The position numbers and the translations under genes were made by a program. This document shows, one piece after another, positions 1-64,000 of a stretch of DNA of 64,000 bases. Origin of the DNA: Paenarthrobacter ilicis (GTDB lineage: Bacteria > Actinomycetota > Actinomycetes > Actinomycetales > Micrococcaceae); the NCBI RefSeq assembly GCF_016907545.1, contig NZ_JAFBCD010000001.1:868001-932000 (forward strand), written 5' to 3'. Each line of letters starts with the position of its first letter. Positions within the stretch are counted from its first letter, which is position 1. The notes below the pieces were generated by a model. It saw nothing but the letters and a program-made list of their open reading frames with translations, made no database searches and had not been told where the DNA came from.

Positions 1-366
1 TACGACCGCCTGGTGATCGATATGACCGGCAAAGCAGCAGGGTATTCCGTGCGCTATGTCCCGGCAGTCATCCAGGATGCCACCGGCTTCCAGATCCCCA
101 TGGCCGGCGGCGCCTACCTCCAGTTGACGGTCACTGCTCCGTCCTACGACACCGCCGGTCAGGTAACGTACGCCCCGGTGTTCAAGGAAGAAGTCTCCAA
201 CGTCGGCGGCTATCAAACGTTCCGGCAGATTGCTTACGCCGGAAGCTTTGAGGGCACCACCAGCCTGGGAGTGGGCGTACGTGCCCGGCTTCCGTTCAGG
301 GTACTCATCCTTGATGGTCCCGACGGCGGTTCACGCTTGGTGGTGGACGTGGCCCACCACTGGTAA
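1..366 (+). CDS. AMIN-like domain protein, C-terminal part
   Basis: The reading frame is open from the first base and ends at TAA 364-366, so this is the last 121 residues of a protein that begins outside the window. The visible part starts YDRLVIDM and continues with beta-rich sequence (YSVRYVP, LQLTVTAPSYD, ending in LVVDVAHHW). That pattern matches the AMIN-like domain found in actinobacterial secreted or lipid-anchored proteins, a fold related to the cell-wall-targeting AMIN domain. Signal peptide or lipobox would be upstream and cannot be checked. The function is unknown; envelope location is inferred from the family. It converges with the permease gene on the opposite strand, with only 5 bases between. 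Confidence 0.7.
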   Translation, partial: YDRLVIDMTGKAAGYSVRYVPAVIQDATGFQIPMAGGAYLQLTVTAPSYDTAGQVTYAPVFKEEVSNVGGYQTFRQIAYAGSFEGTTSLGVGVRARLPFRVLILDGPDGGSRLVVDVAHHW

Positions 367-371
367 TCCAT

Positions 372-1907
372 TCACTCGGGGACCACCAAGGCCGGGGTGT
401 CTTTCCGGAGGGTATCGCCCCGGAAGAACCCCGGGCTCACCCGGGCAAAGATGAGCATGACCACTGCCCCCAGTGCCAGGATCCCAATTCCCAGGACGAA
501 CACCAGCCCCACACCGAAGATTTCTGAGCCGCTCCCGAATTCCGGTGCCCAGCTGTCCACGGCGGTCTGCAGGAACACCACGAACAGGCCGACGCCGCCC
601 AGCAACGGGCACATCAGGCGGAGGAAGAAGTTCCGTGCACTGGAGAAGACGCTGTTGCGGAAGTACCAAACGCAGGCAATGGCCGTGAGCCCGTAGTAGA
701 AGCAGATCATCAGGCCCAGGGCCAGGATGGTGTCGTTCAGGACGTTCTCGCTGATCACGTGCATCACCGCATAGAAGCCCGCGGACAGGACGCCGGCAGC
801 AATGGTGGCGAAGCCCGGCGTCGAGTACTTTTTGCTCATGTGGCGGAAGGGCTTGGGGAGGGCGCCGTAGTGCGCCATCGCCAGCAGGCTCCGGGAGGGG
901 GAAGTGAACGTGGACTGGAGGGACGCTGCCGAGCTTGAGAGCACTGCCAGGGACATAAGGATGGCAAACGGGCCCATCACGGGAGACGCCAAGGCGGTGA
1001 AAACGTTGGCTTGGTTCTCCGGGTTGTTGAGTCCCACTCCGGTGTCTCCTACGCCGGCGAACATCATGGTGGCAATGGTCACCACCAGGTAGATGCCCAG
1101 GACAACCACGGCGGTAAGGGTGCCGGCCAGTCCGGAGGTCTTCTTGCCGTTGGCCGTTTCCTCGTTCACGGTGAGGCAGACGTCCCAGCCCCAGTAAACA
1201 AAGATGGACAGTGAAATGCCTGCTGCAATCTGGCCGAACGTTTCGATTTTGGTGACGTCGAACCAGTCCATGCTGAACGGGACGGCGGTCTCCGACGTGG
1301 ACCAGTTGGCGAAGGCCATGGTCACAAAGAGCCCCAGGACCAGCAACTGGAACCCCACCAATCCGTACTGGACGATCTTGGTGGTGTGGAGTCCCCGGTA
1401 GCTGATCCAGACGGCCAAGGCAACGAACACCAGGCAGGTCAGGACGTTCACGGCCTTGTTGTCCGCGAGGTCCGACAGTTCCGCGTTGCCGGTGGCCTGT
1501 GCCAGGAAGAGGTAGAAGAAGTCCACGGCTACCCCGGCCAGGTTGGACAGAACAATGATGTTGGCGGCGAGGAGGCCCCAGCCACCCATCCAGCCCACCC
1601 ATGGGCCGAACGCTTTGGTGACCCAGGTGAAGGTTGTGCCGCTGTCCGGGGAGTCGGCATTGAGCTCCCGGTAGGCCAGCGAAACCAGGATCATGGGGAT
1701 GAAGCCGATCAGGAAGATCACGGGCAGTTGCAGCCCGGCCTGGTTGACCGTTGGGCCCAGCGCGCTGGTCAGCGTGTAGGCCGGGGCGACGGTGGAAATA
1801 CCAAGAACGACGACGGCGAGGAGCCCCAGTTGCCCCGTCTTCAGTCCCTTGCCGCTGATCTGGTGCGCGGGGGCAGCCTTGGCGCTGCTGCGGATGGTCT
1901 GGCTCAT
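372..1907 (-). CDS. APC-family amino acid/polyamine permease
   Basis: A 511-residue, very hydrophobic protein with a short cytoplasmic N-terminus followed by about 12 membrane segments. The first segment (LGLLAVVVLGISTVAPAYTL) has the substrate-binding glycine-rich bend typical of the APC superfamily, and SPDSGTTFTWV follows helix 2. It is the last gene of a minus-strand operon behind the agmatine deiminase and N-carbamoylputrescine amidase genes, 12 bases after the deiminase stop. An agmatine, putrescine or related amine substrate is therefore likely, but this is inferred from context. Length is normal for the family. Confidence 0.85.
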   Translation of the reverse strand: MSQTIRSSAKAAPAHQISGKGLKTGQLGLLAVVVLGISTVAPAYTLTSALGPTVNQAGLQLPVIFLIGFIPMILVSLAYRELNADSPDSGTTFTWVTKAFGPWVGWMGGWGLLAANIIVLSNLAGVAVDFFYLFLAQATGNAELSDLADNKAVNVLTCLVFVALAVWISYRGLHTTKIVQYGLVGFQLLVLGLFVTMAFANWSTSETAVPFSMDWFDVTKIETFGQIAAGISLSIFVYWGWDVCLTVNEETANGKKTSGLAGTLTAVVVLGIYLVVTIATMMFAGVGDTGVGLNNPENQANVFTALASPVMGPFAILMSLAVLSSSAASLQSTFTSPSRSLLAMAHYGALPKPFRHMSKKYSTPGFATIAAGVLSAGFYAVMHVISENVLNDTILALGLMICFYYGLTAIACVWYFRNSVFSSARNFFLRLMCPLLGGVGLFVVFLQTAVDSWAPEFGSGSEIFGVGLVFVLGIGILALGAVVMLIFARVSPGFFRGDTLRKDTPALVVPE

Positions 1908-1919
1908 AGTGGGCCCTTT

Positions 1920-2945
1920 CTAGATGGCCGAAGGCTGCTGCTGCGTGATGCAGTGGATGCCGCCACCCCGGGCAAAGAGCTCGCGTGCGTCAACGCTGAC
2001 GACGCGGCGTCCGGGGTAGGCATCGGCGAGAATGCGCTGTGCTTTCTCGTCCATGGGGTCGTTGAAACTGCAGGCGATGACTCCGCCGTTGACCACCAGG
2101 TGGTTGATGTAGCTGAAGTCCACAAACCCTTCGTCGTCCGTGAGGGTTTGCGGTGCCGGAACTTCGATGATGTTCCATTCGCGGCCTGCTGCGTCATGGG
2201 TGGTGCGCAGGAAGTCGATGATGTCGCGGGAGACTTTGTGGTCCGGGTGCGCGGGGTTTTGCTGGGAATGGACCAGCAGCGTCCCCGGGCTTGGAATGGC
2301 AGCCACAATGTCCACATGGCCACGTGTGCCGAACTTCTCCGAGTCGCGGGTCAGGCCGCGGGGGAGCCACACCACGTGGGTGGCGCCGATGGTACGGGCC
2401 AGTTCCTGCTCGATGTCCGCTTTGGTCAGGCCGGGGTTCCTGCCCTGATCCAGCTGAACCGTCTCGGTGACCAGTACGGTTCCTTCGCCGTCCACTTGGA
2501 TGCCGCCGCCTTCGTTGACGATTCCGGAAGGAAGGTGCCGGGCTCCAGAGTTGCCGGCCACGCATTCGGCCACCAGGGAGTCCTTGTCCCAGGCAGCCCA
2601 GTCCTGGCCGCCCCAGCCGTTAAAGATCCAGTCCACGGCTCCCAGTGTCCTGTTGGCGTCGAGCACGAACGACGGTCCGATGTCCCGCATCCAGGCGTCG
2701 TTGAGCTCGGCGGTCAGTACCTCAACGCGTGGGTCCAGGTAACGCGCAGCCAGCTGGACGTCGTCGGGCGCCACCACCATGGTGACCGGCTCAAATTCCA
2801 GGACTGCATTGGCGACGGCGGCCCAGGTGGAGCGCGCGGCGTGTGCCTCTTCCTCAGTGTCACCCAGGGTGTAACCCCCGGTGGGGAAAGCCATCCAGAC
2901 GCGGTCCTGCGGTGCCGTTTCCGCCGGCATGCGCCAGGCGCTCAC
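1920..2945 (-). CDS. aguA: agmatine deiminase
   Basis: A 341-residue peptidylarginine-deiminase-type (pentein) enzyme converting agmatine to N-carbamoylputrescine and ammonia. Family signatures are visible: NDAWMRDIGPSFV near the N-terminal third, NEGGGIQVDGEG in the middle, the histidine in TRGHVDIVA, and the catalytic cysteine in GGGIHCITQQ at the C-terminus. The chosen start is GTG 2945, whose GTGA overlaps the stop of the upstream amidase gene, the usual coupling in this genome; ATG 2930 (MPAETAP) is the alternative. It sits between the enzyme of the next step and a permease, giving a compact agmatine-to-putrescine pathway. Confidence 0.95.
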   Translation of the reverse strand: MSAWRMPAETAPQDRVWMAFPTGGYTLGDTEEEAHAARSTWAAVANAVLEFEPVTMVVAPDDVQLAARYLDPRVEVLTAELNDAWMRDIGPSFVLDANRTLGAVDWIFNGWGGQDWAAWDKDSLVAECVAGNSGARHLPSGIVNEGGGIQVDGEGTVLVTETVQLDQGRNPGLTKADIEQELARTIGATHVVWLPRGLTRDSEKFGTRGHVDIVAAIPSPGTLLVHSQQNPAHPDHKVSRDIIDFLRTTHDAAGREWNIIEVPAPQTLTDDEGFVDFSYINHLVVNGGVIACSFNDPMDEKAQRILADAYPGRRVVSVDARELFARGGGIHCITQQQPSAI

Positions 2946-3955
2946 GCGCTGACTGCCTGGTTCTCGGAGCCGAGGGGAGCGTCGGCGTTCACCGGTTCGG
3001 TGAGGCGGGCGTATGTTTCCGGGCGCCGGGTTGAAAGGAACGGGAACAGCGTCAGCCAGTCCCTCCTCTGGTCCAGGTCCAGGTCCGCCACCAGGACGGC
3101 GGATTCGTCGCGGGGAGCCTGGGCCAGGATGCGGCCGTAGGGATCTGAAATGAAGGAGGATCCGTAGAAGTCCAGGGTCCCTTCGTTGCCGTAGCGGTTG
3201 GGAACCACCATGAACAGCCCGTTGGCGATCCCGTTGCCCACGATCACCTGCTGCCAGAGGGGCTGGGTATCGAAGTCCGGGTGGTCCGGTTCGGAACCGA
3301 TTGCCGTGGGGTACACCAGGATTTCTGCGCCGCCCAGGGAGTACAGGCGGGCAAGTTCCGGGAACCATTCATCCCAGCAGGTGGGCATGCCCAGCTTGGC
3401 GCCGCCCAGTTCCGCGGGGGCGTGGACCGCATAGGCGTCCTGGGCGTCAGGGCCTTTGCGGAAGAACTTGTCCTCGTAATATCCGGCGGTGACGGGGATG
3501 TGCAGCTTGTGCGTGCGGGCCACAAGCTCGCCGGCGGGGGATACCAGGATGGCGGTGTTCAGGCCCAGGCCGTCGTCCGTGCCGTCCGGATTCTCTGCGC
3601 GCTGGTACAGCGAGGCGTGGACCGAGACACCGTACTTCCGCGCCGCGTGGGCGGCAAAAGTGAACGTGGGACCCGTGAGCAGGTCCTCCGTGATGTCCGA
3701 TGGACGGATCCCCGCACCCGGGTTGTTTTCCGGCCGGGTGTCCGCCGGGTAGCGGGAGAGCGTCAGCTCCGGAAGGAACACCACCGAGGCGCCCAGCTGG
3801 GCTGCGCGCTCGATGCCGTGGTTCAGTTCGGCGTGCAGGGCAGCCTGGTCGGCGTGCCAGCGGTGTTGGACGACGCCGACACGCAGCGGCGTGCGGGTGG
3901 AGGGCTCGGTGCGGGCCAAGGAGGTGGGGGCTTCAAGGCGGGTAATTTCAATCAT
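2942..3955 (-). CDS. aguB: N-carbamoylputrescine amidase (carbon-nitrogen hydrolase)
   Basis: A 337-residue nitrilase-superfamily enzyme that would release putrescine, CO2 and ammonia from N-carbamoylputrescine. The Glu-Lys-Cys triad is visible: Glu in VFLPELTLSRYP, Lys in AGYYEDKFFRKG, and Cys in GMPTCWDEWFPE. Start is ATG 3955 (MIEITRLEAP), placed downstream of a palindromic operator; a longer frame upstream runs through that operator and is unlikely. First gene of the aguB-aguA-permease operon, overlapping aguA by 4 bases. The specific substrate is inferred from the agmatine deiminase next to it. Confidence 0.9.
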   Translation of the reverse strand: MIEITRLEAPTSLARTEPSTRTPLRVGVVQHRWHADQAALHAELNHGIERAAQLGASVVFLPELTLSRYPADTRPENNPGAGIRPSDITEDLLTGPTFTFAAHAARKYGVSVHASLYQRAENPDGTDDGLGLNTAILVSPAGELVARTHKLHIPVTAGYYEDKFFRKGPDAQDAYAVHAPAELGGAKLGMPTCWDEWFPELARLYSLGGAEILVYPTAIGSEPDHPDFDTQPLWQQVIVGNGIANGLFMVVPNRYGNEGTLDFYGSSFISDPYGRILAQAPRDESAVLVADLDLDQRRDWLTLFPFLSTRRPETYARLTEPVNADAPLGSENQAVSA

Positions 3956-3985
3956 GGTGGCATGTACTCCGATGAGACGACAGTC

Positions 3986-4010
3986 ACTAAATGAATAGCG
4001 TTCATTTAGT
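3986..4010. promoter_or_regulatory. inverted-repeat operator upstream of aguB
   Basis: ACTAAATGAA, a 5-base spacer TAGCG, then TTCATTTAGT: perfect 10-base arms. It lies 31 bases upstream of the aguB start, where a repressor would block transcription of the agmatine operon. A smaller repeat GAATG-C-CATTC follows at about 4047-4057. The geometry fits a TetR-family dimer; no candidate regulator is encoded next to it. Confidence 0.7.
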
Positions 4011-4084
4011 ATGGTGTGTGTCACGCTGGAGCGCAAGGCTTAAGCGAATGCCATTCATTTGTTACTGGAGTGATGCCACGTGCT

Positions 4085-4870
4085 TCAGCCCAGATCGGCT
4101 CCTGTGGGAAGTGTGAGGATCTCTGCGCCATCCCTGGTGATGGCGATGGTGTGCTCGCTGTGGGCCGTGCGGCAGCCAGTGGCGCTTCGCAGCGTCCAGC
4201 CGTCGTCGTCGGTGACCAGCTGGGCGGTGTCCTCCATGACCCACGGTTCAAGGGCCAGCAAGAGACCCGGGCGCAGCTTGTATCCCCGCCCCGGACGGCC
4301 CATGTTGGGAACGTGCGGATCCTGGTGCATGGTGGATCCGATGCCGTGGCCGCCGAACTCGACGTTGACGGGGTAGCCCGCCTCACCCAGCACTGATCCG
4401 ATCGCGTAGGAGAGATCGCCTATCCGCGCCCCGGGCCGGGCTGCGGCGATGCCTGCCTTCAAGGCCTGTTCGGTAACGTCGATCATCGCCACGCTCTCTG
4501 CCGGCTTGGAGTTGCCCACAATGAAGCTGATGGCCGAATCGGCGGCGATCCCGCGGAGGGATACGGCCAGGTCCAGAGTCAGGAGGTCCCCGTCAGCCAG
4601 GACATGGTCGCGGGGCTTCCCGTGCAACACGGCATCGTTGACCCCGGTGCAAATGTAATGCCCAAAGGGACCCCGCCCGAACGATGGCGCGTAGTCCACA
4701 TAGCAGGACTGCCCGCCCGCCTGAAGGATCATGTCCTTGGTCCACTGATTGATCTCCAGGAGGTTGGTTCCCACGGTGCAGCGGGACTTCAGGCTGTGCA
4801 GGATATTGCCCACAAGTGCGCCCGCATCTTTGGCTCGGAGAAGTTCGCTGGGGCTGAGGATTTCGATCAT
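4085..4870 (-). CDS. map: methionine aminopeptidase, type I
   Basis: A 261-residue M24A metallopeptidase that removes N-terminal methionine. Expected metal ligands can be placed: two Asp in LTLDLAVSLRGIAADSA, His in GGHGIGSTMHQDPH, Glu in LLALEPWVM and a final Glu in AHSEHTIAIT. The sequence CYVDYAPSFGRGP takes the place of the usual substrate-loop segment. Length is normal for type I. It is probably not the only map, since the housekeeping copy normally sits with ribosomal-protein genes. It is divergent from a small XRE regulator, which suggests regulated expression. Confidence 0.93.
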   Translation of the reverse strand: MIEILSPSELLRAKDAGALVGNILHSLKSRCTVGTNLLEINQWTKDMILQAGGQSCYVDYAPSFGRGPFGHYICTGVNDAVLHGKPRDHVLADGDLLTLDLAVSLRGIAADSAISFIVGNSKPAESVAMIDVTEQALKAGIAAARPGARIGDLSYAIGSVLGEAGYPVNVEFGGHGIGSTMHQDPHVPNMGRPGRGYKLRPGLLLALEPWVMEDTAQLVTDDDGWTLRSATGCRTAHSEHTIAITRDGAEILTLPTGADLG

Positions 4871-4900
4871 GACGCGCCTTTCGAAGGAAATTCCAATAAC

Positions 4901-4922
4901 TATCCCGGCAATATTATCCCGG
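4901..4922. repeat. direct repeat in the map/XRE intergenic region
   Basis: TATCCCGG occurs at 4901-4908 and again at 4915-4922, 14 bases start to start, inside the 68-base gap between the divergent map and XRE genes. AATA/TATT and CCAAT/ATTGG flanks give the whole block partial dyad symmetry. A plausible binding site for the neighbouring XRE protein; not tested. Confidence 0.45.
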
Positions 4923-4938
4923 TATTAGAATTGGAGCC

Positions 4939-5232
4939 ATGGTCAGGCTTCCCCTTACGCCCGCAGAGGCCGAGCGCGGTCAGCGTCTCGGCGCCCTTTT
5001 GCGACGGGCAAGGGGTGAGCGTTCCATGCTGGAGACGGCGCTGGATGCCCGGGTTTCACCGGAAACCCTCAGGAAAATCGAGTCGGGCCGCGTTGCCACC
5101 CCGGCCTTCCCCACCGTTGCAGCCATCGCGGACGTGCTGGGCCTCTCCCTGGATGAAGTGTGGGCGGAAATCAACCAGCCGGATAATGCCGTGGCCTCCC
5201 GCCGCAACGCCCGCGAGTGGCTCGCCTCCTAG
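4939..5232 (+). CDS. XRE-family transcriptional regulator
   Basis: A 97-residue protein with one helix-turn-helix of the Cro/CI type: RLGALLRRARGERS, then LDARVSPETLRKIESGRVATP and FPTVAAIADVLGLSLDEVW. It has no effector domain. It is divergent from map across a short AT-richer gap carrying two TATCCCGG repeats, so it probably regulates map, itself or both. It begins with ATG 4939. The target is inference from position. Confidence 0.85.
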   Translation: MVRLPLTPAEAERGQRLGALLRRARGERSMLETALDARVSPETLRKIESGRVATPAFPTVAAIADVLGLSLDEVWAEINQPDNAVASRRNAREWLAS

Positions 5233-5252
5233 CCGGGGCTGTTCATGGGCCA

Positions 5253-5840
5253 TTATTCGGATCGTTTTGGCCTGGCCCGCACGTGCATCCGCTCGCCCTG
5301 CTGGCCAAACAGTGTCAGCAGCTCAACCGGACGCCCGTCGGCGCTCGCGAACCAGTGGGGTGTGCGCGTGTCGAACTCGGCCACTTCGCCGGGTTTGAGG
5401 ACAAAGTCGTTGTCGCCCAATACCAGCCGCAGGTTGCCGTTGAGGATATACATCCAGTCATAACCCTCATGGGACTGCGGGGTGGGCATCTCCTTGCCGG
5501 TTCCGGGGCGAAGCACCATTTTGAACGCCTGGATTCCGCCCGGCCTCTTGGTCAGCGGGACCGCCGTTCCCCACTCATGGACGTGGGGTTTGAGGTGGAT
5601 GCGGGGGTCTCCCGTTTCGGGTGCATCAATCAGTTCCTCCAAGGGCACCTGGTGCAGCCGGGCTATGGGGAGCAGCAGTTCCAACGTGGGTTTCCGCTGG
5701 CCGGATTCAAGCCGCGACAGTGTACTGACTGAAATTCCTGTGGCCGCTGAAGCCTCGGCCAGGGTCACGTTGCGCTGGGTCCGCATGGCCCGCAGGCGGG
5801 GGCCCACTGCGTCCAGCATTGTGCTGAAGTCCGATGTCAT
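5253..5840 (-). CDS. XRE-family regulator with cupin sensor domain
   Basis: A 195-residue regulator. Residues 10-65 form a Cro/CI helix-turn-helix (LAEASAATGISVSTLSRLESGQRKP), and the C-terminal half is a cupin barrel (SHEGYDWMYILNGNLRLVLG, LKPGEVAEFDTRTPHWF) with a His-rich binding face. ATG 5840 is chosen because the longer frame would cross the operator at 5849-5865. It is divergent from a thioredoxin-reductase-like oxidoreductase; this pair recurs in actinobacteria. The ligand is unknown. Confidence 0.88.
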   Translation of the reverse strand: MTSDFSTMLDAVGPRLRAMRTQRNVTLAEASAATGISVSTLSRLESGQRKPTLELLLPIARLHQVPLEELIDAPETGDPRIHLKPHVHEWGTAVPLTKRPGGIQAFKMVLRPGTGKEMPTPQSHEGYDWMYILNGNLRLVLGDNDFVLKPGEVAEFDTRTPHWFASADGRPVELLTLFGQQGERMHVRARPKRSE

Positions 5841-5848
5841 GGCTCCAG

Positions 5849-5865
5849 TTTGCCATAGCGGCAAA
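5849..5865. promoter_or_regulatory. operator between XRE-cupin regulator and oxidoreductase
   Basis: TTTGCC-ATAGC-GGCAAA, perfect 6-base arms, 8 bases upstream of the regulator start. Two more half-sites in opposite orientation follow: TTGCC at 5871-5875 and GGCAAA at 5891-5896. The arrangement suggests cooperative binding by the regulator at both divergent promoters. Confidence 0.65.
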
Positions 5866-5942
5866 AATAATTGCCGGATTGGCTTCCTGTGGCAAACCAT
5901 GGAAGAGGCGGCAAGGAGCCGGTCCAAGGATGTGGAGGAACA

Positions 5943-6950
5943 GTGGAACGCGATTCAGGGAATGACCGGACGCTTGATCAGTACGACGTCGTGGTGGTTG
6001 GTGGTGGCTCGGCCGGGTTAAGTGCGGCCGTGACGCTGGGCCGGGCACGGCGATCGGTGCTGGTGGTGGACACCGGCGCACCACGCAACGCGCCGGCCGC
6101 GGGCGTCCACGGGTTCCTGTCCCGGGACGGCATCAGCCCGCTGGAGTTGCTGGCACTTGGGCGCGAAGAGGCACTTTCCTACGGGGCCGTCGTCGTGAAC
6201 GGCGAAGTGGTGGCAGCGCGTTCGACGGCGGAACCCGGGGCTGCTGCCGGGCCCGCCTTCGAGGTGGTGCTGGCCGATGGAACCGTTGTGGGCGCGCGGC
6301 GCCTGCTGGTGGCTTCCGGAGTAGTGGACACCCTTCCTGACGTTGCAGGAATGCAGGAGCGGTGGGGCAAAGACGTTTTGCACTGCCCGTATTGCCACGG
6401 GTGGGAGGTCAAGGACAAGGCCATTGGAATCGTGGGATCCGGGCCCATGTCCATGCACCAGACATTGCTCTTCCGGCAGTGGAGCCCGGACATCACCCTG
6501 TTCCTCAACGAGTCAGTGGAACCCACGGACGAGCAGTGGGAGCAGTTGGCCGCACGTTCCATCACCGTGGTGGAAGGCAGGGTTCAGGCCCTGGACGTTA
6601 CCGGGGATGCCCTGAGCGGTGTGGTGCTTGCCTCAGGAAAAGTGGTGCCGGTGGACGCGATCGTTGCCGCGCCGCGGATGGACGTGCGCTCCGCTGTCCT
6701 GGAGTCCCTCGGCATTCCTGCCGTGGAACACCCCATGGGCGTGGGCACGTACATCGAGGCGGACCCCATGGGCGGTGCCACCTCGGTGCCTGGCGTGTGG
6801 GCCGCCGGCAACGTCGCCAACCCCACGGCGCAGGTCATGGCATCGGCCGCTGCGGGAACCATGGCCGGAGCCGCCATCAACGCGGACCTGATCATGGCCG
6901 AGACAAAGGCCGCTGTGGAGGCCGCACGGAAAGCACCCGTGGCCTTATAG
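5943..6950 (+). CDS. thioredoxin-reductase-like FAD/NAD(P)-dependent oxidoreductase
   Basis: A 335-residue flavoprotein: FAD-binding VVVGGGSAGLSAAVTLGRA at the N-terminus, a CPYC redox pair in DVLHCPYCHGWEV, a second nucleotide-binding glycine motif GIVGSGPMS, and a C-terminal FAD contact GVWAAGNVANPTAQV. This matches the short thioredoxin-reductase-like family rather than classical TrxB, whose active site is CATC. Start GTG 5943 follows a good GGAGGA site; longer frames lack one. Divergent from the XRE-cupin regulator, which probably controls it. The physiological substrate is unknown. Confidence 0.88.
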   Translation: MERDSGNDRTLDQYDVVVVGGGSAGLSAAVTLGRARRSVLVVDTGAPRNAPAAGVHGFLSRDGISPLELLALGREEALSYGAVVVNGEVVAARSTAEPGAAAGPAFEVVLADGTVVGARRLLVASGVVDTLPDVAGMQERWGKDVLHCPYCHGWEVKDKAIGIVGSGPMSMHQTLLFRQWSPDITLFLNESVEPTDEQWEQLAARSITVVEGRVQALDVTGDALSGVVLASGKVVPVDAIVAAPRMDVRSAVLESLGIPAVEHPMGVGTYIEADPMGGATSVPGVWAAGNVANPTAQVMASAAAGTMAGAAINADLIMAETKAAVEAARKAPVAL

Positions 6951-6958
6951 CGCCAGGC

Positions 6959-7342
6959 TCAGCCCGCCAGCTCCGCCCGGAGTGGATAGGCGGCGCCATC
7001 CAGGATGACCTGGAGGCACCGGCCGTCCGGATTCACCAGAAGGGGGGCCATCAGGTTCACGGTGGTCTTCCCGGGTGCAGGGTTCACCACCACCAAGACG
7101 GTTCCCTCCGCAGTGCTGCCCATTCCCAGTGTTTCCAAAACCGCGGGAGGGACAACCGGCTGGTAATCAGGGACGTACACGGCAGCGTCCGCCACGAACA
7201 TCCGCACCCGCGGCTGGGCCACTTCCAGTGCGTAGAGGCCCTCCGCGCCGGCAATCCCGCGCAGGGAGAAGCCTTCTGCGGACTCCAGGCCCGGCATGGG
7301 CGAGACAAAATCCAGCGTGTCGAACGCCAAAGCCGTGCTCAT
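6959..7342 (-). CDS. fliW: flagellar assembly factor FliW
   Basis: A 127-residue FliW: early LDFVSPMPGLESAEGFSLRGI, central YALEVAQPRVRMFVADAAVYVPDY, and C-terminal VNLMAPLLVNPDGRCLQVILD, all typical of the family. FliW binds either flagellin or CsrA; when flagellin is secreted, FliW is freed to antagonise CsrA and lift translational repression of the flagellin message. Here it ends the minus-strand flgN-flgK-flgL-fliW operon and overlaps flgL by 4 bases (ATGA). Its partners, fliC and csrA, are both in this cluster. Confidence 0.94.
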   Translation of the reverse strand: MSTALAFDTLDFVSPMPGLESAEGFSLRGIAGAEGLYALEVAQPRVRMFVADAAVYVPDYQPVVPPAVLETLGMGSTAEGTVLVVVNPAPGKTTVNLMAPLLVNPDGRCLQVILDGAAYPLRAELAG

Positions 7343-8226
7343 CGGAGAAAGTCCATGAGCGTGGGCTGCAGCACCTTGGCCGTGACGGCAAGCGCCACCT
7401 GGTAGCTGGTTTCCTGCAATTTCAAATCCATGACCGCCTTTCCCAAATCCATGTCCTCAACACGGGACCGCTGGGTTTCCAGCGTAGTTTTCATCCCTTC
7501 CAGGGAGTCCTGAGCCTGTCCCAGCCGCGTCTGCCGCATGCCCACGTCCGAGCGCCCGTCGATCACCGCTTTGATCCGGTCGCCGATCGCGGCCAGCCGG
7601 GCGTTGGGATCGGCCCCGGAGCGAATATCGGCGACGACGTCACTCACCAAAGCGAACACCGAGCCGGCGCCATCGCCAAAGATCGCACCGCCGTCGGAAT
7701 CCACACGGACGGTCCGCGCCGCGTCGACCCGGCGCTCCACCGAGCTGCCGCCCGTCCCGAGGAACGATGGGGGCGTGGTGTTGGTAAAGGCACCCACTGT
7801 GTCCGAGCTGCCGGCGAAGACGTTGCGGCCCAGGTATTGCGTGTTGGCCTGCGTGAGGAGATCCTTGCCCAGGCCTTCGATCTCGACGGCGATCGCTTCC
7901 TTCGCGGTGCTGTTGAGCGTCCCGTTGGAGGCCTGGACCACCAGGTCCCGCACGCGGTTGAGGATGTTGGTTGACTGACCCAGGGCGGTGTCCGCGGCGG
8001 CCAGCCAGCCGTTGCCGTCGCTGATATTGGAGCCGTACTGCGTAGCTGCACTGAGTTGGGCGCGCTTGGCGATGGCTTGGGCCGCACCGGCGGGGTCGTC
8101 CGAGGGGCGGCTGATGTTCTTCAGCGTCTGGGCCCGTTCCTGCAACTCCGCGAGCCGGGATTGGGACATTTGCAGGTTCCGCTGCGCGGAGGCTGACATC
8201 ATCTGGTTGGTCACTCGATTGAGCAC
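7339..8226 (-). CDS. flgL: flagellar hook-filament junction protein FlgL (HAP3)
   Basis: A 295-residue flagellin-related protein with N-terminal heptads (RVTNQMMSASAQRNLQMSQSRLAELQERAQTLKNISRPSDDP) matching the conserved FlgL D0/D1 region. A C-terminal helix (DLGKAVMDLKLQETSYQVALAVTAKVLQPTLMDFL) repeats the pattern. It joins the filament to FlgK at the hook tip. Start GTG 8226. It follows flgK directly and overlaps fliW. Confidence 0.95.
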   Translation of the reverse strand: MLNRVTNQMMSASAQRNLQMSQSRLAELQERAQTLKNISRPSDDPAGAAQAIAKRAQLSAATQYGSNISDGNGWLAAADTALGQSTNILNRVRDLVVQASNGTLNSTAKEAIAVEIEGLGKDLLTQANTQYLGRNVFAGSSDTVGAFTNTTPPSFLGTGGSSVERRVDAARTVRVDSDGGAIFGDGAGSVFALVSDVVADIRSGADPNARLAAIGDRIKAVIDGRSDVGMRQTRLGQAQDSLEGMKTTLETQRSRVEDMDLGKAVMDLKLQETSYQVALAVTAKVLQPTLMDFLR

Positions 8227-8229
8227 GGC

Positions 8230-9663
8230 TTACCTTCCCACCAATCCGGTGCGGTTAATCAGGACATCCAGGGCTTCGTCAATGGCCGTCATCACGCGGG
8301 CCGCCGCTTGATAGGCATGCTGGCTTGCCAGCAAAGCCACGTTTTCTTCATCCAGGCTCACCGCCGCGGACGAGGAACGCTGCCCGACGGCGGAAGCACT
8401 CGCCGCGTCAGCCAACCGGGAGTGTTGTTGGGCTGACCTGGAGGCCATTCCGATGCCGGCCACCACGCCGTTCCAGAACGTGTCCGGTGCACCCGGTTTC
8501 GAGCCAACCTGGGCCACAGCGTCGGCGATGCTGCCGTCCAGGGACCCGCCTCCGGGCGCGCCGGCAGCGATTCCTGCGGCGTTGGTGGGAACAACACGGA
8601 GGGACAGCGCAGCGGGAGCTCCGGGTGTGATGGCGAAGAAATCCAGGTTGCCTGTCCCGTTGGGGGTTTGACCTGTGCGGTGGACAGCATTGACGTCGTT
8701 CATCAATTGGGTGGCGAAAGCGTTGTAGGCGGCTGCCGCTTCAGCGATCGCCCCGCCGGTTCCTTGTCCCTTGCTCCCGGCTGCTGCAGGTGCCAGGAGC
8801 GATACCGCTCCGGCGAGTTGTCCGCCGTCGAGGTTTACCGCGACGCCCGGACGGTCCTTCCACTCCAGCCGCACCGGCTGACCGGCCGCGCCCATGGTGG
8901 TCTGGCCAGCCAGCTTCAGTTCCCGGTGCGAGGTCCCCGAGACCAGGGCGTTGCCGCCGACGACCACGTCCGCGGTGCCATCTGCGTTGTCACGGACCGT
9001 TCCGCCCGCCAACGTGGCGATGGCTTCGGTCATCTGGTTCCTGGCATCGATGAGTTCGTTGGCGGAACCACCGGATGCCAGCACCGAGCGGATGGTCGCA
9101 TTGAGCTCGGCAACCCGGCCGGCCACGGCGTTGAGCTCATCCACGGTGGTTGAAGCCTCGCCCCTGACGCGGGTCCACTGAGCATCGAGTGCCTTGTAGC
9201 CCGAGGACACCGTTGCGCTGAGGGTGGTGGCGGCTTCCAGCAATACCGACGCCGGAGTGGCCTCGCCCGGGTGGTTTGAGACCCCCTGCCATGACGCCCA
9301 AAAGGTGTGCAACGCCGTCGAGATTCCGTGCGGTCCGGGTTCCTGGAGTGCGTCCTCAAGCTGCTGCAATTCGGTGGAGCGGAGTCCCGTAAAGCCGGTT
9401 TGCGCCGCAGTGTTGCGGACTCCTGCGTCCAGGAAGCTGTTGCCAAGCCGCGCGATTCCGTCCACTGACACGCCTTGTCCGGCCTGGCCGATGGACGGGT
9501 TAAGCCCAACGGAAGACGGCGCACCGATGGCTGACTGTTCCAGTCGCTGGCGCGTGTAGCCGGGAGTGGTGGCGTTGGCGATGTTCTGCCCGGCCAGGTT
9601 GATGGCTTGCTGGGCCGCGGTGAGGCCACGGTAGGCCGTATTGAGTCCGCCGAAGGTGCTCAC
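8230..9663 (-). CDS. flgK: flagellar hook-associated protein FlgK (HAP1)
   Basis: A 477-residue hook-associated protein. The N-terminal FGGLNTAYRGLTAAQQAINLAGQNIANATTPGYTRQR is the rod/hook-type helix seen in axial proteins, and the C-terminal VSLDEENVALLASQHAYQAAARVMTAIDEALDVLINRTG is diagnostic of FlgK. It caps the hook before filament growth and is a client of FlgN, whose gene lies immediately upstream in the same operon. Start is GTG 9663. Length is shorter than the 547 residues of enteric FlgK, through a smaller surface domain. Confidence 0.95.
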   Translation of the reverse strand: MSTFGGLNTAYRGLTAAQQAINLAGQNIANATTPGYTRQRLEQSAIGAPSSVGLNPSIGQAGQGVSVDGIARLGNSFLDAGVRNTAAQTGFTGLRSTELQQLEDALQEPGPHGISTALHTFWASWQGVSNHPGEATPASVLLEAATTLSATVSSGYKALDAQWTRVRGEASTTVDELNAVAGRVAELNATIRSVLASGGSANELIDARNQMTEAIATLAGGTVRDNADGTADVVVGGNALVSGTSHRELKLAGQTTMGAAGQPVRLEWKDRPGVAVNLDGGQLAGAVSLLAPAAAGSKGQGTGGAIAEAAAAYNAFATQLMNDVNAVHRTGQTPNGTGNLDFFAITPGAPAALSLRVVPTNAAGIAAGAPGGGSLDGSIADAVAQVGSKPGAPDTFWNGVVAGIGMASRSAQQHSRLADAASASAVGQRSSSAAVSLDEENVALLASQHAYQAAARVMTAIDEALDVLINRTGLVGR

Positions 9664-9693
9664 GTGAAGATGTCCTTTTCGCTGGTGTGACGG

Positions 9694-10176
9694 TCAGAAT
9701 TGCCGGTCGACCAGGTGCGCTGCTGCCCGGTCCCCGGTGCGGCCCTGGGAGTCGTAGGTCCCAGCCGCGGGTTTGAGGTCTGCCAGGGTTTCCTGGGTGG
9801 AGCGGACGGCTGCGCGCAGGAACTGCTGGTTGGCATCGCGAAGTTCCTTGATGGCCGCCGTCTGTTGGCGCATGGCTGTGACGTGGGATGTGAGGACCTC
9901 GGCCCAGGCAGGATCCGGCGCTGCTTCGGCCAGCTCGGCAAGCGGGGAATCCGGCGAGACGCCCCATTGCGCAGCAACGGCAGCGATCTCTACTGCGCGT
10001 GCCAGTCCGGCCTGGGAAACGCGCTCCAGTACCTGTTCCACTTCCCGGGTGCCGTGGGGCAACCAACGGGACTTGCCGGCCGTCAGGAGCAGTTGCTCTT
10101 CTTCGAGCTTAAAGGTCAACAGGTCCAATAGTTCGCGCTCGCGCCACAGAAGGGCAGACAGTTCTTGGATGGCCAC
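9694..10176 (-). CDS. flgN: flagellar chaperone FlgN (copy 1)
   Basis: A 160-residue, mostly helical protein of the FlgN export-chaperone type, which keeps FlgK and FlgL unfolded for secretion. Residues start VAIQELSALLWRERELLDLLTFKLEEEQLLL. GTG 10176 is chosen because the second flgN copy near 44.8 kb aligns from the same point (DELSATLWRQRRQLDFLLFLLE) and a GGAG lies upstream; a TTG at 10233 would place the start almost on the predicted transcription start. First gene of the operon behind a sigma-28-type promoter. Confidence 0.85.
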   Translation of the reverse strand: MAIQELSALLWRERELLDLLTFKLEEEQLLLTAGKSRWLPHGTREVEQVLERVSQAGLARAVEIAAVAAQWGVSPDSPLAELAEAAPDPAWAEVLTSHVTAMRQQTAAIKELRDANQQFLRAAVRSTQETLADLKPAAGTYDSQGRTGDRAAAHLVDRQF

Positions 10177-10245
10177 GGGGGTCAACTCCAATTCCGGTAT
10201 CGGGTGCGGTTGTGGTGGCGTAGCTCCCGCCAACTCCCCATTAGC

Positions 10246-10273
10246 TATCGGCCGCGCCGGCGCCGGGGTTAGG
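10246..10273 (-). promoter_or_regulatory. sigma-28-type promoter of flgN-flgK-flgL-fliW
   Basis: On the minus strand: CCTAAC (10273-10268), a 15-base spacer, then GCCGATA (10252-10246). This matches the GCCGATAA -10 of FliA-class promoters and recurs ahead of the other flagellar operons here. It is back-to-back with the fliC promoter. Confidence 0.85.
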
Positions 10274-10306
10274 CGGCGGGGCCCCTGAATCTTTACGCAG
10301 GAATTT

Positions 10307-10335
10307 CCTAACGGGTCCGCAGTGGCCGGTCGATA
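10307..10335 (+). promoter_or_regulatory. sigma-28-type promoter of fliC
   Basis: CCTAAC 10307-10312, 16-base spacer, GTCGATA 10329-10335. One base off the GCCGATA consensus and one base longer in spacing than the sister sites. Transcription would begin near 10343, just before the GGA hairpin of the flagellin leader. Confidence 0.82.
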
Positions 10336-10348
10336 GTGCTCTGTGACG

Positions 10349-10362
10349 GCCCACGGATGGGC
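10349..10362 (+). promoter_or_regulatory. probable CsrA-binding hairpin in the fliC leader
   Basis: GCCCA-CGGA-TGGGC: a 5-bp stem, extendable by one G-U pair, presenting GGA in a 4-base loop, the classical CsrA target shape. A second GGA pair lies in the ribosome-binding site (ATGGAGGAA, 10385-10393), about 30 bases downstream. One CsrA dimer could bridge both and hide the start, as known for Bacillus hag. Confidence 0.7.
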
Positions 10363-10398
10363 TGTCGCACCTTAAGTCCACATCATGGAGGAAACAAC

Positions 10399-11235
10399 AT
10401 GGGCATGCAGATCAACAACAACCTGATGGCAAACAACGCGTACCGCAACTTGAACGCCACGCAGGACAACCTGTCCAAGTCGATGGAGAAGCTCTCCAGC
10501 GGCCTGCGCATCAACCGTGCTGCGGACGACGCAGCCGGCCTTGCCATTTCTGAAGGCCTCAAGTCCCAGGTGAGCGGCTCCGCGGTTGCCGCACGTAACG
10601 CCCAGGACGGCATCAGCCTCATCCAGACCACTGAAGGTGCCCTCAGCGAGGTCCACTCCGTACTGCAGCGCATGCGCGACCTCGCAGTCCAGGGTGCCTC
10701 CGACACCAACAACACGGCAGCACGCGATGCCATCAAGGACGAAGCCGATTCGCTGGGCAAGGAGCTGGACCGCATCACGCAGTCCACCAACTTCAACGGC
10801 ATCGACCTGCTCAAGGGCGGTTCGAAGAACATCCAGGTTGGTACCGCCGGTACTGCCAACGACACCATCGCCGTCAACCTTGGCGACGTGGCAACGGCTG
10901 CCGGCACCCTGTCCTCGGCCACTGGCGCAACCGGTTTCGATGTCACCACCAACGCCGCTGCCCAGACCACGATCACGGCTATCGACGCAGCGATCACCAC
11001 GGTTTCGGCACAGCGCTCGGACCTCGGCGCCAACCAGAACCGCCTGGACCACGCGATCAAGACGCTGAACGTCTCCGGCGAAAACCTGCAGGCCGCACAG
11101 TCCCGCATCGCCGACACGGACATGGCAGCCGAAATGGTCAAGTACACCAAGGCCAACATCCTGTCCCAGGCCGGCACTGCCATGCTGGCCCAGGCAAACC
11201 AGTCCGGCCAGGGTGTCCTGTCCCTCCTGCGCTAA
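10399..11235 (+). CDS. fliC: flagellin
   Basis: A 278-residue flagellin with the two conserved ends: N-terminal INNNLMANNAYRNLNATQDNLSKSMEKLSSGLRINRAADDAAGLAIS and C-terminal ENLQAAQSRIADTDMAAEMVKYTKANILSQAGTAMLAQANQ ending in VLSLLR. The variable centre is short, as in many Gram-positive flagellins. ATG 10399 follows GGAGGAA. No second flagellin is in the window. It has its own promoter and a CsrA-type leader, and is followed by a strong hairpin before fliD. There are no cysteines. Confidence 0.98.
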   Translation: MGMQINNNLMANNAYRNLNATQDNLSKSMEKLSSGLRINRAADDAAGLAISEGLKSQVSGSAVAARNAQDGISLIQTTEGALSEVHSVLQRMRDLAVQGASDTNNTAARDAIKDEADSLGKELDRITQSTNFNGIDLLKGGSKNIQVGTAGTANDTIAVNLGDVATAAGTLSSATGATGFDVTTNAAAQTTITAIDAAITTVSAQRSDLGANQNRLDHAIKTLNVSGENLQAAQSRIADTDMAAEMVKYTKANILSQAGTAMLAQANQSGQGVLSLLR

Positions 11236-11265
11236 GCCTTCACGGTTTTTAGACGCATGAGCCTG

Positions 11266-11301
11266 CGCCGGCCGGCCGGGACCCGTCCTGGCCGGCCGGC
11301 G
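11266..11301 (+). terminator. hairpin terminator after fliC
   Basis: Perfect 12-base arms CGCCGGCCGGCC (11266-11277) and GGCCGGCCGGCG (11290-11301) with a 12-base loop. There is no T-run, common in high-GC actinobacteria. It separates the abundant flagellin message from fliD and would allow only partial read-through. Confidence 0.75.
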
Positions 11302-11341
11302 TCGGACACTTCGTACAACGAGCCTTCCGGAAGGGGCACGC

Positions 11342-12724
11342 GTGGGAACTGCGATTGACGGCCTTGTCAGCGGCCTCAAAACCACCGATCTGATCAACTC
11401 GTTCATGTCGGTCGAGGCACTGCCGCAGACCCAGCTCAAGACCAAGCTGGCGGCCAACCAGACCATCATTTCCACGCTGCAATCCTTCAATACCAAGCTG
11501 ACGGCATTGAAGGACCTTTCCGTGGCAGGCTCGGCTGCCGGTGCGCTGAACCTTTTCACCGCAAGCAGCAGCGCACCTTCCATCACGGCAAAGACCACGA
11601 CGGCGGCCTCTGCCGGATCGATCGATCTGACAGTCACGCAGTTGGCCCAGACCCAGGTCAACGTCACTGCTGCAATGACCGCTTGGCCGGCCGGCGGCGG
11701 TGTGCCTGACCGGCTCACGATTGTCGATTCCACGGGTAAGAAGACCGAGGTTGTCCCTGCGGGAACATCCTTGGATGACGTGGTTTCGGCCATCAACGCA
11801 GCCTCTGCCGGTGCGCATGCCGTGAAAGTCCCGGCGGGCAACGGGACTTACCGGCTGCAGCTCACAGCCACCACCCCAGGGGCGGCCGGTGCGTTTACCG
11901 CCTACCGTGGCACCCCCGCGCAGGTGGGTGATGGCACCGCAGTGGACCTGGTGAGCGAGGCGGGTGCCGCCGTCGTGAAATCCGCCCAAGACGCCCAAGC
12001 GACGCTGTACGCCGGCACTGCCGCCGCGCAGGTCCTGACGTCCGGCAGCAATACCTTCCAGGATGTCCTTCCCGGTGTCTCCATCACGGCGTCGGCTGTG
12101 ACGGCGGGTCCGGTCACGGTGACTGTTGCGAGCGACGTTGCCGGGACCACCAAGAAAGCCGAGGACCTGGTCAAATCGGTCAACGACGTCCTGGGGTTCA
12201 TTGCCATCTACTCTGCGGTGTCAAAGACCACTGATTCCAAGGGCGCCTCCGTGCCCAAGGCCGGGATTTTCACGGGCAACAGCACGGTCCGCGCGGTCAA
12301 CGACCAAGTTCTGGCTGCACTGTCCCGGCCCATCGCCGGGAAGTCTCCCGCCGAGTACGGCATCAACATCACCAAAGCTGGCGACTTCACCTTCGACGCC
12401 GACAAGTTCGCCAAGTCACTCGCCGCTGATCCCGTGGCCACCCAGGCAGCCGTCCAGGGACTCGCGGCACGGCTCGCCGACGCCGCCACGGCAGCCTCGG
12501 ACCCTTACAAGGGCGCGGTGTCCGGGCTCATCAAGGGCCGCGAATCCGAAGTCAGGGATCTCGGCAACAGGATCGCGGACTGGGACCAGCGCCTCATCAC
12601 CCGCCGCGCCACGCTGCAGTCGGTCTACACCAACATGGAGGTTGTCCTCGGCGGCCTCCAGTCCCAATCGGCCTGGTTGTCCGGTCAAATTTCCAGTCTC
12701 TCGAAGCAGTCCTCAGGAGAATAA
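11342..12724 (+). CDS. fliD: flagellar filament cap protein FliD (HAP2)
   Basis: A 460-residue FliD: N-terminal AIDGLVSGLKTTDLINSFMSVEALPQTQLKTKLAANQTII and C-terminal IADWDQRLITRRATLQSVYTNMEVVLGGLQSQSAWLSGQISSL with the coiled-coil ends needed to stack in the filament cap. Start GTG 11342 after GGAAGGGG. It overlaps fliS by one base (TAATG). No promoter of the CCTAAC type precedes it, so expression probably depends on read-through past the fliC hairpin or on an unrecognised promoter. Confidence 0.95.
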   Translation: MGTAIDGLVSGLKTTDLINSFMSVEALPQTQLKTKLAANQTIISTLQSFNTKLTALKDLSVAGSAAGALNLFTASSSAPSITAKTTTAASAGSIDLTVTQLAQTQVNVTAAMTAWPAGGGVPDRLTIVDSTGKKTEVVPAGTSLDDVVSAINAASAGAHAVKVPAGNGTYRLQLTATTPGAAGAFTAYRGTPAQVGDGTAVDLVSEAGAAVVKSAQDAQATLYAGTAAAQVLTSGSNTFQDVLPGVSITASAVTAGPVTVTVASDVAGTTKKAEDLVKSVNDVLGFIAIYSAVSKTTDSKGASVPKAGIFTGNSTVRAVNDQVLAALSRPIAGKSPAEYGINITKAGDFTFDADKFAKSLAADPVATQAAVQGLAARLADAATAASDPYKGAVSGLIKGRESEVRDLGNRIADWDQRLITRRATLQSVYTNMEVVLGGLQSQSAWLSGQISSLSKQSSGE

Positions 12725-13161
12725 TGGCACTCCGCGCCCAGCAAATTTCCCGGTACAACGACGACGCTGTCCTTTCCGCGCCTCCAGCACGGTTGCTCAC
12801 CATGCTCTACGACAGGCTCTTGTTGGACCTCAAGCGCGCCCAGCTCGCCCAAGAGGGCAACACGTGGGACACGGCCCGCGAAAACCTGCTGCACGCCCAG
12901 GCCATTGTGACTGAGCTGCGTTCCTCGCTGCGGACGGACGCCTGGGACGGCGCGGAGTCATTGGCAAGCATCTACGACTACTGTCTTGAAGCCCTGATAG
13001 GCGCCAATATTTACCGCGACGTGGACCGTACCAAGGAATGCGTCGAACTCCTTGAGCCGTTGCGCCAAGGCTGGCACGAGGCCGCGGCAGCACTGTCAGC
13101 ACATGCCCCGGTTCCCACGTCCGCACCCGTTGCCAGTGGCAGGGCCCTTGGAGTCGCTTGA
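12724..13161 (+). CDS. fliS: flagellin export chaperone FliS
   Basis: A 145-residue FliS. It contains the conserved opening ISRYNDDAVLSAPPARLLTMLYDRLLLDLKRAQLA, with the YxxxxxxxxSPxxLLxMLYDxxL pattern of the family, and later NIYRDVDRTKECVELLEPLRQGWHEA. It binds the C-terminal tail of flagellin to prevent early polymerisation. A Pro/Ala-rich tail of about 20 residues follows the normal four-helix bundle. It overlaps fliD at the start and the small FliT-like gene at the end. Confidence 0.95.
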   Translation: MALRAQQISRYNDDAVLSAPPARLLTMLYDRLLLDLKRAQLAQEGNTWDTARENLLHAQAIVTELRSSLRTDAWDGAESLASIYDYCLEALIGANIYRDVDRTKECVELLEPLRQGWHEAAAALSAHAPVPTSAPVASGRALGVA

Positions 13162-13432
13162 GGCCTGGGCCGGGATCCTGGACGGTTTCGAGCGGGACAT
13201 TGCCCTGGCTGTCTCCGGTGGGGAGGTTCCGTCGTGGACGCCCCCGCTGGAGGTGGGGCCACTGCCCGCAGCCTTGGCTGACCGCGCCCGAAGGGTCCTT
13301 GATGCCCAAGCGGACGCGGTCGCCATGGTTGCGGGGTTGAAGCACGACGCCGGCACGCAGCTCGGTGCCATCGACGCCGTGCGATCGGGCGCGGGCCCGG
13401 ACCGGCCGTTATTGCTCGACGTTCGCGGCTAG
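13103..13432 (+). CDS. small helical protein in the FliT position
   Basis: A 109-residue frame starting inside fliS (ATG 13103); GTG 13136 (VAGPLESLEAWAG) is an equally good start and gives 98 residues. The protein is predicted helical with SLEAWAGILDGFERDIALAV and LADRARRVLDAQADAVAMVAGLKHD. Its place after fliD-fliS and its size are those of FliT, the FliD chaperone, but sequence resemblance is weak and the call rests on position. It ends head-on with the M20 gene, their stop codons overlapping. Confidence 0.6.
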   Translation: MPRFPRPHPLPVAGPLESLEAWAGILDGFERDIALAVSGGEVPSWTPPLEVGPLPAALADRARRVLDAQADAVAMVAGLKHDAGTQLGAIDAVRSGAGPDRPLLLDVRG

Positions 13433-14655
13433 TCGGAGGCCCCGGCGCCGAGGAATTCAAGTGCCGCCGTAGCCATGGCCTTCGAACCGTGGGCCAGCGT
13501 CGGCTGGATGACCGGTGCGAAGTAGGGGGAGTGGTTGGACGGAACATCGGGGAGCCTGCCGGTGGTTGCCCACTCCTGGAACAACGCCGGGTCCGCACCG
13601 CCAAGGAACCAGAACACCAAGGGAGCATCGGCAGCCTTCGCCAGCGCTCCGACGTCCTCGCTGCCGGACACCGGGCCGGGATCGATGATGTGTCCTTCAC
13701 CGAAAGCAGTCTGGAATGCGGCCTTGACCCGTGCGGCGGCCGCTTCATCATTGACCGTCAACGGGAAGTGTTCTTCATAGACGAATTCCGGATCCTTGGG
13801 GGCACCGGATGCGGTCGCCTCGCTCTTGACGATCCGTTCAATGGAGCCCAGCACCTTGTCCCGGGTTGCGTCGCTGAAGGACCGGACACTCAGTCCCAGG
13901 CTCGCGGTCTCGGGGATGATGTTGTTCTTGGTACCGGAATGGATCTGGCCCACCGTTACCACTGCAGAGTCGCTGGCGGCGAGTTCCCGGGACACGATTC
14001 CCTGCAAACGGACGGTGGCGGCAGCTGCCATGAAGACAGGATCAACGGTGGTCTCGGGACGGGAACCGTGGCCGCCACGCCCATGCAGGATCACGTTGAG
14101 GGAATCGGCTGAGGCCATGGTGACGCCGGCGCGCACGCCGAACCAACCGGCCGGAAAAGGCGCCACGTGTTGGCCCAGGACGACGTCCGGCTTGGGAACG
14201 CGCTCATACAGACCATCCTTGACCATGGTCTGCGCCCCACCGCCCCACTCCTCTGCGGGCTGGAAGACTGCGATGAGGGTGCCCTGCCATTCCTGCTTCC
14301 GGCCGGCCAGTGATTCGGCCGCGCCCACCAGGCACGTCACGTGGACGTCGTGCCCGCAGGCGTGCATCACGGAGACGTCATTTCCTTCAGGGTCCACGCC
14401 GGCTGCCGTGCTTGCATAGTCCAGGCCAGTGGCCTCCTTGACCGGCAGGGCATCCATGTCCGCACGGAGCATGACCACCGGCCCAGGGCCGTTCTCAAGG
14501 ACACCCACCACCCCGGTCTTGCCCACATTGCGATGCACGGTGAAGCCAAGGTCTTCCAGGTGTTGGGCTGCGATGCCGGACGTCCGGACTTCCTGGAAGG
14601 AGAGTTCAGGGTTCGTGTGCAGGTCTTTGTAAAGCTCTTCGAGGTCAATCGTCAT
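13429..14655 (-). CDS. M20-family amidohydrolase
   Basis: A 408-residue metallohydrolase of the hippurate hydrolase/IAA-amino-acid hydrolase group (M20D). Zinc-binding motifs are present: HACGHDVHVTCLVGAA, FQPAEEWGGGAQTMV with the catalytic Glu pair, a dimerisation-domain His in GRGGHGSRPETTVDP, and C-terminal NHSPYFAP. It would cleave an N-acyl or N-aminoacyl amide bond; substrate unknown. It is on the minus strand inside the flagellar cluster, between the fliC-fliS block and the flgB operon, with no visible flagellar role. Confidence 0.9.
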   Translation of the reverse strand: MTIDLEELYKDLHTNPELSFQEVRTSGIAAQHLEDLGFTVHRNVGKTGVVGVLENGPGPVVMLRADMDALPVKEATGLDYASTAAGVDPEGNDVSVMHACGHDVHVTCLVGAAESLAGRKQEWQGTLIAVFQPAEEWGGGAQTMVKDGLYERVPKPDVVLGQHVAPFPAGWFGVRAGVTMASADSLNVILHGRGGHGSRPETTVDPVFMAAAATVRLQGIVSRELAASDSAVVTVGQIHSGTKNNIIPETASLGLSVRSFSDATRDKVLGSIERIVKSEATASGAPKDPEFVYEEHFPLTVNDEAAAARVKAAFQTAFGEGHIIDPGPVSGSEDVGALAKAADAPLVFWFLGGADPALFQEWATTGRLPDVPSNHSPYFAPVIQPTLAHGSKAMATAALEFLGAGASD

Positions 14656-14760
14656 GAATCTGCCCTTTTTTCGTTCGACGCCGTAGGTTTCGCCAGTCTA
14701 TCCACACGAAAATATGCGCCGGCTGGGAAAACCAGGGCACAAAATAAGTCCGGAAGTTTT

Positions 14761-14789
14761 CCTAACGTGCTTTCCAACCCGGCCGATAA
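14761..14789 (+). promoter_or_regulatory. sigma-28-type promoter of the flgB operon
   Basis: CCTAAC 14761-14766, 15-base spacer, GCCGATAA 14782-14789: the best match in the window, with the full consensus -10. It serves a basal-body operon, not only late genes. The predicted start near 14796 gives a 65-base leader. Confidence 0.87.
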
Positions 14790-14797
14790 GTGTTGCT

Positions 14798-14834
14798 GAG
14801 CATGGATCGCTCGATGCATGGCCACGGATTGGCC
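14798..14834 (+). promoter_or_regulatory. two GGA hairpins in the flgB leader, probable CsrA sites
   Basis: First GAGC-ATGGATC-GCTC (14798-14812), then GGCCA-CGGAT-TGGCC (14820-14834). Both display GGA in the loop, 22 bases apart, directly after the predicted transcription start. The second closely resembles the fliC leader hairpin. They suggest that CsrA also controls the basal-body operon. Confidence 0.55.
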
Positions 14835-14860
14835 TTGGGACACCAGCAGGTGAGGACTTT

Positions 14861-15202
14861 GTGCTTGAATCCGTGACTTCCGCCGCCTTGGCCAGCGCCT
14901 TGGACGCGCTCTCCCTGCGCCAGCGGACCATCGCCAACAACATCGCGAACGTCAACACTCCCAATTACCAAGCCAAGAGGGTCTCTTTCGAAGATCAACT
15001 GGCAGCCTCCGTGCGTTCCGGCGACGGCCATGCCAACGCAACGGTTGCTCCCTCCGAGGAACCCACCCGGACCGACGGAAACAACGTCAATCTGGACACC
15101 GAGACTCTGTCCAACATCGACACCGTGCTGCGCTACCAGTTCGCTTCGCGGGCAGCTGCCGGTGAATTCACCTCCCTGCGCACGGCCTTGAGGACCAACT
15201 GA
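14861..15202 (+). CDS. flgB: flagellar basal-body rod protein FlgB
   Basis: A 113-residue proximal rod protein. The N-terminal ALASALDALSLRQRTIANNIANVNTPNYQAKRVSFEDQL carries the rod-protein signature (ANNIANVNTPNY). Start GTG 14861 follows GGTGAGGA; the frame is open further upstream, but that would begin within the promoter. It overlaps flgC by one base and opens the long basal-body operon flgB-flgC-fliE-fliF-fliG-fliH-fliI-fliJ. Confidence 0.95.
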   Translation: MLESVTSAALASALDALSLRQRTIANNIANVNTPNYQAKRVSFEDQLAASVRSGDGHANATVAPSEEPTRTDGNNVNLDTETLSNIDTVLRYQFASRAAAGEFTSLRTALRTN

Positions 15203-15594
15203 TGACCTTCGACGCAATAGGTATCGCCGGTTCCGCACTGACTGTCCACCGCAAGTGGTTGGATGCGGTCTCGGACAACCTCGCCAACATGAACAACGCA
15301 TCCCGAACGGATGGCCAGGCCTTCCGCGCCCGGTACATCGAAGCAGCCGAGGGAAACAACGGCGACGGCGTCTATGTCAAAAGCACTCCTTTGGGCAATG
15401 GTGAAGGCCGGATTGTTTACCAACCCGACCATCCCTTGGCCGATGCCAACGGCAATGTCCGGTACCCGGACATTGACATGGCTGAGCAAATGGGGACCCT
15501 GATCATCGCCCAGCGCGGCTACCAGGCCAACGCCCAGGTGGTTGACCGGGCACGCGAAACCTACTTGGCCGCCCTTGAGATAGGAAAATCCTGA
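15202..15594 (+). CDS. flgC: flagellar basal-body rod protein FlgC
   Basis: A 130-residue rod protein with N-terminal IGIAGSALTVHRKWLDAVSDNLANMNNASRTDGQAFRAR and C-terminal VRYPDIDMAEQMGTLIIAQRGYQANAQVVDRARETYLAALEIG, the two helices that pack in the axial core. It assembles with FlgB above the MS ring. Length is normal (134 in enterics). Joined to its neighbours by one-base overlaps. Confidence 0.96.
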   Translation: MTFDAIGIAGSALTVHRKWLDAVSDNLANMNNASRTDGQAFRARYIEAAEGNNGDGVYVKSTPLGNGEGRIVYQPDHPLADANGNVRYPDIDMAEQMGTLIIAQRGYQANAQVVDRARETYLAALEIGKS

Positions 15595-15893
15595 TGTCCC
15601 TCGGCCCGATTACCGCGATCCAAGGCGTGAGCGGCACTGGCTACGCGAGCCCCGCAACGCCGGCAACTACCGGTGCCGACTTTGGCGCCGCCCTGACTGG
15701 CGCCGTCGACAATCTGCAGTCCCTGCAGTCAACGTCCAAGGAACTGGCAGTATCCGCGGTAACCGGCAACCTCGACGACATTCACCGGGCCACCCTGGCC
15801 TCGACGCGGGCCCAGGTCACTTTTGAACTGGTGGCCGCCGTCCGCAACAAGGGCATTGATGCGTTCAACGAGATCATGAGGATGCAGGCCTGA
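15594..15893 (+). CDS. fliE: flagellar hook-basal body complex protein FliE
   Basis: A 99-residue FliE, the adaptor between the MS ring and the rod. The conserved C-terminal half is clear: LQSLQSTSKELAVSAVTGNLDDIHRATLASTRAQVTFELVAAVRNKGIDAFNEIMRMQA. The N-terminal half is less conserved, as usual. Starts at ATG 15594, overlapping the flgC stop, and itself overlaps fliF. Confidence 0.95.
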   Translation: MSLGPITAIQGVSGTGYASPATPATTGADFGAALTGAVDNLQSLQSTSKELAVSAVTGNLDDIHRATLASTRAQVTFELVAAVRNKGIDAFNEIMRMQA

Positions 15894-17527
15894 TGCCACC
15901 AGCGATTTCCCGGTTTTTCCGCAAGCTCGGGGGCGGTATCCAGGCATTCAGCCCTGCCCAGCGAACCCTCGCCATCCTGGGCATCGCGGTGCTGGTCCTC
16001 GGCGGCGTGGCCCTGACTGCATGGCTGGGGAAGCCTGCCTATTCGCCCCTGTTCTCCGGGCTGAAGGACACCGATGCGAACAGCATCGTGGAGCAACTCC
16101 GGAAAGACAACATCCCGTACGAACTCAGCAACGGTGGTTCCACCATCCTGGTCCCGGAGGACAAGGTCTACGACGAACGGTTGAAGGCTGCCGCAGCCGG
16201 GTTGCCGAGTGCCGCTGCCACTGGCTATTCCTTGTTGGACAAACTGGGTGTCACGTCCTCTGAGTTCCAACAGTCAGTGACCTACAAGCGCGCACTGGAG
16301 GGCGAGCTCAGCACCACCGTGCAAGCGATGGACGGGGTCAAGAGCGCCGCGGTCAGGCTGGCCATTCCGGAGAAGTCCGTGTTCGTGGACACCACACCGG
16401 AGGCCACAGCCTCGGTATTCGTGGAGACCCAGCCCGGGACCACCCTGTCCGCGGACAAAGTGCAAGCCATTGTGCACCTGACCTCCGCAGCGATCGAAAA
16501 CCTGAAGCCCACCAACGTCTCCGTGGTGGACTCCCAGGGAAACGTCCTCTCCACTGTGGGCGGGGGCGCCACCGGATCCTCCTCCAAGCAGGCAACCGAT
16601 TACCAGCAGCGCACTTCCGACGCCGTCCGGGCAGTCCTGGACAGTGTTGTGGGACCGGGCAATGCAACTGTTGCCGTCGCCGCGGATGTCACCGCGGAAT
16701 CCGCCCAACAACGCAGCGAAACGTTCACGCCCGCCGCCGACACCCCTGCACTGAGCGAGTCCACCAAAACCGAGAAGTACACCGGAACCGGCGGCGGAGC
16801 GGCCGGTGTCCTGGGCCCGGACAACATCGCCGTCCCGGGCGGAACCAACGCCAACGGATCCTATGACTCCAGCGATACCACCAAGAACAACGCCGTCAAC
16901 AAGGTCACCGAGGACCGCACCATTCCCCAGGGTGCCGTGAAGCGCCAGACCATCTCGGTGGCGATCAACCAGGCAGCAGCCGGTGGAGTCAACGTCAATT
17001 CGGTACGGGCGCTGGTCACCTCCGCCGCCGGCATCGACACGGCAAGGGGAGACGTAGTCACTGTTGAAGTGCTGCCCTTCAGCACCGCGGCCGCAGACAA
17101 GGCTGCCGAAGCGCTGGGCACCGCGCAGGCCGATGCCGAAGCAGCCAAGGACGCGGCGTTGAAGAACACCCTGATCCTGGCCGCAAGCATCCTGCTGGCA
17201 GCCATCGCTTTGATCGTGGTGGTCCTCATCACCCTGAAGCGCCGCCAGCGACGTGAGCCCGTGGACCTCGGCGAGCGGGTGGACTACGTTGCGCTGCCGG
17301 AGGCCATCCCCACGCAGGCCATCAGCGGACCCCCCACCTCGGCGATCGAGCTGACCTCCATCCAGCCCGCATCCCCTGTCCCGCCGACGCCCGCGCTGCC
17401 GCTGCCGGGCTCGGAAGCACTTGACGGCGAACTCAAGCGCGCCCAGATCGAGGCCATGGTGGCCGACAACCCCGCCCGCACCGCAGAGTACCTGCGCGGC
17501 CTCATGGATGAGAGGCAGTCCGTATGA
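15893..17527 (+). CDS. fliF: flagellar MS-ring protein FliF
   Basis: A 544-residue MS-ring subunit with two membrane segments: RTLAILGIAVLVLGGVALTAW near residue 25 and ILAASILLAAIALIVVVLITL near residue 430. Between them lie the YscJ/FliF periplasmic domains (YSPLFSGLKDTDANSIVEQLRKDNIPYEL, LDKLGVTSSEFQQSVTYKRALEGELSTTVQAMDGVKSAAVRLAIP). The cytoplasmic tail ends PARTAEYLRGLMDERQSV, the FliG-binding region. Overlaps fliG by 4 bases. Confidence 0.97.
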   Translation: MPPAISRFFRKLGGGIQAFSPAQRTLAILGIAVLVLGGVALTAWLGKPAYSPLFSGLKDTDANSIVEQLRKDNIPYELSNGGSTILVPEDKVYDERLKAAAAGLPSAAATGYSLLDKLGVTSSEFQQSVTYKRALEGELSTTVQAMDGVKSAAVRLAIPEKSVFVDTTPEATASVFVETQPGTTLSADKVQAIVHLTSAAIENLKPTNVSVVDSQGNVLSTVGGGATGSSSKQATDYQQRTSDAVRAVLDSVVGPGNATVAVAADVTAESAQQRSETFTPAADTPALSESTKTEKYTGTGGGAAGVLGPDNIAVPGGTNANGSYDSSDTTKNNAVNKVTEDRTIPQGAVKRQTISVAINQAAAGGVNVNSVRALVTSAAGIDTARGDVVTVEVLPFSTAAADKAAEALGTAQADAEAAKDAALKNTLILAASILLAAIALIVVVLITLKRRQRREPVDLGERVDYVALPEAIPTQAISGPPTSAIELTSIQPASPVPPTPALPLPGSEALDGELKRAQIEAMVADNPARTAEYLRGLMDERQSV

Positions 17528-18549
17528 CCCTGGTCCCCGAAGCCTCGGCCCTGAACGGGGTGCAAAAGGTGGCCGTGGTGCTCATGCAAATGAGCCCCAC
17601 CAGCGCTGCCGCGGTCATGGCGCAATTCTCCGAATCCGAGGCCGAAGAGATCGCCGCAGAAATAGTCCGGCTGCGCCGTGTCTCCTCGGTGGTCGCGGAC
17701 CATGTCATCAACGAATTCCACGGACTGGCCGTCAGCGGCCGCCGCACGGCCCGCGGCGGCCAGGAATTCGCCGTCGGACTTCTTGAAGCATCCTTCGGCG
17801 CGGACAAAGCCGCCGGCTTCATGGACCGCCTCGCGTCCACCATGGCCGGAAAATCCTTCGAGTTCCTGGACATGATGGACCCCGGCCAGATCCTGGCGCT
17901 GATCGACGGTGAGCTGCCGCAAACCATCGCACTGATCCTCGCCCACCTGCGGCCGGGGAAGGCCTCGGTGGTCATGGCCGGGCTGGGCGACACCCAGCGC
18001 ATCGAGGTTGCCCGCTGCATCGCCACCATGGGCTCCGCGTCGCCCGAGGCAGTTGGCATCGTGGCTGAAACCCTCAAGGTCCGCGCTGGTGCCGTCATGT
18101 CGCAACGGAAGTCCAACGAAATTGTTGGCGGTATCCAACCGTTGGTGGACATCATCAACCGGTCCGACGTCAGTACCGAACGCTCGGTCCTGGACGGCTT
18201 GGGCACCTTGGACCCCGAGCTCGCCACGGAAGTCCGGGCACGCATGCTGACGTTCGTGGACATCGTGAAGCTGGAACCGCGCGACATCCAGCAGATCCTC
18301 CGTGGGGTCAGCGCCGATGTCCTGGCCTTGGCCATGAAGGGCGCCCCGGCGGTGGTGCTGGATACCGTCCGCGCCAACATGTCCGGCCGCAACCTGGAAA
18401 TCCTTGAGTCGGAGATGGCCGCCTCCGGTCCGGTCCGTGCCTCCCAAGTGGAGGAAGCCAGGGCCGAGATCGTCCGGTCCATCCGCGAACTCGAAGCAGA
18501 AGGCGCGATCGTGGTGCGGCGCGGAGACGAGGACGACTTTGTCTACTGA
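17524..18549 (+). CDS. fliG: flagellar motor switch protein FliG
   Basis: A 341-residue C-ring subunit made of armadillo-like helices: GVQKVAVVLMQMSPTSAAAVMAQFSE (FliF-binding end), the middle-domain motif with ELPQTIALILAHLRPGKASVVMAGL in place of the usual EHPQ, and a C-terminal torque helix region (LDPELATEVRARMLTFVDIVKLEPRDIQQILRGV). It contacts MotA through charged residues of that last domain. The last bases overlap the fliH start. Confidence 0.96.
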   Translation: MTLVPEASALNGVQKVAVVLMQMSPTSAAAVMAQFSESEAEEIAAEIVRLRRVSSVVADHVINEFHGLAVSGRRTARGGQEFAVGLLEASFGADKAAGFMDRLASTMAGKSFEFLDMMDPGQILALIDGELPQTIALILAHLRPGKASVVMAGLGDTQRIEVARCIATMGSASPEAVGIVAETLKVRAGAVMSQRKSNEIVGGIQPLVDIINRSDVSTERSVLDGLGTLDPELATEVRARMLTFVDIVKLEPRDIQQILRGVSADVLALAMKGAPAVVLDTVRANMSGRNLEILESEMAASGPVRASQVEEARAEIVRSIRELEAEGAIVVRRGDEDDFVY

Positions 18550-19183
18550 GGGCTACACCCCGGTCACTTTTCCCTCGCTCAGCACCACCGGGCTCAGCAC
18601 CACCGGGCTCAGCACCACCGGGCGTTCCGGCGAACCGGACCGCGCCTTCGTCCAAGGCCATGCCGCCGGTTACTCAGCGGGGCTGCAGGCCGCCGCGGCG
18701 GAACAGTTGCAACTGCAACAGCGCCTGCAGCAAGAGCATGAGGAAATGCTCGACGCCGGCCGCTCGGCCTTGGCGCGGGCCGTCCAGCTTTTGCAGGCGG
18801 CAGCCAGCGCCGCGCAACAGCGCCAGGAAGTCGCTGTGGCTGATGTGCAGGATGTGCTTGCGGTCAGTGCGATCGAACTCGCGGAAGCCATCCTGGGCTA
18901 CGAACTTGCCCAAGGGGAGAACACCGCCCGCGCCGCACTCAAGCGTGCCCTCGGAACGCAAGGCACCGGCGTCGGACGCGTCACCACGGTACGCCTCCAC
19001 CCGCGCGACCTCGCAGCGCTCGCGGCCGCCGGCGTGGTGGACGTTGCCGGCGTCGAGCTGACGGCTGACGACACGCTCGCCCCCGGGGACGCGGTGGGGG
19101 AGTATCTGAACGGGTGGATCGATGCACGCATTGGTGCCGCGCTCGAGCGGGCCAAGCAGGCCCTGCTGGGAGCCGGTGCATGA
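18539..19183 (+). CDS. fliH: flagellar export apparatus protein FliH
   Basis: A 214-residue FliH. It has a variable N-terminus with the repeat LSTTG three times (residues 14-28), a long Gln/Ala-rich coiled coil (YSAGLQAAAAEQLQLQQRLQQEHEEML) and a C-terminal domain VAVADVQDVLAVSAIELAEAILGYEL typical of FliH/YscL. It forms the stator around the ATPase FliI. Start TTG 18539 overlaps the fliG stop; no ATG fits. Overlaps fliI by 4 bases. Confidence 0.9.
   Translation: MSTEGYTPVTFPSLSTTGLSTTGLSTTGRSGEPDRAFVQGHAAGYSAGLQAAAAEQLQLQQRLQQEHEEMLDAGRSALARAVQLLQAAASAAQQRQEVAVADVQDVLAVSAIELAEAILGYELAQGENTARAALKRALGTQGTGVGRVTTVRLHPRDLAALAAAGVVDVAGVELTADDTLAPGDAVGEYLNGWIDARIGAALERAKQALLGAGA
18577..18621 (+). 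repeat. 15-base tandem repeat, three copies, in fliH
   Basis: The unit GCTCAGCACCACCGG is repeated exactly three times and encodes three LSTTG units near the FliH N-terminus. Identity at third codon positions shows recent expansion by slippage. Copy number probably varies between strains. Confidence 0.9.
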
Positions 19184-20508
19184 GGCCACACGCGGACCGC
19201 TTTCATGCAGCCGTTGCGGCCGCCGCCCCGCAGCGCGTCGGGACGGTGACGTCCGTGCTGGGCCTGGGCCTGGAAATTGCCGGGCTGGATTGTGCCGTGG
19301 GTGAGCTTGTTACTGTCGGCGCGGGCCATGAAACGCTCGACGCCGAAGTAGTCGCCTCGGTCAGCGGGGCCGTGCGGTGCATGCCCCTTGGCCGGTTGAC
19401 AGGTGTGGCCGCTGGGGCTCCGGCGCGGGCCAAAGGAAGCCCCCTGCTGGTGCCCACTGGCAAGGGCTTGTTCGGACGGGTGCTGGACGCCCTGGGCCGG
19501 CCGATCGATGGCAAAGGCCCCCTCCCGCCGTCGCGCATGGTGCCCCTGGATCAGGAAGCACCGTCGGCCATGAGCAGGGCACGCATCGACACACCCCTGC
19601 AGACCGGGGTCCGTGTGCTGGACACCATGACCACGTTGGGCCGCGGGCAGCGCATGGGCCTGTTCGCTGGGTCCGGCGTGGGCAAGTCCTCCCTGCTGTC
19701 CATGGTGGCCCGGGGAACCGACGCCGAAGTCTCCGTGATCGCACTGGTGGGGGAGCGCGGCCGCGAAGTCCGCGAGTTCCTCGAAGACGACCTCGGACCC
19801 GAGGGGCTGGCCCGCTCCGTGGTGGTGGTTGCCACCTCCGACGAACCCGCCCTCATGCGGATCCGCGCAGCCGTCACCGCCACCCGGATCGCCGAGTCCT
19901 TCCGTGAAGCAGGCAAGGACGTGGTGCTCATGATGGACTCCCTGACCCGCGTGGCCATGGCCCAGCGCGAGATCGGCCTCTCCGCAGGTGAGCCGCCCGC
20001 CACCCGCGGCTACCCGCCGTCGACCTTTTCCGTCCTGGCCCGGCTGCTGGAACGCGCCGGGACCGCCGAAACCGGCTCTGTCACCGGGATCTACACCGTG
20101 CTGGTGGACGGCGACGACCACAACGAACCCATCGCCGATGCCGCCCGATCCATCCTGGACGGCCACGTGGTCCTGGACCGCAAACTCGCCGTGACGGGGC
20201 ACTTTCCCTCCGTTGATGTGTTGGGCTCGGTGTCCCGTGTGGCGTCCAAAGTGAACGCCCGCGAATATACGGCGCTCGCCGTGATGCTCCGGCGGGTCCT
20301 CGCAGCGCGGCGGAGTGCCCAGGACCTGATCGACGTGGGCGCGTACCGGCACGGCAGCAACCCCCTGGTGGACGCCGCCCTGGATCACGAGGATGCCATC
20401 AACCAGTTCCTCCGGCAGGGGATGAACGAATCGACGCCCCACAGCACTGCCTGGGCCGAACTGACACGACTCTCAGCGCACTTTGGACACTTTGAAGGAG
20501 CCGCGTGA
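19180..20508 (+). CDS. fliI: flagellum-specific ATP synthase FliI
   Basis: A 442-residue export ATPase of the F1-beta type. Walker A is GLFAGSGVGKSSLL, Walker B is DVVLMMDSLTRVAMAQRE, and RGYPPSTFSVLARLLERAG and HFPSVDVLGSVSRV follow as in all FliI proteins. It unfolds or primes export substrates with FliH and FliJ at the base of the export gate. ATG 19180 sits in an ATGA overlap with fliH. Confidence 0.97.
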   Translation: MRPHADRFHAAVAAAAPQRVGTVTSVLGLGLEIAGLDCAVGELVTVGAGHETLDAEVVASVSGAVRCMPLGRLTGVAAGAPARAKGSPLLVPTGKGLFGRVLDALGRPIDGKGPLPPSRMVPLDQEAPSAMSRARIDTPLQTGVRVLDTMTTLGRGQRMGLFAGSGVGKSSLLSMVARGTDAEVSVIALVGERGREVREFLEDDLGPEGLARSVVVVATSDEPALMRIRAAVTATRIAESFREAGKDVVLMMDSLTRVAMAQREIGLSAGEPPATRGYPPSTFSVLARLLERAGTAETGSVTGIYTVLVDGDDHNEPIADAARSILDGHVVLDRKLAVTGHFPSVDVLGSVSRVASKVNAREYTALAVMLRRVLAARRSAQDLIDVGAYRHGSNPLVDAALDHEDAINQFLRQGMNESTPHSTAWAELTRLSAHFGHFEGAA

Positions 20509-20930
20509 ACCGACAATTCTCCCTGGCCGGGCTCTTGCGGCTGCGGCAGGCCGAACAGAAGTCCGCGGAAAGCGGGCTGGCCGCGGCCAACTCGCGGTCG
20601 GCATCGTTGCGGGTGCGTCGGGCAGAAGCCCGCGAAGCCCTGGCGGATTCGGCCGGGCACGCTGGCGATTCCGCGTCCCTCCTGGCCATCGCGGCTGCCC
20701 GGGCCTCCTCGCAGAGCATGCTGGCCGAGCTGGATGCGCTTGCTGCCGTGGCCGAAACCGAGGCAGCCTCAGCCCGGGCTGAGTACACCGAAGCGAAGCG
20801 CCGCGCCGTGGGGCTGGAGAAACTCGAAGTCCGCCACTATGCCGAATACGCCGCGTCCGCCCTCCGCGCCGAACAGGGCGTCCTGGACGAAATCGCCTCC
20901 ACCGCGTGGCACAGGAAGGCCGGCTCATGA
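20505..20930 (+). CDS. fliJ: flagellar export chaperone FliJ
   Basis: A 141-residue, highly charged, Ala-rich two-helix coiled coil (LLRLRQAEQKSAESGLAAANSRSASLRVRRAEA ... AEYTEAKRRAVGLEKLEVRHYAEYAASALRAEQGVLDEIAS). This is what FliJ, the rotor stalk of the export ATPase, looks like, and the position after fliI is invariant. Start GTG 20505 overlaps the fliI stop. Sequence identity in this family is low, so the call uses shape and place. Confidence 0.88.
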   Translation: MNRQFSLAGLLRLRQAEQKSAESGLAAANSRSASLRVRRAEAREALADSAGHAGDSASLLAIAAARASSQSMLAELDALAAVAETEAASARAEYTEAKRRAVGLEKLEVRHYAEYAASALRAEQGVLDEIASTAWHRKAGS

Positions 20931-21589
20931 GCATGACCGATGCCATTGGGCGGATTCAGAGCATCGAGTCCCAGCTGCAGCAGTTGGCCCAGGGGGCCAG
21001 GACTTCCACGGCGGTTTCTTCGGGTTCCTCGGCGGCTTCGGCTGCCGACGCTGCGTCCTTCGCCTCTGCCCTGAGCAGCGCCATGGGGACCTCATCCTCC
21101 TCGTCCTCTTCGCTGGTTTCCGGGGTGGGTGCTGCGGGCTTGGGCTCGCTGTTGCCCGCTGCTGGAAGTACGACGGCGACCGCTGGGGCGGCGGCCGTCG
21201 GCACCAGCGGCGGCGCCGTTTCGGGTGACGCCGTGGTGGCAGCTGCCAAGAAGTACATCGGCGTGCCCTACGTGTGGGGTGGCACCAACCCGGCGGTGGG
21301 CATGGACTGCTCCGGATTCGTCCAGAGGGTGTTCAAGGATCTTGGGGTGGAGTTGCCGCGCGTGGTCAGCGACCAAATGCAGAAGGGCACACCTGTCGCA
21401 TCACTGGCGGAGGCGAAACCCGGGGACCTCCTGGTCAGCTACGGCGGCGAACACATCTCCATCTATCTGGGCAACGGCAAGGCCATCGACGCTCCCGTTC
21501 CGGGCCAGACCATCCAAATCCGCGACGCATGGGAGAAGTACTCCAACCTGACGTCGATCCGCCGGATTGTTCCGGCAGGGAGTGCGTGA
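20927..21589 (+). CDS. NlpC/P60 peptidoglycan hydrolase, probable FlgJ counterpart
   Basis: A 220-residue protein. Residues 1-100 are Ser/Ala/Gly-rich without signal peptide; residues 105-220 are an NlpC/P60 endopeptidase with VAAAKKYIGVPYVWGGTNP, the catalytic Cys in MDCSGFVQRVF and the catalytic His in GGEHISIYLG. Lying between fliJ and fliK in the operon, it probably opens the wall for the rod, as the muramidase half of FlgJ does in proteobacteria, and lacks a Sec signal because it would leave through the flagellar gate. Role inferred from place and catalytic motifs. Confidence 0.88.
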   Translation: MSMTDAIGRIQSIESQLQQLAQGARTSTAVSSGSSAASAADAASFASALSSAMGTSSSSSSSLVSGVGAAGLGSLLPAAGSTTATAGAAAVGTSGGAVSGDAVVAAAKKYIGVPYVWGGTNPAVGMDCSGFVQRVFKDLGVELPRVVSDQMQKGTPVASLAEAKPGDLLVSYGGEHISIYLGNGKAIDAPVPGQTIQIRDAWEKYSNLTSIRRIVPAGSA

Positions 21590-23166
21590 TGCAGGCGGTT
21601 GGTGGATTTGCTGCCGGGGGATTCATGGGTGGTCCTGCCGGTGTGGGAGCTCCTGCTGGCGAGGTGCGAGGTGCCGCTTCTTCGGGTGGGGGTGCCTTCG
21701 ACGCCGTGATGGCTTCCGAAATGGATTCGGGGACCTGGCTCGATGATGGCCATGTCGATGCCCCGCTGCACAACCGACGTCTCCTTCCGTCTAACGCGCA
21801 GGAAGTCGTCGAAACGGATGCCCAGTTCGATGCTTCGCTGCCCATTCGATGGTTGGAGCCGCCTGTTTCGCAGGGAACCCCCGAAACGGGCGCGACGGGT
21901 GCTTCGGACGGATCGCCGGCTGGATTGGCCGGCATCGCTGGTGCTAATGGTGCTGAGGTTTCCTTGGCTTCGGATGGGGCTGGGGCTGGGGCTGGGGCTG
22001 GGGTTGGGGCTGGTGGCGCGGGTGAAGCCATGCTGCTGGGCGAGTCCGCACGTCCAGGCACGGCCGCTGCCAAGGACGACGCCGCCGCCCTTGGTGGGGA
22101 TCTGGTGGTGACTGCGTCCGCCGGGCACATGGACTTCGCCCCTTACGCTGCCTCGCTGCCCACTCGACGCTTCCTGCCGTCCAACCCGCAGGGAATCCCC
22201 GAAACGGACGGGCCTGTGGCTGGCTCCTGGCTGGAGGGTTCTGTGGCTGTAGGGGCGACCGCTGGTACTCAGACGGGTGTTGCTGCCGGCAGTGATGCCC
22301 GCGACGCCGTGGTTTCGAAGGTCGCGGGCGCTTCCGATGCCGGGGGTAAAGCGGCCGCCCGGACCGTACCGGTTTCAGCTCCGACCCCTCCGGCTACTCC
22401 CACTGCCCATTTAGATGGCTCGCTGCACACTCGACGCTTCCTACCATCGAATCCGCAGGGAACCGTCGAATTGGGCGCGGTCCCACCCCCCGCCGCACAA
22501 CCCGCGCCAGCCCTGCCCGCGCCAGCACAACCCGCGCCAGCACAACCCGCGCCAGCCCTGCCTGCGCAGCCCGCTCCGGTGCAGCCCGCGTTTGCACTCG
22601 AGACCACGCCTACCCTGCAGCCCGCGCCCCTGCCGCCCGCACCGGTCCTGCCCACTCCGGCTGCCCCCGCACCCCAACAGCCCCTCACGCATCAGCTCGC
22701 CACGCCCCTGTTCTCGCTGGCGTCGGCCGGGCTCGGGGAGCACGTGATGACGCTGCGGGTCTCCCCGGATGACCTTGGCCCCCTCACCGTCCGGGCACAC
22801 ATCGATGGCACCGGCGTGCGTATTGAACTGTTCGCTCCCGGTGATGCGGGCAGGGAGGCAGTGCGGCACATCCTCCCGGAACTCCGGCGGGGGCTTGAAG
22901 AATCCGGCGCCAGCTTGAGCCTCTCCTCGCACAACAGCCCGGCCGACTCCGGCAAAGACGGCCAAGGCACGGGGCAGGGGCACGGCCATGGCGCAGGGCA
23001 AGGAACGGGGCTTGGCGCGGGGACTCGTGATCCCGAGGCCCAGCCCCGACGCTTCGGTGACACCACAGGGAACGGAACCGATGACCAACCGCACCAACCC
23101 CGCCAGCTGCCACCCGGCGTCGTACATGACCCCAGCAGTCCACACCGCCTGGACATCCTCGTCTGA
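21589..23166 (+). CDS. fliK: flagellar hook-length control protein FliK
   Basis: A 525-residue protein of low complexity ending in the conserved FliK C-terminal domain: LASAGLGEHVMTLRVSPDDLGPLTVRAHIDGTGVRIELFAPGDAGREAVRHILPELRRGLEESGASLSLS (about residues 380-450). The N-terminal ruler region contains four copies of a motif near SLPTRRFLPSNPQGxxET, an Ala/Gly run and a long Pro/Ala run. It measures hook length and switches export specificity by binding FlhB. ATG 21589 overlaps the previous stop. Low-complexity DNA here is prone to slippage. Confidence 0.92.
   Translation: MQAVGGFAAGGFMGGPAGVGAPAGEVRGAASSGGGAFDAVMASEMDSGTWLDDGHVDAPLHNRRLLPSNAQEVVETDAQFDASLPIRWLEPPVSQGTPETGATGASDGSPAGLAGIAGANGAEVSLASDGAGAGAGAGVGAGGAGEAMLLGESARPGTAAAKDDAAALGGDLVVTASAGHMDFAPYAASLPTRRFLPSNPQGIPETDGPVAGSWLEGSVAVGATAGTQTGVAAGSDARDAVVSKVAGASDAGGKAAARTVPVSAPTPPATPTAHLDGSLHTRRFLPSNPQGTVELGAVPPPAAQPAPALPAPAQPAPAQPAPALPAQPAPVQPAFALETTPTLQPAPLPPAPVLPTPAAPAPQQPLTHQLATPLFSLASAGLGEHVMTLRVSPDDLGPLTVRAHIDGTGVRIELFAPGDAGREAVRHILPELRRGLEESGASLSLSSHNSPADSGKDGQGTGQGHGHGAGQGTGLGAGTRDPEAQPRRFGDTTGNGTDDQPHQPRQLPPGVVHDPSSPHRLDILV
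21756..22475 (+). repeat. four-copy motif repeat in fliK
   Basis: Diverged copies of a roughly 60-base unit at about 21756-21817, 21829-21889, 22149-22207 and 22413-22475. They encode LHNRRLLPSNAQEVVET, LPIRWLEPPVSQGTPET, LPTRRFLPSNPQGIPET and LHTRRFLPSNPQGTVEL. Copies 3 and 4 are closest. Spacing is irregular, so this is a dispersed duplication rather than a tandem array. Confidence 0.85.
21975..22011 (+). repeat. GGGGCT hexamer run in fliK
   Basis: About six consecutive GGGGCT-type units encode the GAGAGAGVGAG stretch. Runs of four G at 6-base intervals could fold into a G-quadruplex on the coding strand and are slippage-prone, although in-frame units of 6 keep the frame. Confidence 0.8.
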
Positions 23167-23184
23167 CGTGAAGGAGAGACAACC

Positions 23185-23613
23185 ATGACCATTCCCGCAA
23201 TTGCGGCCAACAACGGCGTCGGATCGGGGGAGGCTGTTCGCACTCCCGTGAAGACCATGGATTCCGAAGTCTTCATGTCCTTGCTGGTGACGCAGCTGAG
23301 GTACCAGGATCCCAGTGCGCCCATGGACACCAACCAGATGATGAGCCAGTCGGTGCAGCTTTCCATGATGGAGAAGATGACCGAGCTCACGGCTGGCTCC
23401 AAGGAGAGCTTTTCCCTGCAGATGCGCACCGCGGCGGCACAAATCATTGGCACCGAGGTGAGCTACACGTTGGCCGACGGCACCAAAGGGACGGGCGTTG
23501 CCAGTGCAGTGTCCTTTGCCGGCGGTGTTCCGACCGTGACCGTGGGGACCGCCAAGGTGCCGTTGGACCTGATCACCGGAATGACCGCAGCAGTGCAGAA
23601 AAACGCCTCCTGA
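23185..23613 (+). CDS. flgD: flagellar hook scaffolding protein FlgD
   Basis: A 142-residue hook cap protein. The diagnostic segment is DSEVFMSLLVTQLRYQDPSAPMDTNQMMSQSVQLSMMEKMTEL. The C-terminal part (IGTEVSYTLADGTKGTGVASAVSFAGGVPTVTVG) corresponds to the FlgD Tudor-like domain, while the FnIII-like domain of longer FlgD proteins is absent, as in many Gram-positives. ATG 23185 follows AAGGAGAGA. Confidence 0.93.
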   Translation: MTIPAIAANNGVGSGEAVRTPVKTMDSEVFMSLLVTQLRYQDPSAPMDTNQMMSQSVQLSMMEKMTELTAGSKESFSLQMRTAAAQIIGTEVSYTLADGTKGTGVASAVSFAGGVPTVTVGTAKVPLDLITGMTAAVQKNAS

Positions 23614-23659
23614 ATTAACCCCAGACTTACCCCGAACCAACCCGAAGAAAGGCAACACC

Positions 23660-24832
23660 ATGCTCCGTTCGCTGTACTCCGGAATTTCCGGCCTCCGAGC
23701 CCATCAGGCAATGCTTGACGTCACCGGCAACAACATCGCCAACGTCAACACCACCGGCTACAAAACCTCGTCCGCCCAGTTCCAGGACACACTGTCGCAG
23801 ATGACCCAAGGCGCGTCCGGCCCGCAGCAGGAGGTGGGTGGCTCGAACCCGGCCCAGATCGGACTCGGCGTCCGGGTGGCCGGTGTCAGCACCAACTTCG
23901 GCCAAGGTTCCTCGCAGAGCACCGGCCGCGGCACTGACCTGATGATTTCCGGCGAGGGCTTCTTCGTCACGGGCAAGGGCACGCAGCAGTACTACACCCG
24001 CGCGGGCAACTTCCAGATGGACGCGGCCGGCCGCTTGGTCAGTCCCGACGGCGGCATCCTCCAGGGCTGGAGCGCCACCAACGGTGTGGTCAACACAGGC
24101 GGAGCCACGGGGCCCATCACGTTGTCCCCGGATGCCACAGCTCCGGCAGTTGCGACTACCAACGCGGTGCTCGGCGGCAACCTGCCCTCGGACGCGGCCA
24201 CTGGCACGTCCGTTGAGCGCCAGGTCAAGGTGTTCGACGCCAATGGAGCTGAGCGCAGCCTCACATTGACCTTCAGCCGCACGGCCACTGGCTGGAATGT
24301 GGCGGGCGCGGACGCCAATGGCGCCACGGGTGCTTCCACTCTCACTTTCGCCAACGGTGCGTTGACGTCCGGCGGGACCATGACCGTTGGCGGGATCACC
24401 GTGGCCATGGGCGCAGTCACCGGTTTCGCGCAGATGAGCACCCTGGCCGTCGGCAGCCAGAACGGCTCCGCGGCCGGCCAACTTGAGTCCTTCACGCTGG
24501 CCGGAGACGGCTCCCTGATCGGATCCTTCAGCAACGGCGCCAAGGGGGTCCTTGCCCGCGTGGCGCTGGCCCGCTTCACCAACCCCGAAGGCTTGGAGAA
24601 GGCCGGCGGCTCCACTTACGTTGCCACGGCAAACTCGGGTGCGGCCCAGCTTGGCGTAGCCGGTGAAGGAGGGCTGGGCTCGCTGACGTCCGGTTCGCTG
24701 GAGATGTCCAACGTGGACCTGTCCCAGGAATTCACCAACCTGATTGTGGCGCAGCGTGGTTTCCAGGCCAACGCCCGCATCATCACCACCTCCGACGAAG
24801 TACTGCAGGAACTGAGCAATCTGAAGCGCTAA
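23660..24832 (+). CDS. flgE: flagellar hook protein FlgE
   Basis: A 390-residue axial protein beginning LRSLYSGISGLRAHQAMLDVTGNNIANVNTTGYKTSSAQFQDTLSQ and ending LEMSNVDLSQEFTNLIVAQRGFQANARIITTSDEVLQELSNL. The middle contains the Gly/Thr-rich hook domain. It is the only large axial protein of hook/distal-rod type in the window: no separate FlgF or FlgG is seen. Last gene of the flgB operon, separated from the next flagellar gene by the hipBA insertion. Confidence 0.95.
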   Translation: MLRSLYSGISGLRAHQAMLDVTGNNIANVNTTGYKTSSAQFQDTLSQMTQGASGPQQEVGGSNPAQIGLGVRVAGVSTNFGQGSSQSTGRGTDLMISGEGFFVTGKGTQQYYTRAGNFQMDAAGRLVSPDGGILQGWSATNGVVNTGGATGPITLSPDATAPAVATTNAVLGGNLPSDAATGTSVERQVKVFDANGAERSLTLTFSRTATGWNVAGADANGATGASTLTFANGALTSGGTMTVGGITVAMGAVTGFAQMSTLAVGSQNGSAAGQLESFTLAGDGSLIGSFSNGAKGVLARVALARFTNPEGLEKAGGSTYVATANSGAAQLGVAGEGGLGSLTSGSLEMSNVDLSQEFTNLIVAQRGFQANARIITTSDEVLQELSNLKR

Positions 24833-24863
24833 TAGCCCACGGATGGTGGCTGCCTTCCGCTTC

Positions 24864-26138
24864 CTAGGTGGCCGCCGGCATCTGGCCGGCGAGGGCACGG
24901 CGGGCCGTCCTGCCCGCAAGCAGGTCATTGGCCCGCGTTGAGACGAGTTCGCTCAGGAAGCCAATCTCTTCGATGGGGGGCTCCAAGGCCGCCGCGGTGG
25001 CCACCGACTCGAGCACGGTGGCCGCCGTCGCCTTTGCATCCTCTGTGTCCATGCCCCATGAGACGCCTTCGCGGATGAGGTGTTCCAGGGTGAGGTAGTT
25101 GAGCAGTGATTGGCCGCCCACCACATGGCCGGCGTTGTAGCTCGGGGCGTAGAGCAGCAGGGTAGGGGCGACGTCGTAGAGAGGAGCGAGCATCACTTCG
25201 CCGCCGTCCCGGAGCATGACGGAGTAATTTTTCGAATGCGCGTCCCCGTTGCCGATCACAAGGTTGAAGGTAATGGCCCGCAGCAGCCCGCGCCGGAATT
25301 CCCGGTCGTCCCTGCTGTGCGGTGCTGCAGCCTTCGCGAGCTGGGTCAAACGGGACGGTGGGTTTGTGGAGGCTTCGTACTTGGAGGCGCTTGCCAGCGC
25401 CAGGGCTTGGGTGAAATCTTCCTGGTGGAGTCGACCGCCATCCGGAGTCCGGTCGTACCTGGCTACGACGATCGCCTCGCGCGACCCAAACGTCTCCAGA
25501 TGTGCTTCCGCGGCGGGCAGGCCGGCCGAAGCGGCCACTTTCAGCGCCCAGTTTTCGGAAGCGAGCAGGTGCGGGACCGGCGAATCCAGAGGCTCCGGCT
25601 TGATGATGTGCGTCGACACCGTCCCCCGGCCCGGCCAGGCCCAGCCGTCACCGTGCCGGCTCAACAGCACCTTGGACTGGATGCCACCAAGCGATGCGGT
25701 GATCGCGAGGTCATCGGGCAGGTCCCAGGTCGGCAGAGCCTCGACGACGCCGACGACTTCGTCAGCGGTCATCGGGTGGAAGTCGGTGGGGCCGTTCGGT
25801 GACGTGTCTGCCGGGAGCGCTTGGACCGCGCCGGCACAGTCGGCGCCAAGGACGGACAGCAGCCCCAGGGCATCCGGGGTGGACAGCCCGTTCTCCGACG
25901 CGAGGTGGGAGCGCACCTGGCCCTCCGGCAAGAGTCCGTCGAAGTAGTTGTACACCGCCGTTCCGTCGATTTTCTTCTGGCTCACCGGCAGTGAGAGGGA
26001 CAAGAGGATGGAGGAGGAGCCGTATTCAGCAACGATGTCCGTGTCGTACTGGAAGGACATTCTGAGCCCGTGTCCGCTCAGAACACCAACGTGCTTCCCA
26101 TGCAGGAACACCTCGAGGCTCTTGCTCCGCGGGCTCAC
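24864..26138 (-). CDS. hipA: HipA-type serine/threonine kinase toxin
   Basis: A 424-residue HipA. The N-terminal subdomain begins LEVFLHGKHVGVLSGHGLRMSFQY; the kinase core shows FDGLLPEGQVRSHLA, ITASLGGIQSKVLL, catalytic GNGDAHSKNYSVML and the metal-binding Asp in LAPLYDVAPTLL. HipA kinases stop growth by phosphorylating translation factors such as glutamyl-tRNA synthetase; the target here is unknown. It overlaps the antitoxin gene by 4 bases. On the opposite strand to the flagellar genes around it. Confidence 0.95.
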   Translation of the reverse strand: MSPRSKSLEVFLHGKHVGVLSGHGLRMSFQYDTDIVAEYGSSSILLSLSLPVSQKKIDGTAVYNYFDGLLPEGQVRSHLASENGLSTPDALGLLSVLGADCAGAVQALPADTSPNGPTDFHPMTADEVVGVVEALPTWDLPDDLAITASLGGIQSKVLLSRHGDGWAWPGRGTVSTHIIKPEPLDSPVPHLLASENWALKVAASAGLPAAEAHLETFGSREAIVVARYDRTPDGGRLHQEDFTQALALASASKYEASTNPPSRLTQLAKAAAPHSRDDREFRRGLLRAITFNLVIGNGDAHSKNYSVMLRDGGEVMLAPLYDVAPTLLLYAPSYNAGHVVGGQSLLNYLTLEHLIREGVSWGMDTEDAKATAATVLESVATAAALEPPIEEIGFLSELVSTRANDLLAGRTARRALAGQMPAAT

Positions 26139-26383
26139 GGTTTGACCTGCAGCTTCGAGAATCTCGGGACCAGGGCGACGTCGCGGCCGAGCACCCGGAT
26201 GGCCTCCATGGCGACGACTACGGAGACCGCTTCGCCGTGCTCGAGCCGGACGATAGTCCGGCGGGCGGTGCCGAGCCGGTCTGCGAGTTCCTGCTGGGTC
26301 AGGGAAGCTTCCTTGCGGGCATCACTGATGGCCCGCCCCAAGGAAGCGGCATTCACGGCCCGGTAAAACGGCGTTTGTGACAT
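26135..26383 (-). CDS. hipB: HipB-type antitoxin, XRE family
   Basis: An 82-residue Cro/CI DNA-binding protein: LGRAISDARKEASLTQQELADRLGTARRTIVRLEHGEAVSV. It would bind and neutralise HipA and repress its own operon. ATG 26383 (MSQTPFYRAVNA) is chosen because a longer frame would extend into the first operator. Two palindromic operators lie immediately upstream. Overlap with hipA ensures co-translation. Confidence 0.93.
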   Translation of the reverse strand: MSQTPFYRAVNAASLGRAISDARKEASLTQQELADRLGTARRTIVRLEHGEAVSVVVAMEAIRVLGRDVALVPRFSKLQVKP

Positions 26384-26412
26384 ATATTGATCATACGCGG
26401 TTGACGTCATTT

Positions 26413-26469
26413 TGTGCCAAATATTGCACATTCAAGCCGAAAGTGGTTATGTGCCATATCTGGCACATA
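26413..26469 (-). promoter_or_regulatory. two operators of the hipBA promoter
   Basis: O1 at 26413-26430: TGTGCCA-AATA-TTGCACA. O2 at 26448-26469: TATGTGCCA-TATC-TGGCACATA, perfect 9-base arms. They share TGTGCCA-N4-TGGCACA and are 35 bases apart. A minus-strand TATGAT (26395-26390) could be the -10, putting O1 on the -35 region. Autoregulation by HipB and conditional cooperativity with HipA are inferred from the family. Confidence 0.75.
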
Positions 26470-26490
26470 GCACAGTGCTCCGGACGCCTT

Positions 26491-26520
26491 CCTAACGTCC
26501 CGCGCTTCCCGGCCGACAGT
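26491..26520 (+). promoter_or_regulatory. sigma-28-type promoter of the flbD-motA-motB operon
   Basis: CCTAAC 26491-26496, 15-base spacer, GCCGACAGT 26512-26520. One base off the -10 consensus. It restores flagellar transcription downstream of the hipBA block, which runs the other way. Confidence 0.8.
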
Positions 26521-26564
26521 AGGGGACAGCACCGCCTCCAGCCACAGCCACCCAGAAACGGCCC

Positions 26565-26882
26565 ATGATCGTTGTCACCCGCCTGAACGGCACACGCTTC
26601 GCCGTGAATCCGGACATCCTTGAACGGATCCACGAGAGTCCGGACACCCATTTGGTGACGCTCGACGGCGCCGCTTACGTTGTGCGCGAATCATTGGCTG
26701 AGGTGGTGGAGCTGATCGCAAACTATCGCGCGGGTGTGCTTCGCCGCGCCCACGACCTTCCAGCCGTGACGGGTTATCCGCTGAGCCTGGTCCGGTCCCC
26801 GGAACCGGAGGAACCGAGGGAGCCGGGGGAGTCCCCGGATCCAGGCCACGCACCAGAACCCACCCACCCGAACGGAAGGTAG
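26565..26882 (+). CDS. flbD: FlbD-family flagellar protein
   Basis: A 105-residue protein whose first 60 residues are a FlbD domain: MIVVTRLNGTRFAVNPDILERIHESPDTHLVTLDGAAYVVRESLAEVVELIANYRAGVL. The remainder is a Pro/Glu-rich tail (PEPEEPREPGESPDPGH) not part of the family. FlbD proteins sit next to motA in many Gram-positive and spirochaete clusters, and their exact role is unclear. Note that this is not the Caulobacter FlbD sigma-54 activator. Confidence 0.88.
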   Translation: MIVVTRLNGTRFAVNPDILERIHESPDTHLVTLDGAAYVVRESLAEVVELIANYRAGVLRRAHDLPAVTGYPLSLVRSPEPEEPREPGESPDPGHAPEPTHPNGR

Positions 26883-26885
26883 TCC

Positions 26886-27704
26886 ATGACAATCGTCGGT
26901 CTGCTGCTGGCCTTTGCATCCGTGGTGGCCATGGTCACCCTGGAACATGCCAACCTCATGTCGCTGCTCCTGCCCGCGCCCATGATCCTTGTTTTTGGTG
27001 CCACCATTGCTGTGGGACTGGCCGGAAACACCCTCCAGGATGTGCTCCAGGCCTTCAAGGATGCCCCCAAGGCCTTCCTCGGCAAGCCTGCAAAGCCCAC
27101 GGAGAGCATTGACGAGCTGGTCCGGCTTGCCGAGAAGGCCCGCAGCGACGGCCTGCTGTCCTTGGAGGAGGAGGCCAACAACGCCAAGGACCCGTTCCTG
27201 CAGCGCTCGCTGCAGAACATCGCCGACGGCACGGACGCCGAGGAATTGCGCCTCCTGATGGAGGACGAGATCGACACCAAAATGCGCGCCGATCACGTGT
27301 CCTCCAAGTTCTTCGCAGCGCTGGGCGGGTACGCCCCCACCATTGGCATCATCGGTACCGTGGTCTCGCTGACCCACGTTCTGGAAAACCTCTCCTCGCC
27401 TGACCATTTGGGGCCGATGATTGCCGCGGCCTTCGTGGCCACCCTTTGGGGCCTGCTGTCCGCGAACTTCATCTGGCTGCCGTTGAGTGCCAAGCTCAAG
27501 CGCCTGTCTGAGCTGGACGTCGAACGCATGACGCTGCTGATGGAAGGTCTTCTGGCAGTGCAGAACGGAACCCAGCCGATGCTGCTTGCGGAAAGGCTTC
27601 GCGCCATGGCGCCGGCGGACACGAAGGGCAAGTCGAAGGAAACCAAGGACAAAGCGGACGACGGCGGCAAGCCCGGCAAGCTTTCGGCGTCCAGGGCAGC
27701 ATGA
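26886..27704 (+). CDS. motA: flagellar stator protein MotA
   Basis: A 272-residue stator subunit with four membrane segments, two at the N-terminus (VGLLLAFASVVAMVTL; MILVFGATIAVGLAG) and two after the cytoplasmic loop (YAPTIGIIGTVVSLTHVLENL; MIAAAFVATLWGLLSANFIWLPL). The loop carries the charged residues facing FliG. The C-terminal 35 residues are Lys/Asp-rich and extra. Overlaps motB by 4 bases. Confidence 0.95.
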   Translation: MTIVGLLLAFASVVAMVTLEHANLMSLLLPAPMILVFGATIAVGLAGNTLQDVLQAFKDAPKAFLGKPAKPTESIDELVRLAEKARSDGLLSLEEEANNAKDPFLQRSLQNIADGTDAEELRLLMEDEIDTKMRADHVSSKFFAALGGYAPTIGIIGTVVSLTHVLENLSSPDHLGPMIAAAFVATLWGLLSANFIWLPLSAKLKRLSELDVERMTLLMEGLLAVQNGTQPMLLAERLRAMAPADTKGKSKETKDKADDGGKPGKLSASRAA

Positions 27705-28522
27705 GGTCCCGCAGGAGACGGGGCTCCCAGCCCGAAGAGCACCATGTTGACGAGCGCTGGATGGCGTCCTACATGGACATGGTCACCGTGCTGATGTGCA
27801 TGTTCATTGTCCTGTTCGCCATGTCATCGGTGGACCAGGACAAATTCGAGAAGCTGCGCAATTCCCTGGCCACGGGCTTCGGCACGCAGATCAGCCAAAA
27901 GGTGGATACCGCTACCGGTGTGGTGGTCCCCGCGGAGCTTGCGGCTTCGGACGGCGAGGGATTCTCTGCACTTGATCTTGCCGTGAAGGAAGTGGACAAG
28001 CTCACTGCCCTCGAAAACGAGATGAAGGACAAGCTGGCCGCCCAGGGATTGGGCGCCAACGTGCAGTTCGACGTGGGGGAGCGCGGACTGACCGTGAAGC
28101 TGGTGGGTTCGCAGACGTTCTTCCAGCCGGACATGCCGGACTTGACCAGCCGTGCCCTCGAGATCCTGCGGACCATCGCACCCACGGTGGTGGGTTCAGG
28201 GCTTGAGGTCATGGTGGAAGGCCACGCAGCAAAGGGCATCACGCAATATGCCTCCACCTGGGAGCTCTCTGCCGCACGCTCAGTCAATGTGCTCAGGTAT
28301 TTTGTGGATGACTCCGGCATGCCACCGGCGCGGATCGGCGCGGTGGCTTTCGGCGCCGCACGGCAGGTGACGGACGATTCCACCGAGGAACTCATGGAAC
28401 TGAACCGGCGGGTGGATGTGGTGCTCCTGTCCGCCAGCCCGGAAGATGTGCGCGCCCTCATTCCGGGTGCCATCGAGGCCCAGACCAAGGAGTCGGCGGA
28501 GGCCGCCAAAGCAGCAAAATAG
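27701..28522 (+). CDS. motB: flagellar stator protein MotB
   Basis: A 273-residue partner of MotA. One membrane segment carries the essential proton-binding Asp in ERWMASYMDMVTVLMCMFIVLFAMSSVDQDKFEKL. The C-terminal OmpA-like domain binds peptidoglycan (EVMVEGHAAKG, TWELSAARSVNVLRYFV, NRRVDVVLL). The absence of obvious sodium-type features suggests a proton motor, but this is inference. FliL, which usually follows, is missing: fliM is next. Confidence 0.95.
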   Translation: MRSRRRRGSQPEEHHVDERWMASYMDMVTVLMCMFIVLFAMSSVDQDKFEKLRNSLATGFGTQISQKVDTATGVVVPAELAASDGEGFSALDLAVKEVDKLTALENEMKDKLAAQGLGANVQFDVGERGLTVKLVGSQTFFQPDMPDLTSRALEILRTIAPTVVGSGLEVMVEGHAAKGITQYASTWELSAARSVNVLRYFVDDSGMPPARIGAVAFGAARQVTDDSTEELMELNRRVDVVLLSASPEDVRALIPGAIEAQTKESAEAAKAAK

Positions 28523-28537
28523 TCGTAGCGGTAAATG

Positions 28538-28566
28538 TCTTACGTGCCACACTGACGTGCCGATAG
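28538..28566 (+). promoter_or_regulatory. sigma-28-type promoter ahead of fliM
   Basis: TCTTAC 28538-28543, 15-base spacer, GCCGATAG 28559-28566. The -35 differs from CCTAAC by two bases; the -10 is good. It lies in the short motB-fliM gap and gives a start near 28573-28575, on the first plausible GTG of fliM. Confidence 0.65.
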
Positions 28567-28574
28567 TGCCGTCC

Positions 28575-29471
28575 GTGGGAGAACCGGAAGATCGCGCGGC
28601 AGCACGCCAGCGCAGCGTGGACGTCTATGACTTCCGTCGACCCACCACTTTGCCGCGCCAGCACAGCCGCGTGCTGGAGGTCGCCTTCGAAACCTTCGCA
28701 CGCCAGTGGGGTACCCAGCTCACCGCCAAGATCCGGCTGAAGTCCACGGCCACGCTGGAGCAGCTGAGCATGCAGAGCTACGACGAATACTCTGCGTCGC
28801 TGCCGTCCGTCACGTCCATGGTGCTGTGCCGGATCGATGGCAGCGAGTCCCGTCTGGTCATCCAGTTCCCCGCCACGGCCGCGTTGTCCTGGCTGAGCCG
28901 CATGCTGGGTGGTTCCAGGGATACAGCGGTCCCTGAGCGGAAGTTCACTCAGATTGAGCAGGCCCTGGTGTCCCGCATGGTGGAGGAAGTGCTGGAGGAT
29001 CTCCGCTACTCCCTGGGCAACCTCCTGACCCAGGCCGTGACCATGGACGGCATCCAGTACAACTCACAATTTGCGCAGGCGGCCGCGCCGTCGGAGCTCA
29101 TGATCGTGGCATCGTTCAGCGTCAACGTCGGTGAAACACAGTGTGCTGCCACCTTGGCCATCCCCGCAGACGTCCTTCTGTCCAGGCTCGGCGATGTGAA
29201 TCCAACCGTCCACAGCGTGGACAACGAGGCACTGGTCCGTGCCCAGCTTGCGCAGGTCCCCGTGGACGTGGCGGTCCAGTTGACCCCCGCGCCGGTGACG
29301 CCAGGGCAAATCCTGGGTCTCGCCGTCGGCGATGTCCTGCCTTTGCCCCACCTTGAGAACCGGCCTTTTGACGTCACCATCAATGGCACCCGCCTGGCCA
29401 ACGCAGCGGCCGCCCGCAACGGCTCGCGGGCCGCCGCGGTCATCGTCACAACCGAGGAGTACCAGCGATGA
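28575..29471 (+). CDS. fliM: flagellar motor switch protein FliM
   Basis: A C-ring protein of about 298 residues. The middle CheC-like domain reads TLPRQHSRVLEVAFETFARQWGTQLTAKIRLKSTATLEQLSMQSYDEYSASLP, and the C-terminal SpoA domain runs from VDVAVQLTPAPVTPGQILGLAVGDVLPL. The N-terminal LSQxEIDALL motif that binds phospho-CheY is missing: the protein starts VGEPEDRAAARQRSVDVYDF. Start GTG 28575 is tentative; GTG 28557, 28566 and 28617 are alternatives. Overlaps fliN by 4 bases. Confidence 0.92.
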   Translation: MGEPEDRAAARQRSVDVYDFRRPTTLPRQHSRVLEVAFETFARQWGTQLTAKIRLKSTATLEQLSMQSYDEYSASLPSVTSMVLCRIDGSESRLVIQFPATAALSWLSRMLGGSRDTAVPERKFTQIEQALVSRMVEEVLEDLRYSLGNLLTQAVTMDGIQYNSQFAQAAAPSELMIVASFSVNVGETQCAATLAIPADVLLSRLGDVNPTVHSVDNEALVRAQLAQVPVDVAVQLTPAPVTPGQILGLAVGDVLPLPHLENRPFDVTINGTRLANAAAARNGSRAAAVIVTTEEYQR

Positions 29472-30193
29472 GCAACATCTTGACCCTTCAGGCGGCCGCA
29501 GCCGAGCGCTTGGCCCGCAGCCTGCCCAGCGCATCCACGCTGCGCGTCGCGGGCATTGTTCCGGCCCAGGACGCGGCTGCCCATGCTTCCCCCTCCGTGA
29601 TGGCCACGTTCGTCGGTGCGTTGACGGCCGATTTCGCGCTGCTGCTGGTGGATCGGTCCTTCCTGTCCGCCGCCGGGGGTGCCGGGTTGGGAAGTGCGGT
29701 CCAGAGTGCCGTGCAGGCCGTCGATGTCCTGCGCCCCGCCATGGAACAGGCTGCCTCAGCGTTCGACGCCGGCGTGTTGGGCGAGCTGCGCGAGGAAGAC
29801 TCCGCCGGGCTGCTGTCCGATCCCAACACTGCAGTTTTTGAACTGAACGACGGCGGCGCCCCCTTCGGCTGGTTTGCCGTCCGCGTGCGTGACAATGGGG
29901 CAGCGTCGACTGCCGGTGCCCGCAGCCAAGGCAATGACATGGCCGCCAGGTTGGGCCTTATCAGCAGCGTCGAAATGGCGTTGACGGTGGAGATCGGCCG
30001 TACCCGGATGTCGGTACGCGACGCCTTGGCCCTTGAGCCCGGGAAGGTCATTGAACTGGACCGGTCAGCCGGTGCGCCGGCTGACGTGCTGCTCAACGGC
30101 AGGCTGATCGCCCACGGCGAAGTGGTTGTTGTGGACCAGGACTACGCCGTCCGCATCACCCGCATCCTGGACGGTTCAGAGGGCACGTTGTAG
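29468..30193 (+). CDS. fliN: flagellar motor switch protein FliN, long form
   Basis: A 241-residue protein. Only the C-terminal 80 residues are the classical FliN SpoA domain (LGLISSVEMALTVEIGRTRMSVRDALALEPGKVIELDRSAGAPADVLLNGRLIAHGEVVVVDQDYAVRITRIL). The first 150 residues form an extra Ala-rich domain (PSVMATFVGALTADFALLLVDRSFL, LRPAMEQAASAFDAGVLGEL) that is FliY-like in length. No CheC phosphatase motif was recognised in it. Completes the C-ring with FliM and FliG. Confidence 0.92.
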   Translation: MSNILTLQAAAAERLARSLPSASTLRVAGIVPAQDAAAHASPSVMATFVGALTADFALLLVDRSFLSAAGGAGLGSAVQSAVQAVDVLRPAMEQAASAFDAGVLGELREEDSAGLLSDPNTAVFELNDGGAPFGWFAVRVRDNGAASTAGARSQGNDMAARLGLISSVEMALTVEIGRTRMSVRDALALEPGKVIELDRSAGAPADVLLNGRLIAHGEVVVVDQDYAVRITRILDGSEGTL

Positions 30194-30697
30194 ATGGACT
30201 CATTCATCCTCGGGCTGCGCGTGCTTGTAGCCCTCGGCGCCGTGCTGGGCTTCATTTGGCTTGTGCAGAAGCGCCTGGGGAAGGGCAAGGGCCGGCGTCG
30301 CGCGGATGCCGCCCTGACTGTGGTCAGCCGCCAAGTGATCGGTCAAAAGGCGTCGGTGGTGGTGATCGACGCCGGGGACAAGCGTTTCCTGCTGGGCGTC
30401 ACGGAGCAGGCGGTAACGGTCCTTCACAGCAGCGATGCACCCGTCGTGGCACCGGAAGCAGTTGATGCGGGAGCTCCACAATCCGCCGGGAGCTTCGCGG
30501 AACTGTTCAGGCAGGCGTCGGGCCAGGCATCCGTGCCGCTTCCTGCCGTGGAACCGGTCACAGGGTCCCTTCCAGTGCTCCGGCGGCGCAGCGAGCTCCA
30601 CCGTGGACAGGTGCAGGAGCATCCCATGCACGGCTCCATCCTGTCCGCTTCCACGTGGCGGCAAGCCTCCGACGCCATCCGCGGACGCCGCACTTGA
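30194..30697 (+). CDS. fliO: flagellar biosynthetic protein FliO
   Basis: A 167-residue FliO/FliZ: one N-terminal membrane segment (FILGLRVLVALGAVLGFIWLVQKRLG) followed by a small domain (ALTVVSRQVIGQKASVVVIDAGDKRFLLGVTEQAVTVL) typical of the family. It assists assembly of the FliP ring of the export gate. Begins one base after the fliN stop; its TGA overlaps the TTG start of fliP. Confidence 0.92.
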   Translation: MDSFILGLRVLVALGAVLGFIWLVQKRLGKGKGRRRADAALTVVSRQVIGQKASVVVIDAGDKRFLLGVTEQAVTVLHSSDAPVVAPEAVDAGAPQSAGSFAELFRQASGQASVPLPAVEPVTGSLPVLRRRSELHRGQVQEHPMHGSILSASTWRQASDAIRGRRT

Positions 30698-31563
30698 CGC
30701 GGGCTGCTGTGCTGGGGCTGTGGGTCCGGCCATTTCCTGCTTCCCGGGGCGGTGCCCTGCCACAGCTGCTTTCCGGTGCGGCGGTTTTGCTGCTCACAGG
30801 GGCTTTGCTGCTGCTGGGAACGGCCGCGGCCCAGGCCACACCCATAGACCCCACCCAACCCACGGCCCCCAGCGCGCCCGCGTCTCCCGGTTCCGGTAAC
30901 GTCAGCATCGATATCAACGGGCTGGACGGGACGCCGTCCACTGCCGTGGTCACGCTCATCGGGATCACGCTGCTCTCCGTGGCACCGGCATTGCTGCTCA
31001 TGATGACGTCGTTCACCAAGATCTTCGTGGTGCTGGCAATGACCCGGAATGCCCTGTCACTGCCCGCTATTCCGCCCAACCAAGTTCTTGCCGGGCTGGC
31101 CTTGTTCCTCTCCTTGTTCGTCATGTGGCCCGTGGTTTCGGACATCAACACGGTGGCCGTTCAGCCTTACCTGAACGGTGGACTGGACTTCAACGGGGCC
31201 ATGTCCGCAGGCTGGGCACCGCTCCAGCACTTCATGCTTGCGCATACGCGGGAGGAGGACATCGCGCTGATGACGCGGGCCGCCAAGATGGACAACCCGG
31301 CGAATCCGGAGGCCGTGCCGTTCCAAACCTTGGTCCCGGCCTTCATGGTTTCCGAGCTCCGTGCGGCGTTCATCATCGGCTTCGTGATCTTCATCCCCTT
31401 CCTGGTCATTGACCTGGTGGTCTCGGCAGCCCTCATGTCCATGGGCATGATGATGCTTCCGCCGGTGATGATCTCCTTGCCGTTCAAGATCCTGCTGTTC
31501 GTCCTGGTGGACGGTTGGGGACTGGTCATCACGTCCCTGATCCAGAGCTACTCGAGCGGCTGA
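30694..31563 (+). CDS. fliP: flagellar export gate protein FliP
   Basis: A 289-residue export-gate subunit. It has an N-terminal signal-like hydrophobic segment (LLSGAAVLLLTGALLLLGTAAAQA), then membrane helices with the invariant motifs LLMMTSFTKIFVVLAMTRNALSLPAIPPNQVLAGLALFLSLFVM and FVIFIPFLVIDLVVSAALMSMGMMMLPPVMISLPFKILLFVLVDGW. Start TTG 30694 (overlapping the fliO stop); GTG 30655 is an alternative inside fliO. Assembles with FliQ and FliR. Confidence 0.96.
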   Translation: MTRAAVLGLWVRPFPASRGGALPQLLSGAAVLLLTGALLLLGTAAAQATPIDPTQPTAPSAPASPGSGNVSIDINGLDGTPSTAVVTLIGITLLSVAPALLLMMTSFTKIFVVLAMTRNALSLPAIPPNQVLAGLALFLSLFVMWPVVSDINTVAVQPYLNGGLDFNGAMSAGWAPLQHFMLAHTREEDIALMTRAAKMDNPANPEAVPFQTLVPAFMVSELRAAFIIGFVIFIPFLVIDLVVSAALMSMGMMMLPPVMISLPFKILLFVLVDGWGLVITSLIQSYSSG

Positions 31564-31838
31564 TGGATACCAACGCCGTCCTGGACATTTGCCTCCAGGC
31601 CATGATTGTCGCCGCCAAGCTCGCAGCACCCACGCTGGTCACGGCCCTGGTGGTTGGGCTGGCCGTTTCGTTGCTCCAGTCCATTACCCAGTTGCAGGAA
31701 GCCACGTTGTCGTTTGTCCCCAAGGCTGTTGCCGTGGCCATCGCGCTGGTGGTTTGCGGCCACTGGATGATCTCCGAGATGGTGGCGTTCACCAATGAAT
31801 TGTTCGCCCGGATTCCCGGGCTGATTGGTGGCGCGTGA
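31563..31838 (+). CDS. fliQ: flagellar export gate protein FliQ
   Basis: A 91-residue, two-helix membrane protein with the family signature LVTALVVGLAVSLLQSITQLQEATLSFVPKAVAVAIALV. ATG 31563 overlaps the fliP stop. Forms the gate ring with FliP and FliR. Length is the family norm (89 in enterics). Confidence 0.96.
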   Translation: MDTNAVLDICLQAMIVAAKLAAPTLVTALVVGLAVSLLQSITQLQEATLSFVPKAVAVAIALVVCGHWMISEMVAFTNELFARIPGLIGGA

Positions 31839-32598
31839 GGTGGACATCCCCATCGACCAGTCGTGGATCCAGGTCCTGTTGCTGGCGTCGGTCCGCATGA
31901 CTGCCTTTCTGGTGGTGGCGCCGCCGTTCGCCCACCACGCCATACCGGCCCGCATCAAGGCGATGCTTGGTATCGGATTGGGTCTGGCTGTCTCCCAGCG
32001 GCTGTCCGCCGGCTCCGTCCCTGCGGACACGGCCGGGTTCGTGGCAGCCGTGGTTCTGGAGCTCGTGACGGGGCTGGTCCTGGGTTTCCTGGTGATGGTG
32101 ATTTTCGCCGCGATCCAGTCTGCCGGGAGCTTGGTTGACCTCTTCAGCGGGTTCCAGATGGCGCAGGCTTTCGATCCGCAAATGATGGTCAACGGGGCCC
32201 AGTTCACCCGGTTGCTCCAAATGGCCGCCCTGGCCCTTCTCTTTGCCTCGGATGGCTACCAAGTGGTCATTGCTGGGCTCACGGGCAGCTTCAAGGCCTT
32301 GCCGCTGGCCGGTGGCTTCGACCTCAGCCAACCCGTCGAAGCCATGATCGGCGCCGTCACAGGGATGTTCCTGGCCGCGGTGCAGATCGCCGGCCCGCTC
32401 CTGGTGGTGCTGGTGCTTGCCGACGTCGGGCTCGGGTTGCTGACCCGGGTGGCACCTGCCCTCAATGCGTTCTCCCTGGGCTTTCCACTCAAGATCTTTA
32501 TCACCCTGGCCTTGGCCGGCTTTCTTTTCCTTGCCCTGCCCCGGCTGGTAGCCATGCTCGCCGAGCAGGCGGCCAGCACACTCCTGGGGGTGGGCTAG
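31828..32598 (+). CDS. fliR: flagellar export gate protein FliR
   Basis: A 256-residue membrane protein with FliR features: VRMTAFLVVAPPFAHHAIPARIKAMLGIGLGLAVS, LVDLFSGFQMAQAFDPQM and FSLGFPLKIFITLALAGFLFLALPRLV. About six membrane segments. The start is unsettled: TTG 31825, GTG 31828 and GTG 31840 are all possible, and all overlap or abut fliQ. Completes the FliP5Q4R1 gate with FlhB and FlhA downstream. Confidence 0.95.
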   Translation: MAREVDIPIDQSWIQVLLLASVRMTAFLVVAPPFAHHAIPARIKAMLGIGLGLAVSQRLSAGSVPADTAGFVAAVVLELVTGLVLGFLVMVIFAAIQSAGSLVDLFSGFQMAQAFDPQMMVNGAQFTRLLQMAALALLFASDGYQVVIAGLTGSFKALPLAGGFDLSQPVEAMIGAVTGMFLAAVQIAGPLLVVLVLADVGLGLLTRVAPALNAFSLGFPLKIFITLALAGFLFLALPRLVAMLAEQAASTLLGVG

Positions 32599-33683
32599 TG
32601 GCGGATTCGCAAGAGAAAACAGAACAAGCCACTGATAAGCGGATGCGCGAAGTCCGGGAGAAGGGCCAGCTTTCCCGTTCCCAGGACCTCATGGCCTGGC
32701 TGGCAGTCGGGGCCGCCGCAGCGATGCTCCCGGCCACTATCGGCCACGCCTCCAATGCCGCGGTGGACCAGCTTTTTACCGTCAAAGGTGTGATCGCGGA
32801 ACCCGATCCCGCCAAAGCCGTGGCAGCGCTTGAAGCAGGGCTGGGCTCCTTGGCAGGCATTCTTGGCCCGTTGCTCCTGGTGGTCACCGTGGTGGTCCTG
32901 GCGGGGTCTGCGCTGCAGGGTGGCATCCGCTTCAAGAAGTTCCGCGCCGAGTTCGAGCACTTCAACCTACTGGCCGGCTTCAAGAGGATGTTTGGCGGGC
33001 AGGCACTCTGGGGAGGCGTCAAAGCATTGCTGAAGACCGCCGTCGTGGGTCTTGTCCTTTACGCCGTGGTGCAGGGGCTCATGCCCGTGTTGCTGACAGC
33101 CGGCGGCATGCCGGTGGCCGGTGTGCTGGCAGCTGCCGCCGGCGGGATCGGTGCACTCATCCAGTTTGCTGTTGCGGCAGGCCTGGTGCTGGCCGCGGCG
33201 GATATTTTCGTGGTGATGAGGCGTAACCGGAAAAAGACCCGGATGTCCAAGAAGGAAGTCCAGGACGAGAACAAGAACACCGACGGCGACCCCCTCATCA
33301 AGTCCCAGCGCCGGTCCCGGCAGCTCAGCATGAGCCGGAACCGGATGATCGCGGCGATCGGCGACGCCGACGTGGTTCTGGTCAACCCGACGCACGTCGC
33401 CGTCGCACTGAAATACGACGCCGGCACTTCGGCGCCCCGCGTCGTGGCCAAGGGATCGGGCCTGATCGCAGCACGGATCAGGGAGGAAGCGGAGACCAAG
33501 GGAGTACCCATGGTGCAGGACATCCCGCTGGCCCGGGCCCTTCATTCGGCGTGTGGGCTGGGGCAGGAGATTCCGGTTGAGCTGTATCGATCGGTGGCCG
33601 GAGTGCTGGCCTTCGTGATGTCGCTGAAGACGCGGGGAACGGCACGGGGTATCCATCGGATGAAAGAAAGTTTGCGGGCATGA
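32598..33683 (+). CDS. flhB: flagellar export switch protein FlhB
   Basis: A 361-residue FlhB. N-terminal EKTEQATDKRMREVREKGQLSRSQDLMAW, four membrane helices, and the cytoplasmic domain with the self-cleaving NPTH motif in DADVVLVNPTHVAVALKY. Cleavage lets FliK switch export from hook to filament substrates. Start GTG 32598 overlaps the fliR stop; overlaps flhA by 4 bases. Length is normal. Confidence 0.97.
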   Translation: MADSQEKTEQATDKRMREVREKGQLSRSQDLMAWLAVGAAAAMLPATIGHASNAAVDQLFTVKGVIAEPDPAKAVAALEAGLGSLAGILGPLLLVVTVVVLAGSALQGGIRFKKFRAEFEHFNLLAGFKRMFGGQALWGGVKALLKTAVVGLVLYAVVQGLMPVLLTAGGMPVAGVLAAAAGGIGALIQFAVAAGLVLAAADIFVVMRRNRKKTRMSKKEVQDENKNTDGDPLIKSQRRSRQLSMSRNRMIAAIGDADVVLVNPTHVAVALKYDAGTSAPRVVAKGSGLIAARIREEAETKGVPMVQDIPLARALHSACGLGQEIPVELYRSVAGVLAFVMSLKTRGTARGIHRMKESLRA

Positions 33684-35731
33684 AGAACAACAAGTTTGCA
33701 CGGCTGTCCGTGCCGGTAGGCATCGTCGGGATTGTGCTGTTGCTGGTTGTTCCGCTGCCGGCCGCGCTGCTGGATTTCCTGATCGTGTGCAACATCCTGC
33801 TGGCCCTCCTGATCCTGCTGACCAGCATGTTCGTCAAGAAGCCCCTGGACTTCTCAGTCTTCCCGTCACTGCTGCTGGTGGCCACGCTGTTCCGCCTGGG
33901 ACTCAATGTGGCCTCCACGCGCCTGGTCCTGGGGCAAGGCTTCGCGGGCCAGGTGATCGAGGCATTCGGCAAGGTCACCGTGGGCGGTTCGCTGATCATT
34001 GGGGCCGTGGTGTTCCTGATCCTGGTGGTCATCCAGTTCGTGGTGGTCACCAAGGGCGCCGAGCGCGTCGCCGAGGTGGGGGCACGCTTCACCCTGGACG
34101 CCATGCCGGGCAAGCAGATGGCCATTGATGCCGACCTCAATGCCGGACTCATCACCGACGCCGAAGCCCGGAAACGGCGTGCCGAAGTTTCCGCCGAAGC
34201 CGACTTTTACGGTGCCATGGATGGCGCCTCCAAGTTCGTGAAAGGCGATGCCATTGCGGGCATCATCATTATCATCATCAACTTTGTGGGCGGCATTGCC
34301 ATTGGCGTGCTGCAGCGCGGGATGGATGCCGGCGATGCCCTGAACACCTACGGCCTTCTGACCATGGGCGACGGCTTGGTCACCCAGATTCCCGCGCTGC
34401 TCATGGCTGTTTCCACCGGCATGATCGTCACCCGGTCCAACGCCGAGGAGGACATGGGCCGCACGGCCTCCTCGCAGCTCATGCAGTCGCCCAATGCGCT
34501 TCTCATTGCCGGACTGGCGGCCGGGAGCATGGCCGTCATTCCCGGCATGCCCATCCTCCCGTTCCTTGTGGTGGGGGCGTTGCTGGTTCTGGCCTCGCGG
34601 CGGGTGGCCACTCAACAAAGACTCCAGGCAGAGGCCCAGGAAGCGGAAAGCGCTGCGGTCGTGATGGGGGAGGAGGACCCCAACGAGCGGCTCATGGAAG
34701 ACATGCGGGTCCATCCGGTGGAGATCCTGCTGGCTCCGGACCTGGTGGATATCGTGTCCGGCGCCTCGGACGACCTCCTGGCCCGCGTAAGGTCCCTTCG
34801 GCACAAGATCGCCATGGAACTCGGGCTGGTGGTCCCGCCCGTCCGCACCCGGGACGCAATGGACCTGCCCCCTTCCACCTATGCCATCCGCATAGCCGGT
34901 GTTGAAGCTGGGAGGGGAGTGGCGCCGTCGGGCAAGCTCCTCGCCCTGGGCGAATTCCTGGACGCCCTGCCCGGAACCGCCACCATAGAACCCGTCTTCG
35001 GCCTGTCCGGGAAATGGGTTCCCACGGAGATGCGGCACAGCGCCGAAATGACCGGAGCAACCGTGATTGATCGCGTGTCAGTCCTGGTCACGCACCTGTC
35101 CTCGATCATCTCGGCCAATGCTGCCCGGCTCCTGACCCGCGAAGACGTGCGGGTGCTCACGGAGGGCGTCCGCAAGCAGAGCCCGTCCGCTGTGGAGGAA
35201 TTGACGCCCGCGCTCCTGTCCTTGGCCGAAATCCAACGGGTCCTCCAAGGGCTCCTGGAGGAGCAGGTCCCTATCAACGACCTTCCCCGGATCTACGAGG
35301 CCCTTGCCCTGCGGGCCAAGGTTTCCACCGATCCGGAATCGCTGGTGGAATCGGCACGGCACGCCCTGGGACCGGTTGTGGCGGACAAATACCTGGACGG
35401 CGCCGTGCTCAACGTGATCATGATCGATCCCCTCCTGGAACAATCCATGCTGGAGGACATGCGTCCGGGCGAAGGCGGCACCCAGATCGTTATGGGGCAG
35501 GCCAAGCTGGACGGCGTCCTCGCCTCGCTCACATCGGCCGCTGACGGGGCTGCCGCTGCCGGCCGGGAAGCCGTGCTGGTCTGCGCGCCGGCTCTGCGCC
35601 CCGCGATCCGCCGCTTGGTGGGAGGTCCGGACGGCGGTGTCCCGGTCCTTTCCTACCGCGAGGTGACCGCCACCACCATCCGCATCGAAACGGTAGGGGT
35701 GGTCCGCTATGCAGAAGCGCTTCAGGCTTAG
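33680..35731 (+). CDS. flhA: flagellar export apparatus protein FlhA
   Basis: A 683-residue export-gate protein with eight predicted N-terminal membrane segments (up to about residue 310) and the conserved FHIPEP-type region near FPSLLLVATLFRLGLNVASTRLVLGQGFAGQVIEAFG and GARFTLDAMPGKQMAIDADLNAGLITDAEARKRR. The C-terminal cytosolic domain docks chaperone-substrate complexes. Overlaps the FlhF-like gene by 23 bases. Confidence 0.97.
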   Translation: MKNNKFARLSVPVGIVGIVLLLVVPLPAALLDFLIVCNILLALLILLTSMFVKKPLDFSVFPSLLLVATLFRLGLNVASTRLVLGQGFAGQVIEAFGKVTVGGSLIIGAVVFLILVVIQFVVVTKGAERVAEVGARFTLDAMPGKQMAIDADLNAGLITDAEARKRRAEVSAEADFYGAMDGASKFVKGDAIAGIIIIIINFVGGIAIGVLQRGMDAGDALNTYGLLTMGDGLVTQIPALLMAVSTGMIVTRSNAEEDMGRTASSQLMQSPNALLIAGLAAGSMAVIPGMPILPFLVVGALLVLASRRVATQQRLQAEAQEAESAAVVMGEEDPNERLMEDMRVHPVEILLAPDLVDIVSGASDDLLARVRSLRHKIAMELGLVVPPVRTRDAMDLPPSTYAIRIAGVEAGRGVAPSGKLLALGEFLDALPGTATIEPVFGLSGKWVPTEMRHSAEMTGATVIDRVSVLVTHLSSIISANAARLLTREDVRVLTEGVRKQSPSAVEELTPALLSLAEIQRVLQGLLEEQVPINDLPRIYEALALRAKVSTDPESLVESARHALGPVVADKYLDGAVLNVIMIDPLLEQSMLEDMRPGEGGTQIVMGQAKLDGVLASLTSAADGAAAAGREAVLVCAPALRPAIRRLVGGPDGGVPVLSYREVTATTIRIETVGVVRYAEALQA

Positions 35732-36677
35732 TGGTCCCTCTCTGGAAGCAATCCGCGCCAAAGCGCTCCGTCAGCACGGCCCAGGTGCGCGGATCGTCGC
35801 TGCGGAGAAGGTCACCAACCCGGGCATCGCCGGACTCTTCGCCGCCGCCCGGTTTGAGGCCACGGTGGAAGTGCTGGACGTCCCCGAGGCCCCTGCTGCC
35901 GCGTCGGGTCCGGTCCAGAAGCCGGCCGGGCCGCACGAGTTGCACGGGCCGGCCATCGCTGCCCTGCTGGAGCGTGCCGACGCCGCCGAGCGTGAACTCC
36001 ACAGGCCTGCGCCGGTTTCCACTGCTTCACCGGATTTCGCCGGACTGCTGGAGCAGCTGGGAAAGGAGTTGCAGCCCAGCGGGCCCCCTTCTGTTCCGTT
36101 GCCGGTGCCGTTGCCGTTGCCGTTGCCCGGTCCGGCCATGTTGCCGGTGCCGGGCGTTGTTCCGGTTCCCCGGCCCCTCAAGGGCGCCGGCAACCTCATT
36201 GTCCTCCTGGGGCTCGGAGACGACGCCCTCGGACCGGCCCTGGAGATGTCCATGGCGGCAGGCGGCTCGGATGTCCGCACCGCAGGACACCTGAGTGCCT
36301 TTGGCCATCTTCATGTCCAAGGCCGTCAAGGCGCGACGGCGGCACGCGCCCAGGCCGTCTTAACCGGCCAAAACGTTGTGGTTGCGTTTGGCCTCGGCCG
36401 CCAACGCGCTGTCCCGTCCCGGACCGGCGACATCGCGGGCCTGGGCGCTGACCAGGTCTGGATCGTCGTGGATGCCGGGCGCAAGGCGGAGGACACCAAA
36501 CAGTGGGTGGGCTCCCTCCGCGGCTCGCTGGAGGGCGCGGGCCTGGGCGTGGATGCGCTGGCTGTAATCGGGGCTTCGGAGACGTCCAGCCCGGAAACGG
36601 TGGATGGCCTGGGCATCCCTGCCGGGTGGGTGGACGGCAATCCGGCCACCGCATCGGTCCTCGGAAAGGTAGATTGA
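35709..36677 (+). CDS. FlhF-like protein with a degenerate GTPase domain
   Basis: A 322-residue protein. Residues 1-40 match the FlhF N-terminus (KRFRLSGPSLEAIRAKALRQHGPGARIVAAEKV). A Pro/Ala-rich linker follows with runs of PLP and VPV (about residues 115-155), then a domain where the SRP-type GTPase should be: GAGNLIVLLGLGDDALGPALEMSMAAGG has no GxxGxGKTT P-loop. Later strands (DQVWIVVDAG, LAVIGASETSSPETVDGLGIPAGWV) keep the outline of the FlhF G domain. FlhF normally sets flagellar position and number. This copy probably cannot bind or hydrolyse GTP. Confidence 0.75.
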   Translation: MQKRFRLSGPSLEAIRAKALRQHGPGARIVAAEKVTNPGIAGLFAAARFEATVEVLDVPEAPAAASGPVQKPAGPHELHGPAIAALLERADAAERELHRPAPVSTASPDFAGLLEQLGKELQPSGPPSVPLPVPLPLPLPGPAMLPVPGVVPVPRPLKGAGNLIVLLGLGDDALGPALEMSMAAGGSDVRTAGHLSAFGHLHVQGRQGATAARAQAVLTGQNVVVAFGLGRQRAVPSRTGDIAGLGADQVWIVVDAGRKAEDTKQWVGSLRGSLEGAGLGVDALAVIGASETSSPETVDGLGIPAGWVDGNPATASVLGKVD

Positions 36678-36681
36678 AAGC

Positions 36682-36924
36682 ATGCTGGTACTGACGCGTA
36701 AGCCGGGCGAAAAAATCATGATCGGGGATGACATCGTCATCACCGTCATGGAGGGGCGCGGTGACGGCGTTCGGATCGGAATCGAGGCGCCGCGGGGCGT
36801 GTCCATCCAACGCAGCGAGGTTATTGAGGCCATAGCCGCTGCCAACCTCGCCGCAACCCAGGCCGGGCCAGACGCCGAGGAACTGCTGGCAGCTTTCCGT
36901 CCCCCGGCGCCTCCGGCTGAGTAG
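36682..36924 (+). CDS. csrA: translational regulator CsrA
   Basis: An 80-residue CsrA: MLVLTRKPGEKIMIGDDIVITVMEGRGDGVRIGIEAPRGVSIQRSEV is the complete family core, with the RNA-binding Leu4 and Arg44-type residues in place. The tail after residue 50 is Ala/Pro-rich. It binds GGA hairpins in mRNA leaders; here the likely targets are the fliC and flgB leaders, and FliW would be the antagonist. Last gene of the flagellar operon, 4 bases after the FlhF-like gene. The accessory island begins directly behind it. Confidence 0.95.
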   Translation: MLVLTRKPGEKIMIGDDIVITVMEGRGDGVRIGIEAPRGVSIQRSEVIEAIAAANLAATQAGPDAEELLAAFRPPAPPAE

Positions 36925-36959
36925 TTGGCGGTTTCCAACCGACGTCGCAACAGCAGTGC

Positions 36960-37713
36960 TTGGCCCCGCGTCCCCGTAAGGCCTTTCCGATAGCCGTGCC
37001 GAGCCGCTGTAGGTCCAAAGATGAACGTATCTTCATCGCCGACCGGCTGCTGGTGCGGGCGAGTATTCGCTCCATAGCCCGTGACCCAGGGCGATTTTGG
37101 AGTGCGCACGAAACGATCTACCGGTCGCTGTATCCGCCCGGCACTGAAGATCGGTGACCGGCCAGCCCATATTGGGAACAGAGAAGAAGCTGGCCATTGG
37201 GAGGGCGACCTCGTCATGGGTAAAGGGAACAAATCAGCGATAGTGACGCTGATTGAACGCTCTTCCCGGTTCATTATCGCCTTCGCGCTCCGGCCCGGAA
37301 ACAGGTCCGACAACATGCGGGACCAGCTCATCGAGACGCTCGGAAGTATGCCCGCCACGTTACTGGGGACGTTGACGTGGGACCGGGGATCAGAGATGGC
37401 TAAGCAGGCTGAGGTCAATGCTGCGCTGGGTGTGCTTGTGTACTTTTGCGATTCGGCCAGCCCTTGGCAGCGGGCGTCGAACGAAAACGCTAATGGTCTT
37501 TGTCGTCTGTACTTTCGAAAGGGAGACGACCTAAGCGAAGTCGAACCGGCTGATGTGCTGTTCGCCGCTGAGGAGATCCACAGTCGTCCCCGGGCCGTCC
37601 TGGATCGGTCCACCGCATCTGAGAAGTTCGCGGCGTATCACGCCGCTGCTGCCGCATTGGATCACGCCCCACGAGCGCGGAATGTTGCTGAGCCAGCGAG
37701 AGTATCGCGATAG
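36960..37713 (+). pseudogene. decayed IS30-family transposase
   Basis: Remnants in two frames. Frame 1 (36960-37157) has an HTH piece (KDERIFIADRLLVRASIRSIAR) fused directly to HETIYRSLYPPG, so the segment between the two is deleted. After a frameshift the catalytic part continues (37141-37713): GHWEGDLVMG with the first Asp, LTWDRGSEMA with the second, and SPWQRASNENANGLCRLYFRKG with the Glu. Start codon, middle and clean ends are missing. IS30 is the clear family; the copy is certainly inactive. It marks the junction between csrA and the island. Confidence 0.88.
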
Positions 37714-37734
37714 CGTCCAGTTTGGGTGTCCGTA

Positions 37735-37753
37735 GGGGGATCCCTCACCGAAC
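37735..37753. repeat. island palindromic repeat, copy A
   Basis: GGGGGATCCCTCACCGAAC, just downstream of the IS30 remnant. On the other strand it reads GTTCGGTGAGGGATCC, close to the island consensus GTCCGGTGAAGGATCC. Confidence 0.6.
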
Positions 37754-37868
37754 ATCCGGGCTTGTAGGGCTTGTACATTGCATGAAGACTCCTAAGACCG
37801 CCGGCACCCGCAGTGGCGGCCTGCCGTTCTATCTTCGGCTTCTTCGTGGAACAAAGTAGGCTGGCGGA

Positions 37869-38357
37869 GTGCGAATCGACAGCGGGGATCTCTGGGCGCT
37901 ACTGCACCAACTGGACGACCCCGCACACGTGGAGATGCCGCAGGGGTTTGACTGGGAGGCCGCACGCCGACAGTTCGACGGCCTCGTCTTCCGGCTTAAC
38001 GCCGCCTTTGGGTCTGCTTGCGGCGCAGATCGGAGCGTCCAGGACGCCACCTATCACGCCCAGGTCATCGTTCCTGCCGCTGCCACGGCCACCGGGCGGA
38101 ATCTTGTCGTCCGAGTCTCGAACTTCGGCGGCCTCGCCGTGCTAACGCTCGAGAACCCGGGAGCATACGACCAAGAGGAGTTTGACGCGCTCGTCCACGA
38201 AAGTGATATCGCACGCATTTCTAAGTCCTTGGACGCGGAAAACTACATCCTCATTCCAGAAGAGCCTTTGTGGAGACCCTACGACGGTTGTGTCCCCGCT
38301 AGGGTGTTTCTGCCAAGCGAGCCGAGCTGGTGGCTCAGATACTTCGACTACCTATAA
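37869..38357 (+). CDS. hypothetical protein, immunity-array type
   Basis: A 162-residue soluble protein starting at GTG 37869 after GGCGGA. It reads IDSGDLWALLHQLDDPAHVEMPQGFDWEAARRQFDGL, then a beta-rich part (HAQVIVPAAATATGRNLVVRVSNFGGLAVLTLENPG) and a Trp-rich end (PSEPSWWLRYFDYL). No family recognised. Acidic, with a terminal aromatic cluster, like many immunity proteins of polymorphic toxins, but no toxin partner is visible and the idea rests on its context. Confidence 0.7.
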   Translation: MRIDSGDLWALLHQLDDPAHVEMPQGFDWEAARRQFDGLVFRLNAAFGSACGADRSVQDATYHAQVIVPAAATATGRNLVVRVSNFGGLAVLTLENPGAYDQEEFDALVHESDIARISKSLDAENYILIPEEPLWRPYDGCVPARVFLPSEPSWWLRYFDYL

Positions 38358-38451
38358 GCGCTAACGACGCTAGCGACTCTACTATGCACGCCTCCAACAC
38401 CCCCGGGCTACCTTCACGGCTCTTAGTCCGTGGAAGCGCGCGCTCGTAACC

Positions 38452-38467
38452 GGATCCTTCAGCGGAC
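38452..38467. repeat. island palindromic repeat, copy B
   Basis: GGATCCTTCAGCGGAC; minus strand GTCCGCTGAAGGATCC. It stands exactly at the left edge of an open reading-frame remnant on the plus strand. Confidence 0.65.
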
Positions 38468-38570
38468 GCACGAGCTCACATCTTGGTCCGGAACGATTAG
38501 TGTCATGCACGTGGAGCCTAAAGCTTCCCAGCTCGCCAAAGATTTGTTGATGAACGAAGGACCTCTATGA
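38463..38570 (+). pseudogene. C-terminal gene remnant coupled to the next gene
   Basis: An open frame with no usable start reads RTHELTSWSGTISVMHVEPKASQLAKDLLMNEGPL and stops in an ATGA overlap with the gene at 38567. It begins at repeat copy B. The coupling and codon use suggest the tail of a once longer gene whose front was lost at the repeat, possibly the toxin partner of the downstream small gene. Family unknown. Confidence 0.45.
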
Positions 38571-38869
38571 CCGACCATCCAACGAGTTTCACAACCCAGG
38601 AATTGCGGGAGGCGTTCGATGTCCTGATACGGCACGTCGAGGAACGCCATGGTTCGACCATCGAGGTGGACGCGGACTATTTCTGGTCAATCCCACCCGA
38701 TGAGCTCTACGACGTATATGACCAGCCGGCCGAACTCACCATTGGTCAGCTCTCTGAATCCCTGGAGAACGTCAGAAGCGTCGCGGCGGATCCCGACAAC
38801 GCCATTTCATACGCTTTCGTGTGGTTAGGGGACATTCTGAGGGCTACCGGCCACAAGTTGGTGGGTTAA
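38567..38869 (+). CDS. hypothetical protein, probable immunity protein
   Basis: A 100-residue acidic protein: FTTQELREAFDVLIRHVEERHGSTIEVDADYFWSIPPDELYDVYDQPAELTIGQLSESLENVRSVAADPDNAISYAFVWLGDILRATG. The pattern DADYFWSIPPDELYDVY and IGQLSESLENV is that of small proteins found in immunity-gene arrays next to polymorphic or contact-dependent toxins. Function not proven. ATG 38567 overlaps the stop of the upstream remnant; palindrome copy C follows its stop. Confidence 0.75.
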   Translation: MTDHPTSFTTQELREAFDVLIRHVEERHGSTIEVDADYFWSIPPDELYDVYDQPAELTIGQLSESLENVRSVAADPDNAISYAFVWLGDILRATGHKLVG

Positions 38870-38877
38870 CGAGCGAT

Positions 38878-38903
38878 GCCCGGTGAAGGATCCTTTACCG
38901 GGC
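38878..38903. repeat. island palindromic repeat, copy C
   Basis: The most complete copy: left arm GCCCGGTGAAGG, centre AT, right arm CCTTTACCGGGC, fully paired as RNA with one G-U. It lies between two convergent genes and contains the TAA stop of the minus-strand one, so it could act as a two-way terminator. Confidence 0.8.
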
Positions 38904-39110
38904 AGCCGTGCCGGTCCGTGCGAGCCAGTCCTTCACTAGGGCGGCGGTGAGTTCCGGGCGTTCAAGATGGGCATTACGGCCAGCGGAATCCAGCACCGCG
39001 TAGGTTCCTCGAACATAGTGGCCGCGTAGTTTCCATCCGTCCTCGTACCCCGTCACGTGATCCTGAATTACGTTGACATATTCACCCCTCCGTGAGCATG
39101 CAGAAAACAC
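38895..39110 (-). CDS. small hypothetical protein, possibly frameshifted at its start
   Basis: The minus-strand frame ends DGWKLRGHYVRGTYAVLDSAGRNAHLERPELTAALVKDWLARTGTAAR, a believable small domain. The listed GTG 39110 has no ribosome site. A good site GGAGGGG is followed by ATG, but that frame reads MST and stops; one missing base would join it to VIQDHVTGYEDGWKL. It is therefore either a short gene starting at the internal GTG of VTGYED or a recent frameshift. Its stop lies in repeat copy C. Confidence 0.4.
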   Translation of the reverse strand: MFSACSRRGEYVNVIQDHVTGYEDGWKLRGHYVRGTYAVLDSAGRNAHLERPELTAALVKDWLARTGTAAR

Positions 39111-39170
39111 TGGGGAGCTTCTATCAGCAGCGTCACGAGGTTGGTAAGTACCTGGGTAGGACGCAAAACA

Positions 39171-39203
39171 CCAAGAGCGGCGGGGTACCCCCGCCGCTCT
39201 TGG
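39171..39203 (-). terminator. strong terminator of the bacteriocin-like operon
   Basis: Perfect 15-base arms: CCAAGAGCGGCGGGG 39171-39185, loop TAC, CCCCGCCGCTCTTGG 39189-39203. On the minus strand it is followed by TGTTTTGCG. It closes transcription from the small membrane gene at 39276-39470. Confidence 0.88.
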
Positions 39204-39275
39204 CCTGCGGTGTCATTTGGAGGACTGCCCTCCGGAGCGACGCCGTCACCTCTGTCAATGCTCTGAAAAGGTTTC

Positions 39276-39470
39276 TTAAGGTTTCGGAGGCACAGTGGTT
39301 GAGTTCTTTCGCCTGTGGCGCCACGACAGGAAAAGACCCCAAAATCCGAGAGCCACAGCTAAGACTGCTGCAACTCCTCGCCACCAGACAAAAGGCTGCC
39401 ACAGCGCGAACAGTATCGCCCAGGCGAAGAACGAGGCGCTTATCCAAGGATTCGGAATTTTATTGGCCAC
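39276..39470 (-). CDS. small two-helix membrane protein, candidate immunity protein
   Basis: A 64-residue protein with two membrane segments (WISASFFAWAILFALWQPFV and GVAAVLAVALGFWGLFLSW) and a basic tail (RHRRKNSTTVPPKP). GTG 39470 follows AAAGG. It lies 36 bases behind the interrupted bacteriocin-like gene and ahead of a strong terminator, so both form one transcription unit. Small basic membrane proteins in this position usually protect the producer, which is the inference here. No named family recognised. Confidence 0.65.
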   Translation of the reverse strand: MANKIPNPWISASFFAWAILFALWQPFVWWRGVAAVLAVALGFWGLFLSWRHRRKNSTTVPPKP

Positions 39471-39506
39471 GTGGCCACCTTTCGGATGTGCTAAGGAAGA
39501 AGCAGA

Positions 39507-39953
39507 CTACCAGCCGGCACAACTGGCAAGGGTGAGTCCGATGCCCGTCAACGTACCGGCGAGGGCCCAGCCGACCACTGCTCCACCTGGGGCGAACACA
39601 GTAACCATGCCCAAACCCACCCCAGCGGCGCAGGTCCAAGTGATGCTTCCAGCGCTGGCACCGATGTTCAAGTGCGCAACTTGCTTGCCGCCGATGTAGA
39701 CGTCAAGGTAACCCGGGCAGGTGCTCGGGTCATTGTTAGTCCAGCTGTGGGAAACCCCAAGGTTGATGCAGAACGAATAATATTGTCCCGCCGGTTCTCG
39801 CAGTTCATGCCCCCCGGGTTCAGATTGAGACGCAGAAATGGATTGTGCTGCTACCGCAGGCTAGGCGGCGCCGGCAGGCGCCAGTCCCGCGAACAACAAG
39901 CTTGCGCAGGCTGCCAGTATGGCAGCGACTTTGCTGATGTGTTTCAGAACCAT
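39507..39953 (-). pseudogene. bacteriocin-like secreted protein interrupted by an in-frame TAG
   Basis: ATG 39953 follows GGGGTAA and begins a perfect signal peptide, MVLKHISKVAAILAACAS then LLFAGLAPAGAA. The next codon is TAG (39861-39863 on the plus strand). The frame then stays open for 117 codons: YYSFCINLGVSHSW, STCPGYLDVYIGGKQVAHLNIG, SITWTCAAG and a hydrophobic end (GLGMVTVFAPGGAVVGWALAG, then TLTGIGLTLASCAGW). Four cysteines and a hydrophobic Gly-rich tail look like a pore-forming bacteriocin. No internal start exists near the stop. Either a young pseudogene or a suppressed stop. Confidence 0.7.
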
Positions 39954-40259
39954 GATTACCCCATTGTCATGTTGATGAACAGATCTAACATAATATTCAT
40001 ATTTGATTGACAGAACGTGTCATAGGGCGATCGAACCTAGAAATCGTTATGCATTCCAGGCGATTCGACTACCTACACGCACTCAATCGTCTTGGGGCAT
40101 AGGTCCGCCGAGATGCGGTGTCCGTTACTCAATGCCATCCAATCAACAGTAGGTTCCGAAATGCCGAGCAGGAAGAGTCACCACCCATGCCCGGTAAAGG
40201 ATCCTCTTGCGGGCCCCTCGAAAGCAGGGTGCCGAGTATGGCGAACGATTGGTGCGGAC
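39954..40259. other. gap with promoter region and repeat copy D
   Basis: No convincing gene. The part next to 39954 is AT-rich on an otherwise GC-rich chromosome (AATATTATG and similar, about 39985-40010) and probably holds the promoter of the bacteriocin-like gene. The rest carries repeat copy D and short open stretches without initiation signals. Confidence 0.5.
40189..40214. repeat. island palindromic repeat, copy D
   Basis: Left arm GCCCGGTAAAGG, centre ATCC, imperfect right arm TCTTGCGGGC. Same size and spacing as copy C. It lies between the bacteriocin-like gene and the lipoprotein gene. Confidence 0.7.
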
Positions 40260-40691
40260 TCACAGTGGAGGCAAAACAACTCGCGTATCTCCAAATTCGA
40301 GCGTGACCTCGGTGGAGACGTCTAAGTCAGCGGGAGTCTTGACTGCGTATGTACGCGGGGCCATATCGGCTGAACAGTCTTGCCCGCCACGGGTTGCAAG
40401 GTTCAATTTAACGTGGTGGGGATTGAGGACCTCGATTGAAGACGGGAAGGCAGGACAGCTTGAACTGCCGCTGAGGACGACAGCAAACATTGCACCGGCA
40501 TCCAGCCAGCCGGCCACGGGGACAGGAGAAGGGAACGACGGATCCTCGGCCCAGGAACCTGGATTAGCGGTAATCGCCTCCGACGGAAGTCCTCCGCTAA
40601 ATTCAGATTCGGAAATTGTTGGCGGCGCAGCCGAACATCCGGTGAGTACTGCTGCCAAGCCGAATACCTTAAGCCGAAGTGAAGTCCCCAT
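40260..40691 (-). CDS. hypothetical lipoprotein
   Basis: A 143-residue protein with a lipoprotein signal: basic start, hydrophobic stretch and lipobox VLTGC near residue 19, followed by SAAPPTISESEFSGG. The mature part is beta-rich (AGAMFAVVLSGSSSCPAFPSSIEVLNPHHVKLNLATRGGQDC) with two cysteines that could pair, and ends VTLEFGDTRVVLPPL. No family recognised. Anchoring outside the membrane is predicted from the lipobox. Confidence 0.75.
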   Translation of the reverse strand: MGTSLRLKVFGLAAVLTGCSAAPPTISESEFSGGLPSEAITANPGSWAEDPSFPSPVPVAGWLDAGAMFAVVLSGSSSCPAFPSSIEVLNPHHVKLNLATRGGQDCSADMAPRTYAVKTPADLDVSTEVTLEFGDTRVVLPPL

Positions 40692-40770
40692 GTAACCGAG
40701 GCTACGCTGTCGATCCGCTCAGGTGTCGGTCAAGCCCGTATCCTCCGCACGCCACCATGGGCCCTTTGGG

Positions 40771-40786
40771 AGATCCTTCACCGGAC
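40771..40786. repeat. island palindromic repeat, copy E
   Basis: AGATCCTTCACCGGAC; minus strand GTCCGGTGAAGGATCT. The TGA inside it is the stop codon of the DUF2306 gene. Confidence 0.7.
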
Positions 40787-41266
40787 GCTGAGAGGCCTTT
40801 GCGCTTTGCGAAGCCGAGCAAGGCCAAGAATCGTTAGGGCTGCTGTGCCCAGCAGAACCAGAATTAGCAGCCCCAGCAAGGGAAGCTCATGGATGGCGAG
40901 CTGGGGGATGCGACGCGAGGGCACTGCCAGCACACCCACAAAGGCGCCGATCAGACCAAAGTAGCTACCGGTCATGAAGCTGCGATGGGCACGGATGTTC
41001 CTTTTTCGGACAGCCCACAGTCCTGCCGTCAGTGTGCAAAACGTTAGAACCGAGAGTGCATGGAGCCAATTAAACCCGCCGTCTATGGTTCGGATTCCGA
41101 AAGAGGTCAGCACCACGATGTACATGGAAGCAACCCAGATTCGGCCTACAACCTTATGAAGGCTGCCGCCTTTGGTCCGCCGCAGCAGGTTAACGGCTCC
41201 AAATATGAGTGCATAGCTTGCGGCTATTGCGTGCACAGAGATCAGGACGGTCCAAGAGGAAGGCAT
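40778..41266 (-). CDS. DUF2306-type membrane protein
   Basis: A 162-residue protein with four membrane segments: WTVLISVHAIAASYALIFGAVNLL, a conserved HKVVGRIWVASMYIVVLTSFGI, FNWLHALSVLTFCTLTAGLWAV and a C-terminal LPLLGLLILVLLGTAALTILGL. The HxxxGRxW...H layout matches DUF2306, a family of heme-like four-helix membrane proteins of unknown role. ATG 41266 (MPSSWTVL) is chosen over a longer frame reading through repeats. Its stop lies inside repeat copy E. Confidence 0.75.
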   Translation of the reverse strand: MPSSWTVLISVHAIAASYALIFGAVNLLRRTKGGSLHKVVGRIWVASMYIVVLTSFGIRTIDGGFNWLHALSVLTFCTLTAGLWAVRKRNIRAHRSFMTGSYFGLIGAFVGVLAVPSRRIPQLAIHELPLLGLLILVLLGTAALTILGLARLRKAQRPLSVR

Positions 41267-41373
41267 ACACCGGAGCGTAGCGGACCCGGAATTCCCCGGC
41301 TTCTTCTTTACGGCCTGTGCCGTCGCTCCGCACTTCGGGTGCAGGCCCACTAACTGTGACAGCTGGTCCATGC

Positions 41374-41399
41374 GTCCGCTAAGGGATCCCTAACCGTAC
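41374..41399. repeat. island palindromic repeat, copy F
   Basis: GTCCGCTAAGGGATCC then CTAACCGTAC, an imperfect palindrome with the GGATCC core. It lies between two divergent genes, so it is not simply a terminator. Confidence 0.65.
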
Positions 41400-41499
41400 G
41401 GCCGGCATCTGGATTAAGGACACCTGTTTGACGCAGAGTGGTGCAGGGCCGTTTTCCAGGGGGAGTGTCACGATCTGCGATCAGGACTAACATTCGGTC

Positions 41500-41799
41500 A
41501 TGCCAGTTCGTCGCATTATCCGCCTGTTTCCTGACTATGGTCATTTATGGCCGCTCTGGGAGAACAGCACGGCCGAGCACCCGACCAAGTACACCATGGA
41601 GCCGGCGGACTTCGGACTCTCACCGGCGCTCACCGCCCGGCTTCGAGCATGGTACGACGCCTGGGAAGTGGAAAAATTGCACGTGAGCGGCTGGAGTTCG
41701 CCGGATGCTGAGAACGCTTGGAGAGCTGAGGGAGCGAAGATTGCTGAGCAGCTTCGCGACGAGATCGGAGCCTTCGCGGATGTGGGATACGACGTATAA
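41500..41799 (+). CDS. hypothetical protein, immunity-array type
   Basis: A 99-residue acidic protein: RRIIRLFPDYGHLWPLWENSTAEHPTKYTMEPADFGLSPALTARLRAWYDAWEVEKL, ending KIAEQLRDEIGAFADVGYDV. The W-rich PLWENS and the LSPALTARLRAWYDAWE segment recur in small actinobacterial proteins of immunity arrays; the family has no known activity. No clear ribosome site precedes ATG 41500. Repeat copy G follows its stop. Confidence 0.7.
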   Translation: MPVRRIIRLFPDYGHLWPLWENSTAEHPTKYTMEPADFGLSPALTARLRAWYDAWEVEKLHVSGWSSPDAENAWRAEGAKIAEQLRDEIGAFADVGYDV

Positions 41800-41839
41800 C
41801 AGCCACGGCGATCAAGACGGCAATGCCCTCAACTGCGCT

Positions 41840-41864
41840 CCCGGTAAAGGATACTCTACCGCGC
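41840..41864. repeat. island palindromic repeat, copy G
   Basis: CCGGTAAAGGATACTCTACCGCG: arms CGGTA and TACCG around AAGGATACTC. The TAG on the minus strand is the stop codon of the gene at 41856-42260. It lies between two convergent genes, as copy C does. Confidence 0.7.
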
Positions 41865-42260
41865 TCCTAATAAGGTTCTAAGTGCTTCCACAGCAGTCGT
41901 CAGCTCCTCGCCGGGATCCAGGACGAACTCACCATTGGCCGCCCAAGGATCCAGCCGGTCTGGGGCGGCTAACTCGATGAATACGCGTAAGTGCCCCACG
42001 TGTTTCGCTGAGAGTCGGAAGTCGTGTTCCAGTGAATTAAATTCTTTGAGGCCATCCCACCCGCGCCAATTGGTTTCAAGTTCCTCAAAGTAGGAAAGAA
42101 GGTGCCAGAATCCATCGACGTCGTAGATCTCTGTTTCGGCGCGAAGCCCGTCGAGATCTGCTGTGACCGTGAGGTAGTCGGAAGTACCGTCAGAGTTTCG
42201 CTTTCGATCATCGATGCAGAGGTGGAGAGTCCCCTTATGGCCGATGGAAATCTCACTCAT
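41856..42260 (-). CDS. hypothetical protein, DUF6228-like
   Basis: A 134-residue protein: SEISIGHKGTLHLCIDDRKRNSDGTSDYLTVTADLDGLRAETEIYDVDGFWHLLSYFEELETNWRGWDGLKEFNSLEHDFRLSAKHVGHLRVFIELA. The alternating beta-strand pattern with WRGWDGLKEFNSLEHDFRL matches small actinobacterial proteins of the DUF6228 kind often found in immunity arrays. Start ATG 42260 has no strong ribosome site. Function unknown. Confidence 0.7.
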   Translation of the reverse strand: MSEISIGHKGTLHLCIDDRKRNSDGTSDYLTVTADLDGLRAETEIYDVDGFWHLLSYFEELETNWRGWDGLKEFNSLEHDFRLSAKHVGHLRVFIELAAPDRLDPWAANGEFVLDPGEELTTAVEALRTLLGAR

Positions 42261-42344
42261 GAGCTGCGGAAAGGTCGGGAACTGTCATAGAGGAGATCCT
42301 AGATGCTTCTGCACCAAGTCTCCTCTCGAGATTGTCCGATAGCC

Positions 42345-42360
42345 GATCCCTCAGCGTGCG
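42345..42360. repeat. island palindromic repeat, copy I (weak)
   Basis: GATCCCTCAGCGTGCG, minus strand CGCACGCTGAGGGATC. Resembles copy B. It lies in the gap between the DUF6228-like gene and the 482-residue gene. Confidence 0.4.
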
Positions 42361-42414
42361 TCGCACTTAGACTGCGTGGATTCTGTTTTGCAGGTCCTTT
42401 ACGTGCTGGACGTC

Positions 42415-43863
42415 TTAGTGCTGTCGGCCGTCGATTTGGGTGTTCCAGATCAGGTGTTCTTGATCTTGGATGACCTTCCGGATCTCCCAAGCGCAGGAGT
42501 TGTTCCTTTCGTCGTACTCATTGGTTTTCTCCGCGGGTTCTCGGGCAGCTAATTGGGTTTCCCAGTCCACGAGCTGCTGGGTGATCCTGAGGTCGGTGAC
42601 GTCGCGGATCATTTTGTCGATGGCCAGTGTTGCGTAGACCTGGGTGGAGGTAACGTCGAAGGGGTAGAGGTCGTTGTCTTTGTACAAGTTACGAATGACC
42701 GTCATCTGCTTCCGGTTCGGGTAGAACTCCCTAACAGATCTGCCATTGGCTTGGGTCCACTGGAGCACCGAGTAGGCGGCAGTGTATTCCTGGACTTCCG
42801 GTGGTGCTTCGAGCAGCGGGGGCGTGACACTCACACTTATGCTCTCGCTCCCTGTGCCACCAGTGGCGTAGGTGGGCGACGCAAGGACGCCGTACTCCTC
42901 CAGCCCTACACTCAACGACGCCGATGCAGGATAGCTGGCATAGCGTTGAACGCTCTTTTCGAACTCTTTCAACGCTTCGTCCCACGGTGTCGGCTTACGA
43001 AACGGTTGATACCCCAGCGAAGGATAAACAACGTCCGGGTTCGGGTTTGCAGAGCCCAAGGAATAGAGCGCATTCCCTAGGACGGGATCGTCAACCCGGG
43101 GGCGCTCAAGGTCCTCATATCCGGCTCTGGCCTCAGCCAAGGTGTACCTCTTGGCCCATGGCTCATCACCGGCTGGTTCATGGAGGGATTCGATAATAAA
43201 CCCCCGCCCGTTCGGTACGTAAAAGTCCTCCTCGAATGGGTCAAGGCCTAGGTTCCTGCAGATATCAACCAATGTCTCGTGAGGGAAGCAGTCCAAAGGC
43301 CGCGGCAGTGAGTACTGCTCCGTGTCCTCAAGGTCGTACGGCTCTCCGTTCTCGCTGAACCGCCAGGGCTCGAAGTCTTCAAGACTGAGGCCTCTGCGGA
43401 AGCCGTTCTCGTTATAGACCGTCAGGTTCCGGCTTCCCCACCGTCCCCTTGCAGGCTCATCCGGCATGCGCTTGATGTTCTTCGGGACGTCCTCCACTTG
43501 GACTGTGGTGAGTCCGCGGGCTGCGGCGAAGTGTTCCCCTATGGGTCCCCGACTCGAGGTGTCGTGGGTGTTTTCCATGACAGCTGTCCACTCGGGGTTA
43601 GTGGTCTCCAACAGAAGCCAGCGCTGACCGTAGCCCAGCGGCAACAACTTACCCAGTAACTCCCTTAGAGTGCCCCGGTATTCAGTGATCCCGAAGCCAG
43701 GCGCCGGCTGGTAATGGCTCTCTTGAGCCCACTGCCTCCACTCAATGACGGCTTCATCAAGAGGCCGTTGAAGAAAGCCGATCGTGTTGGTGACCGGCGC
43801 CCATTCCCCACCAAGCAGCAGCTTGGCAGCAAGTTTCTGGGCAGGACTCTGTCGTGGTGGCAT
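42415..43863 (-). CDS. hypothetical protein, 482 residues
   Basis: A large acidic soluble protein without recognised domain. Visible features: WLLLETTNPEWTAVMENTHDT with an early Trp-rich region, repeated FxPW/EPW motifs (LEDFEPWRFSENGEPYDLED), YVPNGRGFIIESLHEPAGDEPWAKRYTLAEARAGYEDL, and a C-terminal helical part (TSTQVYATLAIDKMIRDVTDLRITQQLVDWETQL). No signal peptide or membrane segment. Sits at the right end of the small-gene island and may be its cargo. ATG 43863. Codon use looks coding throughout, but function is open. Confidence 0.75.
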   Translation of the reverse strand: MPPRQSPAQKLAAKLLLGGEWAPVTNTIGFLQRPLDEAVIEWRQWAQESHYQPAPGFGITEYRGTLRELLGKLLPLGYGQRWLLLETTNPEWTAVMENTHDTSSRGPIGEHFAAARGLTTVQVEDVPKNIKRMPDEPARGRWGSRNLTVYNENGFRRGLSLEDFEPWRFSENGEPYDLEDTEQYSLPRPLDCFPHETLVDICRNLGLDPFEEDFYVPNGRGFIIESLHEPAGDEPWAKRYTLAEARAGYEDLERPRVDDPVLGNALYSLGSANPNPDVVYPSLGYQPFRKPTPWDEALKEFEKSVQRYASYPASASLSVGLEEYGVLASPTYATGGTGSESISVSVTPPLLEAPPEVQEYTAAYSVLQWTQANGRSVREFYPNRKQMTVIRNLYKDNDLYPFDVTSTQVYATLAIDKMIRDVTDLRITQQLVDWETQLAAREPAEKTNEYDERNNSCAWEIRKVIQDQEHLIWNTQIDGRQH

Positions 43864-44281
43864 TTCGTGGGCTCCTCAGCAACATCATGAGAGTCAGGCG
43901 AGATTCAGCTGACGCTGAGAGCCTAATTTCGTAAAGCCTCCCACAACCCCCTTCGACGTCAGAAATACTAAAGTCGCGCTCTGGCAGGCTAATCTGCACG
44001 CCCGTAAGACGGTCCGCCACCGGGCGCCGTGCCGCCCAAGTTAACGTGCGTGAATCTTCCCGGCGTTCAGGGGTTCCCGGATTCCCGTAAGACCCGCCCG
44101 TAAAACTGCCCGGTGAAGGTGCCCTAAACGCTACACGCCTGCCCTGCAAGTAACGGGTGATTTTCACCGGCCCGCTTGCCATGAAAGATCACAGCAAACC
44201 TGTTGCGACGATCGGTGGAAATCGCCGTTCCCACATGGTGCCTGCTGCAACCTGGTGCCCCCGGTGCCCGGCGTGGTTGAG
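43864..44281. other. 418-base gap without gene; half repeat copy H
   Basis: No convincing coding region on either strand: a 141-codon frame on the minus strand has the composition of non-coding DNA. At 44108-44123 it holds GCCCGGTGAAGGTGCC, the left half of the island repeat. A short inverted pair GGGTGA/TTCACC lies at about 44158-44171. The right border of the island probably falls here, before the flgN copy. Confidence 0.5.
44108..44123. repeat. island palindromic repeat, copy H (half)
   Basis: GCCCGGTGAAGG is identical to the left arm of copy C; the right arm is lost (TGCCCTAAAC). It is the last copy before the flagellar genes resume. Confidence 0.55.
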
Positions 44282-44800
44282 CTAATCCAGGCCCAGGAAG
44301 GTGCGGAGCGTCCGCAGGGAAACGGCACGTACCGCGGACAGTGCCCTGTGGATATTCGCGTCGCGTGTCAGTAATCCGAGGTCCCCAACGTCTCCGTCGG
44401 CGCTCTCCGCGGACGGCGGCGCCAGCAGGAGTTCCGTGTTGGCTTCGGCAGCGTGGTCGATGCCGGCCAGCAAGGCCACCATTTCGCGGCGATGGTCGCT
44501 GAAAAGTTCAGGCCACAAACCGGGGGGTGCGAGGTCAATCAGGGCAGGAAGGTTCACCTGGTCCGGGGCGTTCCATTCGGCGGCCAAGGCAGAGGCTTCT
44601 ACCCCGCGGGCAAGGGATTCGAACCGGAAGTTCTCCAGGACTTTTTCGAGTTCGGACGCGGTGAAATCCAGCCGGTGCCAGTTGCCGGCCCGGAGGTGCA
44701 GGAGCTGGGTTTCGAGAAGGAAGAGCAGGAAATCCAGTTGTCTTCGTTGTCGCCACAGCGTTGCCGATAGCTCGTCCGCCCCCACGGTTCCCCAATTCAT
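44282..44800 (-). CDS. flagellar chaperone FlgN (copy 2)
   Basis: A 172-residue paralogue of the flgN product at 9.7-10.2 kb. The ends align: ADELSATLWRQRRQLDFLLFLLETQLLHLRAGNWHRL against IQELSALLWRERELLDLLTFKLEEEQLLLTAGKSRWL. The middle keeps VNLPALIDLAPPGLWPELFSDHRREMVALL. It is divergent from fliA, 82 bases away. It may serve a different hook-associated client, or bind FliA in the place of the missing FlgM; both are guesses. Start ATG 44800. Confidence 0.78.
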   Translation of the reverse strand: MNWGTVGADELSATLWRQRRQLDFLLFLLETQLLHLRAGNWHRLDFTASELEKVLENFRFESLARGVEASALAAEWNAPDQVNLPALIDLAPPGLWPELFSDHRREMVALLAGIDHAAEANTELLLAPPSAESADGDVGDLGLLTRDANIHRALSAVRAVSLRTLRTFLGLD

Positions 44801-44882
44801 TTTATGGCCCACCAAAATTACGATTTGGCAGGGTTTATCTGTACTTCTGTTGAGCGTACACGCACAGCGCTTTTGAGGTGGT

Positions 44883-45824
44883 ATGTTCACTGAATACGTA
44901 GCTGATTGGACGCCCCAACTGCGATGCTTTGATTGGTCTCTGGCATCGACCCAGCAGGAGGAAACCCGGTTGGCTCTTGACACTCCGGTCTCATGGGGGG
45001 ACTCACTCTTGAATCGCGAACAGCGCAACGAGCTGGTGTTGCAGCACCTTCCGCTCGTTGGTTACCTGGTCTCTGACCTTTGTGCGCGCGCATCGCATTT
45101 GTCGCGCGATGATTTCGCTTCTGTCGGTGCCGTTGCCCTCATAACGTCTGCTGATTCCTTCGATCCGGACCTTGGCGTTCCTTTTGGCGCCTTTGCGCGG
45201 CGAAGGATCGTGGGCGCCTTCGCGGACGAGATGCGCGCGGGTGACTGGGCAACGCGGTCGGCCCGCAAACGGATCAAGGAAACCCTGGCTGTCCAGGAAA
45301 CCCTGACCAGTTTGTTGGGACGGGGACCCAGCGTGGCCGAAATGGCATCAGCGCTGGGCGTCGAGCGGAGCCACGTTGAGGCCGCCTTGGTGGACGCGTC
45401 CCGGACGTTGACTTCCTTGGACGACGTCGTGGCGGACACGGTGGCGTCGCCCACCGACTCCCCGGAACACTCTGTCCTAGCCGACGAGCGCATCAAGTAC
45501 CTCCGCGCCGCCGTCGACGCCCTCCCGGAAAAAATGCGTTTCGTGATCCAGGAGATCTACCTCGCGGGGCGGTCGGTGAAGGACCTCGCGGACGAACTTG
45601 GTTCTACGCATGCCGCCGTGTCCCAGCAGCGGGCCGAAGGCATTCGTCTGATGCGTGACGGCCTCGCGGCCCACTATGCGGACTCGCCAGGCCAGGCATT
45701 CGAACCTGAGTCGCGCATTACAGCCCGCCGTCGCAACGATTACCTCTCGGCATTGGCCACGGCAACCACCGGGGGCATTACCCGTGGCCTGGGCCTGGGA
45801 GCCTCACTCAACAACGCGGTGTAG
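44883..45824 (+). CDS. fliA: RNA polymerase sigma factor FliA/WhiG class (sigma-28)
   Basis: A 313-residue group 3 sigma factor. Region 2 is QHLPLVGYLVSDLCARASHLSRDDFASVGAVALITSADSFDPDLGVPFGAFARRRIVGAFADEMRAGDWATRSARKR; region 3 follows with GRGPSVAEMASALGV; region 4 is LPEKMRFVIQEIYLAGRSVKDLADELGSTHAAVSQQRAEGI. A roughly 50-residue C-terminal extension is unusual. ATG 44883 follows GAGGTGGT. It probably reads the CCTAAC-N15-GCCGATA promoters of the flagellar cluster. No such promoter precedes fliA itself. Confidence 0.92.
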   Translation: MFTEYVADWTPQLRCFDWSLASTQQEETRLALDTPVSWGDSLLNREQRNELVLQHLPLVGYLVSDLCARASHLSRDDFASVGAVALITSADSFDPDLGVPFGAFARRRIVGAFADEMRAGDWATRSARKRIKETLAVQETLTSLLGRGPSVAEMASALGVERSHVEAALVDASRTLTSLDDVVADTVASPTDSPEHSVLADERIKYLRAAVDALPEKMRFVIQEIYLAGRSVKDLADELGSTHAAVSQQRAEGIRLMRDGLAAHYADSPGQAFEPESRITARRRNDYLSALATATTGGITRGLGLGASLNNAV

Positions 45825-45856
45825 GTCCGGCTGAGCGTTGGTTTGCCTTTGGGGCC

Positions 45857-47407
45857 TTAGGTCGCCTTGGGCACGTTGCGCAGCAGGATGGCCGCCAGCA
45901 CTGCCGTGCCCGCCATCAGCACCAACCCGATCGCCGCCGTGATGTGGACGCCGGAATCGAAAGCGATGGTGGCCGCGGCGGTCAAGGCTTCGCCCAGGGG
46001 TGCGGACAGCGTGGACGCTGCGTCCACGGCGCCTGCGAGCGTTTCCTTGGACTGTGCGGCAACTTCGGTGGAGATGCCGTCCGGGATGATGAGGTTGTGC
46101 TGGTAGGACGCGGTGAGGATTGACCCCAGGACAGCCGTGCCCAGCAGCGAACCGAGTTCGTATCCGGTTTCCGAAATGGCCGAGGCCGCGCCGGATTTAT
46201 CGGCCGGGACGGAGGCCAGGATGAGGTCATTGGAGATGGTTTCCGCCGCTCCAACGCCTACCGCCAGCACAGTCAGGGCCGAAAGCAGGAACAACGGTCC
46301 GTTGCCGTGGTCACCCACCATGGCCACCAGATAGCCCACGGCGCTGAGCGTCAGGCCACCGGCCACCACAAACCCGGGCCGCACGCGCTTGACCAGCGGG
46401 ACCACCAGCAAACCGGCAACGACTGTTGCAAGGAGCGCTGGGATCATGGCGATGCCGGCTTCCATGGGGGACTGCCCTTCCACCAGCTGCAGGTGCTGGG
46501 CGAAGAAGTAGATGAAGCCCGTCATGGAGAACAAGGACAGTACGTTGGCAACGATTGCCGTGCTGAACACCGTGTTCTTGAAGAGGGTGACGTCCAGCAT
46601 GGGGGAGTCAATCCGCTGTTGCCGGCGGACGAACAGGATGCCCATCACCAGGCCGAAAATCATGAAGGCTGCGGCCGAGGCTCCAAAACCGTGGACGGCC
46701 AGCTCCTTGATGCCGTAAACGAACGGCGCCATGGTGAAGACGGAGAGCGCGATGCTGGGAACATCAACGCGCCCGGGATGTGCATCCTTGGACTCAGGAA
46801 TCAGCACCCGCCCGAAAGCCAGCAGCGGGAGCAGCAGGAACGCCGCAACCAGGAACACTGCGCCCCACCAGAAGTGCTCCACCAGCCACCCGCCGAAGAT
46901 CGGGCCCAGGGCGGCGCCACCGGAGAACCCGGCCGCCCACACTGCGATCGCCAAGCGGCGGCGGTTGGGGTCAGTAAAGATGTTCCGGATCAGGGAGAGG
47001 GTTGAGGGCATCAGCATGGCGCCAAAAACACCCAGTCCGGCGCGCCCGGCGATGAGCCATTCCGCGGTGGGCGCGAATGCCGTAGCAGCCGAAACCGCAG
47101 CGAAGCCTGTGCTGCCGATCAGAAGCAGCCGGCGTCGTCCGATCCTGTCACCCAGGTTGCCCATGGACACCAGCAGCGCGGCCAATACCAGCGGGTAGGC
47201 GTCCACGATCCAGAGGAGCTGGATCCCGCCGACGTTCAACGAACGGGCGATTTCCGGCAGGGCGAAGGTCAATGCGGTGTTGTCCACCGCAACCAGCAGG
47301 ACGGGGAACATCAGGAGTGCCAGGGCAAGCCAGTCGCGCCAAGGAGCGCGCGGGCCCATGGCGGGACGAGCGGACTGGGAGGCGTGGATGACAGACTGCG
47401 AAGGCAT
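45857..47407 (-). CDS. MFS multidrug exporter, DHA2 family
   Basis: A 516-residue transporter with 14 predicted membrane segments. Typical motifs: LLVAVDNTALTFALPEIARSL at helix 1, GNLGDRIGRRRLLLIG in the first loop (motif A) and WAAGFSGGAALGPIFGGWLVEHFWW (motif C of drug:proton antiporters). ATG 47407 is chosen because the frame upstream runs through the operator and the divergent tetR. Controlled by the neighbouring TetR protein; substrates are unknown. Confidence 0.9.
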   Translation of the reverse strand: MPSQSVIHASQSARPAMGPRAPWRDWLALALLMFPVLLVAVDNTALTFALPEIARSLNVGGIQLLWIVDAYPLVLAALLVSMGNLGDRIGRRRLLLIGSTGFAAVSAATAFAPTAEWLIAGRAGLGVFGAMLMPSTLSLIRNIFTDPNRRRLAIAVWAAGFSGGAALGPIFGGWLVEHFWWGAVFLVAAFLLLPLLAFGRVLIPESKDAHPGRVDVPSIALSVFTMAPFVYGIKELAVHGFGASAAAFMIFGLVMGILFVRRQQRIDSPMLDVTLFKNTVFSTAIVANVLSLFSMTGFIYFFAQHLQLVEGQSPMEAGIAMIPALLATVVAGLLVVPLVKRVRPGFVVAGGLTLSAVGYLVAMVGDHGNGPLFLLSALTVLAVGVGAAETISNDLILASVPADKSGAASAISETGYELGSLLGTAVLGSILTASYQHNLIIPDGISTEVAAQSKETLAGAVDAASTLSAPLGEALTAAATIAFDSGVHITAAIGLVLMAGTAVLAAILLRNVPKAT

Positions 47408-47413
47408 GTCATC

Positions 47414-47439
47414 AACTGTACCGTCCAGACGGTACAGTT
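47414..47439. promoter_or_regulatory. operator between exporter and tetR gene
   Basis: AACTGTACCGTC-CA-GACGGTACAGTT: perfect 12-base arms with a 2-base spacer. It lies 6 bases upstream of the exporter start and 40 upstream of tetR, so it can block both promoters. The sequence fits a TetR-family dimer site. Confidence 0.85.
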
Positions 47440-47479
47440 TCAAATGGAATGCACAAACGCTATAGGGAATGATGGTTAC

Positions 47480-48019
47480 ATGCCACGGAAACCAGTCGCC
47501 AGGGACGCAGTCCTTGATGCATACGAGTCCCTGCTCATTGACGTGGGGGAGCGGGCAGCCACCCTGGACGCCGTGGCCAAAAGGGCCGGTGTCTCCAAGG
47601 GAGGCTTGCTGTACCACTTCCCCAATAAGGAAGCGCTGATCAGTGCCCTGCTGGAACGTTTGGATGCCCTGGGCCAGGAGGACATTGAGCAGATGAAAGC
47701 AGCCGAGGACGGGGCGGCAGCCTACTTCATCCGTTCCTCCGTGTGGGCGGGAACTCCCATGGACCGGGCGTTCGTGGCCGCCACCCGCCTGGCCGAGGTG
47801 GCCCATGAAGAAACCCGACGCCGGTTTGCCGGTATCCAGAAGCAGTGGTTGGACGTCCTTGCCGAAGACGTTGGTCCGGAAGTGGCGAAGGCCGTGAGCT
47901 ACATGGGGGATGGGCTGTACTTCAACGCCATGTTCGAAAGTGGCCAGGAAGAGGGCAACAATCGGCGGGAGGCCGACGTCGAAATCCTGCTGGCTGTTGT
48001 GGAGCGCCTGCGGAAGTAG
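47480..48019 (+). CDS. TetR-family repressor of the exporter
   Basis: A 179-residue regulator: N-terminal helix-turn-helix RDAVLDAYESLLIDVGERAATLDAVAKRAGVSKGGLLYHFPNKEALISALLERL, and a ligand-binding C-terminal domain beginning DALGQEDIEQMKAAEDGAAAYFIRSSVWAG. ATG 47480 (MPRKPVARDA) has the DNA-binding domain at the usual position. Divergent from the DHA2 exporter with a strong operator between, the classical local pair. Confidence 0.92.
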   Translation: MPRKPVARDAVLDAYESLLIDVGERAATLDAVAKRAGVSKGGLLYHFPNKEALISALLERLDALGQEDIEQMKAAEDGAAAYFIRSSVWAGTPMDRAFVAATRLAEVAHEETRRRFAGIQKQWLDVLAEDVGPEVAKAVSYMGDGLYFNAMFESGQEEGNNRREADVEILLAVVERLRK

Positions 48020-48115
48020 CGATTCATCCATTTGCCGCCGCGCCCGTGACATAGGACAATTAGTCATGTGGCGCGGCCAACACGGCGCTGCGTATAACTG
48101 AACAAGCCTTTGATC

Positions 48116-48312
48116 TGCGGCGGGAGAGTCCTGCAAGCATGTGATGCAGGCGCCGTAGGAGCAAATCCTCCCCAGGAATCTCTCAGGCCCACGCACCGCC
48201 GCGGCAAGGCAACTCTGGAAAGCAGTCCGCTCAGCCGGGCTCACCGACGGTGCAAGCAGGCACACCAGCCTGCGGAAACTCTCAGGTCCAATACAGAGCG
48301 GGGAGGAACCCG
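48116..48312 (+). ncRNA. tandem glycine riboswitch
   Basis: Two glycine aptamers in series ahead of gcvP. Aptamer I has GGGAGAGTCC, GCGCCGTAGGAGCAA, CTCCCCAGGAATCTCTCAGGC and ends AACTCTGGAAAGC. Aptamer II has CACCGACGGTGCAAGC, CGGAAACTCTCAGGTCC and ATACAGAGCGGGGAGG. The conserved CTCTCAGG and CTCTGGA/CAGAG elements are complete in both. Glycine binding should turn the cleavage operon on. Confidence 0.93.
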
Positions 48313-48319
48313 AGCCACT

Positions 48320-48339
48320 GCGGCATACCCAAATGCCGC
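48320..48339 (+). promoter_or_regulatory. expression-platform hairpin of the glycine riboswitch
   Basis: GCGGCAT-ACCCAA-ATGCCGC, perfect 7-base stem, between aptamer II and the gcvP ribosome site (GGAG at about 48350). It has no T-run, so control of ribosome access or Rho-dependent termination is more likely than intrinsic termination. Confidence 0.6.
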
Positions 48340-48359
48340 CCAACCTATGGAGTTCCTTC

Positions 48360-51206
<2,847 letters not shown>

Positions 51207-51219
51207 GACGGTCCGCAGA

Positions 51220-52368
51220 ATGACTGAGAAGTACACAGCCCTCTACGAAGAGCACAAGAAGCTCGGCGCCTCCTTTACGGACTTCGGCGGCTGGCAAATG
51301 CCGCTCAAGTACTCGTCCGAACTGGCCGAGCACCACGCCGTCCGCAAATCCGCAGGCCTGTTCGACCTCTCCCACATGGGCGAAGTCTGGGTCACCGGGC
51401 CCGAGGCGGCCGCGTTCCTGGACTACGCCTTGGCAGGCAAGATCTCTGCCATGGCCCAGGGCAAAGCCAAGTACTCCCTGATCTGCCAGGAAGACGGCGG
51501 CATCATTGATGACCTGATCGTCTACCGCCGTGCCTCTACCGAAGAAGGCTCGGACAAGTTCCTGGTGGTCCCGAACGCAGGCAACGCTGCGGTTGTGGCT
51601 GCCGCGCTGCTGGAGCGCGCCGCCGGTTTTGACGTCGTGGTTCAGGACGCCTCTGCCGGGACGTCGCTGATCGCTGTCCAGGGGCCCCTTGCCGAAGCGA
51701 TCCTCCTTCGCCTCGTCCCCGGGGAGCAGCACGCGCTGGTCACCGAACTGAAGTACTACGCGGCGGTTGATGTCCCGTTCACGTTCGACGGCGGCACCCA
51801 GGACCTGCTGTTGGCCCGCACCGGGTACACCGGCGAAGACGGGTTCGAGATCTTCGTGGCCAACGAATCAGCTGCCGCGCTGTGGCAGGCCATTGCGGCT
51901 GCCGCTAATGAAGGTGAGCTGATCCCGGCCGGGCTGGCATCGCGCGACTCCCTGCGCTTGGAAGCCGGCATGCCCCTCTACGGCAACGAGCTTTCCCGTG
52001 AAGGCAACCCCTTTGCTGCAGGCCTTGGGCCGGTTGTTGCGCTCTCCAAGGAAGGCGACTTTGTTGGCAAGGAAGCACTCGCTGCCCTGAAAGCCGATGG
52101 CGCAGGGAGCACCAGCGGACGCAAGCTGGTTGGACTCAAGGGCCTGGGACGCCGGGCAGGCCGTGGACACTACCCGGTCCTTAAGGATGGTGCCGTGGTG
52201 GGAGAAGTGACGTCCGGCCAGCCCAGCCCCACGTTGGGATACCCGGTAGCGTTGGCGTATGTCGACGTCGAACACTCAGAGCTTGGCACCGCGCTGGACA
52301 TCGACCTGCGCGGCAAGAGCGAGCCGTTCGAAGTTGTAGCCCTGCCGTTCTACAAGCGCCAAAAGTAA
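51220..52368 (+). CDS. gcvT: aminomethyltransferase, T protein
   Basis: A 382-residue folate enzyme that releases ammonia from the aminomethyl-H-protein and makes methylene-tetrahydrofolate. Signatures: LGASFTDFGGWQMPLKYSSELAEHHAVRKSAGLFDLSHMGEV at the start, GYTGEDGFEIFV in the middle and LIPAGLASRDSLRLEAGMPLYGNEL. ATG 51220 lies 13 bases after the gcvP stop. Length is typical. Confidence 0.97.
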   Translation: MTEKYTALYEEHKKLGASFTDFGGWQMPLKYSSELAEHHAVRKSAGLFDLSHMGEVWVTGPEAAAFLDYALAGKISAMAQGKAKYSLICQEDGGIIDDLIVYRRASTEEGSDKFLVVPNAGNAAVVAAALLERAAGFDVVVQDASAGTSLIAVQGPLAEAILLRLVPGEQHALVTELKYYAAVDVPFTFDGGTQDLLLARTGYTGEDGFEIFVANESAAALWQAIAAAANEGELIPAGLASRDSLRLEAGMPLYGNELSREGNPFAAGLGPVVALSKEGDFVGKEALAALKADGAGSTSGRKLVGLKGLGRRAGRGHYPVLKDGAVVGEVTSGQPSPTLGYPVALAYVDVEHSELGTALDIDLRGKSEPFEVVALPFYKRQK

Positions 52369-52404
52369 CCACAGGCTTTAGCCTCCACCCGTAAAGGAAA
52401 CAGA

Positions 52405-52791
52405 ATGCCCAAAGTAGCTGCCCAGCTTCAGTACTCCGACGAGCACGAGTGGGTCTCCCGCGGCGAAGGGAACTCGGTGTCCGTTGGCATTTCCGAGGTT
52501 GCCACCGACGCCCTGGGTGACATTGTGTACGTGGACCTGCCCGAGGTTGGTTCTTCAGTAACTGCAGGAGAAACCTGTGGCGAAGTGGAATCCACCAAGT
52601 CGGTCTCGGACCTGTACTCGCCCGTCACCGGTGAGGTCACGGAAATCAACGACGCCGTTGTTTCCGATCCCGCCCTGATCAACAACGATCCCTACGGCGC
52701 CGGCTGGCTCTTCAAGGTTGCTGCCGAGTCTGACGGTCCGCTGCTCTCGGCCGAGGAATACGCCTCCAAGAACGGTGGCGACCTGGCCTGA
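52405..52791 (+). CDS. gcvH: glycine cleavage system H protein
   Basis: A 128-residue lipoyl carrier. The lipoylated Lys lies in [62 protein letters not shown] precedes it. It shuttles intermediates between P, T and L proteins. The L protein (dihydrolipoyl dehydrogenase) is not in the window, which is usual. ATG 52405 follows AAAGGAAA. Confidence 0.97.
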
Positions 52792-52807
52792 CGTTCCCTT
52801 GCTCCAC

Positions 52808-52867
52808 TTCGGGGGATCGCTGCCCATCATGCCGTGCGCACGGCACATGTGGCAGCGAACCCCCGAA
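52808..52867 (+). terminator. large stem-loop between gcvH and sdaA
   Basis: TTCGGGGG-AT-CGCTGCC pairs with GGCAGCG-AA-CCCCCGAA, 15 base pairs interrupted by a 2x2 internal loop. The loop holds a second perfect hairpin GCCGTGC/GCACGGC (52831-52844). A 60-base double hairpin without T-run. It probably separates the gcv message from sdaA, or protects the gcv 3' end. Confidence 0.65.
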
Positions 52868-52888
52868 TCGGGGAACGTGCTCGGCCCT

Positions 52889-52908
52889 CCGGCAGGATCA
52901 TCTGCCGG
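52889..52908 (+). promoter_or_regulatory. hairpin in the sdaA leader
   Basis: CCGGCAG-GATCAT-CTGCCGG, 7-base stem, 32 bases ahead of the sdaA start. Its position next to the ribosome site suggests a leader structure; no known riboswitch consensus was recognised. Confidence 0.5.
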
Positions 52909-52940
52909 AACATTTCAAGCTTTAAAAAGGAATCACGGCT

Positions 52941-54341
52941 ATGGCTGTTGGTGTTTTCGATTTGTTCACCGTGGGAATTGGCCCCTCAAGCTCCCACACC
53001 GTGGGTCCGATGCGGGCCGGAGCGGTCTTCGCTTCCGAGCTGAAGGACGCTGATGTCCTTGGCAAGGTAGCCTCTTTGCGCGTTGATTTGTATGGCTCCC
53101 TGGCAGCGACGGGTCGGGGACACGGCACGTTCACGGCAACGATGCTGGGCCTTGAAGGCTACGAGCCCGAGCTGATCCTTCCCGATGAAGTGGAGGAACG
53201 CCTGGCCTTGATGGCGGAGACGGGAAAGCTCAACCTGGCCGGTGGCGTCGAGTTGGACTACGCCGTGGAAGACATGATCCTGCACCCTTTGACCGTGCTG
53301 CCGCGGCACACCAACGGGATGAAGTTCGCCGTGTCCGATGCAGAGGGCAACGTGCTGAAAGAAGCAACGTTCTTCTCGGTGGGCGGTGGGTTCATTGTGC
53401 GCGAGGGCGAGGAATCCGCAGCGCAGGCCGAATTGGAAGAATCCAAGAAGGAATTGCCGCTGCCGTTCAGGACGGCGGCCGAGCTGATGGGACGGTGCTC
53501 GTCCAAGGGGCTGGGGATCTCCGACATCATGTTCATCAACGAGCGTGCGTCCCGCACCGAGGAGGAGATCCGCGAAGGCCTCCTGCACATCTGGGCCGTG
53601 ATGGAAGCCTGTGTTGAAACGTCCCTGCAGCGCGAAGGTGTCCTTCCCGGCGGACTGAAGGTCCGCCGTCGTTCTCCCGACTGGCTGGAGCGGCTCCTGA
53701 AAGAGGACAAGGACCGCAACGATCCCAAGTATTGGCAGGAGTGGGTCAACCTGATCGCGCTGGCGGTCAATGAGGAGAACGCATCCGGTGGCCGGGTGGT
53801 AACAGCCCCCACCAACGGCGCAGCGGGCATCATCCCCGCAGTGCTGTACTACGCGCTGAACTACGCCCCCGGCATGGACAAAGCCACCCAGCAGGACCGG
53901 GACGATGTTGTGGTGAAGTTCCTGCTGGCCGCCGGTGCCGTGGGTGTTCTGTACAAGGAACAGGCATCCATTTCCGGTGCTGAGGTGGGGTGCCAGGGTG
54001 AGGTCGGTTCGGCGTCGTCCATGGCCGCTGCCGGACTGGCTGAAGTGATGGGTGGCACGCCCGGCCAGGTGGAAAACGCGGCCGAGATCGCCATGGAGCA
54101 CAACCTTGGATTGACGTGTGATCCGATCGGCGGACTGGTGCAGATTCCGTGCATCGAGCGCAACGCGATCGCCGCGGCCAAGGCCATCAACGCAGCGAAG
54201 ATGGCCTTGTGGGGCGATGGCACCCACCGGGTCTCCCTGGATGAGGTCATTGTCACCATGCGTGAAACCGGCAAGGACATGTCCCACAAATACAAGGAAA
54301 CGGCCATGGGCGGCCTGGCCGTCAACGTGGTGGAGTGCTGA
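52941..54341 (+). CDS. sdaA: L-serine ammonia-lyase, iron-sulfur type
   Basis: A 466-residue single-chain enzyme turning L-serine into pyruvate and ammonia. N-terminal beta domain: [32 protein letters not shown]. The C-terminal domain carries the 4Fe-4S cysteines in [22 protein letters not shown] and [34 protein letters not shown]. It follows the gcv operon, so glycine (through serine hydroxymethyltransferase elsewhere) and serine breakdown are grouped. ATG 52941 follows AAAAAGG. Confidence 0.96.
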
Positions 54342-54379
54342 GGCTGTTTACTGTCGGTCCCTAGTGCCATGCTGTACAC

Positions 54380-55201
54380 ATGAGCGGGGGATATGACAGG
54401 GATTTCTTGCGGGCACGCCTGGAGCTGCCCAGTCCGTCAGTAACGACGATTCTTTTGGACTACACCCACTTCTCCGTGCGTTTCAGGGCATCCCGGAAGC
54501 TCGCGGCGGTGGTGGGCGTCAACATCAGCGGTGCGGAGTTGAATCCTCTGGCCCGGGAGGGCACCTGGCATTTTGATGACAGGGTACCCAGGGAACAGCA
54601 GGCAGGTCCGGACGTCTACAAGAACAACGCGTTTGATCGCGGACATCTGGTGCGGCGTCTGGACCCGGTGTGGGGAGATGCTGCCACCGCCAAAAAGGCC
54701 AACCAGGACACCTTCGTGTTCACCAATGCCGCCCCGCAGGTCGATGACTTCAATCAGGGCAAGGAACTGTGGGTGGGGCTGGAGGACCATGTGCTCCAGC
54801 ACGCCGATGCGCATGACGCGAAGCTCAGTGTCTTCACCGGACCCGTGCTCCTGGACGACGACCTTCCCTACCGGGGAGTCCAGGTTCCACGGAAATTCTG
54901 GAAGATCGCGGCGTGGACCAACGACGCGAAGCTGGCAGCCGCCGGGTTTGTCCTGGACCAGTCACCCCTGCTCGGCAAAGTGGACCTTAAACGAGCCATC
55001 GACCAACGCCTGCTGGAAGGGGAGCCGCCTCCCTTGGGTCCCTTCCGCACCTTCCAGGTGCCCATTGGAGAGATCGCGGACCTCACGGGGCTCAGCCTCA
55101 GCCGGCTCGCCACCGCCGACCGCCTGGTCAGCGGGCAGCGGGAACTCGGCAAGCAACCCAAAGCCATCAAACTCGAAAGCATGGACCAGATCCGCCTCTA
55201 G
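54380..55201 (+). CDS. DNA/RNA non-specific endonuclease
   Basis: A 273-residue beta-beta-alpha-metal nuclease. The catalytic DRGH is in NNAFDRGHLVRRLDPVWG, and the metal-binding Asn follows in FTNAAPQVDDFNQGKELWVGLEDHVL. VFTGPVLLDDDLPYRGVQVPRKFWKI is also typical of the NUC1 family. No signal peptide is visible, so a cytoplasmic or unconventional location. The last 70 residues (FQVPIGEIADLTGLSLSRLATADRLV) are an extension. No inhibitor gene is recognised next to it. Confidence 0.92.
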   Translation: MSGGYDRDFLRARLELPSPSVTTILLDYTHFSVRFRASRKLAAVVGVNISGAELNPLAREGTWHFDDRVPREQQAGPDVYKNNAFDRGHLVRRLDPVWGDAATAKKANQDTFVFTNAAPQVDDFNQGKELWVGLEDHVLQHADAHDAKLSVFTGPVLLDDDLPYRGVQVPRKFWKIAAWTNDAKLAAAGFVLDQSPLLGKVDLKRAIDQRLLEGEPPPLGPFRTFQVPIGEIADLTGLSLSRLATADRLVSGQRELGKQPKAIKLESMDQIRL

Positions 55202-55301
55202 GTAAACACCGGGACTGGCACGCACTGTCGATTTTTCCCGGCCCGATAGACTTGAAGCTGCATGCCCGCTTGCCTTTGAACACTGCACTGAAACCCTGAG
55301 A

Positions 55302-56390
55302 TTGGACACGGCCACCTTGCGAGAATTTACCGCCCGCTTTGCCACCGCCGAGGAAACCGATAACTGGGACAAGCACGTCACTGCCAACCCGAACGGCGGC
55401 AACATGCTGCAATCGGAAGCGTATGCGGCAGTCAAGGACGGCAACGGCTGGCTGGTTCGCCGCTTGGTGGTGGAAACCGCCGGGTACGCCAGCTACAACC
55501 TGCTTCTGGAAAAGAAGTTTCCGGTTCTTGGACGCCTTTGGTACCTCATCAAAGGTCCGGACGCGGCGTCGGTTGAGGACATCAAGCCCATGCTCGCTGC
55601 GGTGGCCCGGTTGGCCACGGAACAGAAGCTGAACGTCTTCAGCATCAAGATCGAGCCCGACGTCGTTGAGTCGCCCGAGGTGGCTGCCCAACTGCGGGCG
55701 ATGGGCCTGGTTAAGGCCCCGAACATCCAGTCCAACGACCATACGGCCATTCTGGACATCTCAGCCCCCGCCAACGAGGTCCTGCGAAGCATCTCTTCAC
55801 GGGCCAGGAATGCCGTCCGCAGGGCAGAACGCGAAGGCTGCGAGGTGGTTTCTGCCGAGCCGGGCGAGGACAGCTACCGCAAGCTGTACGCCCTGATGCA
55901 GAACACGGTCAACGCCAAGGGCGCCATGCCGCTGCGCAGCTACGAGTACTACGCCACGTTCTGGGGTGAATTCTGCAGCCGGGGGCAAGGGCACTTCTTC
56001 TTTGTCCATGAGGACGGGGCGCCCAGTGTTGGCGCGTTCGTCATCAACTACGGTTCCAAGGCCACCTACAAAGACGGCGGCTCCACACAGAACCGCCAGC
56101 AGTACGGGGACTCCCACTTGGTGCAGTGGACGGCCATCCGGCGGATGCAGGAGCTCGGTTGCGTGGAATACGACTTCTGCGGCACACCACCGGCGGCCAG
56201 CATCAAGGACAAGAACCACCCGCTCTACGGCCTGGGATCCTTCAAGACCAGCTTCACCAAGACCGTCACGGACTTCGTGGGTTGCTACGACCATGTGGTG
56301 GGCCCGCTCCGCTACAAGCTGTGGCTCGAAGGAGCAGAGAAGGTTTTCCGGAGGCTGGAGACCATGCGCACCGGCGGACAGTTCTACTAA
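55302..56390 (+). CDS. FemX/FemAB-type aminoacyltransferase
   Basis: A 362-residue transferase with two GNAT-like domains: the first reads DKHVTANPNGGNMLQSEAYAAVKDGNGWLVRRLVVE; the second includes ISSRARNAVRRAEREGCEVV and CEYDFCG-like VEYDFCGTPPAASIKDKNHPLYGLGSFKTSFTKTVTDFVG. Such enzymes add amino acids from aminoacyl-tRNA to the peptidoglycan cross-bridge. Start TTG 55302. A second, longer Fem gene follows, so they probably add successive bridge residues. Confidence 0.88.
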   Translation: MDTATLREFTARFATAEETDNWDKHVTANPNGGNMLQSEAYAAVKDGNGWLVRRLVVETAGYASYNLLLEKKFPVLGRLWYLIKGPDAASVEDIKPMLAAVARLATEQKLNVFSIKIEPDVVESPEVAAQLRAMGLVKAPNIQSNDHTAILDISAPANEVLRSISSRARNAVRRAEREGCEVVSAEPGEDSYRKLYALMQNTVNAKGAMPLRSYEYYATFWGEFCSRGQGHFFFVHEDGAPSVGAFVINYGSKATYKDGGSTQNRQQYGDSHLVQWTAIRRMQELGCVEYDFCGTPPAASIKDKNHPLYGLGSFKTSFTKTVTDFVGCYDHVVGPLRYKLWLEGAEKVFRRLETMRTGGQFY

Positions 56391-56486
56391 AACCAGTTCC
56401 ATCAAGCACGGCCCGCTGTGGGCTGCAGGCAAGGCCCGCCCCGGCCACCAACGGGTGCAAATCTACTTATAGGTGAGGTAATTTCT

Positions 56487-57830
56487 TTGACTCCGATCGA
56501 GGCTGGAACCGACATGGAATTCGTACTGATCAGCGACGCTGATTTCGAGGCCTTTGCCAAGGGACACCCGCAGGGAAGCTTCATCCAATCCTTGGAACTG
56601 ACGCGGTTCCAGCGCGCCCGCGGACAGGAAACGGAGCTTTTCGGAGTCATGCGCGACAGCAGCCTCATCGCCGCCGGCAAGATCGTGTACACCTCCAACC
56701 GCTTTGGCTACAAGACCGCTGACTGCGCCAAGGGACCCCTCATGGACTACAGCGATCCCGCACTGGTGAGGTTCGTCGTCGAGCAGTTGAAGAAGCATGC
56801 GGCGTCAAAGAAGGCCGCTGAACTGCGGATCTCGCCCAACGTCCGCTACATCGCCAGGGACGAAGACGGCGCGGAGCACCCCGAGGTGGAGGACAACCGT
56901 CCGCTCCTCAAAGAACTGGCGGGCCTGGGCTTCCAGCACCAGGGCTTCGACATGAACTTCGCCAACATCAACTGGATGTTCGTCAAGCAACTGGACGGCA
57001 TAGCCGATTCCGAAGAGCTCATCATGGGCATGAACTACCGCACGCGCAAAGCCATCAGGAAAGCGGAGAAGAACGGCGTTTACCTGGAGCAGGCCACGCT
57101 GGAAACACTGGATGAGTTCTACAATGCGCTGAGCACTGCCGGGGACGAGAAAGGCTTTACGTACCGCGAACGCGGGTACTACGAAAGCCTGCTCAAAAGC
57201 ACCTCCAGTGAGTTCACCAAACTCATGATGGCCAAGATCAACATTCCTGAATACCGGGCCTCCATCACGGAGCGCCTGGAGGCCGAGACTGCTGTCCTGA
57301 ACGACCTCAAGCGGGAGGTGGAGGAAACAGGCAGCAAGAAGAAGGCCAACCGGGTCAAAGTTGTCCAGGACCTGGTGGACAGCTACGAGCGGAGCCTGAA
57401 GGACATTGAACGCTTCCCGGACTCCGTTGGCGTCGCCACCGTGGCTGCCATCCACTTTGCCTGTTCCGGGGATGAACTGGTGTGCGTCATCGGCGGTACG
57501 GTGCAGGACTACATCTACTTCAACGGCGCAACGTCCCTGTACTGGGGCATGATGCTGCACGCCCTCAACAATGGCTACTCGCGGTACAACTTCTACGGCA
57601 CTTTCGGTATCCAGGGGCAGGACGAGACCGGCCACGGCGGGTACGAATTCAAGAAGGGCTTTGGCGGCGAAGTGGTCCAGCTGGTGGGCGACTTTGTGGC
57701 TCCGGTCAATCCGCTGGTCTTCAACGCCTTCCGGGTAGCCAAGAAGCTCGCAGGAACCGCCCAGACAGTACTGGAACGATTGCCTCTTGAGAAATTGCCG
57801 GTTGTAGGAAAAATCCGAAGGAACCGCTGA
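56487..57830 (+). CDS. Fem-type aminoacyltransferase with helical arm
   Basis: A 447-residue homologue of FemA/FemB. It opens FVLISDADFEAFAKGHPQGSFIQSLELTRFQRARGQETELFGV and ends YNFYGTFGIQGQDETGHGGYEFKKGFGGEVVQLVGDF. Residues about 250-300 form the coiled-coil arm (ITERLEAETAVLNDLKREVEETG, VVQDLVDSYERSLKDI) that the preceding gene lacks. Start TTG 56487 follows GGTGAGG; ATG 56515 is possible. Extends peptidoglycan interpeptide bridges. Confidence 0.9.
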   Translation: MTPIEAGTDMEFVLISDADFEAFAKGHPQGSFIQSLELTRFQRARGQETELFGVMRDSSLIAAGKIVYTSNRFGYKTADCAKGPLMDYSDPALVRFVVEQLKKHAASKKAAELRISPNVRYIARDEDGAEHPEVEDNRPLLKELAGLGFQHQGFDMNFANINWMFVKQLDGIADSEELIMGMNYRTRKAIRKAEKNGVYLEQATLETLDEFYNALSTAGDEKGFTYRERGYYESLLKSTSSEFTKLMMAKINIPEYRASITERLEAETAVLNDLKREVEETGSKKKANRVKVVQDLVDSYERSLKDIERFPDSVGVATVAAIHFACSGDELVCVIGGTVQDYIYFNGATSLYWGMMLHALNNGYSRYNFYGTFGIQGQDETGHGGYEFKKGFGGEVVQLVGDFVAPVNPLVFNAFRVAKKLAGTAQTVLERLPLEKLPVVGKIRRNR

Positions 57831-57858
57831 TCACAATAGCCAGAGGGAGGATCGCTGC

Positions 57859-59346
57859 GTGACTGAATGGCCTGAGGGCTCAGGTAACAAGCCGCATACG
57901 GACGGCTTGCCCAAGACCCAACCACTGCGGCCCTCGCAAGTGCGGCAGAACGTCAATGCCAAACGTATGCTGATGCGTTTGGTCCAGGGCGACAGCCCGC
58001 CCACCGCACCCATGAACATCGTGGACCGGCTTGCGGGCAGCCCGTACGCCAACCCCACCATCCAGGTGGTGGGCGTTGACGCCTCGGCGCGCAAGACCAT
58101 CGACTTCGCCCTGCATCTGGCGGAGGTCATGTTCAGGTACGGTGCCGGAGCGTTGGAGGTGGAGACCAGCATGATTGCCGTCACCGCTGCCCTTGGCCTG
58201 AAGAACGTGGAAGTGGACATCACCAACCAGTCGGTGGCCATCAACTACGCACCCAAGGACCAGACTCCCATCACCCTCCTCCGAGTGGTGCGCTCCTGGA
58301 CCAACAACTACGCAGGCCTGGCCCAGGTCCACCAGTTGGTCACCGACATTGTGGCCGGCGGCGTGGGCCGTGACGAGGCCGTGCGGCGCTTGAACGAGAT
58401 CATCCGCAGCGCCAAGCCGTTCCCGCGGTGGATGGTCACCATGGCTTTTGGTGTCTTTGCCGCGGTCTTTGTGGGCGTTCTGGGTGGCGGTCCCGGGGCT
58501 TCCGCGCTGGCCTTCGCATCCAACATGCTCATCAGCCTGCTGGCGCGGCAATTGATCCGTTGGCGCACACCCGACTTCTTTGTGACCATGGCCAGCTCCT
58601 TCCTGGTCACGTTCATTGCGCTGATGCTGCGATGGGCGGGTGCGGACATCGCTCCGTCCATTGTGGTTGCCGGCGGCATTCTGCTGCTGTTGCCCACCGG
58701 TCGGTTGGTGTCATCCGTACAAGACGCCATCAACGGCTTCCCCGTCACCGCGGCTGGCCGTTTCCTCTCCACCTTGCTGACCTTCGGCGCGATCGTGGCC
58801 GGGATCGGCATAGCTGTGGTGGCAGGAACCATGCTGGGAAGCGCGCTCCTTGACGTCACCCAAACCTTCCCCGATGCCTATCCGCTGTGGGGCCGGGCCA
58901 TCCTCATCGCCATAGCTGTGGTGGCCATTGGCGTCACCGAGCAGACCCAGATGCGGCTTTTGCTTCCGACCGCGGCAGTCGGCTTGGTGGGCTTCTGCGT
59001 TTTGTGGGGCGTGGGCGAGTCCGGTCTGGGGGACCGCCTGACGCCGGCGGTGGCCGCTGTGGTGATCGGTCTGCTGGCCCGCGTGGTCGCGCTGAAGCTG
59101 GGCGCTCCGCAGCTGGTGGTTGCGGTTCCGGCCGCGCTGATCCTGCTGCCTGGCCTCACGATCTTCCGCTCCATGTACACGCTCACCGTTGAAGGTGGCG
59201 ACTTCCTGGCAGGGGCTGGCGGCATGCTCAATGCCGGTGCCATTGTGCTGGGAGTGGCCGCAGGAATCGTGCTGGGCGACAACCTCGCACGGCCGCTGAC
59301 CAAGGGGCTCTCCAGCAACGAGCGCCGCCGGGTCCGCAGGCGGTAA
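57859..59346 (+). CDS. threonine/serine exporter, ThrE type
   Basis: A 495-residue protein. A soluble N-terminal half (TIDFALHLAEVMFRYGAGALEVETSMIAVTAALGL, VGRDEAVRRLNEIIRSAKPFPRWMV) has the ThrE hydrolase-like signature; the C-terminal half has about ten membrane segments (MAFGVFAAVFVGVLGGGPGASALAFASNMLISLLARQLIRW ...). Homologues in Corynebacterium export threonine and serine. GTG 57859 follows GAGGGAGGAT. It sits alone after the fem genes and ends at a strong terminator. Confidence 0.92.
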   Translation: MTEWPEGSGNKPHTDGLPKTQPLRPSQVRQNVNAKRMLMRLVQGDSPPTAPMNIVDRLAGSPYANPTIQVVGVDASARKTIDFALHLAEVMFRYGAGALEVETSMIAVTAALGLKNVEVDITNQSVAINYAPKDQTPITLLRVVRSWTNNYAGLAQVHQLVTDIVAGGVGRDEAVRRLNEIIRSAKPFPRWMVTMAFGVFAAVFVGVLGGGPGASALAFASNMLISLLARQLIRWRTPDFFVTMASSFLVTFIALMLRWAGADIAPSIVVAGGILLLLPTGRLVSSVQDAINGFPVTAAGRFLSTLLTFGAIVAGIGIAVVAGTMLGSALLDVTQTFPDAYPLWGRAILIAIAVVAIGVTEQTQMRLLLPTAAVGLVGFCVLWGVGESGLGDRLTPAVAAVVIGLLARVVALKLGAPQLVVAVPAALILLPGLTIFRSMYTLTVEGGDFLAGAGGMLNAGAIVLGVAAGIVLGDNLARPLTKGLSSNERRRVRRR

Positions 59347-59356
59347 TGACGTGATG

Positions 59357-59390
59357 AAGAAGGGCGCCACCGTTCGGTGGCGCCCTTCTT
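59357..59390. terminator. bidirectional terminator after the ThrE-type gene
   Basis: AAGAAGGGCGCCACC-GTTC-GGTGGCGCCCTTCTT: perfect 15-base stem, followed by T on the plus strand and preceded by A-rich sequence, so it also works for the minus-strand siderophore gene that converges from the right. Confidence 0.92.
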
Positions 59391-59413
59391 TGCAGTGCTG
59401 CCAGATCTGGGCA

Positions 59414-59448
59414 GTGCCTCAGATCTGGCCTGTGCCTCAGATCTGGCC
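59414..59448. repeat. 18-base tandem duplication across a stop codon
   Basis: GTGCCTCAGATCTGGCC appears at 59414-59430 and 59432-59448; a partial third copy (CCAGATCTGGGC) precedes them. On the minus strand each unit contains GGCCAGATCTGA, the end of the siderophore-interacting gene: the real stop and a spare copy. Confidence 0.8.
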
Positions 59449-60276
59449 GACGGGGAGCTTCTTTTCGGCTTGGAAGACTTCCTCCACACGGCCCTGGGCC
59501 CAGTAGCCGGACAGTGAGACCTGTGATCGCTCCAGGCCGCGCTGGACGAAGAAGATCTCGCGGAGCCCCTTCATGTAGCCACGCTCGCCATGGGCAAAGA
59601 CGTCCACGCGTCCGGGCAGCCATTCCGTGTTCCCCAGGGCCTCCAGGAGAAGATCACTGGACCCTGCGGGCGCACCCCTGCGGAACAGCCACTGCAGTTC
59701 TACCCCGGGAGGGGCGCTGATGGGCAGGATGTCGGCTTCGCTGTCCACTTCCATGACGGCGATGCCACGGGCATCGGAGGCCAGTGCTTCGATCGAGGCT
59801 GCAATGGCGGGGATCGCAGCGTCGTCTCCGGCAAAGAGGTACCAGTCGGCACCCGGGGCCGGGTTGTAGGCGCCACCTGGTCCAGTGAAGACCAACGAAT
59901 CCCCGGGCTCCGCGCTGGCAGCCCACGGACCTGCCAGGCCTTCGTCGCCGTGGACCACGAAGTCGATGGCCAACTCCTGCGCCTCCAGGTCCACCCATCG
60001 GATGGTGTACGTCCTGGTGTGGGGCCATTGCTCCCGTGGCATGGTCTCCCGGATGGCCCAAAGGTCCAGGGGAAGCTGGTAATCAACGCCAGGCTGCGGG
60101 AAGACGATCTTGACGTAACGGTCCACGTACTCGTTGTTGGCGTAGTCGCTGAAGCCCGGGCCGCCGGCCACAATGCGCACCATGTGGGGGGAAAGTTGCT
60201 CGCGCCGCAGCACCGTCAGGTTGACTTGCGGGCGGCTCTTGCGGGTAGCGGACGACGTAACGGGGAGTGCTGACAT
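59437..60276 (-). CDS. siderophore-interacting protein (FAD/NADPH ferric reductase)
   Basis: A 279-residue ferric-siderophore reductase: FAD domain with LSPHMVRIVAGGPGFSDYANNEYVDRYVKIVFP and RTYTIRWVDLEAQELAIDFVVHGDEGLAGPWAASAEPGDSLVFTGPGG, followed by the NAD(P) domain (DWYLFAGDDAAIPAIAASIEAL) and the C-terminal GYWAQGRVEE motif of the ViuB-like family. It releases iron from imported siderophores. An IdeR/DtxR-type box touches its start codon. Confidence 0.93.
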   Translation of the reverse strand: MSALPVTSSATRKSRPQVNLTVLRREQLSPHMVRIVAGGPGFSDYANNEYVDRYVKIVFPQPGVDYQLPLDLWAIRETMPREQWPHTRTYTIRWVDLEAQELAIDFVVHGDEGLAGPWAASAEPGDSLVFTGPGGAYNPAPGADWYLFAGDDAAIPAIAASIEALASDARGIAVMEVDSEADILPISAPPGVELQWLFRRGAPAGSSDLLLEALGNTEWLPGRVDVFAHGERGYMKGLREIFFVQRGLERSQVSLSGYWAQGRVEEVFQAEKKLPVGQI

Positions 60277-60295
60277 ATAGGCAAGCCTAAGCTAA
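60277..60295 (-). promoter_or_regulatory. IdeR/DtxR iron box
   Basis: On the minus strand TTAGCTTAGGCTTGCCTAT matches 15 of the 19 consensus positions TTAGGTTAGGCTAACCTAA. It ends on the base before the start codon of the siderophore-interacting gene. Iron-bound repressor would shut the gene off. Confidence 0.75.
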
Positions 60296-60337
60296 TGAGC
60301 TCCGAGCAGGCTGGGTATGAGTCGCACATTACAGTCG

Positions 60338-60470
60338 CTCTCTCACGTCCCGTCGCGTTCTGGCAGTTCCTCTCTCACGTCCCGTCGCGTTCTGACCGTT
60401 CCTCTCTCACGTCCCGCATCGGTGGGATGTGAATGAGGGATGGGCTTTTGGGGGTGGGATGTGAGAGAGG
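60338..60470. repeat. 32-base direct repeats with inverted copy downstream of ung
   Basis: CTCTCTCACGTCCCGTCGCG starts at 60338, 60370 and (shortened) 60402: unit 32 bases. An inverted copy GGGATGTGAGAGAGG lies at 60456-60470 and pairs fully with the third copy (with one G-U). A related GGGATGTGAATGAGG lies at 60424-60438. The structure occupies the 3' side of the minus-strand ung gene and could serve as its terminator; otherwise unexplained. Confidence 0.7.
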
Positions 60471-60484
60471 GGCGGTGGGGTGGG

Positions 60485-61255
60485 TCAGAGGACCGGCAGT
60501 TCCCAGTCCACCGGATCTGCCCCTTGTTCGCGCAACAAGTCGTTGGTCCTGCTGAAGGGTTTGGAGCCGAAGAAACCGCGGGAAGCAGACAGGGGACTCG
60601 GGTGCGCGGACACAATCGACGGCGCACCCTCCAGCAGCGGCTCCACCCCCTCGGCATCCTTGCCCCACAGGATGGCCACCAGGGGGCGGCGGTTCCCGGC
60701 GGCGTCGGTCCGCTTGGCCACTGCGGTGACTGCCGCCGTCGTGATCTCTTCCCATCCCTTGCGTCGATGCGAGCCGGCCTTCCCTGCTTCCACGCTGAGC
60801 ACCCTGTTCAACAGCAGGACGCCTTGGCCTGTCCAGGCGCTGAGGTCACCGTGGACGCGCGGCGGAAGACCCAGGTCGTCGTGGAGTTCCCGGTAGATGT
60901 TGGTGAGGCTGCGGGGGATAGGGCGGGTCCGGGGCGAGACGGCGAAGGACAGCCCGACGGCGTGTCCCGGCGTGGGATACGGGTCCTGCCCCAGGATGAG
61001 TACTTTGACGTCAGCCAGCGGCTGCTGGAATGCGCGCAGAAGGTGATCCGCCCTCGGCAGTACCTGGGCCCCGCTGGCCGCTTGTTCCGCCACGAAGCGC
61101 AAGGCGTCCCGGAGCTGTCCTTCAACCGGTTCAAGTGCCGCGGCCCAATCGGGAGCCACAAGATCGCCGAGGGGCCGGTGGCCAAGTTCCGAAAAACCGG
61201 AATCGTTGGTGGTTGCGGGTTCAAGGTCAAAAAGTGCTTCCTCGCCTGTCATCAC
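60485..61255 (-). CDS. ung: uracil-DNA glycosylase
   Basis: A 256-residue family 1 UDG that removes uracil from DNA. Active-site motifs are complete: [20 protein letters not shown] with the catalytic Asp, [26 protein letters not shown] and the DNA-inserting loop [21 protein letters not shown]. Start ATG 61255 or the next codon. Divergent from the DUF3263 gene. Confidence 0.97.
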
Positions 61256-61360
61256 GTCATTGTGCCTTGCCTCTGGGTGCCGGGGCGAATGACACCGTTG
61301 TTATTCGCCCGTAACATGGGAGTAGGACATTTTTCCCAACAAGCGTCGAAGGAGTGTGCC

Positions 61361-61696
61361 GTGGCAGAACCAGCAACGGATCCGATGGCGGCGCAGGCCC
61401 CGGGCTTTGCCCTGGCGGACCTCGCAGCGGAAACCCGCAGCGACTCGCCGCTCAGCGAACGCGACCAGCAGATCCTCGCCTTGGAACGGCAGTGGTGGAA
61501 GTACGCCGGAGCCAAGGAACAGGCTATCCGCGAACTGTTCGATCTCTCCGCCACGCACTACTACCAAATACTGAACGCGTTGATCGACACCGAGGACGCA
61601 TTGGCCCACGATCCCATGCTCGTCAAGAGATTGCGTAGACTACGTACGTCCCGCCAGCGTGCGCGGACGGCACGTCGCTTGGGGTCCGACGCGTAA
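61361..61696 (+). CDS. DUF3263 protein
   Basis: A 111-residue protein restricted to actinobacteria. The domain reads LSERDQQILALERQWWKYAGAKEQAIRELFDLSATHYYQILNALIDTEDALAHDPMLVKRLRRLRTSRQRAR. The SATHYYQILN segment resembles a helix-turn-helix, so a DNA-binding role is possible but unproven. GTG 61361 follows GAAGGAG. It normally precedes a LytR_C gene and cold-shock or groEL genes, as here. Confidence 0.92.
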   Translation: MAEPATDPMAAQAPGFALADLAAETRSDSPLSERDQQILALERQWWKYAGAKEQAIRELFDLSATHYYQILNALIDTEDALAHDPMLVKRLRRLRTSRQRARTARRLGSDA

Positions 61697-61745
61697 ATCG
61701 CAAGGCTGATCTGTCAGCAGCAACCAGCAAGGACATCGCTTCACC

Positions 61746-62366
61746 ATGACCAAATTTGCCCGGGACGAGTTCGACCAAGTCCCACAGAACACCTCCCGTC
61801 AGGGCGTACACCGCGATGCCCAGGAAACCGCCCGCCCAACTTTGTGGCCGGTCCTGACCGTTGGCGCCGTGGCACTGGTGCTCGGGTTGGTAGCCTTCCT
61901 GGTCCTGCCGAACCTCGGTGTGGTGGGGCCCAGCGCCTCAACACAAACCTCGACGCCGGCACCCCAGCAGACGGAAACGGCACCATCAGCGCAGCCCACC
62001 GATACCGGGACGCCGCCGGTCGCTTCAGGCGAACCGACGCCGGGCACGTCGCCGTCGGATGTTCCGTCCGCGACCCCCTCGGCCGCCAACGTGGACAAAG
62101 CAACACCCGTGGCCGTCTACAACGGTGCCGGTACTGCCGGCCTGGCCGGCAGGGTTGCCGGATTGGTCCAGGGTGACGGCTGGACGCTGAGCACGGTGGG
62201 AAACTGGGGCGGATTGCCGCAGCAGACATCCGTGATTTTCTACAATGCACCTGCCCAGAAGGCCAACGCAGAAGCCCTGGGAACCTTGCTCCGCATCCAG
62301 ACAATCGTTGAGTCCACCGACATCCAGCAGCCGCTGGTTGTCGTGGCAGGCCCGGGGTACCAGTAA
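61746..62366 (+). CDS. LytR_C domain membrane protein
   Basis: A 206-residue protein with cytoplasmic N-terminus, one membrane segment (VLTVGAVALVLGLVAFLVLPNLGVV), a Thr/Pro/Ser-rich linker of about 60 residues, and a C-terminal LytR_C domain (ATPVAVYNGAGTAGLAGRVAGLVQGDGWTLSTVGNWGGLPQQTSVIFY). This domain accompanies wall-polymer ligases of the LCP type but stands alone here. Extracytoplasmic; exact role unknown. Confidence 0.9.
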   Translation: MTKFARDEFDQVPQNTSRQGVHRDAQETARPTLWPVLTVGAVALVLGLVAFLVLPNLGVVGPSASTQTSTPAPQQTETAPSAQPTDTGTPPVASGEPTPGTSPSDVPSATPSAANVDKATPVAVYNGAGTAGLAGRVAGLVQGDGWTLSTVGNWGGLPQQTSVIFYNAPAQKANAEALGTLLRIQTIVESTDIQQPLVVVAGPGYQ

Positions 62367-62477
62367 CTCTTTCAGCCCAGGCCCGGACCCAACTGGGTTA
62401 AGCCTCAATAACAAAGTCATGCAATCCCGCTCTTCGGCCACCACTGGCAGAGTGACTGTGGTTACAGTGGATTGATT

Positions 62478-62507
62478 CCGGTACGGCGATCCCGGCTACC
62501 GGTTTTT
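62478..62507 (+). terminator. hairpin with T-run just ahead of cspA
   Basis: CCGGTA (62478-62483) and TACCGG (62497-62502) with a 13-base GC-rich loop, then TTTTT. It could end the LytR_C transcript or, if transcription of the cold-shock gene starts near 62470, act as a temperature-sensitive leader attenuator 23 bases before the start codon. Confidence 0.6.
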
Positions 62508-62529
62508 CTACTGCGAAAGTGTGGACATC

Positions 62530-62733
62530 ATGGCATTGGGAACCGTCAAATGGTTCAACGCCGAAAAGGGCTACGGCTTCATCACTGTGGATGAATCCGG
62601 CGACGACGTTTTTGTACACTGGTCCGCCATTCAGATGGACGGCTTCCGGGCCCTCGAAGAAGGGCAGCGGGTTGAATTCGAAGTGGGCGAGGGCCAGAAG
62701 GGGCCGCAGGCCGAAGGCGTCCGCGCAGCCTGA
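62530..62733 (+). CDS. cold-shock protein, CspA family
   Basis: A 67-residue cold-shock domain. RNA-binding motifs RNP1 KGYGFITV and RNP2 VFVHWSAI are intact ([49 protein letters not shown]). It acts as an RNA chaperone. ATG 62530 is preferred to GTG 62521. Upstream hairpin with T-run may control it. Confidence 0.95.
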
Positions 62734-62810
62734 ACTGCCAGGCCCCGGAAGGTTGCTCTCAGCTATTGGCTGAAACCCCCTTGTTTTGTCTCCTGAAGAG
62801 GCATTCCTGC

Positions 62811-62853
62811 TTGCACTCTCCACGGGTGAGTGCTAATTATTGATTTAGCACTC
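62811..62853 (+). promoter_or_regulatory. CIRCE element with an extra half-site, upstream of groEL
   Basis: TTGCACTC-N9-GAGTGCTAA (62811-62836) matches the HrcA operator TTAGCACTC-N9-GAGTGCTAA with one changed base. A further perfect half TTAGCACTC follows at 62845-62853 and forms an outward-facing pair with the first GAGTGCTAA (N8 between). HrcA repression of groEL is expected. Confidence 0.9.
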
Positions 62854-62945
62854 CTACGGTTCGACTGCTAAGTCCGGCCCGGCACTCGCTGGACCGCTTG
62901 GTTGGTTGGGCTCATGGAGGATCAAGAAAAACCTTGGTGTGGTGA

Positions 62946-64000
<1,055 letters not shown>

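Follow-up and report, generated by a model that had tools for sequence, protein, structure and literature searches.

The window, a 64,000-nucleotide stretch of Paenarthrobacter ilicis DNA (GCF_016907545.1, contig NZ_JAFBCD010000001.1, positions 868,001-932,000 of the forward strand), contains flagellar genes headed by sigma-28-type boxes, together with csrA, fliW and a candidate sigma factor gene:

6959-7342, minus strand: fliW, at the end of the flgN run (69.2 bits to Pfam FliW, cut-off 25)
10246-10273, minus strand: sigma-28 box of flgN-flgK-flgL-fliW, CCTAAC-N15-GCCGATA
10307-10335, plus strand: sigma-28 box of fliC, CCTAAC-N16-GTCGATA
10399-11235, plus strand: fliC, flagellin (Pfam Flagellin_N/C)
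14761-14788, plus strand: sigma-28 box of flgB, CCTAAC-N15-GCCGATA
14861-15202, plus strand: flgB, GTG start, first gene of the rod/MS-ring/hook run (NCBIfam TIGR01396 FlgB, 83.3 bits, cut-off 59.05)
26491-26518, plus strand: sigma-28 box of flbD-motA-motB, CCTAAC-N15-GCCGACA
28538-28565, plus strand: sigma-28 box of fliM, TCTTAC-N15-GCCGATA
28575-29471, plus strand: fliM, GTG start, head of the co-directional run from fliM to csrA (Pfam FliM)
36682-36924, plus strand: csrA, at the end of the fliM run (Pfam CsrA, 88.1 bits)
44883-45824, plus strand: fliA, FliA/WhiG-type sigma factor (TIGR02479), start codon uncertain, no clear box

A preliminary description of this DNA had proposed five shared boxes ahead of flgN, fliC, flgB, flbD and fliM, and all five are present. 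Searching the window for CTAAC-N14..17-GCCGATA with at most one mismatch returned exactly these five sites, compared to 0.30 matches expected by chance (mean of 20 first-order Markov sequences). Sigma-28 promoters have a spacer of 15-16 bases. The five sites have a -10 of GCCGATA or one change from it, with CTAAC or CTTAC at -35 instead of the TAAA that accompanies a -10 of GCCGATAA in the FliA/WhiG consensus, according to the passages of PMC8325347 on this promoter class. The genome-wide box search that had been suggested as a check was run with the pattern CTWAC-N15-GCCGAYAG, which leaves out the N16-spaced fliC site. All three exact matches in the 3.97-Mb genome are flagellar; at one mismatch the pattern yields 11 matches, 4 of them flagellar, and a reversed control pattern yields 20. 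Against this control, no larger regulon beyond the flagellar genes stands out in the pattern search.

Across 80 related loci, a box with at most one mismatch precedes 225 of 273 starts at the five operon heads and 5 of 1122 internal gene starts, with flgL (1/2) and fliA (1/30) tallied apart from both groups. By head, the counts are flgN 38/49, fliC 45/58, flgB 65/75, flbD 40/48 and fliM 37/43, and 162 of the 171 strict matches in these loci (at most one mismatch) sit less than 350 bp ahead of one of the five genes. The earlier proposal that early operons (flgB, fliM) and late ones (fliC, flgN) carry the same box thus extends from the window to related loci; that every flagellar operon is boxed holds for the five heads but not for fliA. 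In an enteric-type flagellar hierarchy (FlhDC/FliA/FlgM), sigma-28 boxes are confined mainly to late operons; here a box is as usual ahead of flgB and fliM as ahead of fliC. From sequence, we infer that five flagellar transcription units, with operon limits as predicted here, use one FliA-type sigma factor that would recognize the box.

The best family for the fliA product is TIGR02479 (121 bits, E 5.9e-35). Seven matches to the FliA/WhiG model were found in the genome; the next two after fliA are RpoD- and SigF-type and the remaining four are weak (<25 bits). The gene noted earlier at 44.9 kb is the genome's strongest match to this model, though under the NCBI curated cut-off of 189.6. No strict box with two or fewer mismatches was found near fliA in the 64-kb window. 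A -10-like GCCGATAG occupies 44763-44770; together with its poorly matching -35 (CTTCG, N16) it has three mismatches by the strict consensus and one by a looser rule, and is the antisense of codons of a local flgN-like gene. In related loci, fliA boxes rise from 1/30 at one mismatch to 11/30 at two, above internal genes, and there may be weak fliA autoregulation in some lineages. With fliA not clearly among the boxed genes, the flagellar operons probably still have one transcriptional step above them.

The likely fliM start, GTG at 28575, lies 9 nt after its -10, and an in-frame fliM start codon follows the -10 by 8-9 nt in 40 of 41 boxes in related loci. Given this spacing, the fliM mRNA is probably leaderless.

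csrA and fliW each close one co-directional run headed by a box. The csrA product scores just above the cut-offs of NCBIfam equivalogs and has PDB relatives including 5dmb. The fliW product, above its Pfam cut-off, falls below those of the NCBIfam FliW models. Among 296 genomes, csrA is present in 37 of 37 that bear FlhA and in 4 of 259 others, and fliW is likewise in 37 of 37 FlhA-bearing genomes; both genes accompany the flagellar genes, as in CsrA-FliW-flagellin homeostasis. FlgM (PF04316), the anti-sigma factor of the enteric-type hierarchy, was not found in the genome by a search that does detect it in the controls E. coli, B. subtilis and T. maritima.

The fliC and flgB leaders, which follow their boxes, contain these elements, all on the plus strand:

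10342-10369: fliC leader hairpin, CsrA-type site 1, ANGGA core ACGGA at 10353-10357 (RNA folding, covariation)
10385-10391: ATGGAGG, CsrA-type site 2, ANGGA overlapping the fliC Shine-Dalgarno (alignment)
14797-14813: flgB leader hairpin 1, TGAGC-ATGGATC-GCTCG, ANGGA core at 14802-14806 (nearly invariant in the flgB leader alignment)
14820-14834: flgB leader hairpin 2, GGCC-ACGGATT-GGCC, ANGGA core at 14824-14828 (alignment, folding)

These hairpins, a physical counterpart of the proposed translation control, do not appear in the preliminary description.

The fliC leader folds with an MFE of -25.9 (z -2.87). Its stem has a covariation score of 0.283 compared to 0.102 in shuffled alignments (0/500 shuffles), a score inflated by the relatedness of the sequences, and two of five covariation measures are not above shuffles (both-side pair changes 121/500; pair types 78/500). 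Counting hairpins with a stem of at least 4, a loop of 6-7 and ANGGA in the loop, we found one in 56 of 59 fliC leaders in related loci (0.68 in shuffled leaders). At the Shine-Dalgarno site, GGA is kept in 58/58 rows of the fliC leader alignment and the first A in 57/58. The flagellin leader thus has two ANGGA sites, one over the Shine-Dalgarno, as in CsrA-FliW-flagellin homeostasis. A model of this leader matched 31 of the 37 FlhA-bearing genomes and found no match in 6; the match begins 40-100 nt ahead of fliC in 26 of 30 loci checked.

At least one ANGGA hairpin is present in 73 of 75 flgB leaders from related loci and two are present in 70, compared to 0.98 and 0.04 in shuffled leaders. 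Covariation across 73 related leaders is weak because the stems are so invariant there (0.078 versus 0.063 shuffled, 9/500), and hairpin 2 covaries across the class. In the window's own leader (z -0.96) the predicted MFE structure opens hairpin 1, and this hairpin has a predicted probability above 0.5 in 24 of 67 leaders. Upstream of flgB in the 37 FlhA-bearing genomes, at least one ANGGA hairpin occurs in 36 and at least two in 27 by a looser rule (random 150-nt windows: 9.8% and 1.4%), or in 33 and 24 by the strict rule (4.3% and 1.0%); one of these genomes has neither flgB hairpin. The sites lie near the 5' end predicted from the box, clear of the flgB Shine-Dalgarno and well upstream of the start codon, with the two GG 21-27 nt apart, a distance compatible with binding by one CsrA dimer.

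A CsrA site has A, G, G and A fixed and N free. All four flgB and fliC sites follow this rule, their A, G, G and A hardly varying and their N being free, with one exception in 73 rows for the flgB loops. ANGGA hairpins were found in 0/33 flgN, 0/33 fliM and 11/48 flbD leaders in related loci, and in 1.6% of random 80-nt windows; each of the flgB and fliC leader models has one match in its own genome at the threshold used. The conserved hairpins therefore look like putative CsrA docking sites. Translation control, which had been proposed in place of any transcriptional hierarchy, would accordingly act on one early (flgB) and one late (fliC) operon, but the absence of a hierarchy is not upheld at the step above the operons. 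Together these patterns suggest that assembly order is set on mRNAs rather than on promoters.

A one-sigma regulon with flagellin homeostasis of the plain B. subtilis type, CsrA acting on fliC only and the flgB hairpins serving as a 5'-end stabiliser or as another factor's site, is unlikely. Hairpins at a 5' end can by themselves protect an mRNA, and only the fliC leader of the two has ANGGA over the Shine-Dalgarno, the flgB sites being far upstream; a mere stem, however, would not need both flgB loops to keep A-N-G-G-A with a free N. The dimer-compatible GG spacing and the lack of such hairpins in flgN and fliM leaders also speak against this reading. We consider it improbable that the early genes escape dependence on FliA through additional promoters or activators at flgB or fliM, with the boxes auxiliary: the flgB and fliM boxes are kept as well as that of fliC, and the fixed fliM start ties its translation to the boxed promoter, although further promoters beside a shared box are compatible with the sequence, and fliA, lacking a clear box, would be served by some other promoter. 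That the flgB inverted repeats, directly after the promoter and with a hairpin 1 stem that hardly varies at the DNA level, are operators for a transcription factor binding just downstream of the start site is very improbable given the strand-asymmetric conservation of their centres (ANGGA on the mRNA strand) and the same loop in fliC with a covarying stem; Rfam has no family at these repeats, which is neutral between the RNA and DNA readings.

Drawing on the boxes, hairpins, motif rule and their conservation, the association of csrA and fliW with flagella, and the lack of a detectable FlgM, we consider it likely that one FliA-type sigma factor serves the five boxed units, with order and dose then set on the mRNAs and CsrA replacing the FlgM checkpoint. 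The sigma factor would read all five units from CTAAC-N15/16-GCCGATA, so that early and late operons are transcribed at the same time, and fliA, which seems to be transcribed mainly from a different promoter, would be where transcriptional control enters. The mRNAs would then determine in what order and amount flagellar parts are made. CsrA bound to the fliC hairpin and Shine-Dalgarno site would block flagellin translation until flagellin export frees FliW, which would relieve the repression in the manner of B. subtilis hag. On flgB, the tandem hairpins after the predicted 5' end and well upstream of the start codon more closely resemble those of E. coli flhDC, an mRNA that CsrA stabilises; since the flgB sites do not overlap the Shine-Dalgarno, the effect of CsrA there may be of either sign. 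The probably leaderless fliM mRNA (C-ring, export gate) carries no CsrA-type site. CsrA would thereby restrain filament synthesis while acting on rod and hook synthesis, standing in for the missing FlgM checkpoint.

More tentatively, flagellated Actinomycetia in general may have replaced the cascade and FlgM checkpoint by RNA-level control, with one sigma factor and CsrA/FliW ordering the mRNAs: leaderless fliM translated freely, flgB under the control of CsrA, which would switch it at the tandem hairpins near the 5' end, fliC held off until FliW is freed, and opposite signs of CsrA on rod and filament. If so, flagellar control in a whole class would lie mainly with the mRNAs, and flagellin piling up before export would stimulate construction of further export machines. 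As a CsrA target, flgB would then be of a type for which our literature search found no description.

In Actinoplanes missouriensis, Jang et al. in 2016 reportedly found one sigma-28-like promoter type, CTCA-N15-17-GCCGAA, at mapped flagellar starts and are said to have proposed simultaneous flagellar assembly. A single promoter type would be common to both organisms, with CTAAC here and CTCA there at -35; CTCA-like -35s are also seen in loci of Cellulomonadaceae and, among the more distant genomes, in many. There, three FliA-family sigma factors have reportedly been described (Hashiguchi et al., 2020), compared to one FliA-type here, and to our knowledge CsrA-type leaders have not been reported in that species. 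The single-sigma half of our finding is of an already known kind, a one-sigma flagellar regulon being known from Actinoplanes, whose flagella genes are directed by WhiG-like flagellar sigmas according to the relevant passage of PMC8325347. As summarized in PMC7652899, the B. subtilis hag leader has two CsrA sites, one over the Shine-Dalgarno, and the Hag-FliW-CsrA system resembles the present one in this and in having csrA and fliW with flagellar genes; unlike B. subtilis, in which the same search finds FlgM, P. ilicis has no detectable FlgM and carries additional CsrA-type sites, in tandem, on flgB, an early operon. The same summary describes a pair of CsrA sites close to the 5' end of the early flagellar flhDC mRNA of E. 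coli, an arrangement like that of flgB, but the sites here are on a structural rod operon rather than a master regulator, and stabilisation is proposed by analogy. The portion of the 2008 account of the Kineococcus radiotolerans motility island that bears on regulation (PMC2587704) likewise lists FliA and csrA but no flgM, which was also absent from other flagellated Actinobacteria sequenced by then, predicts a hag BS2-like site on the flagellin mRNA, and calls FliA control without FlgM in Actinobacteria open; that portion contains neither a leader element or hairpin for flgB nor an analysis of promoters. The new part is the CsrA-type flgB and fliC leader elements downstream of the boxes, and such hairpins on the rod operon and flagellin offer a precise, testable answer to how FliA is controlled without FlgM.

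The window (868001-932000 of one 3,973,023-base contig; G+C 63.6%) holds a single flagellar cluster, with fliA standing apart, and its nearest named FliI relatives in our collection are Arthrobacter strains at 85% identity. Several gene names were assigned solely from gene order and translation, and operon limits from orientation and small gaps:

6959-10233, minus strand, fliW-flgL-flgK-flgN, part of the flagellar cluster
up to 36924, plus strand, fliC-fliD-fliS; flgB to flgE; flbD-motA-motB; fliM to csrA
44883-45824, fliA, away from the main cluster

The fliC run is separated from flgB by an oppositely oriented M20-type amidohydrolase gene (13429-14655, minus), and the space between flgE and flbD holds an inserted HipBA toxin-antitoxin pair (24864-26431, minus). 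Palindromes, among them TGTGCCATATCTGGCACA (26450-26467), stand directly upstream of the flbD promoter box and are probably hipBA operators; we rejected a flagellar operator at 26.40-26.48 kb in favor of this simpler reading. A search of the genome for CheW returned nothing.

Five sigma-28-type boxes, reported in the preliminary description ahead of flgN, fliC, flgB, flbD and fliM, are present in the sequence where it placed them. Searching with CTAAC-N14..17-GCCGATA at one mismatch or fewer returned exactly these five sites in the window, compared to 0.30 matches in Markov sequences. Across 80 FliI loci, mostly Micrococcales by their titles, 162 of 171 strict matches lie within 350 bp of the same five genes (flgB 52, fliC 32, flgN 29, fliM 26, flbD 23); the other nine are near fliA (two), flgK, fliH, fliD and fliS (one each) or none of these (three). 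Tallied per gene start, and with a relaxed -35 (CTAA, CTCA or CTTA), boxes precede 225/273 heads (flgB 65/75, fliM 37/43, flbD 40/48, fliC 45/58, flgN 38/49), 5/1122 internal genes and flgL in one of two cases. CTCA-like -35 elements are used by Cellulomonadaceae loci and many of the more distant genomes, and resemble the -35 reported for Actinoplanes flagellar promoters. One locus in the set, L065, comes from a record titled Vibrio cholerae 35D, yet it holds a flagellar cluster that is similar in FliI, boxes and leaders to Arthrobacter loci (e.g. L057); this assembly is probably mislabelled or contaminated.

A stricter box pattern yielded three exact matches in the whole genome, each flagellar. 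We rejected a larger sigma-28 regulon, as one mismatch gave 11 genomic matches versus 20 for a reversed control and thus nothing outside the flagellar locus stands out. FliA/WhiG is the best-matching family for the sigma factor at 44.9 kb (121 bits, below the curated cut-off of 189.6), and the genome's next two matches to this model are RpoD-type and SigF-type, followed by four weaker ones. We are highly confident that FliA reads all five boxes.

The preliminary claim that every flagellar operon carries the box holds for these five heads but not clearly for fliA. Upstream of fliA the box occurs in 1/30 cases at one mismatch or fewer and in 11/30 at two or fewer, the latter compared with 0-18% for internal genes with more than 10 cases, and a second count found it in 2/42 (L035 and L037, both Curtobacterium, spacer 14). 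On the 1/30 and 2/42 counts we rejected a clear fliA box. In the window, the -10-like GCCGATAG upstream of fliA (44763-44770) has a poor -35 and is the antisense of codons of the adjoining flgN-like gene; some of the 11 may likewise be antisense of flgN codons. Weak fliA autoregulation is possible. Because fliA is not clearly in the box set, one further transcriptional step probably lies above these promoters. Candidate operators for whatever turns fliA on are conserved GTCCTC-n-GAGGAC palindromes, found in 6/43 upstream regions including that of the window, and CCCC-n-GGGG palindromes (palindrome examples are L014-L017, L026, L054 and Curtobacterium loci such as L035).

Of the 42 loci in which we located fliA, 38 have it between flgN and fliC; loci outside these 42 are truncated or have no fliA at that place. 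In the window it has moved away, lying ~8 kb from the cluster (36924-44883) with a transposase-like (rve) ORF between. The flgN-like gene divergent from it (44282-44812, minus), the usual arrangement in relatives, shares 39% identity over 122 aa with the one at 9694-10233 (minus) and scores 26.2 bits, below the Pfam FlgN cut-off of 30.5. FlgM was not found in the genome by a search that detects it in 3/14 control genomes; according to a 2023 phylogenomic study (PMC10746217), FlgM is likewise missing from the actinobacterial classes that have no FlgF/FlgG.

Downstream of the boxes, the flgB leader contains two tandem short hairpins, GAGC-ANGGA..-GCUC (hairpin 1) followed by GGCC-ANGGA..-GGCC (hairpin 2), and the fliC leader contains one, GCCC-ANGGAU-GGGC, plus an ANGGA inside UCANGGAGGA, its Shine-Dalgarno. 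We aligned 73 flgB and 58 fliC leaders, the window's own included. At all four sites the G, G and A are invariant, a single exception to the first A occurs at two of the sites, and N is free (flgB 1: C52 T15 G4 A2; flgB 2: C53 T15 G5; fliC hairpin: C39 T19; fliC Shine-Dalgarno: C44 T7 A7). Judged by sequence, this A-N-G-G-A pattern is that of the CsrA/RsmE loop, which a passage in PMC7652899 gives as ANGGAN.

Under a strict rule (stem of at least 4 pairs, loop of 6-7), 73/75 flgB leaders have at least one ANGGA hairpin, 70/75 have at least two, and 56/59 fliC leaders have one, compared to 0.98, 0.04 and 0.68 in shuffled leaders. Such hairpins occur in 1.6% of random 80-nt windows and, among control leaders, in 11/48 for flbD, 0/33 for flgN and 0/33 for fliM (where the stretch is partly coding). 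Based on the flbD count, some lineages may include the flbD operon among the CsrA-type leaders; a GGGCCC-ACGGA-type hairpin precedes flbD in Cellulomonas loci (e.g. L058, L060 and L067). No known RNA family was found, and two sub-threshold matches elsewhere in 9000-46000 were taken as chance.

The fliC stem showed covariation, with a score of 0.283 versus 0.102 in shuffled alignments (0/500 as high) and 53 cells changed on both sides versus 18.6, while counts of pairs that changed (121/500) and of pair types (78/500) were unremarkable. The flgB stems are nearly unvarying in related loci, and covariation there is consequently weak (score 0.078 versus 0.063, 9/500; pair types 12 versus 8.4, 0/500). 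Across the class, hairpin 1 remains GAGC/GCUC. Hairpin 2 varies in a compensatory way, showing 11 both-side changes versus 4.2 (0/1000) but 5 pair types versus 3.2 (70/1000). These counts come from 32 of the 39 rows aligned with the model, a procedure that favors the structure, and two of the 32 (L125 and L126) are not real flgB leaders.

Counting against an RNA reading, the predicted fold of the window's own flgB leader has hairpin 1 opened, and hairpin 1 exceeds a probability of 0.5 in just 24/67 flgB leaders. Even so, the strand asymmetry of the loop and the freedom at N favor elements that would act as RNA bound by CsrA. We also considered a start-codon switch as the reason for flgB conservation, as the hairpin-1 arm GAGCAN pairs with the first six flgB coding bases at 6/6 positions in 48/67 leaders. 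This pairing is found in only 10/35 class-level cases, with hairpin 1 often persisting without it, and so does not account for the conservation; we rejected the switch in that role, and it is possible as a lineage-specific detail. We consider it quite likely that CsrA binds both the flgB and fliC leaders.

We examined 296 genomes from the class, each at least 90% complete, of which 37 encode FlhA. All 37 carry csrA, compared to 4/259 others. All 37 also carry fliW; of the four genomes with csrA but no FlhA, one has it, and seven further genomes that we tested do not. The four (G025, which has fliW, G106, G234 and G295) may be remnants of lost flagella, assembly gaps or cases of other CsrA use. 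Upstream of flgB, a looser rule (stem at least 3, loop 5-8) identified at least one ANGGA hairpin in 36 of the 37 genomes (the exception being G013) and at least two in 27, compared to 9.8% and 1.4% of random 150-nt windows from the same loci; the strict rule gave 33 and 24, compared to 4.3% and 1.0%.

A flgB-leader model matched 118/296 genomes at E 1e-3, most without FlhA, so we rejected its E-values as a guide; 19 of its best 30 loci are ahead of flgB. All checked matches of at least 32 bits precede flgB, and true and false matches mix below this score, so for the other 18 flagellated genomes we used the protein to place flgB. The fliC-leader model matched 31/37 genomes, beginning 40-100 nt upstream of fliC in 26/30 loci fetched; L178, L180 and L182 match elsewhere (in L178 the best fliC copy differs from the copy behind the match) and L163 shows no fliC. 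At the threshold used, each model has one match in the P. ilicis genome, ahead of flgB and fliC respectively. Three genomes (G148, G064 and G056) have three or four fliC-leader matches, perhaps because more than one flagellin gene is present and each is preceded by a CsrA-type leader.

At fliM, an in-frame start codon lies 8 or 9 nt past the -10 in 40/41 boxes; a start at 9 is also present in L073 and in the 13 rows where the first in-frame codon of this kind is at 0. As sigma-28 transcription starts 5-8 nt after the -10, the fliM mRNA is probably leaderless or nearly so. Together these features suggest three operons under one sigma with three kinds of predicted 5' end: leaderless (fliM), tandem CsrA-type hairpins (flgB), and a CsrA-type hairpin with a blocked Shine-Dalgarno (fliC).

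As early as 2008, PMC2587704 predicted that flagellin mRNA in actinobacteria has a CsrA site, and a statement in PMC8325347 makes Actinoplanes a known actinobacterial one-sigma flagellar regulon. Our PubMed Central searches turned up no description of a CsrA site on an actinobacterial flgB operon. Within the range of these searches, the following are new: the tandem CsrA-type element of flgB and its conservation through much of the class, the covariation in the fliC element, the close association of csrA with flagella, and a fliM that is conserved and probably leaderless. In a full model, CsrA would set flagellar order by acting with opposite signs on its targets, a proposal we regard as tentative and rather doubtful. 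The fliC leader fits the B. subtilis hag model in the sequence features examined here. The flgB sites, like those of E. coli flhDC, are close to the 5' end (an inferred one here), and the second ANGGA starts 37 nt upstream of the start codon in the window; by this analogy, stabilization or activation of flgB by CsrA would be at least as likely as repression.
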